A DNA stretch of 64,000 nt, taken from positions 1,054,001 to 1,118,000 of the forward strand of contig NW_026570230.1 in assembly GCF_019649055.1 (NCBI RefSeq), given 5' to 3'. The translations under genes and the position numbers were made by a program. Source of the stretch: Paramacrobiotus metropolitanus (Eukaryota; Tardigrada; Eutardigrada; Parachela; Macrobiotidae). Under the pieces are notes generated by a model. That model saw nothing but the letters and a program-made list of their open reading frames with translations. It was not told where the DNA came from and made no database searches. Positions 1 to 64,000 of this stretch are shown here, in pieces; positions within the stretch are counted from its first letter, which is position 1, and each line of letters opens with the position of its first letter.

Positions 1-1737
1 GCTTATCCTATCCGTGATGATTTCGTCGATGTTCCCCTTCTTGTCCATGTACATCACGTTATATACACGGGCAATTTGGACCAACGTTGATCCACGGGGA
101 TTCCTACTGTATCCGATGCACCGTGCAATTCTAGTCGGTGTATCGTCCGCATTCCTGGCGGCTGCACTTTTAAGTGCTTTGATGAGGTCCGGTGGAAGCA
201 GTTCGGCCGTCCGTCCCCATTGTCGGTGAACGGCTACTGCTAATCCGAAATCCAAAGTCCAGGCGACGATCTGCATCATGAGTTGATGCGTCAACCATTT
301 TCCGGTTTCGCCTCCGACTTGGATGTTATTGGACAGGTCTCGGACCAAGGACTGGTAAATGTCCACGCCGTTTTTCCTGGCGTTTTCGATGCTCCTTACA
401 ACTTCGACGTGTACTCGGACGGTACGGATTAATGTATCGACCGGGTCATCCGGCTGTTCGTCCGGAAGGCGCTCGCGCTCGTCATCTGGGGCTGGCCACT
501 GTGATTCGTCCGTGTCCGCTCCATGGTCGAACATTTCCTTCAGGTCGCCTTTAAATCCTTCGTAAGGGTCACCTTCTCCGTGGTCGGAGATTGAGTCCTT
601 TTCCTCGATGTCCGAGATCTGATCGGATTCCACATCGGATTGTTGCTTGGATGTGGAGGGCTGGGGTTGTTCGACCGGAGTCGGCGGTTTTGGTGGGTTC
701 CGTAGCCGACCTCCTGAAGTCTTAGCCGGCTTTGTGCCGGTCCGCTCCATGACTTCTTTGAATTTTCGCTCAACCGCATCCTTGTCGTGCGGTTGTTGAG
801 CTTTCTCCTTTTGCTCGGTCCTTTGTGGGCCGGCATCCGAAATATCCAAGTCATCGGATGACTTGTGCCGCTTGGCCGGATTAGGCTTCGGCGTCTTTAC
901 CGTAGAGTCCGACTTCGGTTTGGTCGTCTCTTTGGCCTCCGACTTTACTGGTTTCTTCTGAGTTTCCGTCGGTTGCGGCTTAGCGGGTTGTTTCGCTGCT
1001 TCCTTCTTGGCCTTCCGATTATCCTTGTGGGATTTCGCGGAATTGGCCGAGTTGATGACCCGTGTGTCCAGATCATCGTTGATCTGGACGGAAGGTTGTC
1101 TGGTTGGAGGAGGGACTTTCATCTTGACGGATTGCTGTGCCGTCTTCTTGGTCGACTTGGGTTCCGAAGCGCTGACCTTGTGTGGAGTCGGCGTAGCCGC
1201 TTGTAGGGCTTTAGGTCGACTCTTTTCCGCTCGGTAATGTTCTCCCATACGTTTCATAACGTCGGCCATCTTCTCGGTAAGCCGGTCGTGGTCACGCCGA
1301 GCTTCTGTGGTGTTTCCGAGTATGCTGGCACGTCGGATTCTCAATGAGTGCCAGAGTTCCCTATCCTCCGGGTATGCCATGTCGATGCAGGCATCCTGTT
1401 CCGACCTTGTCAAGTCCTTCACATGTTGTAAGGCTGGGTCGTCATGGAATTCGCGCGATGAGTCCTGAGGTGGTTTCTCCTTAGCCGTACTCCGTTTGGT
1501 CGGTATGTTTACCGATTCCTTTGCCGACTCGTTCGTTCGAGACTCGTCAATTGTTAGACGTGGGCCGGAGTGTACCGAGGTCGGTTCGTCCCTTTGTGGT
1601 GACGTTTCGACCGTTGTTTCGACTCGCGCTTCCGAAGGGGATGTGTGTCCATCGCGTCTTCGGTTTTCTTCGGTTTCGTCGGGGTATTCCGAGGTGTAAA
1701 CCTGAGTGGTTTTTCCATTGTCGGTTGACTCGGCAGC
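1..1737 (-). CDS. Retroelement accessory ORF 4, partial (no stop in window)
   Basis: A minus-strand frame is open from just after a TAA at 1740-1738 to the first base of the window, at least 579 codons. The first ATG comes about 120 codons in (IDMAYPEDREL region), yet the sequence before it already looks coding. Entry may therefore be by frameshift from the overlapping ORF that ends at 1554. The first part is charged and helical, then a Lys/Pro/Gln-rich stretch follows, then an acidic stretch. The part nearest base 1 looks globular, with the segments WTLDFGLAVAVHRQW and RIARCIGYSRNPRG. I recognise no family. It belongs to the retroelement because strand, base composition and style match its neighbours. 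It is not an envelope gene by sight: no signal peptide or membrane segment is visible in the part seen. Confidence 0.6.
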
Positions 1738-3842
1738 TTAGTCGGCTGGGATGCTGATCGGGTCGGCGAAATTTGTTTTACCGGCGATCTGCCTCGTTTC
1801 GGCGTGGATCCCTTCGGTGGTGTCGCTGCCTTCCGTTGAATGGAGTCATCGGAGTCAACGTCGTCCGCATTCTCCTCATCTTCACTACTATCCGACATTG
1901 TTATCGGAATCTTCTCGGTTACCTCTTCTCCGGGCCGAGGTTGAATCTCCAGTGTGTAGGCGCCCGGGTTGATGCTAGGATTACGGAGACGTTGGATCGT
2001 CTGGATCATGTTAGAGTCCAGCGGGAGTTGTCGTAACTCCTGCTTTCCGCATCTTAGAGTCACCAACCGTCGCAGGACTTTGTCCCTATCCTGGATCGTA
2101 GCATGGATCTTCTGGGCCGTTTGGGTCTGTTGCTCGTCGGTCATGGTCCGATCTCGGATACCTCCTTGAAGTTGTGCTTCGTAAAGTATCCGTTGAAGAT
2201 CCAATGTTTTAGCTTGGCTAACCAACTTCTTGTGGATGCCGGGAGTAAATAAGGCCTTCGCTCCCATCACTTTCCGTGACGGGCTCGGCTTCTCTTCAGC
2301 CGGTGGTAAGGAAGACGGAGTCGCCTTCAGGATTTCCAAGAGTCGTTCCTTGGTCCTGACTGGTGATGGCGACTTTGACGGGAAGAGACGCCTGCGTGGA
2401 CCGTGCTCTTCAATGTTGTCCGTCAGTTTCGGCTTCCTAGCGAATTTCGGTGAGTTTGATCCGCCAGGTTGGAGAACGAGTCGACCGTCGGGTGTTCGTT
2501 CACTCTGCGGTTCTCTTTGTGAGAGCCCAGGTAACGTTGTAGGTCGTTCCAAAGGTTTAGGTCGGGTTACTTCTGTTGTTCCGACTTCCTCCGAAGTATC
2601 CATCGGTTCATCCTCGCCTTCAAGTCCAGGTACCGGTACTTCGTCCATCGGCTCGTCTTGGTGACTCACCGGTGGAACTACCTGTGTCGGTTTGACAGGT
2701 TGTACCTTAGGCTTCTTAGCGGAGGGCGGCCTCTTCGGCTTACGTTGCACTTCCGCTTCCTTCCGCTTGTAGAAGTCGTCTACGAAGGACTGAATCATGG
2801 CCGTCAGGGTTTGCAGCCGTTCCTGATTCTTTACCGACCACACTGTTGTTGGTCGGAGGATAAATCGGGCTTCCTTGGCGTTGTTCTCCAAGTGTCCGAG
2901 ATTGATATCGATCTGACAGTATTGCGGACTCCGTTGGTCGGTCTCGTCCATCATCTTTCGAAGTTCGACGATGACAGCGTCCGCTCGCAGTAACTGTGTG
3001 TTGACTGCTTTTGCCCATTCAAGGTCGGGTTTGGCTGGTGGGGCTGGAGGTGGAAGTCGGACAGAATCGAAACTCGGTTTCCGAGCCGACTGGATCTTTG
3101 TGATCCGCGACGGTCGACCTTCAGTCATGGCGTTTGTTGCCAAGCTGGTCGATTCCTGTTCTTTGTCCCGTTCCTTCTCTTCCTCGTATTCGTTCACCCT
3201 TGTTTCCAACCATGAGGTCGTTCGGATTAGGTGTTGTCGAGTCCTCATCGTTTGTGGGGCGTCCGGATGACATAGTCGTCGTATAAACCGGGCATTGTTT
3301 CCCCACGCTAGGATATCTCGATCCAAGTCGTTCGCTTCTTGGCTGTTATCTTCACAAAAATTTCTGCGGGCTCTCATCTCTGTGATGAGTTCCGCTACTC
3401 TAGTCAATAGTTTGACTATATGTGGCGCGACCGTGTTCGGCAGTTCATCCGTGTCCGGTATGGCTTCCATGATTCGGGCTTCCGTGGCCGGAGACATGGG
3501 CCGATCGGCCATTTCCATCGGTTTCGGTTGGGCCAAGCCTGCTGTTGAGGTCGGCTGGGATTGAATCCGAGCTGTTGTCGAAGTCGGCTGACTCGAGGTG
3601 TTCGGCTGTTGCGAACCGGGTGCGTGTTGTTCCGCTTTCCGTTGTTCCTCGAGTTCCTTTCGCCGTAAGATTTCGAGGTCGGTTTGCACATCCTGGATGT
3701 GCATCTGGAGACTTAATTTGATCTTCGATTGCCGTCCGGATGTTGCGGATGGTCGGATCTGTTCCGTCCATGTTATCAACTTGGCGTTGCAAGCTATCGG
3801 CAATCCTTTGTGTACGAGCCAACTTGTCGTTAAGGGCTTCAC
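1554..3842 (-). CDS. Retroelement accessory ORF 3, coiled-coil modules and Pro-rich linkers
   Basis: This is a 762-codon minus frame. The only initiator at its far end is GTG, and its first 40 or so codons look non-coding. Convincing protein begins near 3,711 (LQMHIQDVQTDLEIL), exactly where the preceding ORF loses its module pattern, so the two probably form one product joined across a +1 shift. Downstream are two charged helical modules separated by Pro/Thr/Lys linkers. One carries ITEMRARRNF and another has RADAVIVELRKMMDE followed by SPQYCQIDINLGHLE. Further on are an acidic stretch with PMDEVPVPGLEGEDEPMD and a last helical module with RILYEAQLQGGIRDR. The C-terminus is basic. No enzyme motif, signal peptide or membrane segment is visible. 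A structural or nucleic-acid-binding role within the particle would be guesswork. Confidence 0.6.
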   Translation of the reverse strand: MKPLTTSWLVHKGLPIACNAKLITWTEQIRPSATSGRQSKIKLSLQMHIQDVQTDLEILRRKELEEQRKAEQHAPGSQQPNTSSQPTSTTARIQSQPTSTAGLAQPKPMEMADRPMSPATEARIMEAIPDTDELPNTVAPHIVKLLTRVAELITEMRARRNFCEDNSQEANDLDRDILAWGNNARFIRRLCHPDAPQTMRTRQHLIRTTSWLETRVNEYEEEKERDKEQESTSLATNAMTEGRPSRITKIQSARKPSFDSVRLPPPAPPAKPDLEWAKAVNTQLLRADAVIVELRKMMDETDQRSPQYCQIDINLGHLENNAKEARFILRPTTVWSVKNQERLQTLTAMIQSFVDDFYKRKEAEVQRKPKRPPSAKKPKVQPVKPTQVVPPVSHQDEPMDEVPVPGLEGEDEPMDTSEEVGTTEVTRPKPLERPTTLPGLSQREPQSERTPDGRLVLQPGGSNSPKFARKPKLTDNIEEHGPRRRLFPSKSPSPVRTKERLLEILKATPSSLPPAEEKPSPSRKVMGAKALFTPGIHKKLVSQAKTLDLQRILYEAQLQGGIRDRTMTDEQQTQTAQKIHATIQDRDKVLRRLVTLRCGKQELRQLPLDSNMIQTIQRLRNPSINPGAYTLEIQPRPGEEVTEKIPITMSDSSEDEENADDVDSDDSIQRKAATPPKGSTPKRGRSPVKQISPTRSASQPTKLPSQPTMEKPLRFTPRNTPTKPKKTEDAMDTHPLRKRESKQRSKRHHKGTNRPRYTPAHV

Positions 3843-5568
3843 GCTTTTCTGCCAATGTGGGCTCGAGCGGTTGTTGCGAAGCAGTCGGCTGCGGCTGAGT
3901 GGAAGTCGGCTGAACCCTTTGTGGGTTAGCCTCTAAAATTTTCCACAAGTCTTCGACCCGCCTTGAGCAGATGCTATACTGCTGGTCCAAGGCGTCGCGC
4001 ATTTGCTTCTCCATGGCGTTATTCGGGTCGAGTTCCCGGAGTTGTCTTCCGAGCTTCTCCATGACGTCGACCGCTTCTCGGTACTGATTCTCGACTTCAC
4101 CGATGTCGACTGCCTTTGGTTCGGCTGCCTCGGCGAAAGGGAGTTCGACGTCGAGTCCAGGTGATGGGACTGGAGAAGGTGTTTTCCTACGAGCTGGTAC
4201 TGGCGCTCCCGCTTTGTTCGGGTTTGCCAAGTACTGCTTAACATGATCGATCACCGACTGAAGTGCTTCAATTAGCCGGTCCCGGTTCGGACCCGGCGGT
4301 GGAATTCCCCATGAGCCTAGAGTATCGGCCCAATCCAACTCGAGTCGTAGTGCTCGGTCGATCCGGGTGAGGTCGGTTTCCTCTTGTTCCGTTAGGGTTC
4401 CACTAAGTCGGTGGTGAAAGATGTCGGCTAAATCCTGTCCGGCTTGTGAAATTATATCCAAGTTACCGGTCAAGTTTTCCATTGGTGTCGTGCCGACTAG
4501 AGTCATCACCGCTGTCGTAGTCGGTGCTGCTCGGCGAGGTGGCGACGGCGTGGCGATCCGAGTGTACTCGGGTTCCGCGTTGAGGATCTCTGTGATCCGC
4601 TCAACTACCGACCTGAGTTGTCGTTCGTCGACTTCGGTCGGTTCTTCTTTGCGGAGTAAGTCGTCTGCCTTTTTCAAGTAGGCTGTCAAGTCGTTCATCT
4701 TCTGCCGTGCCACTCTCAGAGTTTCGCCGTCCGTTGGCGTATTTTGTACGAACGTTCGCTGGAGGTCTTCCAGTAAGTCCCATCCGTCGGTAATTATGGA
4801 GGACATCTTTTCTCTGCGGCTTTTCCGCATTGCCGAGTGCGTCTCCGCCGCCGATGAGGTCGACGGTAATGCGTCCAAGGTTTCCGTGTCAGAGTCCTGT
4901 GGTCGATGTTGACCCCGTGACTCTGGTCGGCGTTGGCTTCGGCTATATTCCCGCAGTTGGTTTATACCATTCATTACGAATTGGAAATGAACTCCCGGTT
5001 CGACCGTGCCTGGTTGTATCAGGTTCCTCACAAGTTGTATGTGAGTGGCGAACTCGGAAGTTATCCTCTGCACGTTCGGCTCGAGTCCTCTTTCGGCGCG
5101 TTGCTGAATCCGTTTAAGGGTGTCTTCCGCCTCCTGTATAGCGGATCCACCGTAGAGGATTATCCGGTCGGATGATGGAGATTTCGCCGTTACGACCTGT
5201 GTGGTCGTCGGCGGAGGCGATGATATCGGTGAAGTCACGACGGCTCCCGGTATTAACGTCGTCGGTTGGACGTTATCCGTCAGTAAGGACGGAAGTTTCT
5301 CCGCCGAGATAGCCGTCTTCACCTGATCCATAACTGTTCGGAGTCGGTGTTTGTCCACCTCTGTGGTGGGCAAACCGTACCGAGTAAGATCTTCAGTTAG
5401 CCCTATGTGGGCTATGAGATCGTTAATTTTCCGAACTGGATCTAATTCGGTAGGATCCCGGGTTCCGTCAGCTATACGTCCGTAGATCGTCTGAAGAGCT
5501 TCTTTGCCTTCGAGGATGGTTTTCCAGACCTCTGTCGTCTGGTCATCCTGTCCGATCTGAAATGCCAT
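3445..5568 (-). CDS. Retroelement accessory ORF 2, repeated helical modules
   Basis: The frame starts at an ATG (MAFQIGQDDQTTEVW) 99 bp after the stop of the previous ORF and runs 707 codons. At least four related helical modules of about 70-100 residues can be picked out. They begin near WKTILEGKEALQTI, AIQEAEDTLKRIQQ, IITDGWDLLEDLQR and DIISQAGQDLADIF, and two of them end in similar helices (LRTVMDQVKTAI, LRSVVERITEIL). A second module type follows (QLRELDPNNAMEKQMRDAL and QVDNMDGTDPTIRNIRTAI). Linkers carry TTTQVV or TTTAVM peptides. After IEDQIK (about 3,711) the reading loses this character while the overlapping frame picks it up, so the last 90 codons are probably not native. Function unknown. 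Nothing resembles env, an integrase or a protease. Confidence 0.65.
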   Translation of the reverse strand: MAFQIGQDDQTTEVWKTILEGKEALQTIYGRIADGTRDPTELDPVRKINDLIAHIGLTEDLTRYGLPTTEVDKHRLRTVMDQVKTAISAEKLPSLLTDNVQPTTLIPGAVVTSPISSPPPTTTQVVTAKSPSSDRIILYGGSAIQEAEDTLKRIQQRAERGLEPNVQRITSEFATHIQLVRNLIQPGTVEPGVHFQFVMNGINQLREYSRSQRRPESRGQHRPQDSDTETLDALPSTSSAAETHSAMRKSRREKMSSIITDGWDLLEDLQRTFVQNTPTDGETLRVARQKMNDLTAYLKKADDLLRKEEPTEVDERQLRSVVERITEILNAEPEYTRIATPSPPRRAAPTTTAVMTLVGTTPMENLTGNLDIISQAGQDLADIFHHRLSGTLTEQEETDLTRIDRALRLELDWADTLGSWGIPPPGPNRDRLIEALQSVIDHVKQYLANPNKAGAPVPARRKTPSPVPSPGLDVELPFAEAAEPKAVDIGEVENQYREAVDVMEKLGRQLRELDPNNAMEKQMRDALDQQYSICSRRVEDLWKILEANPQRVQPTSTQPQPTASQQPLEPTLAEKREALNDKLARTQRIADSLQRQVDNMDGTDPTIRNIRTAIEDQIKSPDAHPGCANRPRNLTAKGTRGTTESGTTRTRFATAEHLESADFDNSSDSIPADLNSRLGPTETDGNGRSAHVSGHGSPNHGSHTGHG

Positions 5569-5667
5569 CGCATGATACCGGGGCTGGGGAACCTGTTGTT
5601 CGGCTCCTCCTGTTTGGCTCTGGATTATCTGTCTAATCCTCCGGTAATGTATGTTTAGTCGAATGGC

Positions 5668-8022
5668 CTAATCGTCTGTGGTTATGCCGCCGTCCTGCTC
5701 GGCGAGTTTGCGGGCGATCCGTAAACTCCGGTAAAGGTCGTTTACCAACGCTGCTCTGTTGGTTACGGCGATCAAGTCGCCGCCTTGCGTCATCCTCACT
5801 TCATCGAGGATTCGATCTCCCGTTCGGATAGCGGCCTGTACTTCTGCCAATGTGGGCATTTGTACGGCTTCCGACCGACGTTCGGCTGCCTCCAGGTTCT
5901 GGACGAGCTGTGGGTACAGGTTAGCTCGGTTCTGAGCGTTCCGTATCCTGTTCCGGATTGCGTTCAGTAATTCCAGACTTGTCGGCATTCCGGTCGTTAA
6001 GTAAGACTGGAGTCCTGACATGAAGTCGCGGATGGCTTTTCTGTGGCTATTGAGGTTCATTGCCTCGGTAGTTCCTGCCGGTGTATCTTCTAATACTGTA
6101 TCCATCCGACCTGTGACTATTGTAGCCATCCGCAGAAAATCCCGTAGCTCCTGCAGTGTTGGGAGCGGTTCAACGGGTGGCCCTTGTGGGGTCTGCTGTG
6201 TCGGGTTCACTTGTAAGGCCGGAACTTGGATTGGTAATAATCCTTGGCCTACGTTCCACGTCATCATGGGTGGAGGTTGGCTCTTTGGGACGACCGCTGG
6301 TTGGGTCGTCGTCGGCTGTAGGGCTCGGATTTCGTTCTCCTTCTCCGTCAACTTCTTAGTCCAATGCTCGATCAGTCCGGTATTACCCAGAACGGTTTCA
6401 GGGTAGTGTTCCTTAGTTGGGTCGAGCGTAGCCAGGCGCTTCTTCACTTCATTTATTTCGTGAAGATATTCACTGCGCTTTTGCGCTAAAGCGTCCAGCC
6501 GGGCTAGTCGGATTTCTTCATCAATCACCGCCTGTGTGGTCGGTGCTGATATTCCCGACGAGCGCAAGTTTTGTTCTTGTGCTCGTATCCACTTTTCCGA
6601 GTCGGCTGCAATGTCGACTTGTTGGTCTTCCTGTCGGCGTATTCGACGGAATTCGGCCTCGTAATTGTCCGTGTTCCGAGGGAGGCGTGCCCATGACACT
6701 CTTAGCTTTACGGCCTCTTTCATGGCCTCCTCCTTCCGGAGACGTAGTTTTCCGATCTCCAGTGAGGTTGTTCGGCCAGGCGTTTGTCGGCCTGCCGAAG
6801 TCGACGGAATTGGTTGAGACGTCGGCGTGACAACCTGTGTGGTTATCGCCGGGGGCCCTGGGTCAGGGTCTCCCAGTCTCTGGCCAACATGCCGAGCTAC
6901 CGCTTGTTGGCAGATTCGGAGGGTTTCCTTTTCTTCGGCATGAAGCTTCAAGGTGGCGTCGTTCAGACGGTTCTCGTAGTACGACAGTTCAGCCAACAAC
7001 TTCGTTCTGTATGGAGTGTGGCTCGGATCCATCTGTGAGGTCTGCGTAAGTGCTTGGCTGATCGTGTCTATGTGAGCACGAGCCAGTTTTGCCTGTTGAC
7101 GCAATTCCTCTTCCGTCCTGCCGTTAGTGTTGATTTCTTGGACGACCGCAAAAGGTGGAGGCATCGACGTTACGACCTGTGTGGTCATCGTCGAAACAGG
7201 CCCTTGTTGGCTCTGTCCTCCGACCTGACTTCTGTGTTGGTTCAGCCGGTTCATTAGATGGGTCGTCGCGTTTGGATCCATCCAGAGGTTCTGTTGTCCG
7301 GGTGGCCTAAGATGGGTCGGCGAGATCGGTGGCGTAAGCAATACTGGCCTTGGTGGCGAGATTGTGCCATCCGGGCTGACCATGCTGATCGTTGCGATTT
7401 GTGGGGGTGGCATTCCCGACGTTGGCGGGATTGATGCGAATCGCATTGCCGGTGGGCTGTATGGGAAACTACTCGGCGCCAATGTGGGCGTCGTGTAGAT
7501 CGGACCCGCTGTGTTAGCCATTCCTGGCGCCATTGTGGGCACCATGTAAATCGTTACGGGCGTGTTCGCCATCCCTGGCACCATTGTCGGTGTCGGGTAA
7601 GCTGCTCCGGTCATCATTGTTGATGCCGAGCTGGTCGGTCCGACTATTGTAGTCGGTACCGGCCACTGATAAGGTGGCATTTGGCCATGTGGGCCTGCTA
7701 CCGTTGTCGGAGTCGTCTGACTCGTTCCAGTTCCGAGGTTCCACAGACAGCCTGTGTTATCGACTGCTGTGTTCGGTGGCAAAATTTGCGGCGGTATCGC
7801 TCCACGTTGGGGCCCGACCGTAAGACCTGCTAACACATTAGCTGTTACGTTAGCTTGAGGATTGTCTACCTGCGGTAATGGCGTCTGTGTGGCCGACCGC
7901 GAATTATCCGATCGCGATGTCGAGCGATGGGTCGGGTAGGGCTGTGATCGGTTCGATCCGTTACCGCTACGTCCGCTGTTCGATCCGCTGGAAGGTGGGT
8001 CGTGTCGGCGACGACCTGACAT
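5668..8022 (-). CDS. Retroelement accessory ORF 1, Pro-rich head and helical modules
   Basis: This ORF is intact, 784 codons, starting at an ATG 176 bp after the pol stop. Residues 1-40 are Arg/Ser-rich. Residues about 110-290 are very rich in Pro, Thr and Met with short imperfect repeats (APGMANT occurs twice and VPGMANT once). From about 290 on, the protein is helical and charged. Three modules share a pattern of a helix, an Asp-Pro or Asn-Thr turn with a following Tyr, a second helix, then a TTQ-type linker. They are centred on MDPSHTPYRTKLLAEL, NTDNYEAEFRRIRRQ and LDPTKEHYPETVLGN, with linkers ITTQVVTP, PTTQAVID and TTTQPAVV. Two more helical modules end the protein. No transmembrane segment, signal peptide or zinc motif is visible. 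It may be expressed by reinitiation or from a spliced subgenomic RNA. Confidence 0.7.
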   Translation of the reverse strand: MSGRRRHDPPSSGSNSGRSGNGSNRSQPYPTHRSTSRSDNSRSATQTPLPQVDNPQANVTANVLAGLTVGPQRGAIPPQILPPNTAVDNTGCLWNLGTGTSQTTPTTVAGPHGQMPPYQWPVPTTIVGPTSSASTMMTGAAYPTPTMVPGMANTPVTIYMVPTMAPGMANTAGPIYTTPTLAPSSFPYSPPAMRFASIPPTSGMPPPQIATISMVSPDGTISPPRPVLLTPPISPTHLRPPGQQNLWMDPNATTHLMNRLNQHRSQVGGQSQQGPVSTMTTQVVTSMPPPFAVVQEINTNGRTEEELRQQAKLARAHIDTISQALTQTSQMDPSHTPYRTKLLAELSYYENRLNDATLKLHAEEKETLRICQQAVARHVGQRLGDPDPGPPAITTQVVTPTSQPIPSTSAGRQTPGRTTSLEIGKLRLRKEEAMKEAVKLRVSWARLPRNTDNYEAEFRRIRRQEDQQVDIAADSEKWIRAQEQNLRSSGISAPTTQAVIDEEIRLARLDALAQKRSEYLHEINEVKKRLATLDPTKEHYPETVLGNTGLIEHWTKKLTEKENEIRALQPTTTQPAVVPKSQPPPMMTWNVGQGLLPIQVPALQVNPTQQTPQGPPVEPLPTLQELRDFLRMATIVTGRMDTVLEDTPAGTTEAMNLNSHRKAIRDFMSGLQSYLTTGMPTSLELLNAIRNRIRNAQNRANLYPQLVQNLEAAERRSEAVQMPTLAEVQAAIRTGDRILDEVRMTQGGDLIAVTNRAALVNDLYRSLRIARKLAEQDGGITTDD

Positions 8023-8198
8023 TGTTGCTTGCTGTCAAGGAGAGGAAATACGGCGCGTTAGAATTCTACCAACTCCCGTACATTCAACTGAAGATGTTCC
8101 GGTCAACTGAAGAGATTCCATTTCGACACCAAAGGTCCATCTATACCTAGCTACTGTTAAGCTATCTAAAACTTATTCTAAGTTTTACGGCTATGGCC

Positions 8199-11100
8199 CT
8201 ATGACTGAGTCTGTTCTGTTGTGACTGCTGTTTTGGGTGTCTTGGGTTTTGCTGTTTTGACTGGTTTCTCCGAGTCTGCCCGTCCTTCGGTTATTCGTTC
8301 GAGGATTTCTTTATGGGCTTCATCTTCAGCGACTTCAGTTTCCTCCAGCATCTGTTGTGCTGTCAGCTTCGGTTTCTTAGCTGTCCCATACTTCCGTTTC
8401 GGCTTAGTCGGTTCGACTGCCTGGTCAGCTGCTTCGACTTCCATGGTCGGCGCCGATGGGCTAGGTAAGTCAACCTTCCGCTTTGTATACTTCCACTTGG
8501 GCTTAGTGGGTTGGACTGCCAAGTCGGCTACGGCGACCTCTGTGGTCGGTGCCGACGAGTCGGTTTTCTTAACCGTCCTCTTTTTCCGAGCTGGCTTTGT
8601 CGCCGGCTTCGGTTCTTCTGTAGGTCGGTTGGCTGGCTGAACCGGTGTTTCCGACTTGTTCTCCGACTCCTTCGGTTTCTCCGTGGTCGGCTGAGCTTTG
8701 TTCTCAGTTTCGTCCAAGGTCGGTGCTGGTTCGGCAGCTATCACATCCTGCTTCTGGAGTTCTTTCAGTGCAGGTGTCTCGAAGTCGGTCGGGGGTTTCT
8801 TCCGAGGTCGACCTCGTTTCTTCTTTACCGTCGGTTCAGTTTTATCCGCGTCGTTAGTCGGATCCGAAGGTTTCTCGACAGTTTCTTCCGGTTTGTTCTT
8901 CGGCTTCCGAGTAGCTTTCCCTTCTGTCGAGTCGGCTACCGGGCCTGTTGACCGAGTTGCTGGTCGACTTGTCTCGACTCGGCAATGTTTTACTCGGTCG
9001 ACGGCTACCGTGTCTTCACGTCCGTCTTCGCATCGGAGGAGTAAGTTGTTAGGGCCAACGTATTTGATGACCGTCCAAACTCCGTCGTAGCGTTCCTTTC
9101 GGGTGGGATCCTTGGTCGGGAATTCCACCGTTACCTTATCCCTCGGTTTGAAGGTCGGATTCGACTTCTTCTTGTTATAGTGCTCGGCATTTCGTTCGAA
9201 TGCTTCATCAATGTTGATGCGGGCAATCTCGTGCGAGCGCTGGAGTCGTTCCTTGATCCGTCGGATGTATTGTTCTTTATCCGTAAAGGTTTCCGGTGTA
9301 TTCGTTCCGGCCACTACGTCCTGTGGCATGGTCATTTCGCGACCATACAACATGTAGAACGGTGAGAACTTAGTCGCGGCATGGACGGCTCGGTTCATTC
9401 CGCAGACGACGTAATCCAAGGCTCTGTGCCATCGGTGTCCGTCTTTTACATCGCAGAACTTCCTTATCCCATCCCATATTGTTTGCATTTGCCGTTCGAC
9501 TTGTCCTTGTCCTTCCGGATGATGGGCAGTTCCAAGTGTATGTTGGATGCCGAAGATCCGTGCGACCTTAGCAAATGTCTTTGCCGTGAAGTGAGTCCCT
9601 CTGTCCGAGTGGATGAAGGTCGGCATTCCGTACTTGAGTAGGACATCTTTGACGAAAAACCTTTCGAATTCCCTCGCGGTGTTCGTCTTCGTTGCCCGGG
9701 CTACGGTGAACTTCGTCAGCTGGTCGGTTACCACTGCGATGTACTGGTATCCCTTCGTCTCCGTCCGAGGAAGAGGACCTTTAAAGTCCGCGTATATGCG
9801 ATACCAAGCTTCACCGACTTCCGTCTTTTGGAGTTTACCCGGTGGTGGACATCGTTGCTTATTCGTCATAATGCACTGTCGGCATTTCTCAATATAGGCA
9901 ATGGCGTCGCTATTCATGCGAGTCCAAAAGTAACGTAGCTTCAATGCTTCGATCGTTTTCTCCCGTCCGAAGTGGTTTCCGGTTTTTCCGTCGTGGAGCG
10001 ATCGGATGATTTGGTTCCGCATAAAGAGTGGTACGACGAAACAACGTTCCAACTTTGTGTTGATCGTTTTCAGTCTGTACAGTACTCCTTGCGCCATCTG
10101 GTAGTGTTCCAGATGCTTCGACTTGTGGTCGAGTTTCTCTGGGTTTTCCAGTTCGTCAATGATTTTGCGTAGTTGCGGGTCTCGCAACTGCGCTTTCCGA
10201 AGTTCCGTGTTCGGTTCGGGTGGAGGTGGGAGTGTCTCTTCGACTTCCAACTCGTCCTCCTCCGCCGTGTTGACGGTCCGAATGGTCGGTTCCGGTATCT
10301 CCGGTGCTGGGATGTTTATGACTCGGACCTCTGTGGTACTCAAGTCATCCCAGTCGGTTATGACTTTGCATCCGGGGAGAACCGGTGGAAGGGGGATTTT
10401 CGGTGGGTTTTCCTTATCCTTCTTCTTCCTCTTGGAGGCGTTCGCCTTCAGACGTCTAAGAGTCCGTATTGTACAGACCTTAACTTCGTCCTTAAAGTCC
10501 TCGAAGTTGGGGACTTGGTCCAACTCTTCGTGTGGATCTTTGTCCTCACTACGTTCGAGTGGCCATCTCGACAGGGCGTCCGCATTGTCGCAGAATACGC
10601 CTGGCTTATACTCGATGGTTATGTCCCGTCCTTGTAAAGCCAGTGCCCATCTCGTTAGTCGAGGATTGATGCCGGGTCGGTTCGACTCGCATCGGAGCAG
10701 GTTCTGTAGTGCTCGATGATCCGTTCGTACGGTGAATGGTCCGTGGTCGATGAAGTGCTTAAATTTCTGCACGGCCCATACCACGGCCAGACATTCCCAT
10801 TCGGTAACTCCATAATTGAGTTCCGGTCCACGTAGGACTCTGCTGGCGTAGGCGATTGGATGATCGTCTTGTGAGATCACCGCGCCTAGTCCGGCTCCGC
10901 TTGCGTCACATTCGATGACGGTCTTCTTGGTCGGGTCGAACTTCGCCAGTACGGGTGCTTCTGTTAGCGCCTTCTTGATGTCGTTGAACTCAGCCGTGTG
11001 GGCTTCCGTCCAATCGAGCTTGATATTTTTATCCTTCCGGAGGAGCTCGTACATTTTTGACGTTTTCTGAGCGTATCCTCGGATGAATTTCCGATAGTAG

Positions 11101-14100
11101 TTGGCCAGTCCGAGGAACGACCTAAGTTGCCGTTCAGTTCTCGGGCAGCTTTGTTCTGCAATACAGGCCACTTTCTCGTCATCGGTCTGGACTCCATCTT
11201 TGCTAAGGACGTGTCCAAGGAACAGCAGTCTGTCCGTTCCGATCTCACATTTGGAGGGTTTGACCGTAAATCCAGCATCGCGGAGGCATTCGAGAGTCGC
11301 TCGGAAAGCCTCTAGGAAGTCTTCGAACGTTTTGCCGAAGAAGATGATATCGTCGATGTAGGCGAATACACCTTTCTTCCGAGCCGATGCCGTAATTTTA
11401 TCCATATGCATTTGGAAAGTTGCTGGTCCGTTGCAGACTCCAAACGGCATACGGTTAAATCGCCACATGCCTTCGGGTGTTACGAAGGTCGTGTAGTCTT
11501 TGGATTGTTCGTCCATAGGAATTTGCCAAAAGCCGGACTGACAGTCTACCTTGCCGTAGTATTCCATTCCGGCACATCGGTCCAATAGCTCGTCCGGGTT
11601 CGGTAGTGGGTAGTTGTTTTTCTTCGTAACGGCATTCAACTTGATATAGTTGATGCAGAAGCGTGTTCCTACCGTGCCGTCTCCGTTCCGTTTCGCGGCT
11701 AAGACGACGGGGAAGCTCCATGCAGCCGATGACGGTTCGATGACTCCTTGGTCGAGCATCTCCTGCACGTGTTTCTGGATGAATTCGCGTCCCTTCCAGC
11801 TTGTCCTGGTGGGGTTCATCTTAATCGGCTGTGCACCTTGGACATCAATGGTATGTGTTACCCCTTTGACGTCTCCGTAAGGTTTCTTCGAGGTCGGAAA
11901 TACAGTCCGGTAATCCCATGCAACTGCCTTTAGTTTAGCTAGTTGCTCATCGGTTAAGTTTTTACCGAAGTTCATGGAGTCGATGATTCTCCGTCGCTCC
12001 TCCTGGGATTCGGCGTCTTCCTTTTCTACCTCTGCCGTGTTGACTCGTGCCTCTTCGACCTTCTGGTCGTCCGTCATCATTGTACATGCTTCGGCTCGAC
12101 CCATCGGTGCACCTTTGCGTAAGGTGACTTCCCGATGAGTATGGTTTGCCACCATGACGGTGAATCGTTTCCCGTCGTGCTTGGTTACGCCGTCCATGAA
12201 TTCGACTCCGTCTCGTTTGGGGTCGGATTCACCTAGGTACATCAGTCTCTGGTCCGTGGATACCGGTACGTCCAGGACGACTTCTACCATCGTTACGGCT
12301 CGAGGGATGAGTTTGACCTTCCGTTGGGCCCGAACTCCTGTTGCCTCGAAAACTTCGAACTGGGGTTTTGGCTTTATTTCCCGAGTAGGGGGCCATGTCT
12401 TCGCCACTTTGTGTGGGAGTTCCCATTCGACGAATTCATTATTGATTTCCGGTTCATAGACATCGGCATATTGCATATGGCCAAGTCGTGCGCCTTTTTT
12501 CAACACCTTCGTTTGGTGAGTCGTATTCTGGATGTTTATCCATGCCGTGTCGACTTGAGGTCGGATATCGATCTTGGCTTCGATTGGCCGAATAGGTCGG
12601 ACTACCCGTTGTAGGGTAGAGAAGTAAATTCGTCTTCTCGGATCCATTGGTTTGGCCGTCCGTACCTTGATCGAACATGTTGACCATGGTGGGAGAGAGA
12701 CTCGGTCGCTGTTAAAGACAACTTGTCGGTCTAACGCTTTCGTCTCTACGTAAGGATCCAGCTTCAAGTGGTGGACTTCTGGGCATTTGTTGTCCAGGTC
12801 CAGCTCGTCAATCGTCTTGACTTTGGCGACTCGTGCCTTCCATGTGTTGAAATGCTCCGACTTCTGTTGGTCGGTCAAGTTAGCCAAGGTCGGTTGTTCG
12901 GTTGACAACTGCTGAATGACGATTGTTGGAGGTCGGAAATCGTCTTGTTCCGGTTTACCTCCTCCGAATTCCCACAAAGCCTTAAGTTGGTCGAGTTCCT
13001 CCTGTTGTTCGGAGCCGACCGGCTTGGGCTGTTCGGTTTGTTCCGGTTGCTGGTCTATGAATTCTGTGTGAACTATAGACCGCAATGCTGTAGTTAGCCG
13101 GACATCGTAGGTCGGTTCTTCGTCGTCCGATGGCGAATCGTCCGAGTCGCTTATGCTCGGTTTATCCGTCCTACAGTGCCGGACTGACAGATCGAGTTCT
13201 TCGTCGTCATCTTCCTCGGATTCTTCCGAAGGTCGGTTATCGGAGTCCGTGTCCGCCGAATCGCTCGTACTTTGTATGTCCGAGTCGTCTGACTGATAAT
13301 CTTCGAATTCGACTTCCGATCCGTTTTCGGGGTCGACTTCTGGCATGTCTTCGAATCCGACCTTTGTGGTCGGTTCGAGTTGGTCGACTTTATCCGTCGG
13401 TTGGGTAGGTCGACTTGCTCCGTCCTGATTCTCAAGGTCGGCTGGCTGTAAGCCTATGTTGCTCAGCCATCGGGTGCTCGTCTGTTGGGGCTTCCGAAAG
13501 CGATCTACCTTCCGTTCCTGTTGCGGAGGCGACGGCGACGACGGTCTGTCGTCCGACCAAGTTAGGTCGTGATGAGCTTTTATTGCTCGTACTACCTCGT
13601 CAATATTGTCTTGACAGATAGCACACCGATAAGGTTGATCGGTTTCCTCCAGGACTACGTTTCCTTGAGGCTTCGCCGGGCTACTCGCAAACTTCACGTC
13701 GGTTGGAGTGTGCGGCATAAGAGGTGGTAACGGTTTAGGAACTTGCCGCGTTATGGCGGTGTCCTCGCCGTACCGTCGCCAAAATGCAGTCGTTGACGAT
13801 TCTCCGTGCAACCTTATTCGCTGCATATGGGCGAAAAGTTGAGAGCCTAGTTCCTGGCACGGCATTTCGAGCGGGGGTGGTATAGGAAGTCCGTACTCCA
13901 TGTACTGTCGATGGATCGGAATTCGCTCGTCTTCCCATTCCCATGCTTCGTCCTCTATGTCGTTCATGAGGGCGATTACCGGTTCACACGTTTGTTGTGC
14001 GTCCAGTATCTGGTCGGGGGTTACCGCTCCGTTCTGTTGCAGAGTGGTCACTATCTCCGACGTCCGTTGGTCGAGAAAGTGTCGAACTCCCGAGAACCAA

Positions 14101-15782
14101 GTTCGGTACTTTTGTCGTACTTCCTCTCGGTTCATGGCATCCGCGTCAGCGGATGCCTCTGGTATCGGGATAGACTTCAATACGGTCTTCGCCGATCGTA
14201 ATGTACCGTGCTTTTCCGTTCTTCGTACGCTTCGATGGCGTTGTGCAGCTAGTTCCTCGAGCAGAGTCCGGTTGTTGTCCCGGCAGTCACGGCAGATGTT
14301 ACGTGTGGAGTTCGCCGGGTGATCAAGCCGACTAATCCGAACTTCGTTTCCTACCGTGTCCGATGCCTCTGGTATCGGGATAGACTGCACTACCGTCGTT
14401 CCTTCTGGTTGTTCCGGAATAGGAATCGGCGTCAGAATGAAGGTGAATTTCGAATGCAGGTAGTCGCATCCGAGTAGCACTGGGATGTCCGCTTCGGTCG
14501 GCTGGACGTGAAAAGTGTGATGGCTGGTAAAGCCCTGCATTGTTACAGGTGCCGTACAGCAATGAGACACTACGAAGGCGACTTGTCCGCCTACACCGAG
14601 TATTTTGGTGTAGTGTCCGAGAGGTTGTATCGTTAAGCCGTTCCTCTCACAAAACCGTTGTTCGATGAGCGAGGTTTCCGCTCCGGTATCCAACATCGCC
14701 AGTGTGGGCGTGGATCCGACTTGGATTTCGTGTGTCCAAGCTCGAACTGTCTTCGGTTTCTTATGTGTTCCCTTCTCAAAGGTAACTTCCCGCACCGTTG
14801 GTTTGATGGGGATTAACGACACCGGTCCGTGGTCGGCTGGCTGTTGAGTTGAACCTTGTGTAGGTCCGACTCCGACTTCAACCACTTCTATTACCTCGGG
14901 TCGGTTAGCTACTCCGTCCTCCGGTATTTCGGCGGTTCCGAACCGTCGTGCCTGTGCCAGTATCCGTTCCTCCATTGAGACTTCTGTTGGCCTCAATGTT
15001 GACCACATGTAGTCGAGGTTGAGGAATGTTCGAGAGCCAGCTACCGTTCTGGTCGGCTGCTCCTTTGCCTGGAAGAGGTCCGCTTCTCCCGGCCGAGAGT
15101 AAACGGGTACCTGTGCTTCCAATGGGACGGTTTCCCATTGCTCGAATCCTTCCGGTTCTTCGGTAAGGTCGATTGCTGCCATTGTTGCAGCGTATCTATC
15201 CGTTGCGCGTCCGGATGATACATTGGGGAAGTTTCTGTTGCCCCGGTGCGTGGATCGGCGTCCCGGTCCTCCACGTCTTGGGCCCCGTCTGGGCTGCTCG
15301 GTTGAGTTTGTCCTCACCGGCAATCCGGTCCAACTTCCGTGGCCGGGCCGTACTACGTCACTTTGTGTGACGGACGGCGCAGTCGCATTGTTTGCGCTGC
15401 TTGGGTCGGGCAATTCCTGCGTTCCGACCTCCGACGTTCCAGCGCCGAGTTGATGCGCTGGGTCGGTTGCCTCGAGTGCCTGTTGCATCCCGGGCCAAGC
15501 TTCGACGGTGCCATTGTTGGCGTACACGCCGAGCTGAGCGGCTAACTTCCGAGCCGTTTCCGCCTCCTTTGTGGAGGTCGACATCGCTTTTGCGAAATCC
15601 TCCTCGGAGCTGTTTTCGTTCAGTCCGAGTAGTTGGAGGATAGTTGCTACCTGTTGATAGCCTTCCTCGATTGTCGTAGGAAAGTTCAGTTCGTTCCGGT
15701 AATTAAGCGGTTGGTTAGTCGGATTATCCTTGTCCGGTGGTTCGGTCGGATGTTGGAGGTCGAATGAGTCACCGGAGCTCAT
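8199..15782 (-). CDS. pol: Ty3/gypsy Pol polyprotein (PR-RT-RNaseH-IN), intact, oversized
   Basis: A 2,527-codon open frame begins at an ATG that overlaps the gag stop (ATGA). The protease active site is LDTGAET with Asp about 365. A long insert follows (about 450-1000) with two copies of SIPIPEAS, a CAIC-x12-HH zinc-like motif (about 720-736) and an Asp/Ser/Glu-rich block (about 825-890). Two beta-rich segments precede the RT. RT spans about 1310-1540, with Asp 1413 in KVDCQSGF and YIDD at 1475-1478. RNase H has Asp 1626, Glu 1663 and Asp 1688. Integrase has HHCC (His 1930, His 1937, Cys 1967, Cys 1970) and catalytic Asp 1999, Asp 2060 and Glu 2096. A GPF/Y-like part (DGVWTVIKYVGP) is followed by a 280-residue Lys/Pro-rich tail with an AT-hook (KRGRPRKKP, about 2322) and a duplicated 28-residue unit. 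All catalytic residues are present, so the enzyme is probably competent. Typical Ty3 Pol proteins are about 1,000-1,400 residues. Confidence 0.95.
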   Translation of the reverse strand: MSSGDSFDLQHPTEPPDKDNPTNQPLNYRNELNFPTTIEEGYQQVATILQLLGLNENSSEEDFAKAMSTSTKEAETARKLAAQLGVYANNGTVEAWPGMQQALEATDPAHQLGAGTSEVGTQELPDPSSANNATAPSVTQSDVVRPGHGSWTGLPVRTNSTEQPRRGPRRGGPGRRSTHRGNRNFPNVSSGRATDRYAATMAAIDLTEEPEGFEQWETVPLEAQVPVYSRPGEADLFQAKEQPTRTVAGSRTFLNLDYMWSTLRPTEVSMEERILAQARRFGTAEIPEDGVANRPEVIEVVEVGVGPTQGSTQQPADHGPVSLIPIKPTVREVTFEKGTHKKPKTVRAWTHEIQVGSTPTLAMLDTGAETSLIEQRFCERNGLTIQPLGHYTKILGVGGQVAFVVSHCCTAPVTMQGFTSHHTFHVQPTEADIPVLLGCDYLHSKFTFILTPIPIPEQPEGTTVVQSIPIPEASDTVGNEVRISRLDHPANSTRNICRDCRDNNRTLLEELAAQRHRSVRRTEKHGTLRSAKTVLKSIPIPEASADADAMNREEVRQKYRTWFSGVRHFLDQRTSEIVTTLQQNGAVTPDQILDAQQTCEPVIALMNDIEDEAWEWEDERIPIHRQYMEYGLPIPPPLEMPCQELGSQLFAHMQRIRLHGESSTTAFWRRYGEDTAITRQVPKPLPPLMPHTPTDVKFASSPAKPQGNVVLEETDQPYRCAICQDNIDEVVRAIKAHHDLTWSDDRPSSPSPPQQERKVDRFRKPQQTSTRWLSNIGLQPADLENQDGASRPTQPTDKVDQLEPTTKVGFEDMPEVDPENGSEVEFEDYQSDDSDIQSTSDSADTDSDNRPSEESEEDDDEELDLSVRHCRTDKPSISDSDDSPSDDEEPTYDVRLTTALRSIVHTEFIDQQPEQTEQPKPVGSEQQEELDQLKALWEFGGGKPEQDDFRPPTIVIQQLSTEQPTLANLTDQQKSEHFNTWKARVAKVKTIDELDLDNKCPEVHHLKLDPYVETKALDRQVVFNSDRVSLPPWSTCSIKVRTAKPMDPRRRIYFSTLQRVVRPIRPIEAKIDIRPQVDTAWINIQNTTHQTKVLKKGARLGHMQYADVYEPEINNEFVEWELPHKVAKTWPPTREIKPKPQFEVFEATGVRAQRKVKLIPRAVTMVEVVLDVPVSTDQRLMYLGESDPKRDGVEFMDGVTKHDGKRFTVMVANHTHREVTLRKGAPMGRAEACTMMTDDQKVEEARVNTAEVEKEDAESQEERRRIIDSMNFGKNLTDEQLAKLKAVAWDYRTVFPTSKKPYGDVKGVTHTIDVQGAQPIKMNPTRTSWKGREFIQKHVQEMLDQGVIEPSSAAWSFPVVLAAKRNGDGTVGTRFCINYIKLNAVTKKNNYPLPNPDELLDRCAGMEYYGKVDCQSGFWQIPMDEQSKDYTTFVTPEGMWRFNRMPFGVCNGPATFQMHMDKITASARKKGVFAYIDDIIFFGKTFEDFLEAFRATLECLRDAGFTVKPSKCEIGTDRLLFLGHVLSKDGVQTDDEKVACIAEQSCPRTERQLRSFLGLANYYRKFIRGYAQKTSKMYELLRKDKNIKLDWTEAHTAEFNDIKKALTEAPVLAKFDPTKKTVIECDASGAGLGAVISQDDHPIAYASRVLRGPELNYGVTEWECLAVVWAVQKFKHFIDHGPFTVRTDHRALQNLLRCESNRPGINPRLTRWALALQGRDITIEYKPGVFCDNADALSRWPLERSEDKDPHEELDQVPNFEDFKDEVKVCTIRTLRRLKANASKRKKKDKENPPKIPLPPVLPGCKVITDWDDLSTTEVRVINIPAPEIPEPTIRTVNTAEEDELEVEETLPPPPEPNTELRKAQLRDPQLRKIIDELENPEKLDHKSKHLEHYQMAQGVLYRLKTINTKLERCFVVPLFMRNQIIRSLHDGKTGNHFGREKTIEALKLRYFWTRMNSDAIAYIEKCRQCIMTNKQRCPPPGKLQKTEVGEAWYRIYADFKGPLPRTETKGYQYIAVVTDQLTKFTVARATKTNTAREFERFFVKDVLLKYGMPTFIHSDRGTHFTAKTFAKVARIFGIQHTLGTAHHPEGQGQVERQMQTIWDGIRKFCDVKDGHRWHRALDYVVCGMNRAVHAATKFSPFYMLYGREMTMPQDVVAGTNTPETFTDKEQYIRRIKERLQRSHEIARINIDEAFERNAEHYNKKKSNPTFKPRDKVTVEFPTKDPTRKERYDGVWTVIKYVGPNNLLLRCEDGREDTVAVDRVKHCRVETSRPATRSTGPVADSTEGKATRKPKNKPEETVEKPSDPTNDADKTEPTVKKKRGRPRKKPPTDFETPALKELQKQDVIAAEPAPTLDETENKAQPTTEKPKESENKSETPVQPANRPTEEPKPATKPARKKRTVKKTDSSAPTTEVAVADLAVQPTKPKWKYTKRKVDLPSPSAPTMEVEAADQAVEPTKPKRKYGTAKKPKLTAQQMLEETEVAEDEAHKEILERITEGRADSEKPVKTAKPKTPKTAVTTEQTQS

Positions 15783-16390
15783 CGACCTTGGGCGTTTCCC
15801 GGGGAATTACTCCGAGCTGGCCCGTTGTTGGGCGACGCCAAGCCGAAAGGATGGTGTGGCGGTAACTGTTGCCGCCGTTCCGGAGATCCTTGTTGACCTC
15901 CACCGCTATTCCTGCGGTTGCCACCCGACCCATTTCCTGGGCCGGTTTGCCGGTTTCCGTTACCGGCGCCGCCCGAGCCTCCACCTTGTTGGCGTTGGCG
16001 CGGGGGCGGCACGACCAGTGCGTAGTTCGCTGGCCGATCCCAGTGGTCCTCCCGTCTGGTATCGCGTATGCCAATCCTCGAACCAACGGCGATTCGGGTT
16101 GTCCTGTACCCGAGTACCGATGAACGCACATCGTGCTTGGTCGTGATTGCTGAACTTGCAGAAGTTGCAAGTAAAGCTGTCCGCTAGCGACCATTGGAGG
16201 AACAGTTGTTCCATCCGATCCACATAGGTCGTATATTGCCGAGCACTTTGTTGTGCTTGGGGAGGTCGGTTCCCTTGTTGGTTGCCGCCTCCGCCGCGGT
16301 TAGGAAAGTTGCCGCGGCCGCGTTTTCCGCCGCCACGTCCTTTTCCGCGACCGAAACCTCCGCCGCCGTATCCCTGTGTGGGAGGTGGGC
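15779..16390 (-). pseudogene. gag: Gag nucleocapsid part, zinc knuckle, broken over frames
   Basis: In one frame (from about 16,390 down to about 16,090) a Gly/Arg-rich stretch (GYGGGGFGRGKGRGGG) leads into a zinc knuckle CNFCKFSNHDQARC, a perfect C-x2-C-x4-H-x4-C. The sequence then runs to about FEDWHTRYQT. After that the plausible reading moves to another frame with VVPPPRQRQQ and Gly/Asn-rich sequence, ending in TGA at 15,781-15,779. That TGA overlaps the pol ATG at 15,782-15,780. A zinc knuckle after the capsid domain is normal for Gag nucleocapsid. The frame changes indicate small indels in this copy, or errors in the sequence, because the Pol that follows is open for 7.6 kb. I describe the breaks and do not attempt to join the frames. 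Confidence 0.7.
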
Positions 16391-17133
16391 ATCCTGATTT
16401 CCAGGGCTTCCCGTAGTTTGGGTTCGTGGACGTTCTCCTTGAGATGGTACATTATTATTTGATCGGTAATCGTGGGGACTTGGGACTTCATGAACATCAT
16501 TGCGTCGTAGTACTGTTCCGGCGTTTCTTCGCCGAAGCGAAATATCCGTTTATTAATTCGGGATATCATGTTCACTTCCTTGTTCTTGTCCGCAAATCGC
16601 TGCTCGAATTTGGTCAGCCATACGTTGACTGGCCATCCGCCGAGTGGTTCTCCGGCGGCTTCGAGGGTATGCCACTCTTCCGCTTGGCCCTCTAGTCGGG
16701 CTACCAAGTCGGACATGAAAGTCTGATCGTCTTCGTACCACTGTTGGGCTTGACGATACAGGCTTCGGATCTGTTTAAGCCACCCATGAAGTTTGGTGTG
16801 GTCTCCGTCGAACGGCGGTAAGGGTTGCCGACGTCCGTGGATATCGCTCGTACCAAAGCAATATGTGCCGGGTCCTGTGCCGGAGGAATTAGGTGTGCCA
16901 CCGGCGCAGCTTGTTGTGCAGCCGGGGCGGGTGGAGGGTTGGCATATGGTACGTGACCTTGTTGGTCTTCGTATGCCCCTGTTGATAGGCTTCTTCGTCG
17001 TAGCCGTCGTATCCGTCCTGTTGCGGATACCGAGCCTGGGCCTGGTCTTCGTGACGAGGCCGTTGTGGCTGTCCTCCATACTGTTGTGGAGGGGGCGCTC
17101 GATTTTGTCTCGGCGCCTGCGGATAGAATCCAC
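16300..17133 (-). pseudogene. gag: Gag capsid part in a shifted frame
   Basis: The middle of this frame (about 16,830-16,430) encodes a recognisable retrotransposon Gag capsid domain. It shows PPFDGDHTKLHGWLKQI, then EGQAEEWH, WLTKFEQRFADK and EETPEQYYDAMM, the usual helical capsid pattern with W and F landmarks. The first part of this frame (17,133 to about 16,840) does not look coding. There the third frame reads a plausible Pro/Ala/Gln-rich linker (YANPPPAPAAQQAAPV) that joins the upstream Gag. At the end, the frame leaves the coding track near 16,390. Capsid therefore sits between two apparent one-base shifts. Its position between the coiled-coil Gag and the zinc knuckle is as expected for a single ancestral gag. 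Confidence 0.75.
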
Positions 17134-20032
17134 TCGGTTGGTCGTAGACTCTTCCGTACCGGTTGGGCTGTGTTCCCTGAGCCGGTATCCGACCTTGTAT
17201 TAGTCGGTGTAGGGGCACCCGACCTTGTTGGTCGGAGCTATCCTCTCCGTTCTGTCCGTCCTGCCGCTGGTCGGTCGTGTTGAATGACCGAGCCCTCGCT
17301 CGTTCAAAGTCGAACGGCGGGTTCTGGCGGAGGAAGTTCGGATTGGAGTTCGTCCTTGGTGGGCGATATACTTGTATGCCCGGTCTCAGTGGCGGGACTG
17401 GGAGACGTTCGGCGTCTGTTGCTTGGTCTCCTCTCACGTTAGGTACCGGCGCGTACGTTGTTGTCCGCGTCGCGTACGAGGTGCTGGTATATGCACCGGC
17501 AGACGTCGTTGTCGCCACGTTCGACGTTGGCACTCGCGGTGCCGCGGTCGACGTATTGTGTTCCGGTTCCGGAGCAGCCGGAACTGTTGGTGGTTGTGGG
17601 ATTGTTCCCACGCTTGGGTCGGTCGTTACGACTCCGACGAAGTAGGAGGTGTTGTTCTCCTTCTCCGCCATTTGCTGGGTTGGGTTGATTCCCCACAGGA
17701 TGTCACTGATTGTTCGTGACGGCTGTTGATCCTGTGCCATGGACGTCCGGTATGAGGGAGGTTCAACCCGGCTGTGTTCCCGGTATGAAGGTAGTTCGAC
17801 CTGGCTTTGTTCCAGGTGCCTCTTCTCTTCCCTCAGACACCGTGTTTCCGTGTCCATCTCGTCCATTTGCCGCATCATCTCCGTTAGATTGCGGGCGGCT
17901 TGTTCGCCAAAGTCGTATAGTTCGACTTCGCGGGCTTCCAGGTAAACGATGCGGCCGTGTTGCGCCTCGTTTACCTTTCGAGCCTCGTTCAGGCTGTACT
18001 CCAGTTGAGCTCGGAGTTTCTGTTCCTCCTTGAGGGCTTGGTTCAGTCCATGAACCTGGTCGGCTAGCTGAGCGTTTGCTTCCACCAGGTCGACATCGGC
18101 TGTCCTTTGGTTAGGAAAGCCCATGTCTCGAGCGTTCGCGTCGATGAATCGACGTCCCGTTCTGACGAAGAGGAGTTCCATCTCCGACTCGAGTTCGTCG
18201 GTTCGTTGTGTTAGTCGGTCGATCTCGTTATCGGCCTTCTTCAACTCCACCGCATACCTATCGACTTCGTGTCGATAGACTTCGGCCTCTTCGTTGGCCT
18301 GGTTGAGTTGCTGGTGGAACGCTCCTGCTGCCTGTTCCGACTCGACCAGTGCGGTCTGGACATCGGCCAGGTCTTTTTGTGCTTCTTCGAGCGCTTTGTG
18401 CGCCTCGTCAAGCTCCTTTTTGATTTCGAAGACGGCTGCGGTTGAGCGTTCCAACATGCCAGTAAGTATGGCGATTTGGTCGTCTTCGTATCGACACGGT
18501 AAGTCAGCTCGCTTTAATATGGCGTTGAGCCGGTCGATTTCCCGTTGTTGGGTGGCGATGCCCTTGTTAGCATCGGCCATGTCTCGTTCCCATTTCCTCC
18601 GTTCGATCTTATGGGTGTCCTCCGAGTTTCGGAGGGATCCTTCTGCCGAGTCGACGATTTTGTCCGCCAAAACGATCTGTGTGATCAGTTTATGGCATCT
18701 CGCTCGGAGTAGGTCGAGATCGTTAATCTTCTCGGGCGGTGTTGCCGCGATCCACTTCTTGGCCGTGTATTCGAGTGCACTGGCCTGGTATCCGAGATTC
18801 TCCTTATCGGACTTGGGTGGTGTGGTGAAAAATCCATCCGCACTATTCGGTCTTGACGCGTTTGTTGCCTCAAAGACTTCGTTTGTCGGTGATGGAGTAC
18901 TACCAAGTTCGCCGGTTCCGAACATTGGTGGTGACGATCTCAATGTCTGGTCGACAGGTCGACTTTGTGTCGCCTTAGTCGACTTCACCGTTTGTTGAGC
19001 TTCGGTTGCTCGAGTCGACTCGCTTCCAGTTGGCGAAGGTCGGCTCAACGGCGAAATTATCCGTTCGTTGGGTGCCGGCATGTTGGTCGGCGATCCGGCT
19101 GGGTGAGGGCCGCTTCGTGGCGGTACCTCGGAATCTGTCGTTCCTGCCGGTGATTTAGTCGACTGGACGGTCGCATCCGACTTTGTGTCGGCTGGTTGCC
19201 GTTCCAGGCTAGTCGGTTGCTTATTGCCGACTTCCTTTTCTCCGACCTCGGTGGTCGGCGTCTGTTGACCGACCTTCGAGACTGGCGAAATCCTTCCGAC
19301 CTGTGTGGTCGGTCGGACGTTGCCGACTTCTGTTGTCGGTTTCTCCATTCCGTTCGAGGTCGGCTGTCCGGCCTCTTTCGTTAGTGGTAGGTCGACCTTC
19401 GGTTGGTCGACTTCCTTTGCTGAGGGCTGGCCGACCATTTGTTGGTCGGCTTCCTTAGTCGGTGATTGTGTACCGACTTCTTTGGTCGGAGATTTTCGCT
19501 CGACCTGTGTGGTCGGCGATTTCCGTCCGACTTGGTTAGTCGGTATGTCCGTGTTGGACGAGGTTGGCTTCGGCACTTCTTCCGTCCTGTTGGGTGATTG
19601 CCGTCCAAGCTCGGTGGCTTTTGTAGCCGTTACCGAGTCTGGAGCTCCGTGTGAGCTCGACTGTTGGTCGGCATGAGACAATGTGGTCTCTGCCTGCAGC
19701 TGTTCCACATCCCCCCCGGTCGGGTGGGACGGGGCTGCTACGTCAGCTGGGGCTTCCAGGAATGTTTTATCCCTGGCGTCCTCGAAACTATCATCCGAAG
19801 TTGGATTCGAGTCAGCGAGGAGAATCCGTTCGTTGCGTCTCTCCTTCGCTTCGGCCGACTTAGTCGAGTCGGTTGAGGACGGCTGACTTTTGTCCTGACC
19901 GGCGTACCGGAGTGAGTACTTTCCGGTCATGTTCGCACGCCGAGAATAGTCGGTGTTGAACTTTCTCGCGTATTCGTTTTCTCGAGGATTCGACATTGTT
20001 GTCGAATCAGGTCGGCTCTGGTGGAGCCTCAA
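16889..20032 (-). CDS. gag: Gag N-terminal coiled-coil protein, unusually long
   Basis: A 1,047-codon ORF opens the element. Residues 1-400 are low-complexity, rich in Pro, Ser, Thr, Lys and Gln, with many short tandem units of the type SPTKEVG, PTTQVG and PTTEVG (about 165-270). Residues about 440-740 form a long heptad-rich coiled coil (for example KELDEAHKALEEAQ). Two proline-Tyr motifs follow (LPSY and PPSY, about 750-765). PPxY is a known ESCRT/Nedd4 recruitment motif in retroviral Gag, so a budding-like role is conceivable here but is inference. The last 250 residues are Pro/Gln/Tyr-rich. The final 20 or so codons before the stop at 16,889 are out of character, which marks the first shift towards the capsid frame. 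ATGs at 20,032 and 36 bases later could both serve as start. Confidence 0.75.
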   Translation of the reverse strand: MRLHQSRPDSTTMSNPRENEYARKFNTDYSRRANMTGKYSLRYAGQDKSQPSSTDSTKSAEAKERRNERILLADSNPTSDDSFEDARDKTFLEAPADVAAPSHPTGGDVEQLQAETTLSHADQQSSSHGAPDSVTATKATELGRQSPNRTEEVPKPTSSNTDIPTNQVGRKSPTTQVERKSPTKEVGTQSPTKEADQQMVGQPSAKEVDQPKVDLPLTKEAGQPTSNGMEKPTTEVGNVRPTTQVGRISPVSKVGQQTPTTEVGEKEVGNKQPTSLERQPADTKSDATVQSTKSPAGTTDSEVPPRSGPHPAGSPTNMPAPNERIISPLSRPSPTGSESTRATEAQQTVKSTKATQSRPVDQTLRSSPPMFGTGELGSTPSPTNEVFEATNASRPNSADGFFTTPPKSDKENLGYQASALEYTAKKWIAATPPEKINDLDLLRARCHKLITQIVLADKIVDSAEGSLRNSEDTHKIERRKWERDMADANKGIATQQREIDRLNAILKRADLPCRYEDDQIAILTGMLERSTAAVFEIKKELDEAHKALEEAQKDLADVQTALVESEQAAGAFHQQLNQANEEAEVYRHEVDRYAVELKKADNEIDRLTQRTDELESEMELLFVRTGRRFIDANARDMGFPNQRTADVDLVEANAQLADQVHGLNQALKEEQKLRAQLEYSLNEARKVNEAQHGRIVYLEAREVELYDFGEQAARNLTEMMRQMDEMDTETRCLREEKRHLEQSQVELPSYREHSRVEPPSYRTSMAQDQQPSRTISDILWGINPTQQMAEKENNTSYFVGVVTTDPSVGTIPQPPTVPAAPEPEHNTSTAAPRVPTSNVATTTSAGAYTSTSYATRTTTYAPVPNVRGDQATDAERLPVPPLRPGIQVYRPPRTNSNPNFLRQNPPFDFERARARSFNTTDQRQDGQNGEDSSDQQGRVPLHRLIQGRIPAQGTQPNRYGRVYDQPSGFYPQAPRQNRAPPPQQYGGQPQRPRHEDQAQARYPQQDGYDGYDEEAYQQGHTKTNKVTYHMPTLHPPRLHNKLRRWHT

Positions 20033-21790
20033 AGGTTTTATTAGTTAAAGAAGAGAAAATCGAACAATCCTCTGTGTGAGGATGTTCGATGAAATCGGGA
20101 ACGTCTTTTGGTTCAGGAACTTCCGAGGGTCAGGAACGTCCGGTGAGATGTTGTTGTTGTTGTTGTTGTGTCTGTTGGTGACTCAGTACACAGGGTTAAT
20201 ATGCAGTACTATGGTACGGTACAGTACGTTATAGTAGTACGGTGTAGTACGTCCTATACTACTGTGCTGACCAGTGTGACGTAACAGGTTAAGTGGTCTT
20301 GCACTTCTGCATACGTCACAGAATGCGAGCCGCGTGCAAAATTTACAAAAAACGATGAATCACGCCTATGTTAGGCTATGGGAACTTTCCCCTGCACTCT
20401 GATTGGCTGCCTCTTAAGTACTGATAAGCGGTCGTTATGACGTCACAAGGAAGTTCGAGAATTTTCGCGCTATTTCCCGCGAGAAAAACAAATTATTTTT
20501 GCTCGGCTAGAAAGTTTATCTAGTCGGATTTTTGAGTTTTTAACCGTTAGGAATTAGTTTTATTAATTAAGGAAATTTTCTGGTGGTCGAAACACCGTTA
20601 GAAATCAAAAACAAGAGAGTTTCCGACCTGTTGCCGGTTAGCCTTTGTCTAACTGTCTAGACAGGTTCGTTGACCTAGCAGGTCGGTTCTCGACCAAAAG
20701 CAAAATTCCGAGTCGGTTTCTCCGTCAGAAATTACTTTTTAACCGTTAAAAAGTTAAATTTTACGGATAGAATTCGTTTTCTACCGTTAGAAAGTGAAAA
20801 GCCGACCTAGTTGCGGCTAAGATCGACATAGAACCGTTACTTTACCGGTGTCGGTGTCGGTGTCGGTTCCGCTCGATTTCCTCCGTCCGAGGTCGGAAAT
20901 CCGTCGTTTCCGAGTAAAAATCCGCCGTTAAAGTTGCGGGTCGGTGTTCAAACCGATGGTCCCCGTATTATTGGAGTAATCCGTTCGCGCTGCAGACTCT
21001 CGTTCGAGTCTGATCCGTCAGTTGGGAGAATTCCGTGCTGTTGGGAATGTGCTCTTCAATGTGGAAGAGACAGAGAAACTGTGCTCACCAGCTGGGTGAG
21101 AATCACTTCAGTGATCCTCGTTTTCCTCAGCTGTAAGACGATGCGATCAGTCCGATCGACAGTCAATGCAGAGATTGCTTCAGCAATCTGTCTGACAGTG
21201 ACTGAAAAGGTTCCTCACGAGTTCTCCGTAATTGAAGCCTTCACCGTCTCCTCAAAGGTTCCGTAGGAAGGAAAACCAGAAAAGATGCTGCTACCATGTA
21301 ACAGACAAGCACGAGGAGATCACGAGTGATGCTTTATTGTACAAATAAAGGGGGAACAATGCTGCGTAATAGCAGGAAAGCAAGAACAAATGGCTAAATC
21401 AACAAATGGCAATGGAACAAATGGCAAATAGCAGTGATGGCTAAATCTAGCAAGTGTGTGCTAAAGTCGGTTCTTGAGCGTCTTCAAGGCGTGTAAAGAA
21501 GCAACTGGCGGCAAGCACGTGCTGTGTGCCATCAGCTGTGTGATGATGCGCAGACTGGACTCTATCCAACGCGAGCGTATGAACGCTGAGTCATACTGCG
21601 AAAGAGGAACGAGAGAGCAAGTGTGGCTCAGTGTATGCGCTGCGTATATCCGCTTCAGCGGATGAGTGCAGTGCAGCAGCACACGTACGTACAGTGAGAG
21701 AGGTGGTAACGGCAAGCAATGGTGCAAGTACGTCCTGTGTGGACCGTACGCACCAGGCGCAGTCGTACGCCTCTGACAAATAATAATACA
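20033..21790 (-). other. Leader and candidate 5' LTR zone of the Ty3 element
   Basis: No ORF of note lies here. Read on the minus strand this zone precedes gag, so it must hold the 5' LTR and leader. Features seen are a GTT/TGT microsatellite at about 20,151-20,171, repeated units of the type CCGTTAGAAA or CCGTTAAAA between about 20,540 and 20,930, a GTCGGT triple at about 20,851, AATAAA-type signals on both strands near 21,333-21,350, and several perfect hairpins between 20,993 and 21,663. I could not find a convincing primer-binding site or TG...CA ends, and without the second LTR the exact limits stay open. The outer edge is bounded by the host exon starting at 21,838. Confidence 0.5.
20059..20090. 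repeat. 13-bp hairpin in the gag leader, loop TGTGT
   Basis: The plus strand reads ATCGAAC, a single A, ATCCTC, TGTGT, GAGGAT, GTTCGAT. Both stem blocks (7 and 6 bp) pair perfectly and only one A is bulged. It lies 27 bases upstream of the gag ATG on the minus strand, so in the element RNA it forms a strong stem-loop directly before the start codon. It carries the same TNTGT loop as the hairpins scattered through the element and is the longest member of that family. A translation or packaging signal is possible but unproven. Confidence 0.8.
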
Positions 21791-21837
21791 ATATTAAGGA
21801 CGCTCAATCAGAAGTAACATAACGCAATGCTCCACAG

Positions 21838-24800
21838 TGCGAAGAGTACAAGCTGTACAATCCACAAAGCAGGGAGGCTCAAATTCAACTTGATTTAGAC
21901 GGAAGTGGCTACCTGGAACCGTTTCCGGTGTTATGCAAATTTTTCGGTAAGTCAAAAAAGACCTTAAAAAAATTTTGTTAAACCGTACCAAATAAATAAC
22001 AAAAATACTTTTCATTTTTTTGTATAGTCGATGAACGAACAGAAACCCATGTTAATCACGACTCCATGGCCGAAACAGCCGTGGACGGGTATCAGTCTCC
22101 AGCATCGTATGTGCAGCATATACGATACAACGCATCTTGGTCCCAGCTGACCGCCCTCGTAAATTATTCTGCATCGTGTCGGCAGTACATCAAGTACACC
22201 TGCCTTAACGCTAAACTTTTGAGCAGTCCAGGTGTGTCACCGTTTTCTCTACTTTAATTCTTTAAAAAATTGTTATAAAGTTAAATGTTATTGGTATGTC
22301 CATTAAGTCGCTTACAGTTTTAACTGAACGGATAAAACTGACCGAGTTATTTCATACATTCATTTTGCTAGTAAACAAAAAGATTTATACTGCAACTTTG
22401 CATGATATGAGGTGCCCAATACGAATAAAGAAGTTCGGCAAAAACATTTGGCTGGAATTTGATAGTAAGTTCTTATTAATGCAACAGTGGGTCCGCCTTT
22501 CGGTTACTGGGTCAGCCGAACTAACCAGAAGATGATTAACTGGGGCGGTGCATCTCCTGGAACACCCATGTGTGCATGCGGCTTAACCGACAGCTGCTTC
22601 CAGCGTACAAGGTTTGTTCAAGTCAAACTTCTTGTTCTCATGTCGTAAAATGTTATGAATCTGATCTTTTATTCTGTTTAGAGGCTGTAACTGTGATACA
22701 GATGAAAATCCCCTACGAAACACTTGGCTGACCGACGAAGGCTGGTTGGCACACAAAGACCACCTTCCGGTACGTCAGCTGCTGTTTGGAGATACGGGAA
22801 TAGCGGACGACCGAAAAGAATCAAGATATCAACTTGGTCCACTTATTTGCGAAGGGAATTGTAAGCTATCGAAAATACACGGTAGTTACCGCATTAAAAA
22901 ATACTTAGTTCAAGTGTCTGCTTTTACAGCCATAATTGACAATGCCGTGACCTTTTGGCGGCAAGACGCCACGTTGGTTTTTCCGTATTTTGAATGGACA
23001 GAGGGTGACATATACTTCCATTTTCGAACAACTGTCGAATCGGGAGTATTTATCCACGCGCAGGGTTTGTCCGATGAAATCAAAGTGATTCTGATCGGTC
23101 CAACCGAAATCCAGTTCGAGTATACCGCCGGAAACGGGCCACGAAGTGTCAGTTTGCATGTGACACGCCCGTTGAACGACAACCAGTGGCATTCCGTGCT
23201 GGTGGAACGAAATCGTAAAGAGGCGCGCATTAGAGTTGATGGAGCACTGAGCGCCGATTTGGCGGTGACGGAAGCAGAATACCGAGAGATGCAACTGGGT
23301 TACGATTTAATGGTACAAATCTGATATGCACATCTTGGTTGTTGTACTGCTTACCGGTTAGCGGAGAATACTTCATGCATCGGCTAAAAACCATCGATAA
23401 CAAATTATTAGCAGTATAAAAAAGTGTTGGCAAGATATTTATTTAGAAAGAAAAAAAGAAAAATGTATAGAAAAATTATAAAAAATCCCAATCAGTTTTT
23501 CGACAGAGTTATTACGAGAATGTGACGTTTATGCTAGATTGGAGCGGCGACAGATTTATCCGGTGGCTTCGTCGGATGCCTGCGTTCACTGTTCGTAAAC
23601 GGACTCCAGTATAACCTGCGATTAATTGCTGAATTGGGAGCGTATGGGTTACTCCCCGGATGCGTTGGAAAATGTGATAAAAGTCCATGCATGAACAATG
23701 GAGTCTGCCAGGAACGATACGATTCGTATAAGTGCGACTGCCGGTTTACTGCTTTTCGCGGACCACTTTGTTCGGATGGTAATTCAGTCATATCATAATT
23801 CGTACAATTTGTTTTTCTTATTAAGAAACACCGGTATCTTTTTATGGTAAAATAAACCGGGCAAACCTTATATATGTTATTATTATTTACAGAAATCGGC
23901 GCTCATTTCCGCACAGAGGACCAAGTCGAATACCACTTTACAAATAACTCGATTTCCACTGTCGAAGAGCATATCCATGTCGGCTTCGTCACGACCGAGC
24001 CGCGGGGACTGCTGATGCAGATTGTTGGTGCACATAACGAGTACATCTCCGTGGAGATATCCAATGCCGGTACTATTCGGGTGGCCTTTGATCTGGGCTT
24101 CCAGCGCCAAGAGCTGTATGAGGAATCGCACTACTATCCTAATGGACAGTTTCACGACATCCATGTGTGGAGATCCAACGAAGGCCGAACGATTAATATA
24201 CAGGTTGAATTCAACTGACCACCACGCCAAATTTCATACATTTAATTATTTTTATTAATATTTTTTTTGCACCGAGCGCGAAGCGCGAGGTGCTGCAATA
24301 AGTCTTCGGCAAGAGCATAAAATTTGTCTGACGCCACGAAGAGCGTACGTCACGCTTTTCCAATTCCACAACCCCAATACCATTTCCCAGTGGTATTGGC
24401 GCTCGCGCTCGTGCAATAATGTGGTTCGCAACCACCACTAGTTACATATGATTTTATTTTTCTTTTTTTTATGGTAAAGCGGTTTAATGGATGCATTGCA
24501 GGCGGATGGGTACTACATCGTGTCGCGGACATACCGGATCGGCAAGAAGCAAGACGCACAGTTGAACGATGTCCGGACAATATATCTCGGTCGTAACAGT
24601 GAGGAAACATCCTTCAGTGTTCTATTGCAACGTAAATCACGCGCAATTGCTTTCGATTAAAATTAGATTCGATGCGCGAGAGGGAAGGATTCCTGGGGTG
24701 CCTATCGCGCGTGTCCTTCGAAGATTTTTTCATTCTCAAACAGCTCTTCCAGCAAAACCCGCCAGCTAACGTGAGAGCGAACCGTCGTCTACGCGAAGAC

Positions 24801-25433
24801 TGGTGCGATGTGCAGCCGGCGACACATCCACCCGAGCCGGTTCCGCTTCGACCCGAGCTATACTTCAGGTCGCCGGTTGGTCCGAACGCGGCACATCCAG
24901 TTGGTCTAGAGGTCGATCAGTCTGGTACTGCCCATGAAACTTTACTCGGAAGTAGGCAGAATCTCATCACGTTAATCCACGAATATGTACTGATTATACT
25001 TGACGTACACATACTTTCTTGTTTTCCAGTCATTCTCGCCACGGTAACCATCCTCCTTCTCATCTGCTTATTTTTGCTCGCTCGATGTATCGTCCGTAAA
25101 AGACAAGCTGCCAAGGTACGTGAACTCTTCGGTGTTCGCCTGATTTCCAGTATCGTAAACAAAAAGCCTGGACTTTAGGCTTCGTGTGCTGCGACGCGGA
25201 GGTTTGAAAGGACAGCTGTATCTGTAGAGGATGAAACCGTTGAAGACTTGACTAGTCCAGAATCGCCGGATGTACAGAACGAAGCGGCTGCCGCCGAAAT
25301 TCTGCAGCAGGAAAATGGGCAGACAGAAATTCTTGCTGTACGCGAAACGTTGATGCCTATCAGTATTGCCGTCAACGCTGGTGGTGCGGCGAGAAAAAAG
25401 AAAAAAGTCCGCATTAAAGAATGCACCTTGTAA
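21838..25433 (+). CDS. Neurexin-IV/Caspr-like adhesion protein, 3' half of gene
   Basis: Ten exons with agreeing phases encode 783 residues: 21838-21946, 22028-22231, 22488-22611, 22682-22860, 22930-23312, 23538-23778, 23893-24203, 24502-24598, 24667-25115, 25179-25433. Domain order is a fibrinogen-C-like start (DLDGSGYLEPFPVLC, YWVSRTNQKMINWGG, CACGL), a laminin-G domain (DNQWHSVLVERN), an EGF domain (CDKSPCMNNGVC), a second laminin-G, one transmembrane helix (VILATVTILLLICLFLLA) and a short cytoplasmic tail. This is the C-terminal architecture of neurexin IV/Caspr, an axo-glial and septate-junction adhesion protein. The usual N-terminal F5/8C, two laminin-G and first EGF domains are absent; the retroelement lies where they should be. 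The tail ends ECTL rather than the EYF-type ends I recall from Caspr and Nrx-IV. Exon 5 could alternatively start 21 bases earlier, in the same frame. Confidence 0.88.
24269..24414. mobile_element. MITE-like insertion in a neurexin-IV intron
   Basis: Inside the intron between exons 7 and 8, GCACCGAGCGCGA (24269-24281) is matched in inverted orientation by TCGCGCTCGTGC (24403-24414), with one base missing. Between them lies a 9-bp perfect hairpin (CCAATACCA/TGGTATTGG, 24374-24399). Just outside is another (GTGGTT/AACCAC, 24421-24435). GC content is clearly above that of the surrounding AT-rich intron. The short size, terminal inverted repeats and absence of coding capacity suggest a miniature inverted-repeat element, but no target-site duplication is evident. 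Confidence 0.35.
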
Positions 25434-26643
25434 ATATTCTTACAAATTTGGAGTTGTCTTTAACGCAAGAATTTACCGGAATTTGGCAAAAACTAAACCA
25501 TACACTGTAAATGTTAACCAATAGCCAAATACTGTAAGTGGTGAAGCACATAAAGGTTGTGAACGGTTACGGCGGCGAATATACCAGTCTTTGAAATATT
25601 TATCCGTGAACCGTTGTGAAATTAGCTTTCCGATTGTAAAACATCCATCGGCGCGATGACCGCCTGGAACACAAGAACGTGCGCTTAAATTGGGGGTATA
25701 ACGGATAATTACAGTATACTGCCGGTCAGCTAGAGTTTGCAGCTCCAGGTATTTGTTCGTACAGTGTTTGCTTGCTTAATTATTAAACAGCTTAGCGTCT
25801 AGAAGAATCACTTGTAAATTTGCTCGAGGTGTAAACCGTCACAAACCCGATGCCACCGACTTACAGTACAGCCGCTTACAAAAATTCTTCTAAGCTGTAA
25901 GTAACACAGTGAACATATGCGGCATACGAAATCATATTTTATACGCAGTCAGCCATTTATTTACACAAGCAGAACAAATACAAATACTACGAGTATTCAT
26001 TAGTACACAGATGCTAAATAATTTCAATCAAGCAACGAACTGAATTCAAAAAACAACAATTCGAAAATAAACCTATTATAACCAGATCCAAACAAATGCT
26101 TTCTTAAAAAGGGACTTTTCAGCGACGTTCTGGAATTCTCGCTGTCACTTTCTGGATAAACTGGAGGTTGGGAAAATGCAGAAAGTTGTGACTTGTGCGA
26201 AATATTCGCAAAGATCAAGGGCTTGGAGTGCGGCTGTATGAACCACATGATTCAGCATTTGCAATGGACGTAACAGAAGTATCCCTAAACCAGTGAAGCA
26301 AAATGAGCGTGTCTATTGCATGTACTTTTTACATCAAAATTCTGCAACAGGCAAAATCTAAGATGGTTTAGTTATGATTATTATTACCTATTATTATCCA
26401 ATTACAGTAGCCAACTCTTTCAAATAGATATATGTTACTATCCTAGGCTAATGGAAAATTCGTTCTATAAAATAATTGAAAATTTATGCTTTGTAAACTT
26501 ATACTTGAAAATTTTACGTTTTTTTTTGATTTTATAAAACAAAACTTAGCCAACCTAGAGTAGTTAGTTATTAACTATTCATGGAGAATATATTGATATT
26601 GGAGGCAGTATATATACCGGTATCAGATTTGTTCTCCCAAAAT
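25434..26643. other. Intergenic, between two convergent genes
   Basis: This AT-rich stretch lies between the stop of the neurexin-IV-like gene (plus) and the stop of an F-box gene (minus), so it should hold both 3' UTRs. No conserved ORF or repeat structure was seen. Confidence 0.5.
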
Positions 26644-29091
26644 TTATTTCATTTCAAAATAAACAAGAGGCATGTGATATACTGCGGGGTATCCAAGCCA
26701 GTCATACTTTTCTGGATTTTCGTCTGCCAACTCGATCAGAACACGGATCGTTATTCTGGAAAGGCTGTGTGTATCCAGATGGCGCACATCATCCAGGCAC
26801 CATTTACTGTTTCGCTGATGAGCAGGGCTTCTGGGATCACTCGACTGAATTTCACGAAGTATCTAGAGAAACACAAAAGGGGAAAATTATTTCACCTTTT
26901 CTCGAAAAAGAACTGGCAACGTCATTACAAACCCGATCAGTTAAAGTTAATACACATCAACTGTAACACCTATACGCATAACACATTGTACTGCTTTAAA
27001 AATCGCCGTAGACATTTATGAAGATAATCGCGCATCCAGTGTGCAAAAAACTCATACAAATTTTAGAAGCCTTATACCGTATACGTATAAACCATGCTAA
27101 TCATGGTACACTCACCTTCTGGACAATACGAAACAAGCGCCGAGGACGGTTGTCGCTCAGTCGAGACCAGGGCGGTGGGCTGTGGTCGTTCTCCATGTCC
27201 TGATGCGCGACAACCCATCTCAGCCAGTCTTTAAGCATTTGGACTTTCCCGATATCCGGAGCGCAAACACTGGATTCCAGTACATTCCAAAAGGCAGACC
27301 CGAATTCCCCAATAGACAGATCAATTTTTGCATCAAATATATTGGCGATTAACTGGATTCGTTCATAATTATCATCGGGGAAAACGAAACACAGAGAAAC
27401 GATACACCGAAAAAATTTCAACGCTTTACATGGCAAGGTCTGGAGAATCTTACACCGTTGGATGAAAGCACCAAGAAGTAAGGAATTGGAGCAACTGCCG
27501 TATTCCGTATCTTTTTTGCCTAGGGAGAAATGCCACTAAATTATAGGGCAAACCATACTGCACGCGCAAATAAGGCGAAATACAGTCTTAACCATCAACC
27601 GGCATAACCTGTCTGGTGATACTCTTACCGAACAGCATAGCCCATTCCATGCCAACCATCGTGAGGGATTTCAGATTAACGGCTGTACCGGACAACGAAA
27701 CATGCTGAATCATAGCCAAAGCTGTAAAGAACTCTCCCTCGTGCCATTCGTCATGCGCAAGATCTCTAATAATATAGGGCGCTCCATACGCCATAACTAT
27801 TCTTTCTGTAGTACTGGACAGGTGGTTAAATATCGGAGCCACGACGACATATCCGCTATCGTCAAAGTCATCTTCCGGGAATGTGAATGGATTTTCAGAG
27901 ATTCGAATGATGCGGCTGATTTGCAAATCCAGAACCGAAGTCCAATACCCACAAATTTTACGTAGTTGTGCTTGCACAGTCGTATCCAGACAAGAAAAGA
28001 TTTCAGCCAACAATACAGCAGGAAAACTGGAAATGCCACAGATTTCAGCAGCGAGTGATTCGGTCGGGTCCGTCTGCACAGGATTCTGCTGGACATTGAG
28101 CTTTTCCGTTTCGTTTTCGATATAATAATCAATCCTGCGCTCAAGAACTTCCTACAATACGTAATCCAAATGGCATTTCAAGCTGACATGTGCCAGTAAT
28201 AACAAGTGACTTCTAGAATACTCGCACGGTATTTATGATGATTTATCATCATTAACTTTCAAACAACAAGTTACAAGTCGCAAGTCCAGCCTATGCTACT
28301 CGTGCAGAACGAAGGAAACTTACACGGGTTAGGAGATTAACCCATTGATGAGCTTGCTTCTGGTGCTCCGCATAAATCAAGCAATTTCCGATCACGTCAC
28401 CTGGAGCCGCACACCACGAGAAATCATTATTAAAGTGGTAATTCTGGGAGCGAATACATTCAGCAATCACATTTAGTAATTTAGACTTAGGTATCGCAGA
28501 GTACCGATCGGGCAGTGGCATACGTCGCCGTTCAAACATTCCCTCCGGAATACAACTGAGCAAAGTCGCTACTGTAACAGGCTCGTCATCACTACAACAT
28601 CGAAGCCTTAAAGGTTTGCCGCGACGCTGCAGCCTGACTAGGCGATGCCGCCACTCGGCATACGCCTCTCGGATGTTTCGACATGGAAAAATGCCTGTTT
28701 GCTTTACACCGTCCGCCGTGCACCATTCCAGCCATCGGTAGTTATTGAGCTCATCACGCAAGCTGCCAGTCCAGTGGAGCATAGAAGCGGGCCACCAAAT
28801 CCACGGGCCCGATTTGTGCTCACGGAGCAGCACTTCGACGGGGTGCCTATCAGGTTTCTGGCGGGATCGATCACGGTAAATATTCAACCTGTCACCCACT
28901 TTCCGGCACTCATATGTAGCAAAAACGCTGCTGTAAGGGAATAGTTCCCGTCTCCTGTCAACACAACCCAAATCCACAATCCAACCTTGTCCTTGTTCCG
29001 CGACGTCTACAACTCGTCCATAGCGAAATAGTCCATCATTCTCCCACACATCCACACTATTCCATCCGTAAGGGTCCTTCAAAAACGCCAT
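26644..29091 (-). CDS. F-box protein with novel N-terminal domain (637 aa)
   Basis: Four exons with matching phases: 29091-28324, 28151-27629, 27519-27116 and 26862-26644. All junctions are GT-AG, and the final acceptor has a strong pyrimidine tract. Residues 1-110 form a conserved domain with VDVWENDGLFRYGRVVDV and GWIVDLGC, a beta-rich, Tudor/Agenet-like look. The F-box is in exon 2 (about residues 290-330): FPAVLLAEIFSCLDTTVQAQ followed by LRKICGYWTSVL. The rest would be the substrate-recognition part, with no LRR, WD or Kelch repeats visible. F-box proteins bind Skp1 in SCF ubiquitin ligases. The gene is head-to-head with a paralog that has the same domain order. A plus-strand open frame over exon 4 is a shadow. 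Specificity is unknown. Confidence 0.75.
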
Positions 29092-29611
29092 GATAATCGG
29101 TCATGACCGAATAACAATCGAACGAACTTAACGTCAACCAATTATTAACCATGCAACCAATTTAGCAAAATTTAAATTATTTTTTTGCTGACATTTTGCT
29201 GCAAAATACCAGCGACTGTCTATTATGTCTGTGGCCCTGAAAATTCAAAATACTAAAGTTTTTGTCTGTACGGTGTACTGTGTAGTTACCTTCCGCTATT
29301 ATTCCATAGCAGCCTCCTGTGAGGGGTGTCATGGTATCGTGTTGCTCAGTTTGGCTACGCCAGCCACCATTGGCAAGCGATCTAAATACGAAATTCGAAA
29401 TTCCCAACCGACCGGAAGAAAACGCGGCCAATAAAGAGCCGAGCTTGCAAACTTAGGAAAAATGGAAACTCTTACAGTGAGTCTTACTCAACAAAACACT
29501 CAAACTGGTGCAAAGTCAAACGGCTAGCTGCATAAAATGGTAAATCTTCAGCAGTGCTTTAAGACTATCGGAGATTTGTTAACTTTTGTTTTTTGGTAAA
29601 CGGAGTATAGA
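29092..29611. promoter_or_regulatory. Shared divergent promoter of two F-box paralogs
   Basis: These 520 bases separate the start codons of two opposite-strand paralogs, so both promoters and 5' UTRs must fit here. No clear TATA box was found on either strand. A short plus ORF (29,225-29,434) inside it shows no coding character. Co-regulation of the pair is likely but inferred. Confidence 0.5.
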
Positions 29612-32046
29612 ATGTTCGAGAAAAACGTTTGGCGGTACGGCGCCGTGGATGTGCAGTATGACAACGGGTTGATGCTGCATGGTCTAATCAGCGATGTAGA
29701 CAAGGTCCGCGGTTTTATCGTTAACTTCGGATGCCCCAGTCAGAATGCGGATTTCATTCCTCGCGCCAAGTGCTCGGATCAGGTTAAGAAAACTGAATTC
29801 ACTATTGCGGATCGAGTGGAAACCCTATGCCAGCCCGCAGCAGACCAGCCCTGGCGCTGGTACCCCTCCAAGCTCCTCAACGACCCACAGCAAGGATACG
29901 CTTTTGTTGACATCGAGATGGGTGGCATTGTTGTTCGCAAAGTGGTGCCAGTGGAGAGGGTACGGAAAATTTGTTCTACGACACCACTGAAAGTGGTACG
30001 GAAATATCACAAGCATGCGGTGCGATTGTCAGAAAAACAACGGGAGATGCTTTCAGCACGTCCGAAGGAGTTCTTCGAGAAGTGGAATAAATGCACGAAG
30101 ACGTTCGGGCTGCGTGCAGAAGAAGGGATGTTGGTGTACATTTCTACAAAAACAACGCCAGTGGCAGATAAGGATTCCGTAAGTGGGCACAGCACTGTCG
30201 GTTGTGTTAATTTTTATTTAAGTATTAATAATAACGGTTTCATTAATTTAACCGCGATGTAGTGTGCTTGCGCTTGCACTTGTTACTTTGACGGCTATTG
30301 CTTACAGTATTAAAAGTTCCAAGTACTAATAACTACTTATTTTTATTTTACCATGTGGATATGGTGATTAGAGTAAGACGTTTTATTATGGCTGGTTTCA
30401 GGTTCTTTAGTGTATTTTTTCCGTGTTACTGTTTTGTTAGATTGGTATTGTTGGTATTAGATTAAGAATAAGAGGTAAATAGTTATAAATTATGATAACA
30501 AACTATTTGTAAATTTTTAATTCACAATTTACCAACTTATCCTCTCCAAAACGAAATTGTAGTACAGAGCGCAATATTATCCCCGTTGCGCACATTTTGG
30601 TTATGTCATGGCTTATGATCCGCTTATCAGCATGTCTTCTGACTCTGTTTTATAAATTAAATGGCGGTCTCTTACTGTGTGATATTCACCTTTTTTTGCA
30701 GAAAAGACATCTGTTCTACATCGACAGTGAGTTGCGGAATTCGGTTTCGCGAGGGGTTAAACGGAATAATGTCGGCGAAATAGTTACTGCATCGGTAATT
30801 GCATAATTTTCATGTTTAGTGCATACTCGCAGCATTGCAATCATCTCTTTATGGTGCTGTCCGCTCGGTATTAAAATTTAACCGGAATGCGTTAGTTTGC
30901 TAACTTTACCGGAATTTTAGGACGAATCAACCGTGGCACCTGGAAAATCACAGCTTTCCATCAACACTTGCTTGGCGGCGGAATTATTATGCGAAATCTT
31001 CTCCTACGTCGACGTGTTTCAGCACGCGAAAGTACGTCGAGTGTGCCGCGTATGGGAAGCAGCGCTACAATTATCTCCACCCGTTCCCTCGGTGGTAATT
31101 CCTGGATCGCACTACGACGGGCATAGGCTGGCCTCGGTGCTCAGTGAAACAGTCACACGTTCCACTAAACTCTTAGCCCTAACGAATAAACATCGACTGG
31201 CTCCACGCTACGATGATTCCATAGGACGGTTACGGACCGTTATCGCTATGCTCAAGGCGATGAAGATCAGAATCCCCGTGATTGTTGTATCGGACAGTAT
31301 TGTGTGGGGCAATCTTCTGCTGGATTATTCTGATCCGAAGCGATTGGCATTTTATCCCCAATGGCGGGATGTCTGTGAGAAGTTGGTGCTGAAGGAGGTG
31401 GCAGTGCGGGGGCTGATGGAAGCCCAGTATCCGGAAGACGCGAATGGTGCCGCTAGGCGAAAGGGCATTGTCAACCGGTTTGTAGACAGAGGCTGGGGCG
31501 TCACCGTTACGGTGACAGCAGGGTCCATCAGCATGAAAGGCAGCGCCCAGCTGAAGACGTTGCTGGATTTACTGGAGAAGACTTGCCCGGAAATGACGAT
31601 CCAGCGTCTTCGTATGTTGAGACCGGTCGTAGGCATGGGATTCGCCGGGGATGGAATTTTGACGGTACGTCTGATCCGCTGTTATTTATTTTTCATGGTA
31701 CAAGATAACGACTAGGGAACTGATAGACAGAACACTAAAAAAACTGGCTCTTTTTGGTTTTGTATCGGTCTTTTTACGGTGCAGTTGCAATTTTTAATTT
31801 CATACGACATTATGTATCATTTAATTGTTTGGAAAATAAATGATTGCAGATTTTAACGTGATTTTGTATGTTTGCGACTAGCAGGTGTTGCGGAAGTGGC
31901 AGCTTGGCGATAAACGATTCACTCACGACTTTCCAAAAGGGCAGAGCCCCCTGACCGGAACGAGTGCAGAAGGATTGCGGTCGTTGAAGAAATTAACGCT
32001 GTGGGCATTGTGGTATCACATGAAAGAGAACGATCTGGACATGTGA
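29612..32046 (+). CDS. F-box protein, paralog of the divergent neighbour (521 aa)
   Basis: Four exons: 29612-30178, 30702-30794, 30921-31664 and 31885-32046, each ending in phase 0 with consensus splice sites. The N-terminal domain (AVDVQYDNGLMLHGLISDV, GFIVNFGC) aligns by eye with residues 9-50 of the neighbouring gene (VDVWENDGLFRYGRVVDV). The F-box lies in exon 3: CLAAELLCEIFSYVDVFQH, then VRRVCRVWEAAL. The C-terminus ends in KKLTLWALWYHMKENDLDM, comparable in position to the last exon of the neighbour. The protein is about 115 residues shorter than its partner. Predicted role: SCF adaptor with unknown target. Exon 2 (31 codons) is the least certain because it is short. Confidence 0.75.
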
Positions 32047-32787
32047 AGGACTCAAAAATCAGGAAAGGAAAAATCGTATGAAGCAGCTTTTAAGGTATTG
32101 TTGTTATCGTACGTATTGTTGGATTGTGCTAAAGGAAATTGTTGAATGCACTTTCCGTTGTAATGGGACTTTCGGTCGCTGTGTTAAATATTTTTGTATT
32201 GAAACACCTTTGGTTGTATGTTTTTTTTAAAACGGTGTTTTGAACTTTAAACTTCTGACGAAACAGTTTGCTGAATCATTCTGGAGGTGATTTTAATAAT
32301 TTGTTGTTGATATTGATTTTGTGGTTATGTATTGTTAGACCGGTTCATGGGATTGTGTTGGTGTTGAGTATTGAATTGCTCAGTAAAAATGTTTGTCTAA
32401 GCATTTTGTGGAAAAATCCATAATTCAGACTGCAGACAATTACCTACTAGTGGGTCGCACCGTCTGTGAACCATTCGGCTACCTGCACAGATAGTGCTTG
32501 ACATTTGAAACTGAAGCAGCACAATGCAGATCAGAAAAGTGCGTTGAAATTAAGTTTAGTCAGCACAATTGGGAATAACAACAAGTAAATTCCACGGCGA
32601 TTTTATGCAAGGCAGTGGTGGTGACATTTTGTATTCTTCCAGAAGGCATAATGCGATCTGAAGCGGCACATTTCTCGGCATCCGAATGATCGCAAATTAA
32701 AAGCTTCTTGCCTAAGCGATTGCAATACAGACTGCATATAGTATAGTGATGCAAAGTTCGACGGTGCGTTAATGAAGTGTGCAAATC
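32047..32787. other. Intergenic, upstream of the receptor gene
   Basis: AT-rich. It holds the 3' UTR of the F-box gene and the promoter of the receptor that starts at 32,788. No ORF, repeat or RNA gene seen. Confidence 0.5.
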
Positions 32788-34709
32788 ATGGGTCGCGGGA
32801 GCGCAAACGCATCATCCACATTTCCGGGGCGCTCTCGTAAAAACAGCTATTACTTAAGGGAGACTTCAGAAAAGGAAATTTTGCCACCGTACTTTTGGAG
32901 ATTCGTCCAAGGGTTTGGTGTACTACCCGCAAATTACATTAAAAATACCGACAATTTATTGCGTCCAAGAACACTCAACCGTTGTTTATTGGCTTGGTCG
33001 ATCGTATTGGTCTGCTTGATTGCTGTTTATATGGTTATCCGTGTTGGAAATTATGCGGACTTTTACAGAAAAGAGCTGAAAGAGTTGGAATTTTTCACGC
33101 TGATCCATTTTATGTGTTTCGTGTCAGCACAGTTGCAGGTAAACGAAATTCTTGCAGACATGATTATGTTAAATATCGTACTATTTATTTTACATAGTTA
33201 CTATTACGTATGCTAACAGTACAAATAAAACTACTATTACGTATGCTAACAGTATAATAAAGTTTATACTGCATAATAATTATACGGCATGCGGTATCCA
33301 TAAAGTATCCATAAATAGAAGTGCAGGTAAATATATACTTCTCTATGTGATTCTACCTACATGGTCATAATACCGTACGGCTTACTTGCACAAGTACAAT
33401 TAGATTTAATACAGATTGATTTCGATCAGTTTTTGATAGGTTATTTTGATTTTGGTCATCATATGCTTCAAAGCCAAACACATTCCTGGATTATTGTATA
33501 AACTGCAGCAACCCTTGCTCTGGTACAATGAAGACAACGAAATCAGAAATTCCCGATGGCCGAAAGTGGTGTCGACTACCGCCATGTTATGGATTCTAAT
33601 CAGCGTTGCTCTGCCCTTTGCTTCTATACGTTTCGCATTAGAACTGTGGAATATGTTTGATGAGGCATTCGAGTATTCCCGAGACGACCCGGATAATCCT
33701 TCGCAAATGAATTTTTTCGGTTTACTGAAAGCGCCTGAATTAGTGTGGGTTGTTTTGGATGCGGTGCAAACAGCACTCATTTTGTCGATTACGAATGCCA
33801 GCCAGATGTTGACCTTTGTCATTGTCCTCGCTATCGGACGAGGTTTTGCACATCAAGCGCGCCAAATATGTGACAAAACGGAAGTTTTCAACTCCGCACC
33901 GGAGTCGTGGAAGTTGTGCCGCAATAACGTCGGGAAACTGCTGGAGTGTGTGGCAGCGTGCAACGATATTTTTGGCTGGATTAACCTGATTGTTTGTGTA
34001 CAAGACTTACTGAACCTGATCAATTATATGGATTTATCTCTGCAGCAGACCGTTAAAGAAGCGGAAGATAATGAAGAAGAGGTGTATGTGAAGTTCTATG
34101 ACCGACAAATTCTCCGCGTACAAAACGCCGTTCCGTTTGGCATTTCCGTAATTAATCTGGGTCTCCGCTTTGCGGTTTGCAGTTATTGTCAGGAACAGGT
34201 CTGTGAAAATTAGTTTTAGCAGAGTTATAAGCCTGGTTAATAAACGTAAAAGTACAACTAATAATCATGTTTTAGACAATGTTTCTTCGCTAGGGGCAAA
34301 ATGTAGGTGTCCTTGCCGAAAGGTGTTCCTTGGAATCCAGCGACGATAGCATTCGCAACGAATGTCGTTTAATCCAGCTGGCCACATTACGCGTTAATGG
34401 AAGCACTGTTATCACTGCTGCCGGCTTTGCCTCCTTGACCAAAGAATATTTTGCAGCTGTACGAATTACGAGTGTTATACCACTGCGTCAGCGCGTGATA
34501 TCAAGAAATTTACTGTAATTCTGAGAACTACAGAGCACCTTTGCTTTTTCTAGTTGTTCGGACTAGCCTTAACTTATTTCATTCTCATCTACCAAGCCCG
34601 GGACATCAAACAGGACATGCTTCATTCACGGAATCGTATCGTAGAGGATTTGAAGCACGACATTCGTCGTCTGATCAACGGCTCAAGATCATCGAAATCC
34701 GGTAATTAA
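32788..34709 (+). CDS. Gustatory-receptor-like 7TM protein (476 aa)
   Basis: Four exons in phase 0: 32788-33138, 33440-34198, 34294-34458 and 34554-34709. The ATG at 32,788 is used because the frame upstream offers only GTG. Several hydrophobic segments are visible (for example LLAWSIVLVCLIAVYMVI, MLWILISVALPFASIRF, ALILSITNASQMLTFVIVL). The last exon starts with LFGLALTYFILIYQARD, the TYxxxxxQ signature in the final helix of insect-type gustatory receptors (7tm_7 family). A small final exon carrying that signature is also typical of Gr genes. These proteins act as ligand-gated cation channels in chemosensation, with the N-terminus inside the cell. The tail is unusually long after helix 7 (about 35 residues, basic). 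The ligand cannot be inferred. Confidence 0.8.
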
Positions 34710-35832
34710 CCGGAAAGGTGATATGCAGTTTTCGGAAGAAGGATAATTAGGTGTGCACCCTGGATGCCGTCGAATTACTGCAAAATTGGCTATGTTCATC
34801 AGTCTACCTTTCCAGATCTTCGTAATCTGCCAGCCTACTTTGTCGACAGTTTTGGGACACGTCATTGATAAAGTTTATTAACTTGTACACAACTCCAGCT
34901 GAAAAGTGCAGCTCAGATTAATCTACCAAAACATATACTGATTATCTGAATACGGCATTACACCGTCACAAAAATCAGATCCGTACGTACTACGTACTGT
35001 ATCATCTTTCCAGTTTTTCTGGAGAGTGCTCAACAAAAACAAAGTGCCACTCACAACAGCTGAGACGTGCAAATTGTTTGTGAATTATTACATACAGAAG
35101 TATAGAAACGCCGGTGAAATAGTTCAGTCAGAAAACGAACGTAGTATATAGTTGTTATATGAATACTGATTATCTGTGGCAGGACTTCGGCCCTGTCCTT
35201 TGAGGCAAAGGATCTCGGCTTCTACTTCACCAATTTTGTTGCTTTAAAGTACATCAAAACTCTCTAGGTGTAGCGGTGGATCCAAGATTGTTGACGTTTT
35301 GCCCAAATCATTTGTCTAGGTCCAGTGGTCAATCATAAGCTTGTTACCATGGACGCGATAAGAAATGCACACTGTTCTAACACAACTTGACCCAGAACAG
35401 TAGCAATATCTGAGCTGCTACTTAACAATAAGTACGAGTACAATACAAAGTAAAAAATTTATGTAAGTAACTTAACACGTCAGTCATCACTGCGTTAGTC
35501 ATCATTGGAAGTTATGTACTGTATGTACAAGAAGGCAGTCCGTGTTTCGATTAACTTATGTAAAGTGTATCATAATATTACTAAACATACGTACGGGTTC
35601 ATTAATATTATGACAGTCTGTAAGCGACCGCAAAGCAACACATCCTTAGAATTACTTATTAATTTTTTAATAGTCATCGGCCAATATTCATCCGTGCTGG
35701 GCTTGTACAGATATACGTATGTAGGAAACGGTTGCCCGGTATTTGCACATGCTGCAGTATAATTCCGGCCCGGCCCTCCACAACTACCCTTCAAATCCAC
35801 GGAACGAGTTCGTAAGGTTGTTCTTTGATTAG
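34710..35832. other. Intergenic, between convergent genes
   Basis: AT-rich spacer between the receptor stop and the protease stop, expected to contain both 3' UTRs. No credible ORF or structured repeat. Confidence 0.5.
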
Positions 35833-38394
35833 TTAACTGGCCATTGTTGTGGTAATCCATGGTACTACTCCGATGACCTTTCCGTAAACACCTGGATAAT
35901 TTGGCCGAGCGCATCCACTACAATCAACAGAAGTTCAGACGTTAAACTGTAAGCAGCTAGAACTGCACACGAATTTCGATTTAACTGATTCACCAATAAT
36001 ACTGTAAATATTGTGGCGGTCAACGTAATTGTATACGTTTAATTACTGCATAATCATACAAACGGGCACTCGTAAAGTGACCGGAATTACGACGCCGGTA
36101 CAAAAATCCTACTGTAATAAGTACATAAACAAACATACATTCCCCAGGATGTCACACCAGCCAGGACAAATCCCGGTTTTCCATCAGCCCGTGGACACAC
36201 GAGGGGACCGCCACTATCTCCCTGGCATCTAAATGATCCAATGATCGACAAATTATTTTTGTAAATTTTATGTAGCTGCATGTCTCAAGGCTTTTGATTT
36301 ATAGTGCTACGGCATTCTCAATAAATTCATTTGAATTGACGGAGGTTATCAACTTACGAATCTTTTCCCGGGGCTGTCGCACACAACATGCTGTCATCAA
36401 TCAGGCTTATGGGACTATACTTCGCTGCACAGGCATTCGCCTCCATTACCGCAACATCCACTTGCTGCAGAACCGTTGCAGTACTACGCGCCAGTTTTTT
36501 GACAATTCTTGGTGGAATTTTTCCAATCGCTGCTTGCTGTTGCAGCTGAAGGAGTGCTTTGATATTAGGTACCGCCGCAATTCGGGAAGCCTGTGTGACG
36601 CCCCAACCGGTGGTGAAACATCGAGTGCCGGGTGAGGCATCTAAGGCGGTGGGCAAACACACCGGAAGAACATCCCGGCTTATGCTGATTGCCTAGAAAT
36701 GAAGGTTTAGTGATAGTAAAATTTTTATAAGACTGTTAACATCAGTAAAAACTATTAACTCATTGTGAACATTAATGGTAAATATAAAATTATAAATGAC
36801 CGAACGTATACAAAATATATGGCGAATAACTCTACAGTGGGAAAACAGTTTGCAATAAGACAGAACATGCGAGTGTATGTAATAATACCTCGCGTAATTG
36901 CAACATGCAGAAATCGTGCGTCTGCGTGGTGTCGCCGTAACTCGGGTGCATGACAATTCGGGACACTGGAATAATTTGAGTGCTTGCATCTGGACGTGAC
37001 AAGTTATGCGCTCCTACGCGAACTCGTAGATCGTTGGCAGTTTGATGTATACAGCAATGAGCAGCTGTTAGAATCCACTTTGTATCCAACTACCATAGTT
37101 TAAAAAATTTGTTTTCCCGCTAAAATTTTCAGTTATTTATTAAAAAAGGATGGTAATAATTAGGTGCTTACCACAGAACCGCCACAAAACTGGAAATTGT
37201 TGCCGGCTGCCGTCAGGATACCCACTTGCCAGGGCCAGCTGTGGGCAACCGCAGTAACGCCCCCAACAATCCGACCGGCACTGGAGGAAGGTGTTAAGTT
37301 GGGTGCTGTTTGTGGAATACCGCATTTGAAAGGACAATTTGAGCTGTCTGTGCACGTTGGCGGCACTAAAAAAAAACCCGTTTTAAATAGTTTACATGTT
37401 AAACATATAAGACGTTCTTGTTTACTAGAAAAATCTAAAAAACTTGGCAAATCGAACGGCCTTTTTGCTGTTTATATAAGTATTTCAATCGATATTATGA
37501 AATCTGCATTTTCCTATTTATTGCCTTGCCCATCCGGGCCATAAAAAGAATTGTCATGTATAAAACTGTAACAGCAATAGTAATAATTACCCACCGGTTG
37601 CTGGCACCTTTATGGTGATGTCGAATCCTAAATCTGTTATCGTGCTATCCGTGATAAACCAAATTTCCTGCAAAAGCCACTACGGTTCACAAAGTCACAG
37701 ATCTTGTGCTGATGAAGTTGTTTTATTTGCGCGGGTGCAGGCGACAAAAGTAGTAGATATTTACAGTAATTGTGGTGTACCTTTTGCCCGGAAAAAGTCA
37801 CTCCTTGAGGACCAACAGTTCCACAGTATTTTATGCCGTTAATCATCCAATAGTCCCATTGACATATCGAACTGTATTCCAGGTGAAAGGAATTTGACGA
37901 AACCTGTTACAGTACGAGTTATCATACGTGTAAATTTTGTAATGGATGAAGTGCTTACAATGCCTAATTATGTAGAAACGGGTGCACAGCGTACTCTTTA
38001 GTCAACTACGTCGCACAAAAATAAAACTACTTTTCTTTCATGTTGATTTTGCCAACACTTTCTCAAGGCATTGGCAAAATTAGTGCAGATTAATTGCTGC
38101 ATGGTGACTTACGGTCATACTCTTTCCAGTAGCTGAAGAAATGATCCACTTGCAAACTAAATTATTGCCGTATTTATTTGGGTAATTTGGCGATCGAATT
38201 GTTATACTTTCTCCATCGTTAATAGAAATACTCCCACCACAGCTACCTCGGTGAGCCCGACTTGTTGCTACAAAGGCGGCAGCGTCTATCTTGTGGAGAA
38301 AATTTGCAACACCGATGTCCGCCATCGCAGCACCGACATGATAGATATTTGCTAAACTGAAGCTGACAATCATAAAGGTCACGAAAAGCTGCAT
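35833..38394 (-). CDS. Secreted CUB-domain trypsin-like serine protease (460 aa)
   Basis: Eight exons with consistent phases: 38394-38113, 37903-37781, 37667-37595, 37365-37172, 37089-36889, 36692-36358, 36228-36139, 35917-35833. A signal peptide ([20 protein letters not shown]) is followed by a CUB domain ([40 protein letters not shown]). A linker with CGIP leads to the activation site RIVGG (about 190). The catalytic triad is complete: His in TAAHC, Asp in HDFCML and Ser in GDSGGP. An Asp six residues before the Ser (KDSCQGDS) predicts trypsin-like cleavage after Arg/Lys. The C-terminus has [11 protein letters not shown]. An extra 30 or so residues before [11 protein letters not shown] are longer than usual. 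CUB-trypsins act extracellularly in digestion, immunity or development; which applies here is not decidable. Confidence 0.9.
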
Positions 38395-39498
38395 ATTTTC
38401 TCAAATGGTTTGATAGCTCTTCACGGTCTGTACAGTATTAGCACGTTAGTAAAACGTTACTGAATTTTAAACAGATTCATAGCAACATCAGAACTGTTGC
38501 AAGCCGGTTAGCTCTTGTTGTGAGAGATCAGCATAACAGAATTTTCGTGCATAATAACAGCCATGTTCATCATGACACTTTATTTATGTAGATCTCGCGA
38601 CAGACGGCAGCGCCATCCGGGATACCAGCTACCACATTAATGCTTGGGAATATATTTCTAATCTGACAGTAACCCATTGGTTATGTGCATTTAGTGCTTT
38701 ATGTTTCTTTGTCGGACGGAAAAAGTAAGAAGATTACCAAAAGTTTGATTAAAAATTGCATAAGCGCCTTTGCGCATCCTTTGAACGCTCAGGGCTATAA
38801 TGTCGGCGGCTGCTTCTTTGATCACGAGAAAATCTGATGCTGCATGTGCACAGTGCACTGCAGCATTTTACGCAATCCGGGCAGATAACACGAAAAGATG
38901 CCGGTTTTCGCTATGTGTTAATGGCTAGCGTGGTCTTTTTATTAGGAGCGCCATTGCGATAACGACGACGTTTACCTTTTGCTGCTACCAAAAATACATG
39001 GTGAGAAGAATCTGTTACTGCAAACTGCAAGGTAGTTATTTGTACCTGTCGACTCAATCGTCCCTTCCATCATGGAAAGGGATAATGGATCGTACTAACA
39101 AAACACTGGATAACTTCGGTACGGTATGAGCCCTTTAAGTAAACTGTGTTATTTTCCTGTTTCCTACAAATTAAGGTAAGGGTAAATTTGATTACTGTTT
39201 TGATAAGCTACTCAAGTTTCTAAACAGTTTGCAGGAGGTTATATATGCTATCAGAACTGTGTCCGACTGAACGGTGAACCGACATCATTAATTTTTTAAT
39301 TAGGGGTAAATACAAGGTGCATACTGATACTGCGCTACTAGGTAATACTGCAGTGCATGTGTTCCATTTGCTTCACAATTAATTGCAGAACATGATTGAC
39401 CATTACATCAAATACATATTTAGACAAAACCAAGAAAATACACATAGCACTTGGCGTACATATATCTAAATACGTTATTTATATAATGTGAGTGCTGT
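38395..39498. other. Intergenic, upstream of protease
   Basis: Contains the protease promoter and the 3' UTR of the next minus-strand gene. An imperfect palindrome (CCCTTCCATCATGGAAAGGG) lies at about 39,062-39,081. No ORF found. Confidence 0.45.
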
Positions 39499-40673
39499 TT
39501 AAGCATTGCAAGCCGATTTCTTTTGACAGTGTCCCTAAAAAATAAAGAAGTATTTTGAAAGCAGTCAGCTGAGATTGCAAAATGTGCACACTTTGTTTTC
39601 TGTACAAAAACATTAACTTACGTCACAACATCCTATTTTTGCTCTGAATTCTTCCGGCATGCGGCATTTGCCATCAGCTCCATCGCAGTTGTGGCAGTCT
39701 TTGTCCATGGTGCATTCTAGCAGAAAACAGAAACATTAATTTTTAGATACAGTATGCTGCTTGCATGACTGACGCATGACTGACGGTGACTGACGGCAGA
39801 AAAATACTTTATACCTCGTACAACCTAAAATTAGTTCATGTTGGAAATCCAATACTGTGATTTACAGATATTGTAGAAATGTGCATACAGATAATTTTAT
39901 ATTTTTTAATTGAAAGTACTGTAATGCGACATCAACAACCGCCACTAAGCCACTTACTGGCCCAGCATCGTTTTCCGGGCATGGATTTCGGCATCTCCAT
40001 GCAGTCCATCATCATTCCGTCCACTCCCTGCATGCAGTCGGCATTCGAGTCGCATCCTTTGGGCCCGGTGAAGTGGCACATTCCATTGTGGCATCGGTGA
40101 GCCGCTTTGCAGTCCGCGTTGCTGCTGCAGCTTTGCTCTAAAGCATAAAAAAATAAAGTGCAGTTCAAGTTTTTTGTAGTCCAGTCAATTTCGCATCGTG
40201 CGTACAATGTCACGCTATAAATATTTTAAAACTAACTGAATTAAGTGAAACTAATGTGAGCAAACGTACTTTGCATTTTGTCCGCACTGGGCATGTCAGC
40301 TGGTCCGCACAGGCGCATATGTGTGCAGCACTTCGGGCGGGCTGCGTCCGTGCATTCGGCGTCCGTCATGCAGTGCTTCATGTCCTTGGCGTCCATCATC
40401 AGCTGGTTAAAATAAGAGCAGGTGTAAAGAGATGCCTTCAGATTTACTTAATAATTTTATTTCTAAGCATATGAAAGCCGGCTGACATGCACGGCATGAC
40501 TTAAAGGTCAACTCTATCATTGTTTATAATACGCAACTGCATGTGCAGAGGATATGCAATTAAATTACTGGACCTACCATGTTCATCGCTATCTCTTTCT
40601 TCTTCTGGTCCATCTTCTGCCCCTCTTCGGCGGCAACAACGGCGACAATTACAGCAAGTACGAACAGTTTCAT
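39499..40673 (-). CDS. Small secreted Cys-rich protein A (179 aa), WAP-like modules
   Basis: Five exons: 40673-40578, 40402-40270, 40137-39958, 39716-39622 and 39534-39499. Donors and acceptors are consensus and phases agree. The signal peptide is MKLFVLAVIVAVVAAE. The mature protein has repeated cysteine units beginning with C-x4-C of the types CMTDAEC, CSSNADC, CDSNADC and CTMDKDC, plus paired cysteines (KCC, GCC). It ends in GHCQKKSACNA. CxxDxxC...CC units resemble half of a WAP four-disulfide core, but the full domain spacing is not met, so the family is only suggestive. The protein is probably extracellular, possibly an inhibitor, antimicrobial or matrix protein. A paralog with the same layout lies 1.2 kb upstream in tandem. 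Confidence 0.8.
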
Positions 40674-41875
40674 TGTGGCAGCGTTGCGAAATAACGTTGG
40701 GAGTTATGAAAATACTTCAAATGACAGTTATAAAGTCTAAATCAAAGAAAAGTTCAAGAATTTGTTGAGAAAACGAAGATTTTTATGGCTTTATATACAG
40801 ATTTCAAAATTGTCAAGTAACTTATCTTCTTTAGTTTAGGTTCCATTTTTCCCCAAATCGGTAAATATGTTTATGTGATTGCGCGTTCGATTAATGCCTG
40901 GCATGCTTTATGTAATGCGCTGATTGGCTGGATATATGGGAGTGTGGGCTGTGTGGCCGCAATATCGTTCCATATCAGCCGGTCGCATCATAAAAATAGT
41001 ATCACGTAATTTGGCAAAATTTACAGTAAATTGTTAAATTTTCCGAATGTATCGCTTGTTAGCAAATCCAGAAGGATGGGAAATAGGCTGCACAGAAGCG
41101 TTGTAGTAGCGTGTATGATATCATTCCGGTTAGTGAATGGAAACGAAATCTCCTTGTCGCTGGATCTGTGTGGTCATTTCCGGTTGGATACGATGGTCAG
41201 CGCACGACCCCGTTTTCATAGTGAACAGGCCAACACTTCTGCGAACTGATAAGAACTATTGTATTGCTGATCATTACGGAAAGCACCGCAATTTGTTCAG
41301 CAGGAAATGCCCAACACAATTTGAGTAAAATGTTGAGTTTTATTTAAAACTCTTCTATTTTTATTAACAGGTGTAGGTGAATTATACAATAATTTATTTT
41401 TAAGCCATGTGTAATTTAAGTTAAAAGTGTATTGTTTCATTTAAGACTGCCATTGCCACAAAATTTCTTTTTGTTGCACTGTTTAATGTTACAGAATGTT
41501 CGTGGTTATTTTTATGTACCATATATAAATACAGTAGCGCTGAATTACTCGTAATATTGGCAATTGTGGACTATACAAGTGCTCTACTTTTGTCAAATTC
41601 AATTAACTGAAATTTCTATGTGGATTATCTTTTGCACCGGCCACCAATTTTCGAAAATTTTGTTGTTTTTTCAATACATTTCAACCATATTTTGCATTTG
41701 TTGTTTTGCAGCTGGAACGTTCCATAGGAAAAATGCAAGTTCAGTAGAACAGTTAAAACAATCAAGTCATTTCTAACACTACAGATACACAATTCCACTA
41801 CAGGCCATCACCGTCAAAAGCATTTAGTACTAAATTTACGAAGTCGAAGACAGACTGTAATTATTAAGAAATAAT
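40674..41875. other. Spacer between tandem Cys-rich paralogs
   Basis: Holds the promoter of gene A (TATA at 40,791) and the 3' UTR of gene B. No further ORF is credible. Confidence 0.45.
40791..40797 (-). promoter_or_regulatory. TATA box of Cys-rich gene A
   Basis: TATATAA on the minus strand, 118 bases upstream of the ATG. The paralog has the same element at nearly the same distance (107 bases), which supports a real core promoter. Confidence 0.6.
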
Positions 41876-43139
41876 TTAACAGGCCGCTTTCTTTTGACAG
41901 TGTCCCTGCAAAGAAACATGACAATGATACAACTTTTATTTTCAATACTTTATGGCATGGTAATCTCCGATTTCATAATAGGATGGAGAATGAATGTAAC
42001 TGGCTATATGAGATTGGGTATTATAAACTCGACAAAATATTTAATATGCTCCATGGTATCATACTCTTATCTTGTATTTAAGTGTTCCTTAATTAGTTCG
42101 CCTAAATAAAGTGTTACGCTAGCCTTATTAGTGCGACATCCTTTCAGTAAATGTTGCTCACCTGACAACAGCCGATTTTGCTTTTGGCTTCCTCTGGCAT
42201 ACGGTCGTGACACTCCGCATCGTTTGAGCATTCTGTAAAAGCGCATAGTGAATACAAAAGAAGTCTACTAGTAAGTAATATTTTGATTTTCGTAAGTAGG
42301 AGTACCGTGATGTTTATTTTATCCAAGTATAGAATAAACGCAACAACGTTTATTGAAGTTTTTATGTTATAAAATCTTTCATGTTTTCCATATTTGTGCA
42401 ATACACTCTAGTATTGCTGCAGTCTTGCTTGTTCCAGAAAAACAAATTCTCACTTCCTATATACTTATTAAAAAAAATTATACAATGGACTTTACGGTTA
42501 CTGATTTTAAAATGCATAACTTTGAAATAGTACTAATGTAACTGCATATACATATTAGCAGTGTTACGAAAAATTAATTACGAGAGCAGCAAAATGCAAG
42601 ATTATCTTACTTCGCCAGCAGCGTTTGCCGGGGGCAGACTTGGCGGATTCCAGGCATTCATAGGAGTGTCCTTCTACTCCCTGCAGACAATCGGAGTCCT
42701 GTTCGCAGGCCTTGGGTCCGGCGAAGTGGCATTTGTTGGATTTGCATCGATAGATGGGGGGACATCCGGCGTGGTCCTGACAGTCTCCGGCTACAGTGCA
42801 AACATTTTTAGCATAACTAAGAACGTGCACGTTATGACGTGCAAACGAAAAACAAATTACAAATACTTATTCTATCAGTGTTTTCGATGAATAACAATTA
42901 ATGTGGGTGTACGTACTGACGAGCTCGAAAGACGGGGCATGGGGTGGTTTGCAGAGGTGCAGCTTCTCACAGCACTTGGTCTTTTCGCCCTTTCCGGTGC
43001 AGTCGGCATCCGTGGTGCATTTGGTCATCTCGCTGGCATCCATGGTCATCAGCTTGAGAGCGGCAGCCTTGCGCTTCTCTTTGTCGGAATCATCAGCAGC
43101 CACAACAGCCGCCAGGACGAGAACAACGAGGAACTTCAT
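41876..43139 (-). CDS. Small secreted Cys-rich protein B (167 aa), paralog of A
   Basis: Four exons: 43139-42917, 42790-42611, 42232-42162 and 41905-41876. A signal peptide (MKFLVVLVLAAVVAAD) and a charged spacer precede cysteine units CTTDADC, KCCEKLHLC, CQDHAGC, CEQDSDC and CSNDAEC, and the end is GHCQKKAAC. Cysteine spacing follows protein A almost throughout. Exon 2 of B and exon 3 of A are both 180 bases, and their flanking introns share the same phase. The intron that splits the signal-peptide exon in A is missing in B. Tandem duplication followed by divergence is the simple reading. Function not recognised. Confidence 0.8.
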
Positions 43140-44029
43140 GATGCCGGTTTTACGAGTGAACGCGTACAGAAAATGCTACCAGAAAGAAGCCGGAGAAATG
43201 CAGTGTAAGAGTAATACTGACAAAAACATCAAACCAACGCACAGCTTATATACATGCAGATGTAGATGTTTTGATTAATTTCAAGGTGGCCGTTGTAGTC
43301 GCTCCGTTACAGCAAAAATTTTGTTTTGTTTAGATTTTGTTGGTGATTTTCCCGGCAGTATCGTGATTGCCGTTTCCGTCCAGGTCCCAGTTTTGGCTGG
43401 TCTGGGCCATCCAGGTACAGTGTCGTTGATAGACTGTGCTGATTAGCGTGAAGGCGCGCGACGAAAATACTGTGGAGGACGGTGGGTTCGCCTGATTTAA
43501 GATATGAATTTATTTACGCTTGATTTTGTGCATATTCATTCCAGTGACACTGCATGTATTTGACCTTTATACCGACAACGATCTATTGAATAACTACCGT
43601 TCTCGTAGTCGTAATCAAGTACAAGTATCGGTCGCGCTAGCGCGCGACCAGTTGTGTTCGAGGTATGGAAAAATGAAAGAAATACAAAATACACTTCGTA
43701 CAGCAATAAAAAAGGTTTTGAGAAATATTTCAATTTTCAAATATAAAACCCCAGCGAGGTCAGCTACGAAAATATTTTAAACATATGGAAATGCGGACAG
43801 TTTTTATAAGCTTTCCAGTTAAATTCGACAAGTTTTATAAAAACTGAAAGCGTTCGTAATTTCTCTTTTTGTTTGCCTTTTTCACGGTTCTTTTTCCCGT
43901 TTTTAATGTAACTTTATATTGCCGATTCTAACGAACTTAAAACCTGTATTTTTGGTACTACAGATAATATTTAAACGGTGATAAAATGGATGGAGTGAGA
44001 TCATTTACACGATGCCCATAAAAACCGTC
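43140..44029. other. Intergenic, with one strong GC palindrome
   Basis: Promoter side of Cys-rich gene B and left flank of the DIRS-type element. It contains an 8-bp perfect hairpin at 43,630-43,649 (GGTCGCGC, TAGC, GCGCGACC). No ORF is credible. Confidence 0.5.
43246..43252 (-). promoter_or_regulatory. TATA box of Cys-rich gene B
   Basis: TATATAA on the minus strand, about 107 bases before the ATG at 43,139. Confidence 0.6.
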
Positions 44030-44628
44030 CAGTCGATAGTTCAGCGCAGAATTAATGGAAACTTGTGGGAAACAATTAACGGTTGCCCAAGGTGAACTCG
44101 CAGGCTGCATGTAAGATTGTAAGATTTTCAGCCATTCAGTCAAGCTCTTCAGTAATTATTAAAATAAAATAAATATATTGTATTATATTAGATTTCGAGC
44201 TTAGTGAATACCCAAAGCTACCGCCAGTATTACAGAGCAACGTAGTTTAGTGAATGCCTAAGCTACCACCAGAATTACAGAGCCGCTACGTGAGTGAATA
44301 GGTAAACGGGCTGCGGGCCGGCTTTTAGATATTTAGAAATTACATATAAATTAGACAACTTAAACCGTGCGATATTGAGATACTCAGATTTCTAGATATT
44401 TTTAAAATTTTGAAACTCTGGAGGCTCAGAAAATTAGAGGTAACGGCCCCGCGCAGCGGGGCCGAGTCGAAATATTTAGAAATTCTGGAAATGTAAAAGC
44501 TCTGGAGCCGACTTTGGATAAATTTACAGTTATTTTGAGGTATTCAAACGCATTTAAAAACATCTTAAAGTTTCAAGAATTTAAAAAAGCAAATTTAAAA
44601 GTTTGATGTAATTGACAATTTTAAATAA
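44030..44628 (+). repeat. Split direct repeat A1 (left terminal) of DIRS element
   Basis: Aligns collinearly with 49,166-49,788 over about 600 bases. Shared blocks include GCGCAGAATTAATG, CTTGTGGGAAACAAT, GATTTTCAGCCATTCAG, AGATATTTTTAAAATTT and a GC hairpin. Divergence is visible by eye at many sites (roughly one in five or six). Confidence 0.85.
44445..44463. repeat. GC hairpin of A1, centre GCA
   Basis: GGCCCCGC, GCA, GCGGGGCC: an 8-bp perfect stem with a 3-base asymmetric centre, embedded in AT-rich repeat. The equivalent site in A2 (49,607-49,625) has the centre TGC, i.e. the whole 19-mer is its reverse complement. Confidence 0.9.
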
Positions 44629-44964
44629 GTTACAATTAACGTTGTTAATTGGTTTTAATGTTAGCTGGAGGTTGTGTGCTCCCGCTCTTTCCTTTCGCCT
44701 TCTATAGCCAGTTACCTGGGTCGGTGGTGGCGCTGCGCCGCTACGGCCGTTAGATCAAAGCGGCCGCCACCTTGCACGCGCCGACGTTTGCGCTCGGCAC
44801 TGTTCCTGTGCCCGCGCTTGGTTTGCTTTTGGTTCTGCATTTGCATTTGTCTGTCACTGCATATCTGTTCGTTTGCGCGCGAGTGATTTGTTCTTTACAA
44901 GTTCTTCAATTTTCGAACTTTTGGCGTCTCGATAGAACGTTTACTGCTGATTGAACGAACCAAC

Positions 44965-46086
44965 ATGCCTCCTACACGCAGAGGAAGAGGACGTGGGAGA
45001 ATCGGCACGAATTCTACGCGCGGACAGAGGAATTCAACGCGGCCGGGTCCCCGCCGCCTGCGTTCACAAGTAGTGGTCCCAGCTACTACCACGTTCACAT
45101 CAAGCACCGACGACAGTATCCGAGCGCTAGCGGAGCAAGTGGCTGCTTTACAGCAGACGGTCTCCACTTTGCAGCCAAGTGGCGGATTAGCGAGTTTGAC
45201 TGTCCCTCCGGCTGGATCCCGCTCATTGTCAGAATCCTCAAATCGGATCGTCGCTGGCACCGGTAAGCAACCAATAGCTCAGATAACTATTGATAGCGCT
45301 CCAGAGCCGAAGAATAATTCCCGTCATCCGGGAGAGCCTGCCGCCTCTTCAGCTTTCAAAGATATGCAAGCCGTCAACCCTAAACTGCGAGAAACTCTTC
45401 TGGACCACACTCAGTTTGTCGATTTTGTGGACCTGCTGCCACAGAATCGCGTGCCGTCCAAGCGTCCCCAAACTGGCACAAAGATGATGCACGACCCAGC
45501 CACAGGTGAAGCGGTTTTCATGCCATCAGTTAAAAAAGAGCAAATCACGAACTATGCCAGCTGGTCTCGAGCGTTTGGAGTCTTTGTCTCCTATCGCACG
45601 CTTAACCACCCCGAGTTCACGGTTCCCTTTATGAAATACATGGATCTCATTGCGTTGTTTTCCGATCCGGACCGCGGGTACAACTTCAACCACGTCCTCG
45701 AGTACGACATGCAATTTCGGAATTACGCCGCCAACAATCCGTACGACACGGATATTTGGACGCGACGCCACGAAGAGTCGTTTCAAGAGTGTATCGCTAA
45801 TCCCAAGATATCCACCTCTAAGGCGGCTAGCACTAGCGGTTCGGCTCGTCACGCGACGCTCCAGTGCGGACGCTGCAAAGAGGTTGGACATATTCAGAAG
45901 GATTGTAAACAGCCCTTTCGAGGCCGCCCTGCTGCAGAGGGGGAAATCTGCAACCTCTTCAATAAGGGCATTTGCTCAACGCCATGCCGCCGCGGACGCG
46001 TCCACGAATGCAGCGAGTGTCAGTCGCTCAACCATGGAGAGTACAGTTGCCCACGCCGCAGTGGCCACGACGTCAAACGGGAGTGA
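44965..46086 (+). CDS. DIRS-element Gag with zinc knuckles (373 aa)
   Basis: Starts at an ATG with an Arg/Gly-rich N-terminus (MPPTRRGRGRGRIG). A short coiled-coil (IRALAEQVAALQQTVSTL) and a capsid-like region follow. The C-terminus has CGRCKEVGHIQKDC and CSECQSLNHGEYSC, two perfect C-x2-C-x4-H-x4-C knuckles, with a CNLF...CSTPC...C cluster between them. Zinc-knuckle Gag proteins package the template RNA. The stop overlaps the start of the RT frame by about 50 bases, so RT is probably made by reinitiation or frameshift. Confidence 0.8.
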   Translation: MPPTRRGRGRGRIGTNSTRGQRNSTRPGPRRLRSQVVVPATTTFTSSTDDSIRALAEQVAALQQTVSTLQPSGGLASLTVPPAGSRSLSESSNRIVAGTGKQPIAQITIDSAPEPKNNSRHPGEPAASSAFKDMQAVNPKLRETLLDHTQFVDFVDLLPQNRVPSKRPQTGTKMMHDPATGEAVFMPSVKKEQITNYASWSRAFGVFVSYRTLNHPEFTVPFMKYMDLIALFSDPDRGYNFNHVLEYDMQFRNYAANNPYDTDIWTRRHEESFQECIANPKISTSKAASTSGSARHATLQCGRCKEVGHIQKDCKQPFRGRPAAEGEICNLFNKGICSTPCRRGRVHECSECQSLNHGEYSCPRRSGHDVKRE

Positions 46087-47698
46087 CCTTCGCACCCCAC
46101 TTCGGCCACACGTGTTTGCCAAATACCTCGTCGATCATCCTAATCGGCAATACGTAACCGGCCTGATCAACATGCTGACCAACGGAGCTGACCTTGGCTA
46201 CACGGGCCCGCAGCTTGAGCGATTTACGCAAAATTCCCGTACAGTCTCCGAACATCCCGCTGTTATGGCTGAATGCATCCAGAAGAGCATCGGTTCCGGA
46301 CACGCACGCGGTCCATTTAAAGTTTCCCCTTTACCGAATTTTGTCTGCAATGCGCTCAGCATCCGACCGAAGTCGAGCGGTGGCTTTCGACCCATACTGG
46401 ACCTGTCACAGCCAACCGGAAATTCTGTGAATGACTACATTCCGAAAGATGATCCGCCTCTAAGTTTTTGTTCGGTTGACGACGCCGTAAAGCTGATTAT
46501 TCGAGCCGGCCGCGGCGCAGTTATGGCAAAGCTCGACATAAAAAGCGCTTTCCGGCTGATACCAGTTATGCAGTCACAGTGGAACCTATTGGGATACAAG
46601 TTTAAAGGTAACTACTATTTCGATGTCGTACTGCCATTTGGTTGTCGATCTTCACCTCGGCTGTTCTGCGCTTGTTCGGACGCAATCGAATGGATATTTA
46701 TTCATATATCCGGTCATTATGCCGTACTGCATTACATTGACGATTTTTTGATTATTGCACCGCCAGGTAGCCTTTGCGCTGAACTTGTGCTGCTGTTCAA
46801 GGAACTATGCGAAGAGCTAGGCGTTCCCCTCGCAGCAGACAAGCTAGAGGGACCCGCCACTCAGCTAGTCTTCCTGGGTATAACACTAGATTCAGTATCG
46901 CGTACGCTCTCTCTACCAGCAGGGAAGCTCGAGCAACTTATCGAGCTGCTCCGGTCCTGGTCGGATAAGTCTACGTGTTCGCTCAATGAGCTGCAAAGCC
47001 TGGTTGGTTCACTGCAATTCGCTACGAAGTGCATTCCCGCCGGAAGGCTGTTTCTCAGACGTTTGATTCAGAAAATGACAAATCTGCCGCCTCGCCAGCC
47101 GCACCATGCGCAGTCACTCCAATTAGACGCTGACTTCCAGCTCGACATTGCCTGGTGGCTGCAGTTTCTTCCGGATTGGAACGGCAAAGCAAGTTTTCTC
47201 ACGATTGACTGGAGCAGGCCTGACGTGATGCAGTTATACACCGATGCATCGGGGTCAATCGGTGTCGGTGGCTATTTCGCAGGCCGCTGGTTCAATGCTC
47301 GTTGGCCTGCATGGATAAGCAGGGTCAATCCCTGTATCGAATACCAAGAAATGCTTGGCGTGTTCTTTGCTATAACCCTCTGGCAGGACTTATTTCGCAA
47401 CCTGAAGGTTATGTTTCATTGCGACAACATGGGTGTATGTCAGGCGTGGGATAAGCTTGGATCCACTAACAGAGCAGTACTTTCGCTGATGCGCAGGATG
47501 GTGATGACGGTCGCTCAGAACAACTTTACTATCACTATCAAGCACGTTAATGGCTGTGACAACAGCATCGCTGACGCTCTGTCACGGTTTCAGGACATGC
47601 GATTCCGCCAGCTTGCCCCGGACGCCAGACAATCGCCGGACGCCTTACCGGATATATGGGAGGAGCTAGAGGCCAACTACATCAGTGCAATGAGCTGA
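46034..47698 (+). CDS. DIRS-element reverse transcriptase-RNase H
   Basis: The frame is open from 45,650, but the credible start is the ATG at 46,034 in a good AACCATGG context, giving about 554 codons. RT motifs: KLDIKSAFRLIPV, LPFGCRSSPRLFC and the catalytic HYIDDFLII. RNase H follows with LYTDASGSIGVGG (Asp), EYQEMLGVFFA (Glu), FHCDNMG (Asp) and DNSIADALSR (Asp), all present. No premature stops. The gene overlaps gag by 53 bases and the recombinase ORF by 43 bases, as is common in this order. Confidence 0.92.
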   Translation: MESTVAHAAVATTSNGSDLRTPLRPHVFAKYLVDHPNRQYVTGLINMLTNGADLGYTGPQLERFTQNSRTVSEHPAVMAECIQKSIGSGHARGPFKVSPLPNFVCNALSIRPKSSGGFRPILDLSQPTGNSVNDYIPKDDPPLSFCSVDDAVKLIIRAGRGAVMAKLDIKSAFRLIPVMQSQWNLLGYKFKGNYYFDVVLPFGCRSSPRLFCACSDAIEWIFIHISGHYAVLHYIDDFLIIAPPGSLCAELVLLFKELCEELGVPLAADKLEGPATQLVFLGITLDSVSRTLSLPAGKLEQLIELLRSWSDKSTCSLNELQSLVGSLQFATKCIPAGRLFLRRLIQKMTNLPPRQPHHAQSLQLDADFQLDIAWWLQFLPDWNGKASFLTIDWSRPDVMQLYTDASGSIGVGGYFAGRWFNARWPAWISRVNPCIEYQEMLGVFFAITLWQDLFRNLKVMFHCDNMGVCQAWDKLGSTNRAVLSLMRRMVMTVAQNNFTITIKHVNGCDNSIADALSRFQDMRFRQLAPDARQSPDALPDIWEELEANYISAMS

Positions 47699-48627
47699 AC
47701 GCCGTAGCCAACCGGCTTCAATACCACCACATTGCAGCGTCCACCCGACAAGCGTATGATGCCGGTTGGTTCCAGTTTGAGCAATTTTGCGTGCGCCTTG
47801 CCGAACATCCACTCCCTGCATCTGATGACACAGTGCTCCGGTTCCTTGCCGATCTTCACTCACGGGGCATAGCGATCGCAACAGCCAAAGTTTACCTGGC
47901 ATCCATCGCCAACAAACATACTGAATGCGAATTCCCGATTCCGACACGTAGCGCTGCCGTTTCTCGCGCGCTCCAAGGTTACCAGAGACTGGCACCGACG
48001 CCTCGGGATCACCGCCTGCCTATCACGCTCGATATTATGCGGTACCTGAAAGACCGCCTTTCCGCAATGAATCTTGCCACGGTCGACAAGCATATGTACT
48101 GGGCGGCATTCACCATGGCCTTTGCCGGACTTCTCAGAGTAAGCGAGTACACGGCACCATCACCAGCATCCTACAGTACGGCGCGCACGCTGCTGTTCAA
48201 TGATATCGCGCTTACCGCTGACGTCATCACCGTGTCCCTTAAAACGACAAAAACTGACCAATACAGTCACGGTTACAAGCTGTTACTGCGTAAGACAGGG
48301 CGTTCAGTTTGTCCAGTTTGTGCTCTTGCGACATACGCGGCGTCAAGACTCGAACTCGGAAGTAAGCGTGAACCGCTTTTCATACTGTCCAGCAGAGCTT
48401 ACCTGACTCGTCAAGACGTCGATCGAACACTGAAGCACCTGCTGTGTCCCCTGCCAGAACATCACCGTTACGGAACCCACAGCTTCCGCATCGGCGGTAC
48501 CACAACAGCCGCTGTTGGAGGATCCAGCGACAATGAAATCCAGCGCCTTGGACGCTGGAAAAGCAACTGTTTCTCCGCCTACGTCCGCAGCCAAATTCCA
48601 ACGGACGGAATCAATCCTTACGCCTGA
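47656..48627 (+). CDS. DIRS-element tyrosine recombinase (323 aa)
   Basis: Catalytic signature complete: Arg in AFAGLLRVSEY, HxxR in THSFRIGG, and Tyr in NCFSAYVR near the C-terminus. The N-terminal helical SAM-like part (STRQAYDAGWFQFEQFC) matches phage-integrase-type core-binding domains. In DIRS elements this enzyme integrates a circular DNA copy, replacing a DDE integrase and leaving no target-site duplication. The ORF opens inside the end of the RT gene. Confidence 0.92.
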   Translation: MGGARGQLHQCNELNAVANRLQYHHIAASTRQAYDAGWFQFEQFCVRLAEHPLPASDDTVLRFLADLHSRGIAIATAKVYLASIANKHTECEFPIPTRSAAVSRALQGYQRLAPTPRDHRLPITLDIMRYLKDRLSAMNLATVDKHMYWAAFTMAFAGLLRVSEYTAPSPASYSTARTLLFNDIALTADVITVSLKTTKTDQYSHGYKLLLRKTGRSVCPVCALATYAASRLELGSKREPLFILSSRAYLTRQDVDRTLKHLLCPLPEHHRYGTHSFRIGGTTTAAVGGSSDNEIQRLGRWKSNCFSAYVRSQIPTDGINPYA

Positions 48628-48815
48628 TCATGGATGTTGTTGGGGTTTGTTTGGGGCCTTCGGTTGCGCAGGGCACTGGTCGCTCTCTTCCGCCGACCTC
48701 CGGTCGGCCGGCTTCTCGCTGACCCACGGTCACCGCACACAGCCGCTCACGAGGGTACCAGTCGCCCAGCAGCCGGGGTTCCAACGCCCACAGTGGTCAC
48801 CGGAAGCGGTAACAT

Positions 48816-49165
48816 TAACTATTGTTTAGGTTGCTAAGTTGCAAAACCTGTATTTGCTCATTCGAGACGTTTCCAGAATTTACTGGAAATTTCTATGAAC
48901 TTTAAGCGCTAAGTACTGAAAGCTTAAAAAGGTTTTTGAAAACGTTCCGGAAACCAAAATTTTTTTCCAAGCAGCAGGTAGGAAGCTTTGGGAGATGCTG
49001 GATTATCTGGATGTTGCGCGCACAAACGGTTTTCAGGCCAGTTTATACAAATCGTCTGGCTACAGAATGTCATAAAGCGAAACAAAAAAGTGTTTGGGAT
49101 TGCGCGAAAGTGAAAGTTTCCGTGTATGTACACGAATTTGGTACCATGTACCGGGCCACTTTTCT
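48816..49165 (+). repeat. Split direct repeat B1 of DIRS element
   Basis: Begins with 27 bases identical to the start of B2 at 49,787 (opening TAACTATTGTTTAGG). Further in, GGTAGGAAGCTTTGGGAGAT resembles GGTAGGAACGCTTGTGCGAT in B2, but most of the rest has diverged. Confidence 0.6.
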
Positions 49166-49788
49166 TGAGCCGATATTTCGGCGCAGAATTAATGAAACTT
49201 GTGGGAAACAATAAACAGTTGCTGAAAATAACCTCGCAGACTGCATCTTTAGCTACTAATTGCAAGATTTTCAGCCATTCAGCCAGCTGTTCAGTATTTA
49301 ATAAAATAAATTAAATAATAAATACATATTAAATTATTAGATTTAGAAGTTAGTGAATACTAATACCTGACCTGCCATCAGTATTACAAAGTAACGTAGG
49401 TTAGTAAATGCCCAAGCTACCACCAGTACCACAGAGCCGCTACGTTATTGAATTCAGTAAATGGGCCGCGGGCCGGCTCTTAGATATTTAGGAATTAGAT
49501 ACTCGTATAAATTAGACACTTTAGACAGTGAGATATTGAGGTACTCAGATTTCTAGATATTTTTAAAATTTAGAAACTCTGGAGGCTAAAAATATTTAGA
49601 GGTAACGGCCCCGCTGCGCGGGGCCGAGTCGAAATATTTAGAAATTCTGGAAATGTAAAAGCTTTAAAGCCGACTTTGGAAGAATTTATAGTTATGTTGA
49701 GGTAATCGAACGGATTTAAGAACGTGTTAAAGGTTTCAAGAATTATAAAAAATAAAATTATGTTTGATGTATTTGGCAATTTTAAATA
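49166..49788 (+). repeat. Split direct repeat A2 of DIRS element
   Basis: Internal copy of A1, lying directly between B1 and B2. Collinear with A1 throughout, but with numerous substitutions and small indels. Confidence 0.85.
49607..49625. repeat. GC hairpin of A2, centre TGC
   Basis: GGCCCCGC, TGC, GCGGGGCC. Same stem as in A1, but the centre is inverted while the flanks on both sides remain in direct orientation. Confidence 0.9.
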
Positions 49789-50230
49789 ACTATTGTTTAG
49801 GTTGCTAAGTTGCGAACTCTGTAGAAGCTAACAGCATTTAAGTACTACAACTTACGTAGTACCACATTTTTAAGTACGAGTACTAACAACCCTAAAGTAC
49901 TACAACTTTTAAAAATTTTCTTTAGACCTTCTTCAAAACTTAATATTTTTTAGAAGATAAAGGTAGGAACGTTTGTGCGATGTTCTATTTTATAAAATTA
50001 ACAACTTATTGAAAAAATCAGTGTTGATTTAGGAGATAATTTCCAAAACTAGCAACCGTTAAGTACTGACAACCCTTAAGCACTACAACTTTTAAAAATT
50101 TTTTAAAACCTCCTCCAAAACTTAAGATTTTTTTAAAGATAAAGGTAGGAACGCTTGTGCGATGCTGTATTTTATAAAATTATCAACTTACTGAAAAAAT
50201 CAATCTTGATTTAGGAGATAATTTCCAAAA
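49787..50230 (+). repeat. Split direct repeat B2 with 155-bp tandem duplication
   Basis: Starts with the 27-base B motif. Within it, 49,893-50,048 and 50,076-50,230 are near-identical tandem units, each beginning with AGTACTACAACTTTT or AGCACTACAACTTTT and ending with GGAGATAATTTCCAAAA. Confidence 0.75.
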
Positions 50231-51082
50231 AATAAGGACGTACTGATATATGAATCTATTGATATTGATACATGTGTAGCGCTGCGCGCTACCTGCCCTA
50301 TAAAACGCAAAAGTCATCGTTTCCTAGTTTGGCACAACGACAAAGAATCCATCATCGTGAAAATTTCTATAGGTTCCAACTTTCTGCAAAATCTACAAGT
50401 ACCGATTGCTTGATCGTTGCAAATTACAATCGAATTTGAAAAGACTGGCTCCGTGCCCAACGCGGGGCGTTTGCAATGGTTTAATACGAGTACTAAAGAG
50501 TCTGCAGCTTATGTATTTTGTCTGTAAAAGCCCGGACGTGGTAACTAATGTGGAAAAAAAGCTTCACATATTTTCGGCAGATTTACTTCAGATAGGTGCA
50601 TAACTTTGTTGCAGTTATTTTCTTGTTTCCTCTATAAAAGTACGAACATTGGAACACTTGCTTGTACGACCAAGGCTTCATAAAAATACTGCATGAGGCG
50701 GAAGCTTAACCATTAATTAAAGTAGTAACGCAGAAATTAATAATTTTACGTCAGAATAAAATTCTCAGTAAAAATTCAAATTATTATTCACGGTTGAGCG
50801 ATAAGATCTTTTTCCGAAATGTGGTTTCCTGTTATGCTGAGATGTGTATTATAAATCGTAGCGTTACTGTTCTTTGTTTCGGGATGTGGGTTCCGTACTG
50901 ATGTCAAAAGATGGTCGCGCTAAAATAAAAAATACGTGAATACATGTATTAGTGAGTCTCCATTGCGCAATTATCCAAAACGATTGTGCTCGTAACTAAA
51001 TTATTCATAAAACGGTACGATTACGCACTTATAGTCGTCACATGCATGATATTAGGTTGTGTTATTGGTGCCCCTAACGTCT
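50231..51082. other. Flank between DIRS element and HRM gene
   Basis: AT-rich. A 7-bp perfect hairpin with a TGC loop (GTAGCGC/GCGCTAC) lies at 50,276-50,292, just outside the element. A 43-codon minus frame near 50,780-50,920 follows a splice-acceptor-like site, but its phase does not fit the HRM gene, so it is not called. Confidence 0.4.
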
Positions 51083-52592
51083 TTAGGACGATGGATATTG
51101 AAAGCAGGTAGTATAATTTGACCACGGTTTTTCGGTCGCCGGGTGCAAGAACCAGGTTCCATCGACGGTGCATTCTTTGAATGCGTTCACTACCACCAAA
51201 ATGATCATTTTAGTTTTGCATAGTGGTTATTGACTGCAGTAGCAATGTTTTATCGCGACCTTACACTTGGGATTGTTAAACTCTCGGTGTGCCCACTGTG
51301 GACAAGGAATGTAGGCTTGCGTCCCAGACAAAGTGTAATTCCAGCATCCCCAACCGTCGAATACCGCGGGACAGTAACGCCTACCTGTTACATAAGACGC
51401 TGATAATCATTAATTTTATCAATGACGTATATACGAGGTATTCGTACAACTAAAGAGCGGCACCGTGCAATAAAAATTAGGAGGTTAGCGCTGTACTGTA
51501 CACGGGTATAAAATTGCGCGAGTGTTATCGTAAGGGGTATTTGAAGTTTTTTAAGTAAGCTCTCCATATATTTTAGATTCTGTGTCCCGGCGTTCCTGGA
51601 ACTCACGACAGGGCAGGAGTTTTCTACCTTCGAGCGAACAGTTTGTCATGATCTTCGACTATACTCGACGTCAGAGGGAATCAAACGACATCAGAAGGCC
51701 GACGACAACAATTTTACCCTTTTTCTGGATACGGTATTTTGACTCATTGTGATATGACGCACGACCGAAAGCTACCGATCTACGTGCACTAGAATATGCA
51801 GTCATTGCAATGGTTGCTTATGATCAAAATTAAAAAATACTGGAAGTACTGTGCTTCTATAGATGAAGTAGTATTTACCTTGCCGCTGTCTTTGGACACA
51901 CCTGGATTATGAATAAATGTTGTTTTATATGAAGCTGAGCTCAGACGATGCTTTTTTAAAATTAAACTATTATAGCTGATACAACAATCCCTTAAAATAG
52001 TTATATTCTAAACCACAGGTCTTTTCTAATTTTTGAAAAACTTTAAAAATTACAGAAATTATTATTAATATGGCGCATATTAGAACATGAATTAATGACT
52101 GCGGTACTTCATTCTACTAACAGTAAGCATCGATACTTTATCCACGAATATTGTATAAGTAATGCTTACCGTCATTTGGATAGGGCTGATTTATTATCGT
52201 TCTGTTACATTCTGCGGAAGCTAAGTTCTGCCTCCGGGAATATTCCCGCTCAACATCCGTCAGGTTAATATATCCATCTGGAATAACAACTAAGTCGTTC
52301 GTTGAATTATTTTTTAACTGTGCTTCCAGATTGCAGCAATTTTTCTTTTGGTTGTACAAGGCATTTAAAGGAAATTTTTTTCGAAATTTAGCGGTTAATT
52401 AAATTTTGAATCTAAAGTACATACTCGGACTTCGTGGTCATGTACTCGATTTAACAGGAAATTCACCACCTGAAATAAGGAAACATCTTTACTTCACCTG
52501 GTACACCCACCTAAATCTGTGCAGTTAACACACAAAAGCAACAACGAAGTACCCAGTATCACGAAGAGCATCCCTACTGTGCGGTACTGCAT
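51083..52592 (-). CDS. Secreted hormone-receptor (HRM) domain protein, no 7TM (138 aa)
   Basis: Four exons in agreeing phase 1: 52592-52511, 52277-52170, 51384-51265 and 51189-51083. Exon 1 is a signal peptide (MQYRTVGMLFVILGTSLLLL). The mature part is the extracellular hormone-binding domain of secretin-family (class B) GPCRs, with all six cysteines in order: SAECN, YCPAVFDGWGCW, IPCPQW, KECTVDGTWFLHP and NYTTC. Landmarks DGW-CW, DGTW, HP and WSNYT match the HRM family. After the last cysteine come only FQYPSS and TAA, with no good donor before the stop. In receptors, TM1 would begin shortly after. Either this is a soluble hormone-binding protein or a receptor cut off from its 7TM exons. The DIRS element lies 850 bp downstream. 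Confidence 0.8.
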
Positions 52593-53345
52593 GATTGCGA
52601 AACTGCTTGTATGTATACAGCAGAGTATGCAATAATTTTGCGTAAAGTGAAAATATCATGCGTAGATTCGTACCAATAGTTATAAAATCAATTGTTATAT
52701 TTCTATCTAATTTATCTTGCAAAAAGACGATGTGCGGTATGTGAAACTCATATTTCAACAAACTTAAATATATCGATCGGCGTTTCACAACATAAAACCG
52801 CATTCATGGATTATTATCAGAGCAGAGCCGTACACTACCAAAATATCTATTTATCACACTGCAGATATACAGACAGAAAAAGATAAAATCTAGCTGTAAT
52901 TCCTCAAAAGCGGGGCAATAATTACTGCGGTACTGGACTTCCCACGGACTGCTGCCAATTGATATACCGCTTATACGTTTAAAATAAATATTCGATATCT
53001 ACTACTATCTATACAAGTAGCCTAAGAACCAGCTTTAACGTAGAATAATATGATTATTATTAAATTTTACTATAATTATTTTGCGTTCCAGCGCCTACTG
53101 CAATCTGCACCATAACCATACGGTCCATACCTACAGAGTACGTACTGTAACCTTCACCCGTCTTTTTTTACGCATTAAATTTTTTTTTATTTACACATTT
53201 GTGGTTGTAACATTTCGATTCAATGTGCAAAACTGCATGGTAGAATCAATTCAGCAAATGTTTACGGAAACCACTTAGTAAATTCAGATAATATGAGCCA
53301 TTAATATTAATGGTCTATTTTTACAGCTTCTAAACCCTTCTTTGC
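52593..53345. other. Intergenic, upstream of HRM gene
   Basis: AT-rich. Should contain the HRM promoter and the 3' UTR of the CABIT gene. No ORF or RNA gene seen. Confidence 0.45.
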
Positions 53346-56300
53346 TTATGCAAAGGAAATTCTTGTGGGATGTGACAGTACAGACAGCCGATACAATAGC
53401 GTATCGGTATCGGCAGACGGCACTGCCGGATCCTCGACTTCAGTGTCTTCTTTGGACGAGCGTGACCGTGACCGGGACCCCGTACTGCCGCCCGGTGAGA
53501 GTCGCGACACCGGTTCTTCGAAACAGCTGGACCCGGGAATCTCCTGGTAGATGTGCTCTTCTTCCTCGGCATCCACGGTGACCTGGTGGGCGATCTTAAT
53601 CTGCCGACGCCAGGAATCACTCTGCACTTTGGCAAAGGCCAGCGCTGACCGGAAGCGACTGTCAAGGTATAGCGCATGCGCCACTGGCGCCACCTTCAGC
53701 TCGAACTCCGAATTAAAGTCCACTTCGAAGAGCTGATAGGGCGGCTGCTGCATGGTACAGGCCAGGATGACGTCACACGTCTGGATGGATTCCAGTTGCA
53801 GGAACCCGCTAAAGTGCTCGTGCATTTCCGGTAGATATCCACAGACTAGCTTGACGCGACACGGAAACCGGTACCCGGCAATCAGTGTCGACATGAGATG
53901 AATACAGTCGTTATTATAGTCTTTCGGTCGTTCCGGGTCGCTGATCAGGTAGAACGTCCCGGCTGACGTTAAGGGAATGTACAATTCCTCGTGGAATGCG
54001 TTCACACATTTCAGGTATGACCTTTGTGTGAAGTCCTCGGCGGTGGATACGACGGTCTCCTCAGAACTGCAAGAATTGCCATATTCGTAGAATTTCTGCC
54101 GTCGGGTAAACAGTTTAATGATGGATTGTTTGAGGGTGGCCCGGGAGGTCATGCTGCCGGGTCCCCGCCGGATGAAGGTCGTCTGGTCGGTGAAGATGCC
54201 GACAGCGCGCAAGACCGTGCCGGAGGTAAGGATTGTGCGTTTGTAGTGGCGGTCGGAGATGCGACGGAATCCCTGTACGACGCAATTGTGGATGAGGAAC
54301 GAGGAGGAGACACGGCCGGATGCTTTCATCAGGTCGTTGATCATCATGAACCGCTTGGCAGTTGACCGGCCATTTTCATCCAAAAGGGCAAACAAACCTA
54401 CACAACAATAATGACGTTGTGGTGGTACAATAATATTGTTTCATGATCCTACTTTTCTTCTGTAATTTGTAATTTGTTTCGATAACATTGTACCTTTCAG
54501 TATCTTATACAATAAACCTTGTATGTTTGTTACGGATGTTTAGTATTTTTTGACCTGAAACACTACGTCGGAAGTTTTATTTTCCGCCGAAAGCAGCTTA
54601 TATATCTGAGTTACTTGTGTATACCAGGAAGTTCCCTTTTTATTGTACTCTTAAACTCCTATAACTTACAAATACTTTGCGGAAATTATGAGGCAATAAC
54701 TACGTCGAAACAAAATTAACTTCATAAAAAATAAAATTCAATTAATAATAAAATAATAAAATATTTTTATTTATATTGAAAGTCATTCTCACTGCTTTTG
54801 GTTGAATTCAGAAACGTAACCCGATTAATCCGATTAGCCATATAACACACATACGGTACTACTGTGAGGCTTGTTAAGACTGTCCTCTAATAATTGTTAT
54901 GAATTTTCGCAAGCTTCTGTGGTGAGAAGAGACTACAAAGCACAGCTAGGGTACGTTGTACAATAGACAAGTATTGCAATAATAATAATAATAATAATTA
55001 TTGATAGTAGCTTCGAATAAAATAGTAACTTAAAACCGATGTTAAAGGGAACCCAGCCACCCGGATGGAGCAGTCACACATGTCGAAAATCGATTCAATG
55101 GAATTAAAACAAGCAACGGAAGTGACTGTGCGGAGAGTGCCTCTACAGTGGCCAAATGGTTATCTTCCAACATTTTTATGAGTCGTGAAGCACGATTACA
55201 TATAACACTAACGATTTGATAATGTTAAATAAATTCTGTTTCATTATATAAAATAATGTGTAAACAAAAAGACGACAGCTTTCAACAAACAACAAGTTTG
55301 ATATCCTGGATTTTAGAAACTCGGAATAAAACGGGCTGCCTTAGCCTATATAAGCCGGTAAAACACTAAGATACCGAGGTGTTTCCACCTCATATACTAA
55401 ATTGGAAACGATACAGAGAAGATTAGCATGGCCCCTGCGCAAGGATGACACGCAAAATCGTGAAGCGTTTCCAAATTTTTTTGATCGAATTTCTTCTTTA
55501 GCACCTTTAATATGTGTAATTAATCCCAAAATCCTAATCCCAAAATTATGAATTTTAATTTATTGATGATTGATGGCTCTCACATTTCAAGATTAATAGT
55601 GGGTTTATTTTTGGTACTCAATAAAGAGTATCTGTAGAGTGTTGATCGCAGGTTCGTCAAATTACTAGTATTACCTACAAAAATGCAGCTGAACGCTTCC
55701 AAAACATTTAATAATAAATTTTTTAATAACACTCGACGTACACGTCTGTCTACTCGATAATACAAACAGCCAGTGATCGAGATAGGTGTGGTCAGAGCCA
55801 CAGAGAAAGCAGCAGCAGTGAGCAGTCGCTGTTCTTTGACCAGAAATCAAGACAATGCTACAAATTTATGCATTTTATAGAGAAGGTATATCGCAGTATG
55901 TGTTACACGAGACTGGCAAATATTTATTATGACGTTGATCGATAACGGTGATTCAGTGAATACAGTGCCCATTATATTGGATCATGCCAGATCAAAAAGT
56001 AACATTTCTGCCAAAACTGCTAATGCACTACATCCTGGCACAGGTATTATCCAATTGATGTCAGTTGCACGTGCGCTTCAACTTAATCAAAATTCTAATC
56101 GCTTGCACAATGTTTCAAATCTACTACGCATATAGTATATAATACGGTTGTTTTATTGTCGACTTGAGTTATTTACAAAAAGCTGACGTGCCTGTAGCTG
56201 AATGGATAACCAAAATGTCAGATTCAGAGTTAATATCTTTCTCACTTAATTACAGATATGCAAGTACGTTGCAAATACATTTGGAAATTCAGAAAGAACG

Positions 56301-59300
56301 AAATTATTCGAAATTTGATAGCCCAAAGCCTTTCGAAATTAAATACAGTGCTGGTACTTTATGAACGAGCAGTTTGCATAACAATGTACAAAAACATTTC
56401 CCCAGCTAGCCAATTTTCGTTTTTTAGATTAACAACTTCCGTTACTGCGTACCGGCACCGCAACCTTAATGACCGCGACTGACGTCACAAATGTTAAAGA
56501 TTTTAAAAATATTCTTGACCGCTACGGAGTACTCGTCTGCGACTCTGCGTTCAAGTTGCGGCATCCCTGCTGCTTATCAAGCCGAAATCAGAGCGCTACC
56601 GTGTGAAGATTACAAGCTTTAAACGCTTATTACATTGACCTATTTCGTGCGAAATTATGCGGACACGCTGAGAACTGTCGCTGGACAGCACTTGTTGGGC
56701 CGCTCGATTTCTCTTATAGCCGGCTAACCAGGGTTAATTTGGCCGAGACGAATTTGGTCTTTTTGTTGCGGAAGATGTGCACTTGCAATTACTTTTTCAA
56801 TGAACGATGCGTTTTCCTTTATAGGATTCACAATGGAAGCGCGAGTAATATTTACCGCATCAAAATCACACACGTACGGAAATTACCGTATAACAATATA
56901 TACACAAAATTATGTTGTTTATAACGCCGGTGAAAATCGCACGAATAGAGGAAAATAACTGCTACAACTTTTCTATGGATGACTGAAACGTTCTTTATTT
57001 ATTTACATAATGTCCCTACGTTAAATTTGTGGCCACGGTGTCGCGTCACCCAACACCAAAACTACCATTGTAGATAGTTTTATACTTCAAGCCGGGTTGA
57101 ATTACCTCGTGTAAAACGGTTTTTTTAATTAACGCCATAAATGTGACATGTATTTTAATATGTCAGCAGGATTTTTAAAAAATGTATATTAATTTATAAT
57201 TTAGAAACGATTTCAAATAAATAAGAAAAACTGCGATAATAATTACAGTACTTGGAGCGCATTCTGAAAATGGTTTGTTTATAAGTACTATGCAAGCGAT
57301 ATACCTTCCAAGGCAACTTTCACGAAGTGGCGCACTTGAGCTACTTGTAATATAACACACAAGATGCTAGCGTACAAAGAATCGCCAAGAGTCTGCAATC
57401 TATGAATATTTCATAAGTATATCACTTATGCACGCGCTGAAAAAGCGTAGAGAGAGAAAAATGTAGATTAAATTATGTAATCGCTTTTGCTTTTCCTCAC
57501 ACGGTAGACACCGGCATGCAGTGCCTGCATAAAAAGGTCAAACTCCATATTAATAACTGAATGCTCAGTGCGGTGATTTTATTTTCAAATAAACATTTGC
57601 CACTGTTTCGCCTCTAAGTGACCGGTAAGAAAACAGATCATTCCGTCTTAATGCGACAGAAAAATCCAGTTGATCTCGTTTGTTGCTCTTTGCACTTGAA
57701 TCAGCGCGACTAGATATATATCGGTGATCCAACAAGTGCCCCGGTTATGCAATGGCTTTGAGAATGGGCTTAACTTAAGAATACACTTCAACAACGAGTA
57801 AGCAGTTTTTTGCTGTTCCTGTTCGGTTGTTCCTAACTTTTTGCGAAGTGAACAATCCATTTGAATAGATAGGTATATCTTCTGTAAAACATTTTTCCGA
57901 ATGGTTCTCGAGCCTCCTCAATCTTTGCATTGACTGGAATGATAATCCGCAGGAAATAATAACACCGGCTGGGCCAAAAATGTCATATGGAATTTGTTTT
58001 TCATTGGAGTATTATCAAAAGATTGCTCCAGACGTATCGTAAATTCCGCGACATCATTCATTTTCATTCTTATGCAATGCGACGAAGCAAACGCCGTATG
58101 GTAAAATCAGCATGCACGAATGTTGATTAATGAGCGTGGCTACTGTGCATGTTACTTCGTTTCGAGACTAAATTAATTCCGTTGCCATCGGCTTTAATTG
58201 CGAGTCTCGTTAGTCTTCGACAGGAAAGTAAATGAAAAGGAAAGTTACTCTATTTTTTAGTTATTACAAACTTACAAGGAGCGGTGCAGTACTATTTCTT
58301 TACCGCCAAACGCTCATAAAGCGTAATAATGCCACAAGGCAATAGCGTAGTGCAATAAGGGAAAGAATACAAAAATTATCATGTGAATGAACCGCACGAA
58401 TTACGTATTAGGTATAATTTTACAAGGTTTACAACGTTTTCTTATGGAAATTTCATTCAGCACCGACGGATCGTAAAACGAAGCCGAAGTGTCAAAACTG
58501 TCCTGCATTTCTGTGGCGTCAGAACTTGCTGAAAAGAAAGTCTGTATGACAAAAATTCAAGTTTCTGCTTTTGATGGAAAAGTCTCGGCTGAATAAAAAA
58601 AATCCAAGATCGCTTTGTTTTATCCAAGACTAAAGCTGGCCAAATTTAAACTCTGAAAATCTAATTTATTTTGAATTCTAGATACTTTTAACAGTCTGAT
58701 CTCTCATGTAATAGCAGTAAGAATAAAAAAACTGTGACCAATTTGTTACTAAAACAGTGTTTTCATCGTATGTGAACCATGGATCAATATTGCCATTTTT
58801 CAATTTTGTACATAATAAGTGCTTAAAATTCGTTATGCAGATAGTCTGTTACAATCAGCTGCGAAAGAGAAAAAATCGGCTTTGCATACCATTTTCTCAC
58901 GGCATTCAAACAACGAGCAAGAAGCATTTCCGTATTAGTAGATCAGACAAACCGCCTACGCACGCCGTAGTTGCGGGCGTGGCAAGCATGAGATTTGATA
59001 TTGTTTAGTGAATGATTTACGACATATGTGCGAGTTTTTGCCTATGAAAAAAAACAACACGGTAAACAGTTTTAGGCATGATTGTTCGCTCTGAAAACCT
59101 ACACGCTCGTTAAATGTAACCACCACGCAAATTTCGATCTAGCTGTCACTGTGACACTTTCGTAATGGAAAAGGAAAGTCATACACAAATTGGTTTTCCT
59201 TCTGGTAAACAACTTGGGTAATTACCCTAGGGTCGATCAGTAAATTTGCAATGCCGCGTAAAAAATAATAACAAAAATAATTTCTTGTGCATTTCGAAAC

Positions 59301-60389
59301 GTAAAAACGATTAATTTTAAACAGTAACTGTAAAAGAATATTGAAGTTATTGTGTATACATATCCGCTGTAGCGTCTGATCGTTTGTCAACTTGTCTATA
59401 ATAATAACATGCTACAGGTTTTAAAATTACGTAACGGAGATAATTTGAAGACACCCGATCGTAAAAATTTTGCTCCAAAAATACATATAGTGAAAAATGG
59501 CAGAACTGCAAACCGGTTCTCGTTTTCAACGCCATTAATTAAAAGCACAAAAGTGTTTCTACATTTTGTCGTAATGTCGTCGGCTTACTTATACAACGTC
59601 AGGCGCTGCAGTGAAACTTAAGCACATGTGCGACACATTATATCATAACACTGTAAAAGAGTAGCAATTTTCCCCTAATAAGGGTGGTTTAATGCAAAAC
59701 TAGCGTATAATTATATACCTAAATTTCTTTCACACATTTTTTGTGCAGATCGTCGTTTATGCGAATAAATTAAAACACAACCATTCTGAGATAATGTACA
59801 TTTGTCCGTAAAACTATAGCCCCATTAAAAAACGTTCTGCAATTTTTTCCAGCAGGGTGAAATTAATAAAATTAATTTCAACTGTTTAGCAGGTGTAAAA
59901 AGTAGCACAGGCATTTTCTTATATTACATTAATGGTATTTTTGGCAAAAACGATTTGCCGTGTATGCACAAAATATATTACGTCTAAATAACTGATAGTA
60001 AACGATTGCATGCGTTTATAAGTATGAAATTAACTACTGTGCGGCAATGCATTATACGGACCCGCGTCTTAATTGCGAACGGAAGTGCATGTTTTTGTCA
60101 ACATACCTGTGTATCCTTTTGGAATGACCAGTGACATATCCCCGTACGTCTGAAAGACATCCTTGCGTTCAACACGATGCCGGTACAGCAGCCGTGCTTG
60201 AACTTTGACACTTTTGTAGGCTTTATACAGCAACAATGGCTGATAGAGATCGAGATCGGCATCCGATTCCACCCGCTCATTACAGTTGATCTTGACAATC
60301 TGCGGCAGCTGGAAGCTACTGCGCAGTTCCGCTACGGAGTAATTCTCGGGACTCCATTCCCCGGCCGGCATCTTGTCATCGAACACCAT
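53346..60389 (-). CDS. GAREM-like CABIT-domain adaptor protein (444 aa)
   Basis: Two exons: 60389-60107 and 54397-53346, joined in phase 1 across GYTG|LFALLDENG, which recreates a continuous CABIT domain (residues about 10-270). Landmarks are SVAELRSSFQLPQIVKI at the start, VIPKGYTG in the middle, FRCALA-type helices late (RFRSALAFAKVQSDSW), and a Tyr motif HIYQEIP near 390. The opening and the IPxxYxG segment recall GAREM, a Grb2-binding adaptor in EGF-receptor/ERK signalling. Themis and Drosophila serrano share the CABIT domain. The tail is Ser/Arg/Glu-rich, with no SAM domain and few PxxP motifs, unlike vertebrate GAREM. The single 5.7-kb intron hosts an antisense U6 gene. No upstream coding exon is needed, because the start matches the family start. 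Confidence 0.78.
54978..54998. repeat. AAT microsatellite, 7 units
   Basis: Seven perfect AAT copies inside the CABIT intron. Ordinary simple repeat. Confidence 0.9.
55347..55353 (+). promoter_or_regulatory. TATA box of the U6 gene
   Basis: TATATAA begins 29 bases before the predicted U6 start, the normal place for the TATA of a Pol III type-3 promoter. A PSE is expected about 30 bases further upstream (about 55,290-55,325) but has no consensus I can verify. Confidence 0.8.
55376..55479 (+). ncRNA. U6: U6 spliceosomal snRNA
   Basis: The central part is nearly identical to U6 of other animals: GATACAGAGAAGATTAGCAT holds the ACAGAGA box that pairs with 5' splice sites, and GGCCCCTGCGCAAGGATGAC holds the AGC-neighbouring and ISL segments. 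The 5' end forms a stem (GAGGTG/CACCTC). The end is GTTTCCAAA before a T run. TTGGAAACG in the 5' part and CGTTTCCAA at the 3' end each carry one extra base relative to the usual TTGGAACG and CGTTCCA, so pairing is kept. The promoter is a TATA at -29 and the terminator is T7. The gene lies antisense in the CABIT intron. Confidence 0.97.
55476..55482 (+). terminator. Pol III terminator of U6
   Basis: Run of seven T directly after the U6 3' end, the standard Pol III stop signal. Confidence 0.85.
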
Positions 60390-63300
60390 GTTCGTAAAGT
60401 ATCCGTGAAGGAAAAATCCCGCTTACTGTCGATTAACGCTGTATAAGGCGCCGAAATATGAACAATTCCATTGTTGCACAATAATGGCGTGTACATACGA
60501 ACACAGTCAGCAGAAGTCCATGTGGATAATTTTGTGTCCCGAAGGGGAGTTCCCTCGGCGAATGCCAATTATGCGGCTGCAAATATCAGCATAAATAAAG
60601 TATTGCAGCATATACTTGTTAACCGTCGACGCGGTATATACGACCTGTACCGACTGGAGAAATGCTGTGGTGCAGTTTTCTTAGTGATTTTTTTGACAGC
60701 AGCGCGCCAAAATAATCGCTCTTTCCATTTCACTTACTACAACCTGTTCGTGTGCCAGCGTTTGCCGTATGTGCATAAACCTTATAACACGCAACGACGG
60801 ATTGGTCACTTTTAGTGCAGCCCCGTATGGTTTAGCAAGCGACTGTATATATATCGAAAAAATGAACTAAATTAAAGGAAATATGAAAAAGTTATTTGGT
60901 TACTGTAACTAATTACAAAGGTCAAATTATTCATAAAAAAAATTTAAGCGATTTTTTACTGGATGCGTTACTTCCTTATGCAACCACCACTGCACGAAAT
61001 ACCGGCTGGAGGGTGTTTTTTCAGTTGGTCGGATCGGCGAACAAAAAAACGCTCGATTGAGTTGGAGCTTCAGTCGGCTTGGTGCGGCACCAACGGCGAT
61101 TCGCCGGGCCGTTATTTCCGCCACAATGCTGTTTTCACACAGTCGTTGGTCAGTGTAATTGGCGTTTAACATAGTTTAATTTTTCCTACAAATGATACGC
61201 GGGCGCCGTAGTCTTGTCATGCAGTGCAAAATAACATGGAATTTGCTTGGCAATGCTCTGATAGTTTTACGGTTTTATCGCGTATTATGCCGCTATCGTG
61301 CACCGGTAGTCGCGCGGACTCCGTGTGCGCGTGGCTGATAACAAAGCAATGAATGGCCGGTTTAATTTACCGATGAAACGGCGCCGTTGTGGTAATTATA
61401 TTTTTTTTCCATTCCGGTGTACTGTTTTTCGGCTTTTGTGCTAACTATTACCAGAAAGCCAACGCGCGAGATCTGAATCTGCTGCGAATAGTTTTGTTGC
61501 GGTCGGTAGATAATGAAGCGGTTAATGGTTTTATATCATTAATCATTTTCAGTTACACACAATCGCATCAAACCTTATGGTTAGAACAACACAATTTCTT
61601 AATTTATACATGCATTATAAAAATAGAGCACACTGGTAATTTTAAGTACTGACACGGATTGTTACAATATCGGATAATCACAGTATTATATAATATACTT
61701 CGGGTTTCAGTCTCTCATTTAATACCCTAAAGAAAAAATGACGAATAAAATTTTATTGAAATTTTGTGTTTTTATTAATGGCAAGCATCGGTTAAAAGAT
61801 GGTGCTTTTACAAAATGAATTCTAATGGAAAAAGTGAAAACATTTAAAGAAATGGAAATTGTACAAATTTTCTAAACCATCTGTTTCGTCGATACATCAA
61901 CAGATACAAAAGCCGTAACTGCAGGTTCTGCTCCACCTGCGGCGCGCTGCAGCAGATACAGGAGCATACGAAGCACCAGCTTACAAGTTAGTCGAATGTT
62001 CGGTTCCGGTCGGTTAGGAATTATCTCAAGTATCGGCTAAATGCAAAAGAAGAGGGTGCACGTTTTTCTCCGTTGCAAGATTATTGGTTTTACACAACCG
62101 GCTCAACATGGAGGGAAAGTGGTATTTAGACAAACACTTGCCCATTAAATGTAACACTAACATAATTAAATGTTTCCGTCGCGGTCTAGCCTTGAAGTTT
62201 TCGGGTCACGGCGCAAAGAAGTTTGTTGCTGTCGCGCCGCAATCGATTGCGGCATAACATAACATTGCAAATTTTATTATCAAATTCAGCCAAATAAAAT
62301 TTCGCACCACAAAAATGAAAGTACAAAATCATTATGTTTTTTTGTAAAAATTGTTTTAAAATATTTTAGTTAATTTTAGAACGTAAAATGTTTTTTAAAT
62401 TTAAATCTCTGTCGGCGTATTAACATTTGTATTGTGCATATATGCAATACCACGTTCCTTATAGTACATATATACCCCGTTGCTCGTTATGCCCAACACG
62501 GCTTTGTGAGAAAAGTTGATTTTCGGAATTTCTTGATATCTTTTATTTTGCGAAATTTATCTGCAGATATAAAATGAAAGATATATAATAATGCTATATC
62601 GGTCTCCTCTGAGAGCGGATAATGCGAATTAATCACATAATCCGAGCCAATCGAGACACGAAAAGCCGGTCGACATAATACGGTTCTTTTCATCACAACC
62701 AGCCCCAACGTGAATTTAACATGAATTTCTACGTCAATCGCACCATCACCGTTTACATACCGACGAACGCTGTTTTTCTCCACTCATGATAGCAAATTAA
62801 TCAACAAATAATTGGCGACACTATCTACATTACGCCGCAGTACCTACTCGACGGGGGCATTTTGTCTCAATTTGATTATTCAGTCAATTTGCCGGAACCG
62901 GCCGGCTAATCAGGTGGCAGTTAAATCAAATCATCATCGCAGCAACCGTTTTGACGGATTACCTGTCAACGGTGACAAAACATAACCCGAGCGCCTGTAT
63001 ACATATACCGGCGTAATGTCTTATGAAAGCCTTCTCTTAATAATTACGCATATGACCTTTCGTAGTAATGCTGAACCGTCGTTTGATCCCGGCGAGCATA
63101 CAGTTCCTCGGCAAACAGCCCGCTTCGGTCACGCATAGACGGCAACAGAAGGTGAACAACAACAACACCCTGTCCTGCACAGTTTAAAGACCATCGCTGC
63201 CGTTAATCGAACGATTTAGATCGAAAAATGCCATCTGGTCTGTTTACACAGTATATTCGATTATTATCGTCCTTAGTTGGCCGAACCAGTTTTCTGTGTG

Positions 63301-63917
63301 GTCTTTGTGGTTATAACAAGCTGATCGTAAGATGTTATACCGCTTTTAATGCAATGCGATTTAGCCTTTAATAGCGGCGCAACCAATATGACATCCAACC
63401 ATTACACTGGGTGACTGTTCCACAAGACTCACAATCATTCTGGTTTATTTTTACGCACACAATAAAAGAAAAGGTACAGACGATTTTATTAATTTGATCG
63501 AATACGATTCATGTCACAAAATACAACAACGAAAGTCTAGCTTGCAAATTTCGTAGCTCAGTAATGGCAATTTATTGTGAACCTAGCGTTTCCTTATAAA
63601 TTACGAGTATAATCAATGCACGTGTGTGGAGTTAAACAGGCAAAACATCTAACTAGCCAAAGTTTTAAAAATTTATTTTTCTTCACAAATCTTTTGAATA
63701 AATAGTGCTGTTGAGAAGACGAGAAAATCAGTACAAGTACACAGTTGTCATGAATTCAAGGGAATCGTTTGATTAATTAACGGTTGGAACCAAACCGAAC
63801 CATGATACAGGTAAACTCGATAAGATTAAAAAATGCATTTACATGCCGCAATTACATTGACGAAAAACATGACGCCAAAGCTGCAGTGGATTTAAAAAAA
63901 TAAAACTTTAAAATTCG
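60390..63917. other. Intergenic, upstream of CABIT gene
   Basis: No convincing gene. It contains the CABIT promoter, and a possible tiny first exon on the minus strand near 62,785 (ATG, nine codons, then GTATGT) that cannot be assigned. The short ORFs look random. Confidence 0.45.
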
Positions 63918-64000
63918 TTAAGCCTCCGTTTTGGCTTTCTCGGCAGCCGCAACAAATGCTTTGGGATCAGCCACGACTTCCTGGCTTATCTGCCACAGGC
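63918..64000 (-). CDS. 3' end of an unidentified gene (partial)
   Basis: The minus frame is open from the window edge to TAA at 63,920-63,918, reading LWQISQEVVADPKAF and a Lys/Ala-rich end (AAEKAKTEA). The LWxxS pattern near a C-terminus recalls some short-chain dehydrogenases, but 27 residues are too few for a call. The good codon character and polar helical end support real coding sequence. Confidence 0.5.
   Translation of the reverse strand, partial: LWQISQEVVADPKAFVAAAEKAKTEA

Follow-up and report, generated by a model that had tools for sequence, protein, structure and literature searches.

Dispersed hairpins with a shared loop along a giant Ty3/gypsy element of the tardigrade Paramacrobiotus metropolitanus, and their possible role in RNA packaging

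The window analyzed here, a stretch of 64,000 nucleotides from Paramacrobiotus metropolitanus, hosts a Ty3/gypsy LTR element of ~28.8 kb on the minus strand, which extends beyond the window start and displays 30 perfect hairpins that share the loop ACANA in the RNA sense (TNTGT on the plus strand), on stems of variable sequence. Judging from the sequence, these hairpins probably represent dispersed sites recognized by an RNA-binding protein of the element itself, most likely Gag, which would mark the genomic RNA for packaging.

The original prediction had put the element at 20 kb, which is too short, as its 5' LTR begins at 21778 and its 3' LTR lies off-window. Assignment to Ty3/gypsy follows from the LTR pair (TG...CA) with a primer binding site, from a Gag with a zinc knuckle, and from a pol order of protease, RT, RNase H, and integrase (residues 361-451, 1381-1533, 1599-1725, and 1926-2097). 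The two LTRs align with 0 mismatches and 39 gap positions, and a check for a target site duplication found TATTATT, a low-complexity sequence, flanking the element at both ends. Its features are as follows:

G000:C10:1046955-1047398 (outside the window): 3' LTR
21297..21778, minus strand: 5' LTR, TG...CA, 482 bp
21284..21296, minus strand: primer binding site-like TGGTAGCAGCATC, immediately downstream of the LTR, which we take to resemble an initiator Met tRNA primer site
20033..21296, minus strand: 5' untranslated leader, with one hairpin within
16889..20032, minus strand: ORF1 N-terminal part, P/T-rich, coiled-coil matches under the Pfam cut-off
16300..17133, minus strand: gag capsid-like piece, DUF4939 match under the cut-off, frame broken in the window copy
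16128..16169, minus strand: Gag zinc knuckle C-X2-C-X4-H-X4-C (CNFCKFSNHDQARC), preceded by an RG-rich stretch
8199..15782, minus strand: pol ORF2, 2527 aa, with aspartic protease, RT, RNase H, and integrase zinc and core domains
5668..8022, minus strand: ORF3 piece 1
3445..5568, minus strand: ORF3 piece 2
1554..3842, minus strand: ORF3 piece 3
1..1422, minus strand: ORF3 piece 4, continuing past the window edge

In the copy L009, the ORF1 N-terminal part and gag form a single ORF of 1565 aa, and the ORF3 pieces of the window copy belong to one giant ORF in relatives. A search with one ORF3 piece found no homologue among 8000 scored candidates, and the Gag region matched one protein among 8000, from P. 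metropolitanus itself. Rfam at the gathering threshold returned U6 as its sole match across the whole window. One genome holds more than 100 pol copies of this lineage (131 matches, with two from some copies), and hairpins were examined in 14 copies of the lineage.

Hairpins were counted when the stem was perfect over 4 bp or more. They lie on the minus strand, and their letters are given below as on the plus strand:

726..740, minus strand: CCGGC-TTTGT-GCCGG
2512..2524, minus strand: TCTC-TTTGT-GAGA
3092..3106, minus strand: GGATC-TTTGT-GATCC
3373..3389, minus strand: CTCATC-TCTGT-GATGAG
3754..3766, minus strand: CGGA-TCTGT-TCCG
3913..3927, minus strand: AACCC-TTTGT-GGGTT
4584..4598, minus strand: GGATC-TCTGT-GATCC
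5192..5208, minus strand: ACGACC-TGTGT-GGTCGT
5355..5369, minus strand: CCACC-TCTGT-GGTGG
5398..5414, minus strand: TAGCCC-TATGT-GGGCTA
5524..5542, minus strand: closing pair mismatched, 6 bp beyond; outside the 30 counted
6832..6844, minus strand: AACC-TGTGT-GGTT
7174..7186, minus strand: GACC-TGTGT-GGTC
8534..8548, minus strand: CGACC-TCTGT-GGTCG
10050..10062, minus strand: CAAC-TTTGT-GTTG
11850..11862, minus strand: GGTA-TGTGT-TACC
12404..12416, minus strand: CCAC-TTTGT-GTGG
13357..13373, minus strand: CCGACC-TTTGT-GGTCGG
14853..14865, minus strand: ACCT-TGTGT-AGGT
15356..15372, minus strand: CGTCAC-TTTGT-GTGACG
15563..15577, minus strand: CCTCC-TTTGT-GGAGG
16371..16383, minus strand: TCCC-TGTGT-GGGA
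18391..18403, minus strand: GCGC-TTTGT-GCGC
18674..18686, minus strand: GATC-TGTGT-GATC
18960..18972, minus strand: CGAC-TTTGT-GTCG
19177..19191, minus strand: CCGAC-TTTGT-GTCGG
19296..19312, minus strand: CCGACC-TGTGT-GGTCGG
19430..19450, minus strand: GCCGACCA-TTTGT-TGGTCGGC
19501..19515, minus strand: CGACC-TGTGT-GGTCG
19616..19628, minus strand: GGCT-TTTGT-AGCC
20067..20083, minus strand: ATCCTC-TGTGT-GAGGAT, in the untranslated leader
21732..21744, minus strand: GTCC-TGTGT-GGAC, within the LTR and repeated in the 3' LTR; outside the 30 counted

The six hairpins quoted in the original prediction were all recovered at their positions, and its count of at least twenty is borne out, with 29 of 146 TNTGT in 1587-20090 on perfect stems. 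Its stem range of 4-8 bp holds except at the upper end: stems run from 4 bp, the threshold, to 9 bp, the 9-bp stem lying off-window. Further along the window (20091-64000), only 2 of 253 TNTGT have such a stem, and none of the 11 opposite-strand loops (ACANA on the plus strand) in 1587-20090 does. Among 154 ACANA in the RNA sense of positions 1-20200, 30, 17, and 8 have stems of at least 4, 5, and 6 bp, respectively; dinucleotide shuffles (n = 300) give means of 0.58, 0.15, and 0.04 (maxima 4, 2, and 1). The codon-preserving comparison that had been proposed also yields a large excess: the coding pieces contain 28, 16, and 7 such hairpins, against means of 1.46, 0.72, and 0.26 (maxima 6, 4, and 2) in synonymous-codon shuffles (n = 1000). 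Because these shuffles keep the protein yet lose the hairpins, protein repeats alone are insufficient, as the original prediction held. Together with the non-ORF sites of family D described below, the shuffles rule out chance, composition, and protein repeats as the sole cause.

The excess depends on the letters of the loop. When 5-nt loop patterns with at most two N were scanned, ACANA had the top rank in the window element (binomial p 3.3e-43), and hairpins form on 30 of 154 ACANA versus 1 of 295 ACAN[CG]. Each of the first five flanking positions pairs in 42-55% of cases for ACANA; for sibling loops differing at one position, the first flanking positions pair in 15-38%, mostly 20-30%. ACANA is the strongest excess, yet not the only one, since at stems of at least 5 bp there are also 32 non-ACANA hairpins versus 15 expected for all 5-nt loops, an approximately twofold excess, and loop sizes 4, 7, and 9 are likewise enriched in the window element. 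Reading the hairpins as recognition sites explains this other-loop excess only in part, through mismatched closing pairs.

The window sites are spaced 44-2020 nt apart (median 453). A loop motif shared by many variable-stem hairpins throughout the element genome is the pattern of dispersed packaging signals of the satellite tobacco necrosis virus (STNV) and MS2 type, and the sites are not confined to the 5' region like a retroviral psi, retroviral packaging regions lying at the 5' end. An MS2-like bulge was rejected as a shared feature, as no consistent bulge is present: among 28 family-A stems of exactly four perfect pairs, pairing resumes beyond a 5' bulge in 2 and beyond a 3' bulge in 4.

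Related families in the same genome display other loops. Families A and B use mainly ACANA; C uses a heptaloop variant of it, which A and B also carry at a lower rate (9-11%); the loop of D is CAAYA; and that of E is an NANC tetraloop. Hairpins of at least 4 bp per loop occurrence, pooled across the copies used (two for C, two for D, and one for E), are as follows, with "other gypsy" denoting the unrelated-gypsy control:

ACANA: A 80/488, B 27/301, C 3/263, D 1/53, E 2/95, other gypsy 1/41
[AC]AC[AG]NAA: A 13/148, B 13/123, C 56/171, D 0/22, E 0/25, other gypsy 0/25
CAAYA: A 6/351, B 2/220, C 1/195, D 40/120, E 2/48, other gypsy 0/31
NAAC: A 13/2030, B 7/1479, C 8/1286, D 4/796, E 19/525, other gypsy 1/181

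ACANA hairpins are common to all A copies fetched, and no loop is enriched in the one unrelated gypsy region, L031. The unrelated-gypsy control comprised this 10-kb region and eight ~3.5-kb RT loci (L001-L008) found by RT similarity and unsorted by family. The motif of E is weaker (48/1820 versus 6.3 expected, in one copy only). Where the next four pairs form, ACANA is flanked by C..G in 16/26 cases in the window, 54/131 in close A copies, and 22/37 in B, and by C..A or A..A in 42/46 in C. Of the 20 sites in the 3' half of D, 18 fall within no sense ORF of at least 150 aa. This half contains one short tandem array as well as diverged direct repeats in 12 families, of which several span the hairpin itself; hence, some of its sites may be duplicates of one another. 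Across the whole genome, CCGACC-N5-GGTCGG occurs at 419 sites versus 18 for the backward control (ACANA in one orientation in 23 of the 50 sites listed), GGATC-N5-GATCC at 382 versus 21, and GGAGCC-N5-GGCTCC at 14, fewer than the 25 of its control, with CAAYA loops in 7 of the 14. Such fixed-stem sites are largely copies of one another and thus not independent.

The original prediction that the stems co-vary is only partly right, because compensatory changes do occur, but related copies often lose single sites. Double changes restore Watson-Crick pairs in 41/65 cases versus 102/235 in other-loop hairpins (p = 0.007, the comparisons not being independent), and a given site is retained in 120/198 comparisons versus 390/844 for other-loop hairpins; these counts cover the window, L013/L014, L017/L018, and L021/L022 only. 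For pairs compared between A, B, and C, retention ranges from 2/11 to 6/8 in the 5' half and from 0/4 to 3/6 in the 3' half. Compensatory changes are seen at 5524..5542 in L014, at 14853..14865 in L015 and L017, and at 15563..15577 in L021, L023 (family B), and L025 (family C). At 4584..4598, synonymous changes on both arms in L022 and L024 remove the closing pair and leave the peptide RITEIL unchanged, and the stem is lengthened outwards. The site at 19296..19312 retains a hairpin of at least three pairs in 10/10 copies of the 5' alignment, family C being without the closing pair. That alignment holds ten copies, with L019 (only 3 hairpins) left out; cross-copy results at 14853, 15356, 15563, and 19296 are among the first 30 multi-copy clusters listed, and those at 3373, 4584, 5524, 6832, 7174, and 8534 are clusters in at least four copies, with L010 and L016 left out.

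Local folding prediction gives all 30 window hairpins a mean pairing probability above 0.5. Their mean is 0.94 versus 0.61 in controls matched for stem length and GC (28/30 matched), and that of family D is 0.96 versus 0.68 (29/30 matched). By this prediction, the hairpins would form in context, as dispersed packaging signals do.

How such sites might be read is suggested by the loops themselves. Different loops within one host point to a reader encoded by the element, and from the sequence we infer that this reader is Gag and that its purpose is packaging or condensation. A stem of any sequence and ~4-6 bp would display ACANA in the giant genomic RNA, C-G being a frequent closing pair; recognition would take place in the loop, the stem sequence being irrelevant. 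Many copies of the element's own protein would bind along the RNA, the candidate being Gag with its capsid-like part, RG-rich stretch, and a zinc-knuckle domain in which 26 columns are invariant across 8 copies from families A-E. Putative Gag binding would coat, condense, and select the ~28-kb RNA into the element's own particles. Since related families use other loops, the loop would also serve as an address that keeps one family's protein off another family's RNA. The address is not clean, as ACANA serves both A and B, and these two also carry the heptaloop form of C, itself a variant of ACANA. The zinc knuckle of the window copy is closer to that of family C than to that of L013, though the window and L013 share ACANA, a resemblance that leaves the knuckle unsupported as the sole determinant of loop type. 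Protein binding and packaging, named in the original prediction, gain support from the family-specific loops, the D sites outside ORFs, and the predicted folding, with the binding itself still a candidate.

Possible, but considerably less probable than packaging, is that an element-encoded reader acts at another step, such as nuclear export of the giant RNA, localization, translation control, or shielding from host silencing. The sequence does not specify the step, and sites occur in the leader, gag, pol, the ORF3 regions, the LTR, and the non-ORF 3' sequence of D. However, some 30 sites across the entire RNA are more in keeping with coating or packaging than with a function at one point, and host export or translation machinery would need no family-specific loops.

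It is improbable that the minus-strand cDNA (loop TNTGT) is what folds, serving RT, integrase, or nucleocapsid as reverse transcription proceeds. Counts of G:U versus A:C do not clearly favor the RNA sense and hence do not settle the folding strand: the ratio inside stems is 10:10 versus 41:82 in controls (p = 0.21), the uncontrolled count is 19:17, and among 122 single changes, 30 give G:U and 61 A:C (212 and 338 of 863 in controls). Against the cDNA, with RNA energies for both strands, the sense strand of family A folds better than the antisense (0.94 versus 0.82, p = 0.003); for family D, the difference is not significant (p = 0.37).

We consider it somewhat less probable again that a host RNA-binding protein reads the loops, marking element RNA for defense or being hijacked. 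One-loop hairpins in every A copy fetched would fit, but within this one host D and E carry different loops, with almost no ACANA hairpins, and the window outside the element region is nearly devoid of them. Snap-back synthesis or another mutational process copying one arm across a short loop, as the original prediction had suggested, is very unlikely: the arms are perfect with unrelated sequences and other-loop hairpins are in twofold excess, but arm copying should ignore loop letters and should not switch them at dozens of sites of a family, and window hairpins have fewer competing folds than matched ones. Equally unlikely is that peptide repeats (PTTQV, PTTEV) or composition produce the hairpins as a side effect. 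In favor, 19 of the 30 window sites lie solely in frame 0, many of them encoding peptides with Thr and some within a repeated ORF1 region; against, other sites lie in other frames, most D 3' sites lie outside sense ORFs of at least 150 aa, and synonymous shuffling abolishes the hairpins.

The original prediction knew of no described system of this kind, which is too broad, as dispersed shared-loop packaging signals exist in STNV, MS2, and hepatitis B virus, the last a reverse-transcribing virus; for LTR retrotransposons, our narrow literature searches found no report of them. STNV has ~30 dispersed short stem-loops in its 1239-nt satellite virus genome, with AXXA in 4-, 5-, or 6-base loops and a stem sequence irrelevant to assembly (PMC3593212). 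The element resembles it in its ~30 dispersed short hairpins with an A-rich common loop and variable stems, but is a ~28.8-kb animal LTR retroelement with several families of different loops in one host; the loop dependence of STNV assembly was measured (PMC3593212), whereas the element array is known here from sequence. Like MS2, the element has many stem-loops across its genome, which in MS2 share coat-protein recognition features (PMC6281560, PMC4751978); the MS2 motif, however, has an A in a 5' bulge (PMC6281560). Hepatitis B virus likewise has multiple dispersed stem-loops with a common loop motif, its RGAG packaging signals, but the motif is another one, the virus is not a retrotransposon, and different-loop families in one host are absent (PMC7612645). 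In Ty1 and retroviruses, genomic RNA is chosen by Gag via structured RNA (PMC5454406, PMC8096270), as proposed here; the Ty1 packaging sequences lie at the 5' end (PMC5454406), whereas the element sites span its entire length. Burro of planarians is a comparable gypsy-like LTR element of >30 kb, and the part of its description consulted mentions no hairpin array (PMC6431247).

Dispersed packaging signals of RNA viruses are described as variations around one shared motif. The tardigrade array, by comparison, is visible by eye in the raw sequence, and its related families show natural loop changes, providing a natural experiment in the joint change of an RNA-binding protein and the dozens of sites scattered along the RNA. 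The chances seem to us about even that the giant gypsy families of this one tardigrade genome carry dozens of hairpins with a loop of their own along the RNA, read by their own co-evolving protein, and so share a cell without mixing genomes. The array bears on how retroelements distinguish their own RNA from other RNA and, packaging limits having been named for giant elements (PMC6431247), on how elements of ~30 kb overcome them. If the address reading holds, it would be the first case in a retrotransposon of dispersed RNA addresses specific to a family, and the loop address may be what lets 28-kb RNAs be packaged.

The minus-strand Ty3/gypsy element carries hairpins in which a single loop, ACANA in element RNA (TNTGT in forward-strand letters), is closed by stems of unrelated sequence. 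At least twenty of these had been claimed in the original prediction, and every hairpin it quoted is found: between 1587 and 20090 there are 146 TNTGT loops, 29 of which sit on a perfect stem of 4 bp or more, compared with 2 of 253 in the remaining window above 20090 and 0 of 11 for the same loop on the opposite strand of the element (1587-20090). Over window 1-20200, such stems close 30 of 154 loops, against a mean of 0.58 and a maximum of 4 hairpins in dinucleotide shuffles (n=300). A count against codon-preserving shuffles bears out the excess, with 28 hairpins in the coding parts versus a mean of 1.46 and a maximum of 6 after synonymous-codon shuffling (n=1000). When 5-nt loop patterns allowing at most two N are scanned, ACANA ranks first for this element (p 3.3e-43), and its first flanking positions are paired in 42-55% of cases, versus 15-38% for sibling loops that differ at one position.

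Hairpins with other loops are also present in excess. At stems of at least 5 bp, 48 hairpins with 5-nt loops are seen versus 15 expected, and 16 of the 48 have an ACANA loop whose N is A, C, or G; for loop sizes of 4, 7, and 9 nt the counts are 32, 38, and 34 versus 17, 13, and 13 expected, and part of the 7-nt set represents ACANA with a mismatched closing pair. Non-ACANA hairpins of these four loop sizes lie about two- to threefold over expectation (window 1-20200).

The host element was put at 20 kb, a size that grows to about 28.8 kb once the 3' LTR outside the window is included:

21297-21778, minus strand: 5' LTR, with primer-binding-site-like sequence directly after it
contig positions 1046955-1047398 (outside the window), minus strand: 3' LTR

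Because the LTR pair has 0 mismatches over the aligned columns (with 39 gap positions), the insertion is, judged from sequence, probably young. Its coding regions are ORF1, which includes Gag; pol (2527 aa, with protease, reverse transcriptase, RNase H, and integrase); and a third region, which forms a giant ORF in relatives (at least 2545 aa in the copy L022) and four broken pieces in the window copy. This post-pol ORF (window 1-8022 and L022:2366-10000) appears by eye as a chain of helical segments with T/P-rich linkers between them, some hairpins lying in the linkers; its window pieces have no Pfam match at or above the cut-off, and a protein search with one piece found no relative. The LTRs are free of mismatches although ORF1 and ORF3 of the window copy are broken, and the frame breaks may reflect either assembly indels or a copy dependent on others. 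A 357-residue pol piece matches the genome at least 131 times (57-100% identity), with some copies contributing two matches. Elsewhere, the window contains:

44965-48627, plus strand: a second element, with an RVT_1 (reverse transcriptase) domain
53346-54395, minus strand: ORF with a CABIT domain
55376-55479, plus strand: U6 spliceosomal RNA gene

The hairpins are not confined to one reading frame or to coding sequence. All three frames hold window hairpins, with frame 0 predominant, and in the 3' half of a related element family, D, 18 of 20 hairpins lie outside any sense ORF of at least 150 aa, in sequence that retains element-like T-poverty up to about 9 kb. This half contains one short tandem array along with diverged direct repeats in 12 families; because several of these families include the hairpin, some sites may be duplicates.

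Some related families in the same genome, that of the tardigrade Paramacrobiotus metropolitanus, carry the array with different loops. In each fetched half (5.8-10 kb) of six further copies of family A, to which the window element belongs, hairpins with stems of 4 bp or more number 6 to 17 and none is antisense; the exception is L019 (5' half), which has 3. ACANA is retained in family B, at 87-88% identity in the pol piece. Family C (84%) has lost the innermost pair, giving a heptaloop: among sites whose next four pairs form, 42 of 46 in C are flanked by C..A or A..A, and a C..G flank is seen in the window at 16 of 26, in B at 22 of 37, and in close A copies at 54 of 131. Family D, with 81-83% identity in the first part of the pol piece and 58-59% in the remainder, yields CAANA by scan (in L032, stems of 5 bp or more at 17 of 65 loops; p 1e-36), and family E (69%) has a NANC tetraloop, 37 of its 48 hairpins being YANC and 35 having C-G closing. 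The cross-table of loops and families is nearly block-diagonal: hairpins form on 80 of 488 ACANA and 6 of 351 CAAYA loops in A, on 56 of 171 of its own heptaloops and 3 of 263 ACANA in C, and on 40 of 120 CAAYA and 1 of 53 ACANA in D. The pattern is imperfect, the heptaloop form occurring also in A (13/148) and B (13/123). For an unrelated gypsy element, one region (L031) gives 1 of 41 for ACANA and no enriched loop by scan, and eight reverse transcriptase loci of ~3.5 kb hold a total of 1 ACANA hairpin in 175 loops.

The T content of element RNA is 0.15-0.17 (window 1-20200, L013, L025, L027, L029, and L030, covering families A, C, D, and E); L031 is not T-poor, at 0.24. T-poverty may keep the element RNA unstructured, so that hairpins stand out.

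Compensatory stem changes among copies, as predicted, are seen at several sites (15563-15577, 14853-14865, 6832-6844, and 5524-5542), but single sites are often gained or lost. At 4584-4598, both-arm synonymous changes in L022 and L024 turn the closing C-G into A..A with the peptide RITEIL unchanged, and a further change extends the stem outwards. When the sites are pooled, 41 of 65 double changes restore Watson-Crick pairs, and among hairpins with other loops 102 of 235 do so (p=0.007, from non-independent comparisons); site retention in these two sets is 120/198 versus 390/844, falling between families to as low as 2/11 or 0/4. Since sites come and go, hairpin number and loop are maintained rather than individual sites, as a redundant array would predict.

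In 155-nt contexts, predicted mean pairing probability exceeds 0.5 for 30 of 30 hairpins in both the window (mean 0.94) and D (mean 0.96), for 87% of 30 in C (mean 0.87), and for 84% of 37 in E (mean 0.84). For hairpins with other loops in the window element, the predicted mean is 0.45, or 0.61 when matched on stem length and GC; those of D, so matched, average 0.68. In A the sense strand is predicted to fold better than the antisense strand (p=0.003), and the difference in D is not significant (p=0.37).

Arrays of this general type are described for viruses. PMC3593212 reports about 30 stem-loops with AXXA loops in satellite tobacco necrosis virus, whose assembly does not depend on stem sequence, and PMC7612645 describes RGAG loops in HBV; PMC6281560 reviews the packaging-signal model and itself speculates on Gag-like proteins. 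By title and abstract opening, narrow word searches (with bioRxiv and most subscription papers outside their coverage) returned no such array for LTR retrotransposons and, among the papers listed for tardigrade elements, nothing alike.

Because the families live in one host, their different loops are best explained by readers encoded by the elements themselves. Gag, in which a capsid-like part is joined by an RG-rich stretch and by a zinc-knuckle domain whose 26 invariant columns hold over eight copies (families A-E), is the best candidate. The knuckle segment of the window copy (16128-16169), compared with L013 and L025, is nearer to that of family C than to that of its own-subfamily relative L013, which counts against a simple knuckle code; sequence similarity here suggests recombination between families. 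We infer that the most economical purpose of the array would be packaging or condensation of the giant RNA, with self-recognition.
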